NCBI GenBank assembly: GCA_002352945.1
Contig: DDHL01000034.1
Location: forward strand, 37,618-57,704
DNA: 20,087 bases
Reading direction: 5' to 3'
From: Campylobacteraceae bacterium UBA1877
GTDB taxonomy: Bacteria; Campylobacterota; Campylobacteria; Campylobacterales; Campylobacteraceae
This document shows positions 1 to 20,087 of this stretch, one piece after another. Made by a program: the position numbers and the translations under genes. The notes under the pieces are model-generated. The model ran no database searches and was not told where the DNA came from. It saw only the letters and a program-made list of their open reading frames with translations. How positions within the stretch are numbered: the stretch's first letter is position 1; each line of letters begins with the position of its first letter.

Positions 1-203
1 CCAAACGATAAAAGCAGCCAATAGACTCCAACCATCCCAGCTGTACTTGCTATTGGATGGGTTGAGATAAAAGTATCAACCTCTTTAGTGTGCAAATAGA
101 GCCAATCTAAAAATCGCAAATCCATCCCACTAGCTGTTGCAATAATTCCAAAAAGAAGAATTACAAAAAGGCTAGCAAAGATTATCTTTTTGCTCTGTTT
201 CAT
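1..203 (-). CDS. Probable TVP38/TMEM64-family membrane protein, N-terminal part (cut by window edge)
   Basis: About 67 codons are visible, running off the left edge. The ATG is at 203. The protein starts with a charged tip and a hydrophobic helix (about residues 6-24). A stretch with TKEVDTFISTHPIA follows, then a second hydrophobic stretch ending VYWLLLSFG. A membrane start, a soluble stretch with a 'hPhla' motif and another membrane helix is the usual beginning of TVP38/TMEM64 (DedA-like, SNARE-associated) proteins, which are inner-membrane proteins of poorly defined transport or lipid-scrambling role. The start overlaps the end of the upstream hydrolase gene by 32 bp, so the two are probably co-transcribed and translationally coupled. 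The ribosome site is weak (GGA about 9 nt upstream). The conserved centre of the family lies outside the window, so the family call is tentative. Confidence 0.5.
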   Translation of the reverse strand, partial: MKQSKKIIFASLFVILLFGIIATASGMDLRFLDWLYLHTKEVDTFISTHPIASTAGMVGVYWLLLSF

Positions 204-744
204 TAAAAAAGTTCCAAATTGTATCAAAATGGCGCTCAATTCCCTCAAAACTGTGCGAGCCGCCCTCCTCTAAAATAGTTTTAGATTTTGGAAGCTTTTT
301 AATAGCTTCATTAAAATCTAAAACCTCATCTTTTTTTTGCAATAAAAGCAGACAATTTTTTTCATTGGGATTTTTTACTTCAAATTGCTCAAGCTCTTTT
401 AGATGCAAACTTGTCCAATCAAAACCGCTACCATCATAGTATGAAACCGCTCGTGTTATTTTGCCCAAACTCTTTTGGGGATTAAGGGCTGGATTTATAA
501 GAGCGCACTTTAATTCAAATTTATTTGCTAGATAGAGTGCATAAAAACCCCCAAGGGAAGAGCCAATAAGAGATGGTTTTTTATATGGCAAAATAGAGTT
601 AATGATTTGTGTAAGGGTATCAATTGCCAAAACTGGCTGATATGCAAGAGATGGCGCTAATATTTTTCGCCCAAAGTGTGCTCTAAAAAGCGATGCTTTT
701 AACCCTAGTCCCGAACCGCCAAAACCATGAATATAAATTATCAT
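172..744 (-). CDS. YqiA/UPF0227-like alpha/beta-hydrolase (esterase-type)
   Basis: A 190-aa cytosolic protein opening with MIIYIHGFGGSG, the oxyanion-side HGF motif at the very N-terminus as in YqiA/YcfP esterases. The nucleophile elbow GSSLGG puts the serine at residue 63. A probable acid residue is Asp139 (KKDEVLD) and the probable catalytic His is 164 (GGSHSFEG). Length matches the family (about 180-200 aa). An upstream in-frame start at 774 would add ten residues, but AGGAG sits 8 nt before the ATG at 744, so I chose 744. It lies 63 bp after the DUF255 gene and overlaps the next membrane-protein gene, suggesting one transcription unit. The natural substrate is unknown; family members hydrolyse short acyl esters in vitro. 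Confidence 0.8.
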   Translation of the reverse strand: MIIYIHGFGGSGLGLKASLFRAHFGRKILAPSLAYQPVLAIDTLTQIINSILPYKKPSLIGSSLGGFYALYLANKFELKCALINPALNPQKSLGKITRAVSYYDGSGFDWTSLHLKELEQFEVKNPNEKNCLLLLQKKDEVLDFNEAIKKLPKSKTILEEGGSHSFEGIERHFDTIWNFFNETEQKDNLC

Positions 745-807
745 CTCTTCATCTCCTCGGTAGCATTGTAGCATAAGAAGTAATCAGAAAAGATTTTATA
801 TAACCAT

Positions 808-2733
808 TTAGCTTAAATGACAATCAAGCAAAACATCTTCTAACTCCCCCTCTTGCAGACAGCTTCCAAAGGTGCAAGCCCTTGTTTTAGACTCTTTTGA
901 GGCAACGATTAAAACAAGGGGGTTTTGGCTAGTGAGGCTATGGGCTTTTGATACTTGCTTTAGTGGTACATGTAAAACTATGAAATTTCCCAAAAGCGCG
1001 CTAAAAGTGCGCATCATCTCTGGATACGCATGGGGATATTTTATAATGGCTCCAGAAGCAAGATAGGCCATCTTTTGAACCTCACTTTTTAAACCCATAT
1101 TGCCCTCAATCAAAGCAAGTCTTAATAGCTGATACATCATGCAAGCTGCAGCGCTTTTGTAAGATGCGTCCTCCAAGGGTGCTTTTGCTTCAAAACCATC
1201 TTTGCTCAAATACCACGAACCGTTTCTATAAAAACTCTCTTTTGCCTCAAATGCAAGCTCTTTAGCAAGCAAAAGGTATTTATTTTGTGCGCTAAAAGAG
1301 TAAGCTGTAATTAAAGCTTCAACCAAAAAAGCGTAATCTTCAAGCAAACCTTTGACCTTCAAAGGAGAGTTTAAAACCATTTGATGGTACAAAACACCAT
1401 TTACATGTAAAGAGTTTATCAAGCTATCAAGCACTTTAAAACCCAAATTAAAATAACTCTTATCAACCCATTTTCCAGCCTCAAAAAGGCCAGTAACCAT
1501 AAGGGCATTCCATGATGTAAGAATTTTTGTATCTATAAAAGGAAATGGGGTTTTAGAGCGCAGTTTTTTTAAAATCTTTTTTGCCTCATCTAATCTTTTG
1601 GGATAAAAAAAGTTTTTACAGTATGGATTTGAAGTTTTGTTTTCAAAATTTCCATCTGGGGTAATGTTTAAATATTTTAAAATCTCATCAGCACTTTGAG
1701 TATCAAAACCAGACTCCAATAAAGCCTTTTTTGCTGCATCATATTTAAATACAAAATACTTCCCCTCCTCTCCCAAGCTATCAGCATCGCTTGCGCTCAT
1801 ATAGAGGTATTTAGTTAAAAATCGCTCATTCATTGCCTCAACTATCCCGCTAATCTTATCTTTTAAAAAAGAACTTGGACTCTTTGCGTAGAGTTTGCTA
1901 AGACTTACAAGCAGTTCTGCATTTGTATAGAGCATCTTTTCAAAATGGGGAATTTGCCACTGTTTATCAACACTGTATCTATAAAAACCCCCTTCAATTT
2001 GATCATAAATTCCACCAAGAGCCATAGCTTCAAGGCTCTCTTTAGCTATCTTAAATCCACCCTCATCATTCATTAAACTAGAGAGTTTAAGAAGGTTTGA
2101 AAATGTGCTTGCGTGGGGAAATTTTGGAGCACTTCCCACGCCCTTGTCAATCGCATCAAAACTCTCTTTAATATTTTTTATAAAATCTTTTAGCACACTT
2201 TCATCAAACTCTTTTGGGCTATCTTTGAAATTTTGCATCCTCATGATTGCTTGTGTGATACTAATAGCACTCTTTGCTAATTCATCAGCAGAATTTCTCT
2301 TTTTCTCGACAAAAAATTGCAGCAATTGCAAAAACCCCATCATGCCGTTTTTTGATTGTGCAGGCAGATATGTTCCTGCAAAAACAACCTTTTTATCTGG
2401 AAGCATCACAATACTAAGCGGCCATCCGCCTGCTCTTCTTTGAAGCAAGTAGTGTACATCTTGGTAATATTTATCAATGTGGGGCATCTCTTCGCGGTCA
2501 ACTTTGATGCTAATAAAATTTTCATTAAGCTCATTTGCAATAGCTTCATTTTCAAAGCTCTCTTTTTCCATTACATGGCACCAATGGCATGTGCTATATC
2601 CAATGGATAAGAATATGAGTTTATCCTCGTTTTGTGCTTTTAAAAAGGCTTCATCACTCCATGGAAACCACCAAACTGGATTCTTAGCATGTTGGAGCAG
2701 ATATGGTGAGTCTTCATCTTTTAATCTATTCAT
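808..2733 (-). CDS. DUF255 / YyaL-type thioredoxin-domain protein
   Basis: A 641-aa protein. Residues 1-160 form the DUF255 thioredoxin-like domain with the family signature ([14 protein letters not shown] near residue 9, then [14 protein letters not shown]). The CHWC redox-type motif is Cys49-Cys52. The remaining 480 residues resemble the alpha/alpha-barrel (N-acylglucosamine 2-epimerase-like) half of YyaL/SPATA20 proteins, including [25 protein letters not shown] and TSWNALM. The length is slightly short for the family (about 650-700 aa). No signal peptide is visible, so it is probably cytosolic. The biochemical role of this widespread family is not established. The ATG at 2733 is preceded by AAAGGA, which is the right arm of a 14-bp palindrome lying just after a TATAAT box. 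It is the first gene of a likely three-gene unit. Its 5' part carries dense TTTACATGTAAA-like sites (see repeats). Confidence 0.88.
1400..1411. repeat. TTTACATGTAAA palindrome, copy inside the DUF255 gene
   Basis: Exact copy within coding sequence, read in the gene frame as LHV (SLHVNG). Related cores TACATGTA occur at 967-974 (same gene, LHV again), 7374-7381 (kinase gene, IHV) and 15854-15861 (second kinase gene, ALHVG). Confidence 0.8.
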
Positions 2734-2741
2734 AAAAATCC

Positions 2742-2753
2742 TTTACATGTAAA
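2742..2753. repeat. TTTACATGTAAA palindrome, copy in a promoter/leader
   Basis: Exact copy, extended to CTTTACATGTAAAG (2741-2754). It lies directly between the TATAAT box and the start codon of the DUF255 gene, and its right arm supplies the AAAGGA ribosome site. Confidence 0.8.
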
Positions 2754-2754
2754 G

Positions 2755-2760
2755 ATTATA
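2755..2760 (-). promoter_or_regulatory. -10 box (TATAAT) of the DUF255 gene
   Basis: TATAAT on the minus strand, about 22 nt before the start codon. There is no TTGACA-like -35, which is normal for Campylobacterota sigma-70 promoters. The predicted start of transcription falls inside the palindrome 2741-2754, so that element covers +1 and the ribosome site. Confidence 0.55.
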
Positions 2761-2828
2761 GGATTAAATGAGAAAGATTTATTAATGGGATAAAAACCAA
2801 TCTTTTTAATGAAGAAATATCTAAGATT

Positions 2829-2972
2829 TTAACTGCTCTTTTTTGGTTTGCAAAGATACTTTTTTATCATTGATTGGGCTTTACACTTTTTGCAAGTAAA
2901 GGGTGGGTTCTTTTGAAGAGTAGCTTTAAAATTTTTTCGCTCCTCTTTATCCATTTTGCAAAATGTTTTCAC
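2829..2972 (-). CDS. Small 47-aa CxxC protein (uncharacterised)
   Basis: A short reading frame of 47 residues with a GTG start at 2972. AAGGGG lies 5 nt upstream and overlaps the stop region of the helicase gene, which ends only 9 nt earlier, so it looks translationally coupled to it. An in-frame ATG at 2954 (residue 7) is the fallback start. The protein is very basic. It contains PPFTCKKCKAQS (Cys27-x2-Cys30), a third Cys at 41 (YLCKPKK) and one more at 5, so it could be a minimal zinc knuckle. I do not recognise a named family. Good ribosome site, a compact gene junction and a protein-like cysteine pattern argue that it is real, but size makes this uncertain. Confidence 0.6.
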   Translation of the reverse strand: MKTFCKMDKEERKNFKATLQKNPPFTCKKCKAQSMIKKYLCKPKKSS

Positions 2973-2981
2973 ACAAACCCC

Positions 2982-5009
2982 TTAGCTAATCAAGCCAGCT
3001 TCAACCAAAAATGGAGAGTGGATGTAGTTAATCTTTTTGATTTTATCGTATTTTGCAAAAGAAAGATAGAGCCTATTTTTTGCCCTCGTTGCTGCAACAT
3101 AAAAGAGCCTTCGCTCCTCTTCTAAACTTCCACCCATGCTCATAAGTTTTCGATTCGGAAACCTTCCATCCATCAAATCTATAACATACACATCATCAAA
3201 TTCCAACCCCTTGCTTGCATGAACGCTCAATAAATTTACACCCTCTCCTTCGCTCATTTCGCTGCTTCCAAGGGTTAGTGCATTTAAAAATCGCTCAGAT
3301 GAGTTGTAATTGTATGATAAATCTCGCAGCAACATGCCTTTTCTTGCAATGCGCTCTCTTGCCTCATGACGGGCTTTTTCATCCACTGAGCCATCTTTTA
3401 AAGTAGCTCTTTTAGTTGATAAAATCTGCACAACTCTTTCATAAATTTTTGAATTTAGGGCGTATTCTACAAGCGTTGTTGGCCTTTTAATACGCCTTGT
3501 TTCTTTGATATAAAGATAAAAGTCATACAAAAAACGCGCCCCTTCATCGGTTAATTTTGAAAGTTTTAAAATTGGATTTGATAAAAAGGATTCTTCAAAT
3601 CCAAGCTTATAAAATCTAGCAACAGAGCCAACTTCATAATAGTCATCAAATAGTCCAAGCTGCCTATTGGTTGCGCGTGTTTGATAGGGATTTACATCAT
3701 CTCTTGGATCAAAAAAGCCTTTGTGTATATCTTTATCTCCTAATATATAGAGTCCATCAAAAAGCTCTTTTGAGAGTGCTGGACCAATGCCTTTTGCATA
3801 CTCAAAAAGGTGGATAAAAGCCATCATATCCTTTGGATTTACAACAACACTTAATAGATCAATAAGCGCTTTAACCTCCTTTGCATCAAAAAAGCTTATA
3901 CCCCCTTTTCTTTTGCAAGGTATGCCAACTTCACGTAAACTAGCCTCAATCCCATCCGCACTTGAATTGTTTCTAAAAATTACTGCAATGTTATGATAAG
4001 CTGTATTTGAAGTGCGAATAAGAGAAGCTATAGCTTGATACTGCGCAAAGAGTTCACTATATATGAGCAATTTTGGAGGCTCAAAATTACCAGTTCTAGT
4101 TACTTCAAGTTTTTTTGGATAGAGCCTTGGATTTTTTTCAATAACTCGGTTTGCAAGGGAGAGGATTTTAGATGAGGAGCGGTAATTTTTTGTAAGCGTA
4201 AAAACTTTTGCATCTGGATACCTTGTGCTAAATGAACCAATAATATTGATATTTGCCCCATTAAATGCGTAAATACTCTGATCATAATCCCCAACACAAA
4301 AAAGACTTTTACATGTAAAAGCATCAACCAAAGAGCCTTGCAAAGTATTGGTATCTTGATACTCATCTACCAAAATCTCTTTAAAATTTATTGGGGCACC
4401 CTTTATGAGTTGCTGGCGCATAAGTAGAAGCAAATCGTTAAAATCCACATATCCAAAACGCCTTTTTTGCTCGCTAAATTCTCTTAAAATATCTTCATAA
4501 ATATCAAAATAGACCCCATGGTCGCTGTTGCTCTCTTTGAGCCATTGACTAAAACTTTGGTTCTCATTTGTATTTTGATACAAAGAGTATAAATCGTACA
4601 AATAGTTTGCCTGATAAGGCTTAATGGGAGAGTCTATGTGATCAAAGCGCCGTTTGCCGTGGATGGTTTTAAGAAGTATTTTTAACTCTTTTGGCTGCTT
4701 TAAGACAATATTTTTACCAAGCCTTTTTAAAAGGCGGTAACTTACTGCATGAAAGGTCCCAGATTCAATTTTTAAAGCTACATCTTTTCCAAAAAATTTT
4801 CCAACTCTCTCAACCATTTCACTAGCAGCTTTGTTGGTAAAAGTAAGCAATAAAATATGCTCAGGCTTTACTTTCTTACTAAGCAAATAGGCAATTCTAG
4901 CTACTATAGTAGAGGTCTTTCCGGTACCAGCACTAGCAATAACAAGATTGTATCCAAAAGGGGCCGTTGCAGCCGCACGTTGTTCTTCGTTTAAGTGAGA
5001 AAGGGGCAT
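2982..5009 (-). CDS. UvrD/Rep/PcrA-family ATP-dependent DNA helicase
   Basis: A 675-aa superfamily 1A helicase with every core motif in order. These are the Q-motif region LNEEQRAAA (6-14), Walker A ASAGTGKT (25-32, Lys31), LTFTNKAA (55-62), Walker B DEYQD (215-219), GDYDQSIYAFNGA (240-252), LTKNYRSS (272-279), VHASKGLEFDDV near the C-terminus, and the motif VI-like YVAATRAKNRLYLSF. It unwinds DNA 3'-5' in repair or replication restart. It is slightly shorter than UvrD (about 720 aa), and the tail typical of UvrD/PcrA is missing. I leave the symbol blank because Rep, PcrA and UvrD cannot be separated here. The ATG at 5009 has AAAAGG 5 nt upstream, with a TATAAT box at 5044-5039. The 47-aa CxxC gene follows at once. 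Confidence 0.93.
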   Translation of the reverse strand: MPLSHLNEEQRAAATAPFGYNLVIASAGTGKTSTIVARIAYLLSKKVKPEHILLLTFTNKAASEMVERVGKFFGKDVALKIESGTFHAVSYRLLKRLGKNIVLKQPKELKILLKTIHGKRRFDHIDSPIKPYQANYLYDLYSLYQNTNENQSFSQWLKESNSDHGVYFDIYEDILREFSEQKRRFGYVDFNDLLLLMRQQLIKGAPINFKEILVDEYQDTNTLQGSLVDAFTCKSLFCVGDYDQSIYAFNGANINIIGSFSTRYPDAKVFTLTKNYRSSSKILSLANRVIEKNPRLYPKKLEVTRTGNFEPPKLLIYSELFAQYQAIASLIRTSNTAYHNIAVIFRNNSSADGIEASLREVGIPCKRKGGISFFDAKEVKALIDLLSVVVNPKDMMAFIHLFEYAKGIGPALSKELFDGLYILGDKDIHKGFFDPRDDVNPYQTRATNRQLGLFDDYYEVGSVARFYKLGFEESFLSNPILKLSKLTDEGARFLYDFYLYIKETRRIKRPTTLVEYALNSKIYERVVQILSTKRATLKDGSVDEKARHEARERIARKGMLLRDLSYNYNSSERFLNALTLGSSEMSEGEGVNLLSVHASKGLEFDDVYVIDLMDGRFPNRKLMSMGGSLEEERRLFYVAATRAKNRLYLSFAKYDKIKKINYIHSPFLVEAGLIS
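4308..4319. repeat. TTTACATGTAAA palindrome, copy inside the helicase gene
   Basis: Exact copy, extended by one pair to TTTTACATGTAAAA. It is read in the gene frame as FTCK (AFTCKS, helicase residues 230-235). Confidence 0.8.
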
Positions 5010-5038
5010 AAAAACCTTTTAGGAGATATTGAAGGCTA

Positions 5039-5044
5039 ATTATA
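5039..5044 (-). promoter_or_regulatory. -10 box (TATAAT) of the helicase gene
   Basis: TATAAT preceded by TG-rich TTTTTG (extended -10-like) on the minus strand, about 30 nt before the helicase ATG. It lies in a 189-bp divergent, very AT-rich intergenic region. Confidence 0.5.
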
Positions 5045-5111
5045 CAAAAATAGAGTTAAGAAGCCTTTATGAATAAAAGTATCCAAAACAATAAAAAATA
5101 GGTATGGAAAA

Positions 5112-5138
5112 TATGTATAATTTGTGTTAAAATACATA
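5112..5138 (+). promoter_or_regulatory. Promoter region of the regulator-kinase cassette, with an inverted repeat
   Basis: TATAAT at 5116-5121 is a good -10. It overlaps the left arm of a 7-bp inverted repeat, TATGTAT (5112-5118) and ATACATA (5132-5138), that spans the expected start of transcription. A TATTAC at 5147-5152 matches the direct repeats found before the GGDEF/EAL gene. This would give a leader of about 70 nt before the TTG start. Operator function is inference. Confidence 0.4.
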
Positions 5139-5198
5139 AATATAAATATTACTATAAATAACTCAATAAATGTTAAATTATGAAAGAAGGTTTTTGGT

Positions 5199-5888
5199 TT
5201 GAATTTGAACTATTTAAAAAATATCCATCTACTCATTGTAGAAGATGATGAGGTTGCTGCTGATTTTTTAGCAAGCTCCCTTGAAGATATTTTTAAAAAA
5301 ATCTATATCAAAAATGATGGCGCAAGTGCTTTTGAATTTATTGAAAATAATAAAATCGATGCTCTTATTACAGATTTGGCAATGCCCAATATGCAAGGTA
5401 TAACTTTAATTAAAAAACTAAGGGAGAATGAAAAAAATAAAGGCAATAAAACATTACCAATCATTGTTATTAGCGGAAGAAAAGAGAGTGATGAATTAGT
5501 AGAAATTGTGCGCTATAATCTCATTGACTATATTGTCAAACCCTTTACATTCAAGCGCCTTTATGAAATGCTTGAAAGATTGAGCAAATCCCTCATTGAA
5601 AATAATAGAAGAGACTTTTACATTGATAATGCAAGGATTTATGATCCAACAACAAAGAGTATTAAATTTGAAAATAAAACCATCCCTTTAACTTCTTTGG
5701 AGGCTCATTTATTAGAGTTATTACTAGAAAACAGAGGAACACTTCTTCCAAAATCAACCATAATGGAGCAAATTTATCCAAGTGAGATTAATGATTCAGC
5801 ATTTCGCAATCTTTTAGTGCGGCTTCGCAAAAAAGTCGGAAAAGAAAATATTTTAACAAAAAGGGATTTGGGGCTTTTGCTCAAATGA
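5199..5888 (+). CDS. OmpR-family response regulator
   Basis: A 229-aa two-domain regulator. The receiver (about 9-125) has the acidic pair Asp16/Asp17, phospho-acceptor Asp59 (LITDLAMPNMQG), Ser92 in VISGRK and Lys114 in IVKPF. A winged-helix trans_reg_C domain (about 147-228) follows, with LTSLEAHLLELLLENRG and NLLVRLRKKVG. The last strand ends DLGLLLK rather than the usual GxGY, a small deviation. The TTG start is supported by AAGAAGG 8 nt upstream; the ATG at 5180 is in another frame. Its stop overlaps the kinase ATG (ATGA), so the two are translationally coupled and almost certainly partners. It is the first gene of a plus-strand cassette in a mostly minus-strand neighbourhood. Confidence 0.88.
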   Translation: MNLNYLKNIHLLIVEDDEVAADFLASSLEDIFKKIYIKNDGASAFEFIENNKIDALITDLAMPNMQGITLIKKLRENEKNKGNKTLPIIVISGRKESDELVEIVRYNLIDYIVKPFTFKRLYEMLERLSKSLIENNRRDFYIDNARIYDPTTKSIKFENKTIPLTSLEAHLLELLLENRGTLLPKSTIMEQIYPSEINDSAFRNLLVRLRKKVGKENILTKRDLGLLLK

Positions 5889-7738
5889 AAATTGGTTTTC
5901 TTTTTCTTTTTCTTTTAACTCTTCTTGATGCAAAAACACTCACCATTGATGAAAACTTTACGAAACAAAGCAACATTGGCTACGGTAGTTACACTTTAAC
6001 TTTTTTTGACGATTTTAACACAATCGACAAAAAAAGTTTTAAACCAATCAAAAAACCCAATATTGGCTATCAGGTTGGAAAATATATTTGGACTAAAACT
6101 AAAATTCATAATGCAACATCAAAAACACAAAAAATAGTAGCCTACCATCCTCGCCCTGGAACTGATTGCTTTAGTATCTATATGTTTAAAAATGAAAAAA
6201 TTTTTAAAGTCTATCACATGGGCGATTCAAAACCATTTAGCAATAGACCTCTCAAAAGTCGCCAAAGTGGAATTAGTTTTCAGATTAATCCAAATGAAAC
6301 AATCACACTATATACAATGGCATCTAATAAGACAACGCTCATTGCTGAAACAGTTATAGCTAAAGCTAACACATATCTTTTTGATGAAATAGTCACAGCC
6401 ATTACAACATCCTTTTTGAGTGCAATTGTGTTAATAATCATGATTTTTTCTGGAATTCTTTTATTTCATTTTAATAAGCTTTCATCAATCATTTTTCTTT
6501 TGCACATTTTTTTAACCCAAACATTTTATATTAGCTACAATGGATACATAATCTATCTCTCTGAAGGGTTTTTGACCTCTTTGAGTGAATTTTTTGTCTT
6601 GCAAGGCGCAATTATTGCAATGATTTGTATCTTGCTGTTTGATCTTTTCTTTTTTGATATAAAAAAGCACTCTTTTGTTGCCTATAAAGTTGCAATATTT
6701 TACTTAATACTACAAATAATCTTTGCAATAAGTACAATATATCCTAATTCGCTTTTAGGGCAAATGATAGCTCCATATGCATCTTACATGATAAATTTAA
6801 TCCTTGTAACAGCTTACATCTTTTTAATTTTACTTTTAAGAGCAAAAATCCCATATGGGCGCTACTATGTTAGTGCTAGATTTTTTCACTATACAGGAAT
6901 TTTTATCTATATAATGGCAATTTTAGGCAAGATAAAAGAGAATTTTTTTACCATGCATATTGGAATTATTGGCACCATTTTAGAGGGTATGATTGCAACA
7001 TTTGTCTTTTATAAAATAATAAAAGACAAATTAAAAGAGGCAAATAGAACCAAAGAACTCTTAAAAAAGCATGCAAGGTTTTTATCAACAGGAAAAACCC
7101 TAGCTACAATTATCCACCAGTGGAAAGCTCCACTAAATAGATTAGGCACTATCACAATTTACCTGCAATCACTTCTTTTAAAACCTAAAATTCCCCATGA
7201 AGCCTTATCAAATTCAATTAATCACTTACAAAATGCCATATCAATTATGGATAATACAATCACATCTTTTTATGACTTTTATAAAAAAGACTCCAAGCCT
7301 AACACCTTTAATGTCCACAATAAAATCGAAAGCATACTAGATATTTTAAAGCCACAAGTTGATAATTTTCATATACATGTAGAAAATAAAACCAACCCCC
7401 AAATAACTCTTTTTTCAAGAGCGGATATTTTTGGACACACACTCATGATAATTTTACAAAATGCAATCAACTCCCTTAAAAACTGTGATCTTCAAAGAAG
7501 AGTAACTATTAGTTCAACCATAGAGAACGATTTTTTAATTATCAATGTAAAAGATAATGGCACAGGATTTAAAAAGGAGATTATAGATAATTTTCCAAAC
7601 CATATTTCTCAAAGTAAAAAAGGTCTTGGAATTGGTCTTGGAATTGCACACTATTTGGTAACAAAAGAGTTAAAAGGAAGATTAATCCTTAGCAATCTTC
7701 CCAAAGGGGCTTTAGTTACGATAAAACTCAATAAGTAG
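5885..7738 (+). CDS. 7TMR-DISM sensor histidine kinase
   Basis: A 617-aa inner-membrane kinase. Residues 1-16 are a signal peptide (MKIGFLFLFLLTLLDA). Residues 17-160 form a beta-rich extracytoplasmic domain of the 7TMR-DISMED2 type (VGKYIWTKTKIHN). About seven hydrophobic segments lie between 168 and 380. The H-box TIIHQWKAPLNRL (His411), N-box ILQNAINSL (Asn526), VKDNGTG (Asp557) and GLGIGLGIA (580-588) are all intact, so it should phosphorylate the OmpR-type regulator encoded just before it. DISMED2 domains are thought to bind carbohydrate-like ligands, but the signal here is unknown. A TACATGTA core lies inside the gene at 7374-7381. The coding sequence is very AT-rich, particularly across the membrane segments. 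Confidence 0.9.
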   Translation: MKIGFLFLFLLTLLDAKTLTIDENFTKQSNIGYGSYTLTFFDDFNTIDKKSFKPIKKPNIGYQVGKYIWTKTKIHNATSKTQKIVAYHPRPGTDCFSIYMFKNEKIFKVYHMGDSKPFSNRPLKSRQSGISFQINPNETITLYTMASNKTTLIAETVIAKANTYLFDEIVTAITTSFLSAIVLIIMIFSGILLFHFNKLSSIIFLLHIFLTQTFYISYNGYIIYLSEGFLTSLSEFFVLQGAIIAMICILLFDLFFFDIKKHSFVAYKVAIFYLILQIIFAISTIYPNSLLGQMIAPYASYMINLILVTAYIFLILLLRAKIPYGRYYVSARFFHYTGIFIYIMAILGKIKENFFTMHIGIIGTILEGMIATFVFYKIIKDKLKEANRTKELLKKHARFLSTGKTLATIIHQWKAPLNRLGTITIYLQSLLLKPKIPHEALSNSINHLQNAISIMDNTITSFYDFYKKDSKPNTFNVHNKIESILDILKPQVDNFHIHVENKTNPQITLFSRADIFGHTLMIILQNAINSLKNCDLQRRVTISSTIENDFLIINVKDNGTGFKKEIIDNFPNHISQSKKGLGIGLGIAHYLVTKELKGRLILSNLPKGALVTIKLNK

Positions 7739-7747
7739 TTCTTATAA

Positions 7748-7780
7748 TATTACATTAGTATTACTTTTATATTATATAAT
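7748..7780 (+). promoter_or_regulatory. Promoter of the GGDEF/EAL gene with 11-bp-spaced direct repeats
   Basis: TATAAT at 7775-7780 is the -10. In the -35 zone, TATTAC occurs at 7748-7753 and again at 7759-7764, exactly 11 bp apart, the one-helical-turn spacing used by OmpR-family regulators. The OmpR-type regulator encoded two genes upstream is an obvious candidate binder. The predicted transcript would begin near 7787. Confidence 0.45.
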
Positions 7781-7806
7781 GTATAAAAAAATTCATGAGG
7801 TTTCAG

Positions 7807-9981
7807 GTGCAAGACACAAGCTCTCAAGACTTATCACTCAAAACCATACCTAAAATAACTCATATTTTAGATAAGTATTTGCTTTTAACTATTACTGATT
7901 TGGAGGGCACAATCCAGTATGCAAGTCAGGGGATTTGCTCTTTATTTGGTTATAGCATTAATGATTTAGTAGGTAAAAATCATAAAATTTTTAAGCACAA
8001 CTCTTCACAAAAACATCAAATTCAAAATTTATGGGAAACTATTGAAAATAATATCTCATGGAAAGGAGAGCTTGAGAATAAAACAAAAGACAATAGGAGC
8101 ATTTGGGTAGATATTGTTATTGAACCCCTTTTTAATACGGAGGGTAAAAAATTTGGTTACTTATCCATTAGACATAATGTAACTGATAAAAAACGCAATG
8201 AGAGTTTATCTAAAACCGATCCACTTACTAAATTGTACAATCGAAGATATTTTGATCTTATTTTAGAACAAAAGCTTGAAAAGGCAAGATTTTTAAATGC
8301 AACCATTGCTCTTGCAGTCTTAGATGTAGACCACTTTAAACAGTTTAATGATTATTATGGCCACCCAAAAGGAGATAGCGTTCTTCAAACTATATCAAAA
8401 ACAATCCAAAGTGTTGCAAAAAATTACCAAGCATATGCTTTTAGACTAGGTGGCGAAGAGTTTGGCATACTGCTTTTACATGCAGATATGCAGTTGCTTA
8501 AAAAAATGCTAGATGAGATCCATTGCGAGATAAAAAATTTAGAAATTGAGCACAAAAAGAGCACAGTTGGGCCATATCTTACAGTATCAATTGGAGCACT
8601 GCTAACAGATATGCACCATAAAGAATCCATTGAGCATTGCAGTAAAAAGCTCTACTCTAAGGCTGATGCCCTGCTTTATAAATCAAAAAGAGAGGGTAGA
8701 AATAAAAGCTCTGTTGAACAGATTAGAGTTTCAAAAGCAACTCAAAACTGCAAGATTGATGAGATAACAAAGCTTCCTTCAAGAGATACGCTTGATGAGG
8801 TATTAAAAGATACCAAAAACAAAAAGATGCTCATAATTATCCACATCAACCACTATGAATATGTCCTAAACCAATATGGCCAAGAAGGTTTAAACACAAT
8901 CTTAATTAATAAATCAAAAATCTATAAAAACATATTTGAGCCAAAACAAAGAGCCTATCTCTTTCGGCTTAATATAAATGAATTTGCTATCTTAGTTGAG
9001 GATGAGAAGCTCTTTGAATCGTATATCTTAAAAACAAAACACTACATTTTAAACCAAACCTTTTCTCATGTTAATAACCAAAGTGAAGAGAAGATTGTTG
9101 TTTCACAAATTGCCGGAGTGGCAATTGGCAATGACAAACTTCTTTCAAAGGCAGATTTAGCTCTAAAAGAAGCTAATTCACACAATTTAAACTTTTGCAT
9201 TTACAATAAGAGTATGGAAAATGATTACAAAAATGCAAAAATCTATCTTAAAGAGATTTCGCTTTATAGAAGCGCATTGGAGAATGATCGCATCATTCCA
9301 TACTTCCAGCCAATCGTATGTGCAAATTCTGGCAAAATTTTTAAGTATGAGGCGCTTGCTAGAGTCTTAACAGAGGATAATACAATCTTACTGCCCCATA
9401 AATTTCTAAAAATTGCACAAGAAGATAGAACTTTTAATTACTTCACAAAGCAGTTATTGCAAAAAATTTTTAGAGTTTATGAAAACAATAACCAAATTGG
9501 CATCACTATAAATCTCTCTTACTCATCCATTGCATCCAAAGAGATACTCTTTTATTTACAAAATCGTCTTGAACGATATGGTGGAGAAAATTTAGTTTTT
9601 GAAATTTTAGAAACTAAGGAGTATCTAGACGATAACCATCTTTACGATTTTATTAAATTAATTCGACATTATGGTGCATCCATTGCTATTGATGATTTTG
9701 GAGTCGGCTACTCAAACATTTCTCATATTGCAAAATTTTCACCCGATTTTGTAAAAATTGATGGTTCTTTAATGCAATCGATCAATACCGATAAAAAAAT
9801 TGAAAATCTTCTCAACTCCCTTTTGTTGTATTCAAACAAAGCCGGCAAAAAGCTCATTGCAGAGCATGTAAGCTCACAGCAGATTGCTCAAAAAGCTACA
9901 CAAATGGGAATTGATTATCTTCAAGGATTCTATCTTGGTAAGCCAAGATTAGCACAAGATTACGGTTTAAAAGGGTTTTAG
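7807..9981 (+). CDS. PAS-GGDEF-(degenerate GGDEF)-EAL c-di-GMP protein
   Basis: Numbering is from the ATG at 7795 (728 aa). A PAS/PAC domain spans about 20-130. GGDEF1 (about 136-305) has an intact GGEEF at 219-223 and no RxxD inhibitory site (NYQA at that place), so it should make c-di-GMP without I-site feedback. A second GGDEF-like domain (about 320-475) has NINEF (393-397) in the signature position and cannot be catalytic. The EAL domain (490-725) keeps EAL (519-521), Asn573, Glu603/Glu606, DDFG (633-636), Lys654, Glu690 and Gln710, so hydrolysis also looks possible. No membrane segment is seen; it is cytosolic. The GTG at 7807 has TGAGG 6 nt upstream. The ATG at 7795 lacks a ribosome site and would leave an 8-nt leader, so I prefer 7807. 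Confidence 0.88.
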   Translation: MQDTSSQDLSLKTIPKITHILDKYLLLTITDLEGTIQYASQGICSLFGYSINDLVGKNHKIFKHNSSQKHQIQNLWETIENNISWKGELENKTKDNRSIWVDIVIEPLFNTEGKKFGYLSIRHNVTDKKRNESLSKTDPLTKLYNRRYFDLILEQKLEKARFLNATIALAVLDVDHFKQFNDYYGHPKGDSVLQTISKTIQSVAKNYQAYAFRLGGEEFGILLLHADMQLLKKMLDEIHCEIKNLEIEHKKSTVGPYLTVSIGALLTDMHHKESIEHCSKKLYSKADALLYKSKREGRNKSSVEQIRVSKATQNCKIDEITKLPSRDTLDEVLKDTKNKKMLIIIHINHYEYVLNQYGQEGLNTILINKSKIYKNIFEPKQRAYLFRLNINEFAILVEDEKLFESYILKTKHYILNQTFSHVNNQSEEKIVVSQIAGVAIGNDKLLSKADLALKEANSHNLNFCIYNKSMENDYKNAKIYLKEISLYRSALENDRIIPYFQPIVCANSGKIFKYEALARVLTEDNTILLPHKFLKIAQEDRTFNYFTKQLLQKIFRVYENNNQIGITINLSYSSIASKEILFYLQNRLERYGGENLVFEILETKEYLDDNHLYDFIKLIRHYGASIAIDDFGVGYSNISHIAKFSPDFVKIDGSLMQSINTDKKIENLLNSLLLYSNKAGKKLIAEHVSSQQIAQKATQMGIDYLQGFYLGKPRLAQDYGLKGF

Positions 9982-10007
9982 TTCCCTTTACATGTAAAGG
10001 GAACTAA
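9978..10007. terminator. 30-bp perfect palindrome, bidirectional terminator between convergent genes
   Basis: Left half TTAGTTCCCTTTACA followed by its exact reverse complement. It includes the stop codon of the GGDEF/EAL gene (TAG, 9979-9981) and ends 8 bp before the end of the molybdopterin subunit gene. It can fold with a CATG loop and a 13-bp stem on either strand. There is no clear U-tract, only short runs (TTTTA on one flank), so termination efficiency is uncertain. The centre is the recurrent TTTACATGTAAA. Confidence 0.65.
9987..9998. repeat. TTTACATGTAAA palindrome, copy at the centre of a convergent terminator
   Basis: Exact copy forming the core of the 30-bp palindrome 9978-10007 between two converging genes. 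Confidence 0.85.
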
Positions 10008-10014
10008 TGGAAGG

Positions 10015-13000
10015 CTAAATGGCCTCAATTCGCACAGGAAGTGCTTGTCTAGCATTTGAGCCTATTACAAAATCGCCCAAGTTTGCCAACTCTCTAGAGG
10101 TATCCATTAAGCCTAAATTGTTAATATTTACTCCGCTTTTTCGCAGTGGACTTGCTTGAACTTTTTGTCCATTTACCCACACTTCTAAAGCTCTCTCTCC
10201 TTCTCTGCCACCGCCATGTTCAATTGCCAACGCTCCTGGATAAACCCCTTGTCGGAATCGAAGCCTTCCTTCTACACTTCCTCCTGGCGATATTAGTCGG
10301 ACTTTTTGTCCATGACTGAAACCTTTTTCTTTTGCGCTTTTAGGATTAATATCAATATATGTTGTTGGGCGAATCTGCCTTATCATTTCGCTGGAAGCAG
10401 TAGCTTGCGAAAGAACATTTGATTTATAACTAAATGCCTCAAAAGGATAACTGCTTTTTGGATAAAGCTCTTCAAGCAAAGCACCTTTTGATTCGCGAGC
10501 TTTTACAAAAGTTGGAACTCCACTGAAGCGCTCGCCGGTTAATGAGTGCCTTGTTTTAGCTAGTGGCTCAAAATAGATCTGTATTGGCTTTTTATATGGG
10601 TGGGCAAGCTTACCATCTTTATAACCTTTTTCTTTAGCCTCAAACCTTCCGCCTCTTGCCATAACGTAAGCTGTTTTTCTCCAATTATCTCCACAAATCT
10701 CTTTTAAGATTGGAACATATGATTCAAGACCAGCTAACTTAATCTCCTCATCATCACAATCTGGCACCCCTCCAGCATCTAGGGCAATATTTTCAAATGC
10801 TCGAATGTAAAAGTCTTGCGGCCTGTCAAAAGAGTACATCTTTCCATCATTGCCCTTAATAGCATTTTTACCAAAACCTGGAAGCTTTAACGCTTTTCCA
10901 AGCTCAATAATAAAGCTATCCATACTTATTGGCTCTCCATTGGCAAACTTAGCTTGAGGAGCTTCAACAGTTGGGTATCGCAAAGTGTTTGTTTTAGTTT
11001 GATAACCTGCCCATGGAGCAACAACTCCCCATGTTTCATACATTACTGAATCTGGAATTATATAATCAGCATAGCGGCTTGTTTCATTTATAAATGGATC
11101 CACACTAATAAAAAGAGGAACTGCCTTTTTTGGATCTTTTAAAAGCTCAATCAGATGCTTTGAGCCGCTTTGTCCATAAACAAAGTTAGCATTTAGTCCA
11201 ATAAGTGCGCTCATCTTATAAGGATACTTTTTTGCACTATTAAAAATATACTCTGATTCAAGAGCATTTGTAATTGGATACCACATATCCCATGCTGGAT
11301 ATGGATTTTTACCTTCTGCTACTTTTTTTGCGTATTCAGTCGTTTTTTCATAAGCAATTCGTGTTCTATCGATTCTATAACCCTTTGTTTTTACCTTGCC
11401 AGGATATGCTAAAAGGTTATATTTTGCTCCGTTAAAATCTTTATACCTTCCGCCACCAGCGCTCATTCCGCCTTGGTAGTTTAAATTTCCAACCATCGCT
11501 CCTAACATCATGATGGCATAGGTTGTATAAAATCCAGTAGTATGCATTGTTCCGCCATGGCAGTCAACGGCTGATTTTCGTCCATGGGATGTAAACTCGT
11601 AAGCTACTTCTTTAATCTTCTCTTTTAAAACACCGCTTTCATTAGCATACTCTTCTAGAGTATATTTCATAGCCGACTCTTTTAAAAGTGTCATAGCACT
11701 TTTTACTTGATAGGCTTTGCCATCGAGTTCAACTGTGCGGTCCACAAAAAGCTCAGCCTCTTTTGAGTTGCTTGCTAGAACCAATTCACCGCTTTTAGAA
11801 TCTAGTACTAAAGGCTTTTTATCAAGAGTTAAAATTTCACCCTCTTTTTCACCAGATTGGATTACAAGATGGGTTGCATTGGTCCATGAAGCTTCACCAG
11901 CTGCCTTACGCGCCTCCTCTGATGGGATGCGAAGATAGGATTCATTAAAGAGGTTATCTTCGATAATAACTCGTAAAATCCCCATAACAAAAGCCAAGTC
12001 ACCGCCTGGTTTAATTGGAATCCATTCACTTCTATCTCCAACTGCTTGAGAATCAGCATTTGTTAGCATAGGAGCCACAGTGACACATTTTAGATTTTTA
12101 TGAGTTCTTGCCTTTGCTAAAAGCTTTGCTTGGCGTTTAAATGGGTTACCAGCTTGGGCTGGGGCTGTACCAATTGTAAGTAGGTATTCACAATGCTCAA
12201 AATCTGGCTTTAAGTGTGGATACTTTTTAATATCGCCTAAATACACCGCCTCGCCAGCGCGCATTGAAAGACCACAAATAGATGTGTGACCTGAATAGTT
12301 TTGAGTACCAAAGGCTTTCACAAAACGGTGGATTATATACTGCTTTCGTCCATCATCACCGGTTCCAAGAACGCATAAACCATTGGCTTTTGGTCCGCAT
12401 TTTGTATCATTTGGATCAATTGGAGTTTTTAAATCGCGAATTGAAGCCAACCCTTCTACATGCCCTTCTCCAAAAAGATCTCCACCATTTACTATCTCTT
12501 TTAAAAGCTGCTCTGGAGAAATTGTCTGCCACTTATCTTCACCCCGCTTTCCAACCCGCTTTAATGGAGCAAGAACGCGACCTTTATCATAAAGCCTATC
12601 AAAGGTAACATTTCCTCTTGCACAAGCAGTTGAGCGGTATTTGTAAGCTTCTGGTGAATCTTTGCCCAAAAGTTTAAAGCTCTCTTTTAAAGGTGTATTA
12701 TATGGTATCCAAGGATCGGTTGAGAGAGGATTGTATGGATTCCCGCTAGCTTTTACAACACTCTGTGAAGCATTATCAATTTTTACCCTCATACCACAAT
12801 GGCTTGTGCAACCATTACATACACCCATTCGCAATGAAAAATCACTATTTTTATCAAACGATGTGGCTAGTACACCCTCGGTTGATTGGGCATTTGAATA
12901 GATTGGGTCTTTTGGAGCCTTTCCGTTTCTGCTCATTGTAACTGCAGTGCCAAGCATCTTATTGTAACCAGCAACTGAAGCGGTAGCTGCAGCTAATGAT

Positions 13001-13035
13001 GTTCCTATGAGAAAATTTCGTCTACTAGCTTGCAT
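10015..13035 (-). CDS. ttrA: Tetrathionate-reductase-type molybdopterin catalytic subunit (TtrA-like)
   Basis: A 1006-aa DMSO-reductase-superfamily enzyme with a twin-arginine signal (SRRNFLIGTSL), so it is exported folded to the periplasm. A [4Fe-4S] site is formed by Cys73, Cys76, Cys80 and, after a long gap, Cys138 (STACARGN). Between them GNPYNPLSTDPWIPYNTPL is typical of the TtrA branch. Cys254 in HTSICGLSMRAGEA is the expected molybdenum ligand. The length (about 1000 aa) fits TtrA rather than PsrA/PhsA (about 760-800) or ArrA (about 850). It would reduce tetrathionate or a related sulfur oxyanion using two bis-PGD-bound electrons. It is the last gene of the B-C-A set; its ATG overlaps the C gene by 11 bp with AAGGAG upstream. 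Selenate- or polythionate-type substrates cannot be excluded from sequence. Confidence 0.75.
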   Translation of the reverse strand: MQASRRNFLIGTSLAAATASVAGYNKMLGTAVTMSRNGKAPKDPIYSNAQSTEGVLATSFDKNSDFSLRMGVCNGCTSHCGMRVKIDNASQSVVKASGNPYNPLSTDPWIPYNTPLKESFKLLGKDSPEAYKYRSTACARGNVTFDRLYDKGRVLAPLKRVGKRGEDKWQTISPEQLLKEIVNGGDLFGEGHVEGLASIRDLKTPIDPNDTKCGPKANGLCVLGTGDDGRKQYIIHRFVKAFGTQNYSGHTSICGLSMRAGEAVYLGDIKKYPHLKPDFEHCEYLLTIGTAPAQAGNPFKRQAKLLAKARTHKNLKCVTVAPMLTNADSQAVGDRSEWIPIKPGGDLAFVMGILRVIIEDNLFNESYLRIPSEEARKAAGEASWTNATHLVIQSGEKEGEILTLDKKPLVLDSKSGELVLASNSKEAELFVDRTVELDGKAYQVKSAMTLLKESAMKYTLEEYANESGVLKEKIKEVAYEFTSHGRKSAVDCHGGTMHTTGFYTTYAIMMLGAMVGNLNYQGGMSAGGGRYKDFNGAKYNLLAYPGKVKTKGYRIDRTRIAYEKTTEYAKKVAEGKNPYPAWDMWYPITNALESEYIFNSAKKYPYKMSALIGLNANFVYGQSGSKHLIELLKDPKKAVPLFISVDPFINETSRYADYIIPDSVMYETWGVVAPWAGYQTKTNTLRYPTVEAPQAKFANGEPISMDSFIIELGKALKLPGFGKNAIKGNDGKMYSFDRPQDFYIRAFENIALDAGGVPDCDDEEIKLAGLESYVPILKEICGDNWRKTAYVMARGGRFEAKEKGYKDGKLAHPYKKPIQIYFEPLAKTRHSLTGERFSGVPTFVKARESKGALLEELYPKSSYPFEAFSYKSNVLSQATASSEMIRQIRPTTYIDINPKSAKEKGFSHGQKVRLISPGGSVEGRLRFRQGVYPGALAIEHGGGREGERALEVWVNGQKVQASPLRKSGVNINNLGLMDTSRELANLGDFVIGSNARQALPVRIEAI

Positions 13036-14197
13036 GTTTTACTCCTTGATAATTAGCTTCCATCTCTTCATCCCATGGGAAAAGAGCCATTACAATCGCC
13101 AAAAGGGCAATAAATGCTGCCCAGTTTGATGCCACAGAGATGATGCTGTTTTGTCCAAATAGTTCTGGAATATAATGTGTAAATCCAGGCATCGATCGAG
13201 GGATTTGCTGACCCCCAATAACTGTATTCCATCGAAATAGCCAAACACCAACTGCACTAATAACTCCCATCAAAAAGACAATCCAAAAAGAGTGGCGCAT
13301 TTTGCTAAAACCAACTACCATTGGAACGATAAGACATAAACCATACTCTATATACACAACTGTTTCAAAATGAAGTGAGAAAAACTGCGCAAGCAACTCC
13401 TTGCCGGCCATTCCAAAAGGCATTGCAAAGCTAAGCCAAAGAGCTCTTACAACAAGGTCAATGACAATAAACCAAGCTAAAAGTTTTGCAAGAGAAGCCA
13501 TCATTTGCATATCAACTTTTTTTGAAATTGAAAAGAATTTTTGAAAAATAGGCAAAAGCACAATTAAAAGCCCGGTTCCAGAAACCATAGCAGAGGCTAA
13601 AAATAGAATCGGCATCAATGGTGTATGCCACAATGTATTTGCATGGACTGCACCTAAAATATAGCCAGTGTATCCATGAACGCTAAGGGCTAGTGGAATT
13701 CCAATTGATCCAAGAATAAAACCCCATTTATGATCAATCTCATCATTTTTAGCATCAAGTTCTGTGCGCCCAAAAGCCAAGCAAGTATAGATTTTTTTCT
13801 TAATTGGCCCGCTTGTTGGAATGCGCTTTACAAAATAGGCTCTATAAAGCACTAAAGCTTCGATTAAAATTAAGATTGGATAGGCAATAAGCAAGAGCAC
13901 GCCCCATTTCATTGGAGATGTTCCAAAATTCTCCCAGCCATACAAAAAGAAATTTATCAAACGTCCAGGCTGTTTTAAATCATCAATCAAGTTTAGTGGC
14001 GCAACTGCCAATAAAACAAAGGCCAATAGAAGTGAAAATCCCGCAATTGGCTTAAACTGTTTAAATCCAAAAACATGGGCAAAGCTTGAGATAATAAATG
14101 CTGCTGCTGAACTTCCAGTAAACCAAAAGTAGTTTGGCACATCAATTCCCCACGCTCTCATTGGAGAAATTGCCGCAATTGTACTCATCCACTCCAT
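13025..14197 (-). CDS. ttrC: NrfD/PsrC-type quinone-interacting membrane subunit (TtrC-like)
   Basis: A 390-aa polytopic protein with about nine hydrophobic segments, beginning PNYFWFTGSSAAAFIISS, the usual first helix of the NrfD family. LSVHGYTGYILG and FLASAMVSGTGLL are further typical segments. It anchors the complex in the inner membrane and exchanges electrons with menaquinol, passing them to the Fe-S subunit; no haem ligands are expected. The ATG at 14197 overlaps the B-subunit stop (TGATG), and GGAGG lies 7 nt before it, inside the B gene; a start ten codons earlier has no such site. The stop lies 11 bp inside the A gene. The three subunits are therefore translated as a coupled unit. 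Confidence 0.82.
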   Translation of the reverse strand: MEWMSTIAAISPMRAWGIDVPNYFWFTGSSAAAFIISSFAHVFGFKQFKPIAGFSLLLAFVLLAVAPLNLIDDLKQPGRLINFFLYGWENFGTSPMKWGVLLLIAYPILILIEALVLYRAYFVKRIPTSGPIKKKIYTCLAFGRTELDAKNDEIDHKWGFILGSIGIPLALSVHGYTGYILGAVHANTLWHTPLMPILFLASAMVSGTGLLIVLLPIFQKFFSISKKVDMQMMASLAKLLAWFIVIDLVVRALWLSFAMPFGMAGKELLAQFFSLHFETVVYIEYGLCLIVPMVVGFSKMRHSFWIVFLMGVISAVGVWLFRWNTVIGGQQIPRSMPGFTHYIPELFGQNSIISVASNWAAFIALLAIVMALFPWDEEMEANYQGVKHAS

Positions 14198-14988
14198 CAC
14201 ACTACCTCCTTGGGCAATTTTGCCCACTCTTTATCCAATTCATTTAACTCTTTACGAACCACATCATCTAATAAAGGTGTTGCTTCATGAACTGCTTCTA
14301 AGCGATTATCTAAACCTATATAAAAAACTTGAGGTCTATTGCCTTGATATGGTTTTAAAACAGTAGTTGGGAAATTTGCAAGCAGTTTTGAAACTTCAGA
14401 TTGTGGATCATTTATATCACCAAAAACCCTAGCTCCCCCAACACAGGTTTCTACACATGCAGGCAAGAGCCCGTCTGCAAGTCTGTGGGCACAAAAGGTG
14501 CACTTATCAGCAACCTTTGTCTCTTTGTTGAAAAATCGCTTATCATAAGGGCATGCACTCAAGCAGTATCCGCATCCCCAGCAGATATCGCCATCAACCA
14601 CGACTATCCCATCTTCACGCTTAAATGTAGCTCCGGTTGGACACACACTTACACATGAGGGTTTTTCGCAATGGTTGCAAAGCTGAGGAACATAGCCTTT
14701 GCGAACATTTGGGAAAGTTCCAAGCTCAAACTCGTTTACAAAAGTTCGATATTGGTCTTTTGGAACACTGTTTTCGACTTTGCAGGCTGCACTGCAAGCT
14801 TGACATCCAACGCATTGGCGCAGGTCAATGACCATTACATAATGGGCATTTTTATCGCCAATATATTTTGGATCTTTAGCATCTCGTCCTGGATTTTTTA
14901 GTGAAATTGCATGAGCGCTTGTTAAACCAAGAACGCTTGCAACGCCACCTTGCTTTAAAAACCAGCGACGTGAACGATCTGTTGCCAT
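14197..14988 (-). CDS. ttrB: Four-cluster [4Fe-4S] electron-transfer subunit (TtrB/PsrB-like)
   Basis: A 263-aa ferredoxin-type subunit with a twin-arginine signal (SRRWFLKQGG). Sixteen cysteines fall into four groups: 59/62/65/69 (CVGCQACSAAC), 104/107/112/116, 136/139/142/146 (CWGCGYCLSAC) and 163/166/178/182. This is the pattern of DmsB/PsrB/TtrB subunits binding four [4Fe-4S] clusters. It relays electrons from the NrfD-type subunit to the molybdenum subunit in the periplasm. The ATG at 14988 has a near-perfect AAAGGAGGA ribosome site, which may be partly masked by an upstream complement (see 14996-15037). It is separated from the upstream kinase gene by 52 bp and is the first gene of the B-C-A trio. 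Confidence 0.85.
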   Translation of the reverse strand: MATDRSRRWFLKQGGVASVLGLTSAHAISLKNPGRDAKDPKYIGDKNAHYVMVIDLRQCVGCQACSAACKVENSVPKDQYRTFVNEFELGTFPNVRKGYVPQLCNHCEKPSCVSVCPTGATFKREDGIVVVDGDICWGCGYCLSACPYDKRFFNKETKVADKCTFCAHRLADGLLPACVETCVGGARVFGDINDPQSEVSKLLANFPTTVLKPYQGNRPQVFYIGLDNRLEAVHEATPLLDDVVRKELNELDKEWAKLPKEVV

Positions 14989-14995
14989 CGGAATC

Positions 14996-15037
14996 CTCCT
15001 TTAAGAGTTTTCCGAAAGTTTATCAAGCAAAAAGGAG
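14996..15037 (-). promoter_or_regulatory. Inverted repeat able to cover the ttrB ribosome site
   Basis: On the minus strand CTCCTTT (15037-15031) is an exact complement of AAAGGAG (15002-14996), the strong ribosome site of the B-subunit gene, with 28 nt between. A hairpin would hide the site. It is only 7 bp and could be chance. No TATAAT is seen in this 52-bp gap, so the trio is probably read from the upstream promoter. Confidence 0.25.
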
Positions 15038-15040
15038 AAA

Positions 15041-16750
15041 CTAGGGAGTAGGTAGCAAGATTGTAAAACAAGCACCTTTTTGGTCATTTTTTACAAGCAA
15101 TTGCCCAAAAGAGTGTTTTTCAATGATGATTTTACTCATATAAAGTCCAATTCCTGTACCGCTACTTGCATGTTTAGTACTCACATATGGTTCAAAAATT
15201 TTCTCAATTGGCTCAACCTTAACTCCGCCACCATTGTCGCAAATTGTAATAATAATTTTATCACTCTCTTGTGTAACATCAATTTCAATTTTGGGATTTA
15301 AAACCTTTCTTTCAAGCAAAACATCCTTTGCATTTGCCAATAGATTTAAAAAAACTTGGGCTATCTCATTTGCATATCCATAGGTGAAAATTTCATCTTT
15401 ACATGTAAACTCGCAATCGATATTGTTATTTTTTAAAGCCGAATCCATAATCGAAATAGCATTTTTTACAGATTGGCAAACGTCAAAAGAGGCCTTTTGT
15501 TTATCTGAAGCAAAAAAGTTCCTAAAATCATCAATCGTATTGGACATAAAAGCAATCAGCCCTTCTGATTCGCGAATCTTTTCATGAAGGGTTTTGCTAG
15601 TAAGCTTACCCCTTTCATAAAGAAGCTCAATCCCAATAAGCAGTGTTCCAAGCTGGGTTAAAGGCTGGCGCCATTGGTGTGCAATATTGCCAATCATTTC
15701 ACCCATGCTAGCAAGCTTGCTTTGGTGAATAAGCATTTGCTCTTTTTCGCGGGCAACTGCCTCGTTTGCCATCCGCTTTTGAATCTCGCTTACAACCCGT
15801 TTTTCAAGTGTTGCATTAAGCTCTTCAATACGCCTAATTAAAACCTCAAAGCCTACATGTAAAGCAACAAAAACAACAACACCAAGAATCATGACGATAA
15901 TAACACTCTCAAAGATTGCATCATTTAAACGCTGTTTTGAAGCAGTGATGTCTTGAAAAAAAAGAACCTTAAAGCTTTTGTTATTTACCGTATCTTGTTT
16001 TATTTGATGCGTTGCATAGAGGAAATTATTATAATTAAAAAGAGATTTTAATGATTTTTGCTCATCCAAAGATGCTTTAAAAAGATTTTCAATAGAGCTT
16101 CCTTCTAGACTAATTGGCCTGTTTTTATCTACAACCATCATCGCCTCAAGCCCTGTAAGCTGGGAAATTTCGGCAAGAAAAAATTTTGGATCAATCTCAA
16201 AAACCAAATAGCCACCTTTTTTCCATGGAACGATAACCCGGTACCACAATTTTGTATCCATCCAAAAACCATGCTTTTTTTCACTCAAAGCTATTTTTGC
16301 TGGAGCATGGCTTCCTAAGTAAGCAAGCCTCTTGCCTTCTGGCGTATAAAATGCCATCGATGAAAGATAAGGATTTTCTCTTTTTAAAACATTCCATCGA
16401 AATAAAGAGAGCTCAACTAAACGCTCTTTATTTTGATTCACTAATGCTTTTGCAATACCAAATGAGTTTAAATTTGCAAATCCACGATTTCGATAAAAAT
16501 CCTCAGTGCGTTTTAAAGTCTCAGTATAAACCGAATGGATCCGATCTACATAAAATTTTTGAGCCTCTTGGGTGAAATTTTTAGTATCCAAATAGCGCAG
16601 ATAGACAAAAACAAAAGAGAGTAGGAAAAAAAGAGCTAAAACTAAAATAATAGTCTTGGTTTTAGTTGAGAGCTTCTCGTGCAGGATTTCTAATTTTTCA
16701 ATCAATACTATATCCGATTCCGTAATGGTTTTTAATAACTTCTTTGCCAA
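15041..16750 (-). CDS. Sensor histidine kinase of the reductase operon
   Basis: About 569 aa from a TTG at 16750, or 554 aa from a TTG at 16705; neither has a strong ribosome site. The longer form overlaps the regulator gene by 53 bp, so the shorter is plausible. The first membrane helix is about 33-53, an extracytoplasmic Cache-like sensor about 54-275, and the second helix about 281-305. A coiled coil (306-345) leads to the H-box GNIAHQWRQPLTQLG (His358), N-box LLANAKD (Asn473), CDNGGG (504-509) and GTGIGL (531-536). All catalytic elements are intact. It differs from enterobacterial TtrS, whose sensor is a periplasmic-binding-protein-like domain. Position suggests it senses a sulfur oxyanion or redox signal for the adjacent reductase. 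It holds one exact TTTACATGTAAA (15398-15409) and one core (15854-15861). Confidence 0.86.
   Translation of the reverse strand: MAKKLLKTITESDIVLIEKLEILHEKLSTKTKTIILVLALFFLLSFVFVYLRYLDTKNFTQEAQKFYVDRIHSVYTETLKRTEDFYRNRGFANLNSFGIAKALVNQNKERLVELSLFRWNVLKRENPYLSSMAFYTPEGKRLAYLGSHAPAKIALSEKKHGFWMDTKLWYRVIVPWKKGGYLVFEIDPKFFLAEISQLTGLEAMMVVDKNRPISLEGSSIENLFKASLDEQKSLKSLFNYNNFLYATHQIKQDTVNNKSFKVLFFQDITASKQRLNDAIFESVIIVMILGVVVFVALHVGFEVLIRRIEELNATLEKRVVSEIQKRMANEAVAREKEQMLIHQSKLASMGEMIGNIAHQWRQPLTQLGTLLIGIELLYERGKLTSKTLHEKIRESEGLIAFMSNTIDDFRNFFASDKQKASFDVCQSVKNAISIMDSALKNNNIDCEFTCKDEIFTYGYANEIAQVFLNLLANAKDVLLERKVLNPKIEIDVTQESDKIIITICDNGGGVKVEPIEKIFEPYVSTKHASSGTGIGLYMSKIIIEKHSFGQLLVKNDQKGACFTILLPTP
15398..15409. 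repeat. TTTACATGTAAA palindrome, copy inside the second kinase gene
   Basis: Exact copy in coding sequence, read as FTCK (CEFTCKDE, kinase residues 447-454), the same reading as the helicase copy. Confidence 0.8.
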
Positions 16751-17381
16751 TTTTTTTACGCAAACTTTTAATTACAGCTTTTAATGCCTCTTTTCCAGGC
16801 GCATCATAACCCCATAAGTGATCTTCAATCGCCTCAAAGGTTACTGTTTTTCCACGACACGCTATAAAATACTCTAACAATCGACTCTCTTGAAGGGTTA
16901 GCGGAATCTTTTGATCTTTACATATAAGGCATTTTTGAGATGGATTGTAAGAGATATCTGAAGTTAAATGCACTTCAAGAGCATCTTCTACTAACTCAAG
17001 AGCACAAACCCGCAAAGCTTCCATGAGCATATTTTTATCAAATGGCTTTGTAAGATACTTTGTAATTTTTTGCTCAACCGCACGCCACAATCTTTGCTCA
17101 TCCCTATGGGCACTTAAGACAATTACTGGAGTTTTTCGATCGCTTTTTCTAATGTATGAGATAACATCCAAACCATCAACATGAGGCATGCAAATATCGA
17201 CCATTACAACATCGGGACGATACTCATCATAAATTTCGCAAGCCTCCTTCCCATCTTTTGCAACATATACTTTTTCAAAAAATAGCTCTAAAATCTGTGT
17301 TACATTCTCTCGGATTCCATTTTCATCTTCTGCATAGAGCACACTTTTATTCTCTAACACTCCTAAGACATTTTTATCCAT
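16698..17381 (-). CDS. OmpR-family response regulator of the reductase operon
   Basis: A 227-aa regulator. The receiver has the DE acidic pair in YAEDENG, phospho-acceptor Asp62 (MVDICMPHVDG), Ser in VLSAH and Lys112 (LTKPF). The winged-helix output domain has LTLQESRLLEYFIACRGK, a recognition helix ALKAVIKSLRKKIG and the normal GIGY hairpin end. An ATG at 17387 also exists, but AAGG abuts it; the ATG at 17381 has the same AAGG at a proper 6-nt distance, so I use 17381. The gene overlaps the upstream 68-aa gene by 8 bp and runs into the kinase gene, so these are coupled. The reductase trio downstream is the likely target. In enterobacteria TtrR is a NarL/FixJ-type regulator, so this switch is of a different family. 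Confidence 0.88.
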   Translation of the reverse strand: MDKNVLGVLENKSVLYAEDENGIRENVTQILELFFEKVYVAKDGKEACEIYDEYRPDVVMVDICMPHVDGLDVISYIRKSDRKTPVIVLSAHRDEQRLWRAVEQKITKYLTKPFDKNMLMEALRVCALELVEDALEVHLTSDISYNPSQKCLICKDQKIPLTLQESRLLEYFIACRGKTVTFEAIEDHLWGYDAPGKEALKAVIKSLRKKIGKEVIKNHYGIGYSID

Positions 17382-17580
17382 CAACATCCTTATCTTTTAA
17401 AAGCCTTTTCATCTTTCGCTCCATTCGTTTTTCAAAAGCCTCATTTGATGGTGAATCACTACTTGAAAAGAGGGCTTTGCCATATAATATACAACCCTTA
17501 TCTCCAGGATTGCAAGCTCGTTTTAAAATCGCACACTCATCATCAACAAACTTTGGACAACTCCAACCACCTTTGCTCAC
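17374..17580 (-). CDS. 68-aa cysteine-rich protein (uncharacterised) in the reductase operon
   Basis: The start is GTG at 17580 with AGGAG 5 nt upstream, 2 bp after the epimerase stop. The stop overlaps the regulator start by 8 bp. The N-terminal half has Cys8, Cys16, Cys23 and Cys30 (SCPKFVDDECA, RACNPGDKGCILYG), spacing C-x7-C-x6-C-x6-C, suited to binding a metal or Fe-S cluster. The C-terminal half is a charged, Lys/Arg-rich helix (EKRMERKMKRLLKDK). It has no signal peptide, so it is cytosolic. I do not recognise a named family. Good ribosome site, head-to-tail overlap on both sides and regular cysteine spacing make it very likely a true gene. A role in redox sensing or metal handling is only inference. 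Confidence 0.75.
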   Translation of the reverse strand: MSKGGWSCPKFVDDECAILKRACNPGDKGCILYGKALFSSSDSPSNEAFEKRMERKMKRLLKDKDVDG

Positions 17581-17582
17581 AT

Positions 17583-18440
17583 CTACTCCTTTTGATTGAC
17601 AATAGCTTCAAGGGCTAGATTGATTTTAGAGTATAAAAATGAAAAACCACTATCAATGAGTCTTTTTGGATAAACTTTGGAGCCTTGGAGTAAAATATTT
17701 GCTCCTTCGCCAAATTTTAGCTTTAAAATAAAAGGGGGCACTGGCAAAAAAGTTGGGCGATGTAAAGCTTTACCAATCGCCTTTGTAAACTCTTTGTTTG
17801 TTACAGGCTCAGGCGCTGTTAAATTATAAACACCCTCATACTTTTCCTCTTTTAAAACCAAGTTGTATGCACGGTACAAATCCTCAATATGTATCCATGA
17901 AAACCCCTGGTTTCCATCGCCTAAAACTCCACCAAGCCCCAATTTAAAAATAGGAAGCATCTGTTTTAATGCACCGCCATTTTTTCCAAGAACCACACCA
18001 AATCGAAAAATTACAATGCGAGCCCCTTTGGCTTTTTTAGCCTCCTCTTCCCAACTATGTGCAAGCTTGCCTAAAAAACCCTCATCAAACTCATTTGAAC
18101 TCTCATCGTGACTTTTTGCATTTTCATATATCCCAACAGCCGAGGTTGAGATTAATATTTTAGGAGGATACTGCATTGAATTGAGTGCATTAACAATGGC
18201 TCTTGTTGTATCAATTCTACTTGAGATCATCGCTTTTTTATGAGCTTGGCTCCAGCGTTCAGAAATATTTGCTCCAGCTAGATTAATGATTGCATCACAC
18301 CCTTTTAATGTTGCCAAAAGAGCGCTCTCATCTGCAAGAGTATGGCGAGTAATAGCAACAATTTCATGGTTGTTTTCCACAAAACGTTTTGAGAGGTAGC
18401 TTCCAACAAAACCGCTTACTCCGCTCATTGCAATACGCAT
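17583..18440 (-). CDS. SDR39U1/YfcH-type NAD-dependent epimerase/dehydratase-family protein
   Basis: A 285-aa atypical short-chain dehydrogenase (TIGR01777 type). The Rossmann glycine motif is GVSGFVG (7-13), followed by INLAGANISERW (52-63), STSAVGIYENAK (99-109, containing a YxxxK) and FRFGVVLGKNGGAL (146-158). SWIHIEDL (181-188) and TAPEPVTNKEF near the substrate side complete the family pattern. Slightly short for the family (about 295-300 aa). Substrate unknown. The ATG at 18440 has AAAGGAG 6 nt upstream, so the 13-residue upstream extension is rejected. A TATAAT box at 18465-18460 gives a very short leader. It is the first gene of the seven-gene run that ends with the reductase subunits, though its link to that function is unclear. 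Confidence 0.87.
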   Translation of the reverse strand: MRIAMSGVSGFVGSYLSKRFVENNHEIVAITRHTLADESALLATLKGCDAIINLAGANISERWSQAHKKAMISSRIDTTRAIVNALNSMQYPPKILISTSAVGIYENAKSHDESSNEFDEGFLGKLAHSWEEEAKKAKGARIVIFRFGVVLGKNGGALKQMLPIFKLGLGGVLGDGNQGFSWIHIEDLYRAYNLVLKEEKYEGVYNLTAPEPVTNKEFTKAIGKALHRPTFLPVPPFILKLKFGEGANILLQGSKVYPKRLIDSGFSFLYSKINLALEAIVNQKE

Positions 18441-18459
18441 AATAATCTCCTTTTGGCAT

Positions 18460-18465
18460 ATTATA
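18460..18465 (-). promoter_or_regulatory. -10 box (TATAAT) of the seven-gene reductase run
   Basis: TATAAT about 20 nt before the epimerase ATG on the minus strand, in AGGATATAATATG. No -35 consensus. No other good promoter was seen between here and 10015, so it may serve epimerase, Cys-rich protein, regulator, kinase and the three reductase subunits. Confidence 0.55.
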
Positions 18466-18567
18466 TCCTCTTTTCTCATCCAAAAAGAATATAAGTAAGC
18501 CCTTTAGAGAATAATTTTTCCATGATAGAGTTGATAAAAAAATAAAATTTGTAGCTGCTAAACGAGG

Positions 18568-18589
18568 TTGGCCATCCAAGGATGGCCAA
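18568..18589 (-). terminator. Hairpin after frdC
   Basis: TTGGCCATCC and GGATGGCCAA form a 10-bp inverted repeat with 2 nt between (a 9-bp stem and 4-nt loop in practice). It begins 8 bp after the frdC stop and is GC-rich against an AT-rich background. There is no U-tract after it, so it may be a weak terminator or an mRNA 3'-end stabiliser. Confidence 0.6.
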
Positions 18590-18597
18590 TGCAAAAG

Positions 18598-19368
18598 TTA
18601 CTGCTCTTTTATAATCTTTTGAGTGAGGTGGATTGGGTTATTTATATCATCATGACCAAGTTTCACATAAATCATATCTGCACAAAAAGCTATGATTCCA
18701 AGTCCAGCAAACACTCCAAAAATAGAGCGTTTTATTCTAGCCATTGCCAACCTTGTTCCGCCATGTTGATCATAAGGAAGAGGAACCCATTTTATAACCA
18801 ATCTATAAATTCCAATAGCAGCATGAACAACCATAGCAACAAGCAGTGCAAAATAAAAAAGACTCATACCTCCTTGATTAAACCTACTAATTGCTGATGC
18901 TGCACTAATTGAATCGTAAGTGGCTAAAACTGTTATCAAGTGAGCTCCACCCAAAAAAAGAAGCGCAAATCCACTTACACACTGCCAAATCCACAAAGAT
19001 GTATCTGAATGTTTAAGTAATTTTTTATGCTCTAAAAAGATAAGATGCTGGCGATAATTTGTTGGAAATTTTCGCATTGCAAGAGCCGCATGAGCTACAA
19101 AGATAACGCTTACTGCCAAAGCAACGATGAGCGTTATCCATGATGCTGGTTTACCGAATATAAAAGCACCTTCGGATTGATGCACCATCCAGTCAAAGGC
19201 ATCAGGGCCAAAAAGAATTGTCGATGTAAAAGCAATATGAAGTATAATAAACAAGCCAAGTAAACCACCCGTTAAGCTCTGATACCAATCGAGTTTAGCT
19301 GGAACTTTGCTGCGTTTTTTTGCAGGTGTTCGGCCTGTTAAGCACTCAATCACTCTACTTTGTGACAT
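18598..19368 (-). CDS. frdC: Fumarate reductase di-haem cytochrome b subunit (FrdC), Wolinella type
   Basis: A 256-aa membrane protein with five hydrophobic helices, the same length as Wolinella succinogenes FrdC. It matches that protein along its length (PAKLDWYQSLTG, AHAALAMRKFPTNYRQ). The haem-ligand histidines fall at 44, 93, 143 and 182, exactly the Wolinella numbering, so two b haems are expected. Glu66, required there for menaquinol oxidation, is present. Position 180, the essential E-pathway glutamate in Wolinella, is Val here (AMVVHAAIG). It should link the menaquinone pool to a flavoprotein/iron-sulfur pair, but frdA and frdB do not follow as they do in usual frdCAB operons; an unrelated gene does. 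The ATG at 19368 has AAAGGA upstream. Own promoter and hairpin suggest a monocistronic gene. Confidence 0.92.
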   Translation of the reverse strand: MSQSRVIECLTGRTPAKKRSKVPAKLDWYQSLTGGLLGLFIILHIAFTSTILFGPDAFDWMVHQSEGAFIFGKPASWITLIVALAVSVIFVAHAALAMRKFPTNYRQHLIFLEHKKLLKHSDTSLWIWQCVSGFALLFLGGAHLITVLATYDSISAASAISRFNQGGMSLFYFALLVAMVVHAAIGIYRLVIKWVPLPYDQHGGTRLAMARIKRSIFGVFAGLGIIAFCADMIYVKLGHDDINNPIHLTQKIIKEQ

Positions 19369-19420
19369 TTTATAATCCTTTAGTAAAAATTTTTATTTAT
19401 TATTAAAAATATTTAATGAA

Positions 19421-19426
19421 ATTATA
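19421..19426 (-). promoter_or_regulatory. -10 box (TATAAT) of frdC
   Basis: TATAAT in CTATTATAATTTC on the minus strand, about 53 nt before the frdC ATG; long A/T tracts lie around it. No -35 consensus. Confidence 0.45.
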
Positions 19427-19659
19427 ATAGAAAAACTGAAAAATTACTTAAAAGTCCATTTTCAGGCATTTTCTTTTAGTTTCATCATATATTTTTAATT
19501 TAAACATAATCAATGTTACTAGTTTTAAACTTTAAGTTGAATTAGAAAAGTCCAAAAAATGTCCCAAATTATATAGTAAAATTGAGCTGGGTTTTACACA
19601 TATTTTTTTGTTTTTTGATTTTTGATCTTCTATTAAACCCTTCATTAGGCTAGTTTCGT

Positions 19660-19665
19660 TATAAT
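19660..19665 (+). promoter_or_regulatory. -10 box (TATAAT) of valS
   Basis: TATAAT in GTTATAATCGCGC, 27 nt before the valS GTG. No -35 consensus. Predicted leader about 20 nt with AAAGGG as ribosome site. Confidence 0.55.
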
Positions 19666-19692
19666 CGCGCTCAAAAAACCAAAGGGTCTAAC

Positions 19693-20087
19693 GTGAGCAA
19701 AAATGCAACTACTTATGAACCGCATGATATTGAACAAAAATACTATCAAATTTGGGAAGAGAGAGGATATTTTGAAATAGATGGCAATAAGTCTATTCAA
19801 AAGGAAAATCAACGATTTTGCATTATGCTTCCTCCTCCAAATGTAACCGGTAGCCTTCATATTGGACACGCTTTTAACCACACCCTCATTGACATAATAA
19901 CACGATACAAAAGGATGGATGGATATAAAACATTATGGCAGCCTGGAACCGACCATGCAGGTATTGCTACACAAAATGTAGTTGAAAAACAGCTCTTAGC
20001 CCAAGGGGTAACCAAAGAGGAGCTTGGACGGGAGAAATTTTTAGAAAAAGTATGGGAGTGGAAGGCAAAAAGCGGTGGAACAATTGT
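19693..20087 (+). CDS. valS: Valyl-tRNA synthetase, N-terminal part (cut by window edge)
   Basis: 131 codons are visible. The GTG start at 19693 has AAAGGG 6 nt upstream. The protein begins [20 protein letters not shown] and contains [13 protein letters not shown], the class I synthetase HIGH signature (56-59) in the form specific to Val[15 protein letters not shown] (81-94), part of the valine-selective catalytic core, follows. It charges tRNA-Val with valine in the cytosol. The KMSKS loop, editing domain and C-terminus are outside the window. It is transcribed away from frdC. Confidence 0.96.

Follow-up and report, generated by a model that had tools for sequence, protein, structure and literature searches.

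DNA uptake sequences, termed DUS in Neisseria and USS in Haemophilus, are non-palindromic and are read unmethylated by a receptor, and molecular drive has been proposed for both. The highly iterated palindromes (HIPs) of cyanobacteria are described as occurring about once per 1 kb, and in 2015 their relation to methylases was said to be one that "remains a mystery" (PMC4390886). For Campylobacter jejuni, uptake was reported to be restricted to CtsM-methylated DNA, and 28,482 RAATTY sites were given for one C. coli (PMC8468864, PMC10046745, PMC8627207).

The window, i.e., the whole 20,087-nt stretch of DNA analyzed here, contains a palindrome with the core TACATGTA, most commonly extended to TTTACATGTAAA (Table 1). 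The five copies of this 12-mer compare with none in 100 dinucleotide shuffles of the window. The core was observed eight times against 0.16 expected, with a maximum of 2 in any shuffle, and under an order-1 model it ranked first among the over-represented 8-bp palindromes of the window (8 vs. 0.19). Six of the eight cores are coding, distributed across four genes and read as LHV (three), IHV (one) and FTCK (two). In an eight-sequence alignment with Sulfurospirillum, the helicase site at 4308 reads FTCK in the window and FxSK in the consensus. The original prediction had placed five 12-mers and three further cores at these positions, in coding DNA of unrelated genes, in a leader and in a convergent terminator; both positions and settings were confirmed at all eight cores, and the strong over-representation held against shuffles, Markov models and reversed controls.

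Table 1. Copies of the palindrome in the 20,087-nt window.
Element	Coordinates	Core start	Setting	Gene or feature
core TACATGTA	967..974	967	coding, LHV	gene 808-2733 (-), presumably DUF255/thioredoxin-domain-like
12-mer TTTACATGTAAA	1400..1411	1402	coding, LHV	gene 808-2733 (-)
12-mer within 14-mer CTTTACATGTAAAG	2742..2753	2744	leader	just upstream of gene 808-2733 (-)
12-mer TTTACATGTAAA	4308..4319	4310	coding, FTCK	UvrD/PcrA-type helicase gene 2982-5009 (-)
core TACATGTA	7374..7381	7374	coding, IHV	sensor-kinase-like gene 5885-7738 (+)
12-mer TTTACATGTAAA	9987..9998	9989	centre of perfect inverted repeat, 13-bp stem, convergent genes	terminator-like hairpin
12-mer TTTACATGTAAA	15398..15409	15400	coding, FTCK	sensor-kinase-like gene 15041-16750 (-)
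core TACATGTA	15854..15861	15854	coding, LHV	sensor-kinase-like gene 15041-16750 (-)

The draft genome from which the window derives (1.94 Mb) contained 559 copies of TTTACATGTAAA and 1031 of TACATGTA, compared with 1 and 17 for the respective reversed controls. A 196-kb sample of this genome that includes the window held 107 cores, where an order-2 model with the sites masked predicts about 2 for one strand and 4.0 for both; the extended consensus was CTTTACATGTAAAG. Like HIPs, the palindrome greatly exceeds its Markov expectation genome-wide, and neither of the two outcomes named in the original prediction as speaking against it, a count close to that expectation or confinement to the window, was found.

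Beyond the genome of the window, the motif was found in the Sulfurospirillum family and in a small number of genomes from a third family, and its outer flanks differed between lineages. Within the Sulfurospirillum family, which includes S. barnesii, S. deleyianum, S. oryzae, S. arcachonense and S. diekertiae, 27 of the 28 sampled genomes carried 104–1727 cores; order-wide, 99 or fewer cores were counted in 266 of 298 genomes. Three genomes with other flanks (G318, G356 and G403) were motif-poor by TTACATGTAA and rich by the core; TTACATGTAA alone misses such genomes, and all conclusions rest on core counts. In the viral contigs scanned, the matches listed were mostly single. A plasmid-like contig of genome G171 held 14 cores in 39.9 kb, which was counted against the explanation favored below.

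Conservation of the sites in place was determined in three orthologous blocks of Sulfurospirillum genomes that are about 83% identical. Between G330 and G171, G280, G387, G348 and G300, 160 of 180 sites were intact (77–93% by pair; the pairs are not independent, since sites of G330 or G171 and related genomes recur in several of them), whereas control 8-mers were intact in 25–30% of cases. The sites were conserved beyond background, as is characteristic of HIPs, and the over-represented word was kept in place in both genes and terminators, as is characteristic of DUS and USS. Near-misses of the core were depleted, the neighbors at all four core positions in G330 numbering 35 vs. 62 expected. 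At site codons, residues were 63% identical (45/71) between G330 and the site-less G225, compared with 88% elsewhere. The palindrome is a genome-wide signal kept at the DNA level, overriding protein sequence.

Two other origins were considered and rejected. A by-product of protein coding was dismissed because the word was denser outside genes and residues at site codons changed where the word had been lost. A repeat element or insertion (REP/MITE) was dismissed because the flanks were not conserved: information content dropped to the background level over the first 6 bases or so outside the core, with no conserved sequence past the palindrome.

The center of the motif is CATG, which we take to be the specificity of NlaIII-family methylases. 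Eleven of the 17 genomes of genus g31 share a locus that encodes a D12 protein of 323–327 aa. Its gene lay between a Tat-type gene of 362 aa and a cheY-like gene in eight genomes (G330, G310, G171, G280, G387, G348, G300 and G201) and beside the Tat-type gene in three (G339, G213 and G398). Among the named species, S. barnesii and S. deleyianum possess it. Both flanks of the locus were kept in G260, G225, G290, G408 and G372, with no D12 gene and no recognizable remnant there. The annotation "Modification methylase NlaIII" is carried by relatives with about 51% identity to the g31 enzyme. In the D12 tree the deep nodes were weak, and it was used for shallow clades only. An orphan N6-adenine methylase belonging to the NlaIII (CATG) branch of the D12 family most likely targets the strict core TACATGTA.

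The cognate endonuclease that a restriction-modification system would place beside the methylase was not found among the 10 neighboring proteins of nine methylase genes scanned, none of which was an NlaIII-like endonuclease. The sole endonuclease among them, in G318, was of AccI type and had its own methylase; the neighbor in G270 was a methylase-like fragment, and the remaining neighbors were judged by eye.

With genome sizes rounded to 0.1 Mb, core density ranged from 484 to 576 per Mb in the 11 g31 genomes with the D12 gene, and reached 42, 122, 243, 249, 323 and 500 per Mb in the six without it at the locus (Mann–Whitney p = 0.002). The motif was also thinner in most Sulfurospirillum genomes without this methylase. 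In part of g31, sites are fewer and less well conserved where the methylase is absent, a statistical link. G290 and G408 carry a different NlaIII-like enzyme and a widened motif, with variants at outer core positions at 27 vs. 4.9 and 18 vs. 4.5 expected, compared with 12 vs. 14.7 in G330.

Decay of the sites in every methylase-less genome was borne out in part only. Relative to G330, no sites were intact in G225 (0/42) and only the control level was reached in G260 (14/43), these two forming the sister pair of G348, in which 39 of 42 sites were intact. About half of the sites remained in G372, G290 and G408 (47–53% vs. 13–15% for controls). No decay was observed in G320, which kept 15/21 sites, compared with 25/34 and 13/17 in methylase-bearing genomes at a similar distance. 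The deeper comparison was weaker than the close one, yielding 38/51 for G213 and G339 vs. 79/147 for G320, G372, G290 and G408, pooled figures that omit G201 (3/4), G398 (1/2) and sites without full alignment.

Across the wider sample, the modeled D12 group was represented in 24 of the 32 genomes with more than 100 cores, compared with 90 of the 266 remaining genomes. Four motif-dense genomes, G320 (1201 cores), G237 (1124), G393 (887) and G268 (611, closed contig), gave no modeled-group match at E up to 1e-25, and PF02086 gave no match at all in G268, G237, G372 and G260. G187 contained a relative of the enzyme but, with 28 cores, not the motif, and some member of the wider D12 group occurred in another 89 motif-poor genomes. 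Neither the PF01555 methylases (17/38 genomes) nor the C5 methylases of PF00145 (12/19 genomes) showed a pattern matching the motif. MT-A70 was found in none of 19 genomes, a result that is uninformative because the control genomes also gave no match. The ComEC family (PF03772), the single competence gene searched, was present in all 41 genomes tested, including the motif-losing G225, and competence therefore does not discriminate.

By analogy with known systems, we tentatively favor the reading that TACATGTA is a methylated self-DNA signal, written by the orphan methylase, read by the transformation machinery and accumulating like uptake sequences. The NlaIII-branch D12 enzyme would write TAC(m6A)TGTA, and the natural-transformation machinery would read the methylated signal as "self", as C. 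jejuni does with RA(m6A)TTY from CtsM. With so long a signal, motif-bearing DNA that is preferentially taken up and recombined would add copies and replace those that had been lost, by molecular drive, and loss of the writer would let a thousand sites decay. Both methylation of the word by this enzyme and its reading during uptake are what we infer. The original prediction had listed a HIP, an uptake sequence and a methylase site as options; these were the right candidates, and that interpretation is partly supported.

A HIP of the cyanobacterial kind, tied to a methylase and irrelevant to uptake, its maintenance serving functions internal to the chromosome (repair, recombination, replication or strand discrimination), is an unlikely but serious rival. 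Its anatomy is matched by the palindromic form, the orphan methylase, single-lineage loss, variant words, a density of about one site per 1.5–1.7 kb in the samples from Sulfurospirillum and the genome of the window, and near-random spacing (CV 0.87–1.05). Against it stands the higher density of sites in non-coding than in coding DNA, which was 6–8-fold in Sulfurospirillum and 2.7-fold in the genome of the window, although only slight in G268 (0.39 vs. 0.28 per kb, 1.4-fold). Elhai's mismatch-repair model requires GmeC, and the motif has no GC step; these bacteria are not known to have MutS or MutL.

A classical uptake sequence, in which a surface or periplasmic DNA receptor would read the bare palindrome with the methylase as a side player, appears improbable. 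It would explain the motif-dense, methylase-less genomes G268, G237, G320 and G393, and the enrichment of the motif between genes, its presence in terminators and its flanks that vary by lineage are reminiscent of the dialects of uptake sequences. However, retention in G260 and G225 vs. G348 tracks the methylase locus, with ComEC present in all three. The motif is a perfect palindrome, unlike known uptake sequences, and is therefore not filed as a classical DUS.

Still more doubtful is a site for an abundant nucleoid or chromosome-organizing protein (ParB/KorB/Noc-like), selected for chromosome structure. A long palindrome with graded outer positions would suit a dimeric binder, and KorB likewise binds a palindromic operator that begins with TTTA, but the spacing of the sites is not even, their number (about 1000–1700 per genome) is far above those known for Noc or SlmA, and the link with the methylase locus would go unexplained. 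A restriction-modification footprint, with ACATGT-type restriction removing ACATGT except where protected within TACATGTA, is very improbable: non-core ACATGT is depleted in several genomes (8 vs. 29 in the genome of the window, 22 vs. 43 in G330), but avoidance cannot yield a 50-fold excess of the protected word, the depletion in G330 extends beyond ACATGT to all four core positions, G290, G408 and G372 show no such depletion, and no cognate endonuclease was found beside the sampled methylases.

If the signal is read during uptake, the preferred reading of a methylated self-DNA signal would account for the origin of such palindromes, and the signal would represent a kind of self-recognition in gene exchange that is methylated and accumulates. 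More speculatively, a palindromic, methylation-dependent uptake signal with molecular drive, acting in Sulfurospirillum and in the lineage of the window, might unite HIPs, CtsM-type self-marking and uptake sequences. The motif looks like a methylation-linked self-DNA signal that is not described in the open-access literature searched (most subscription papers lie outside it), and the statement in the original prediction that no description was known for Campylobacterota holds to that extent.

Compared with the known systems, the motif resembles DUS and USS in its hundreds to thousands of copies, its residence in genes and terminators and its lineage dialects. It differs from them in being palindromic and methylase-linked. 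The g31 enzyme shares about 51% identity with proteins annotated as NlaIII modification methylases; in contrast to NlaIII systems, no partner endonuclease was found at the sampled genes apart from the AccI-type enzyme of G318, which has its own methylase, and the enzyme occupies one fixed locus in 11 genomes. As with CtsM and RA(m6A)TTY, an orphan adenine methylase, apparently of the same D12 superfamily, would mark a palindrome. RAATTY, however, is short, common and need not accumulate, whereas the motif is longer and hugely over-represented, and its role in uptake is putative. In the family of the window, all 29 other sampled genomes carried a relative of the modeled D12 group, mostly of about 365–385 aa, a size near that of the 1,095-bp C. 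coli RAATTY enzyme (PMC8468864, PMC10046745, PMC8627207); size and family suggest that these relatives may be CtsM.

The motif also resembles cyanobacterial HIP1 (GCGATCGC) and the alternate HIPs, which are described as palindromic, over-represented, tied to an orphan methylase and lost or replaced in single lineages (PMC4390886). Unlike HIPs, the motif belongs to another phylum, is A+T-rich and CATG-centered, has a methylase of the NlaIII branch, and shows strong non-coding enrichment in most genomes tested. It provides an independent HIP-like case in a family with named species, and its candidate writer gene, unlike that of HIPs, is cleanly and syntenically absent in five genomes, so that its absence in several lineages amounts to a natural experiment.

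The five copies of the 12-bp palindrome TTTACATGTAAA and the eight copies of its 8-bp core TACATGTA noted in the window were all found in place, at an abundance far beyond chance. Their settings were also as described: six cores fell inside four genes, in coding DNA that reads as LHV, IHV or FTCK, another lay in a leader, and the remaining intergenic core occupied the centre of a hairpin between convergent genes. In the window's own genome (G000, a draft of 1.94 Mb, 82% complete, with the window at C36:37618-57704), a genome-wide count yielded 559 twelve-mers compared to 1 for the word read backwards, and 1031 cores compared to 17 for the control. In 196 kb sampled from this genome, 107 of 115 ACATGT words lay within TACATGTA, which represents the strict core; the bases preferred outward from it were T, T, C and then any except A.

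Letters flanking scaffold gaps (runs of N) in this draft seem duplicated (L098:500-1340), probably an assembly artefact. Three window genes (10015-14988) resembled by eye those for the molybdopterin subunit, the NrfD-like membrane protein and the 4Fe-4S protein of a polysulfide/tetrathionate-type reductase, adjoined by a two-component system (15041-17387).

The comparison of related genomes proposed in the original prediction showed that the motif was also dense elsewhere, namely in the Sulfurospirillum family (f20) and in four genomes of a third family (f16). Among 153 genomes of the window's family, twelve-mers numbered 0-2 in genera g2-g7 (133 genomes), 0-42 in g10 (14 genomes), 122 and 338 in g12, and 21, 2 and 4 in g8, g9 and g11, respectively. 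Among 298 genomes of the order, more than 100 cores were counted in 32: G000, 27 of the 28 sampled from f20, and G318, G268, G247 and G337 from f16 (848, 611, 608 and 221 cores, respectively). The remaining 266 had 0-99, including the sole motif-less f20 genome, G187, with 28. In 47 kb of G187, TCATGA (38 vs. 18.7 expected) and ATCATGAT (10 vs. 2.6 expected) were enriched, and an NlaIII-like methylase was present; this genome may possibly use a different, weaker CATG-centred palindrome.

The outer flanks depended on lineage. The second base out was T at 71-80% of sites in G000, G330, G171, G213 and G348 and C at 53% in G247 (19 sites), with no clear preference in G318 (10 sites). The word is also present, in looser form, on a second, plasmid-like contig of G171 (39.9 kb), since only 4 of its 14 cores had TT/AA flanks; a relative of the methylase gene was located there as well. 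A few viral contigs carried clusters of CTTTACATGTAAAG (4 in 12.2 kb, 3 in 5.4 kb) and may represent phages or prophages whose hosts bear the motif.

Among the D12 adenine methylases (PF02086), searched for in 38 genomes, a distinct group stood out, encoded in many dense genomes by open frames of 321-337 aa and a candidate writer of the motif. Its named outside relatives were annotated as modification methylase NlaIII (51% identity). NlaIII methylates CATG, and CATG is the centre of the palindrome. Among ten proteins neighbouring nine methylase genes, no NlaIII-like endonuclease was found; the single endonuclease was of AccI type, with its own methylase, in G318, where this complete restriction-modification pair directly adjoins the NlaIII-like gene. 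The gene order around the methylase, with SDR and acnB genes close by, was common to G000, G152 and G151.

In g31, a genus of 17 genomes within f20, the methylase (323-327 aa) had a Tat-type gene of 362 aa on one side and a cheY-like gene on the other in G330, G310, G171, G280, G387, G348, G300 and G201, and adjoined the 362 aa gene in G339, G213 and G398. In G260, G225, G290, G408 and G372 both flanks were present without the gene or a recognisable remnant, while in G320 neither the methylase gene nor its 362 aa neighbour was found. Since these genomes occupied three places in a 25 kb tree with motif sites masked, (G260,G225), (G408,G290) and (G320,G372), three losses are the simplest account. 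Where the gene occupied the locus (11 genomes), core density was 484-576/Mb; the six genomes without it there had 42, 122, 243, 249, 323 and 500/Mb (p = 0.002). G290 and G408 carried a different NlaIII-like enzyme at a location common to both, and a looser motif, with outer-core-position variants such as GACATGTA five- and fourfold over expectation, respectively.

Methylase genes, and sites kept intact relative to G330 in three blocks of orthologous DNA, one each at uvrD, comEC and the methylase locus
Genome	Name	Methylase gene	Intact sites	Control 8-mers
G000		window lineage, C26:1395-2357, strand -, near SDR and acnB genes		
G310		at locus	48/50	61%
G348		at locus	39/42	30%
G300	S. oryzae	at locus	13/14	30%
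G171		at locus	45/52	26%
G280	S. diekertiae	at locus	43/46	25%
G387		at locus	20/26	26%
G339 (more distant)	S. barnesii	at locus	13/17	19%
G213 (more distant)	S. deleyianum	at locus	25/34	18%
G260		missing	14/43	29%
G225		missing	0/42	21%
G372		missing	14/30	13%
G290		missing	26/51	15%
G408		missing	24/45	15%
G320		missing	15/21	17%
G237	S. arcachonense			
G187	Sulfurospirillum sp. 1612			

Residues at site codons were compared in the uvrD block with G330 as reference. Identity was 63% (45/71; elsewhere 88%) in the site-less G225 and 80% (57/71; elsewhere 90%) in G260, compared to 93% in the site-keeping G171 (66/71; elsewhere 89%) and G348 (63/68; elsewhere 90%). As identity falls at site codons where sites are lost, the pressure works on the DNA word, even bending the protein sequence. 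One-step neighbours of the core were depleted in dense genomes (35 vs. 62 expected in G330, 46 vs. 66 in G000), the pattern expected if neighbours are removed or converted; the exception was the third core position in G000 (28 vs. 24). With genes called as simple longest frames, coding and non-coding densities were 0.40 and 1.08 sites per kb in G000, 0.37-0.38 and 2.4-3.0 in Sulfurospirillum, and 0.28 and 0.39 in G268. Site spacing was near random.

Lost sites in G225 showed 0.35 mismatches per base compared to about 0.23 in the flanks, and ACATGT (16 vs. 29 expected) and CATG (307 vs. 454) were under-represented. Site loss in this genome outpaces passive decay, perhaps as forced residues adapt back or through active avoidance.

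With presence scored at E up to 1e-25, the D12 group occurred in 24 of the 32 motif-rich genomes and was not detected in eight (G320, G237, G393, G268, G356, G372, G260 and G225), while some wider-group member occurred in 90 of the 266 motif-poor genomes. This makes the methylase one of several possible writers, or else a helper that matters but can be replaced. No alternative methylase emerged when PF01555, PF00145 and PF05063 were searched, the last without a positive control.

In the proposed scheme, the methylase would write a mark on the motif, the marked motif would be recognised at DNA uptake, and the DNA taken up would recombine, so that copies would accumulate. Such a model would fit the high copy number, the repair of lost sites, the non-coding preference, the near-miss depletion and the decay after loss of the writer. 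The rival reading, a highly iterated palindrome (HIP) of the cyanobacterial kind without uptake, also explains most of these observations. ComEC, a competence gene, was found in 41 of 41 genomes, G225 included, and is therefore not decisive. The open literature searched, which mostly excludes subscription papers, yielded no account of this word and none of a HIP in Campylobacterota; absence from print is not thereby established.

The proposed uptake scheme shares its logic with C. jejuni, where uptake is reported only for DNA methylated at RAATTY by CtsM (PMC8468864, PMC10046745); the difference is the longer word here. Each of the other 29 sampled genomes of the window's family carried distant D12 relatives, mostly of 365-385 aa, which count among the wider-group members of the motif-poor genomes. 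Their size is near that of the C. coli RAATTY enzyme gene, given as 1,095 bp (PMC8627207), and on this match they are taken to be putative CtsM.
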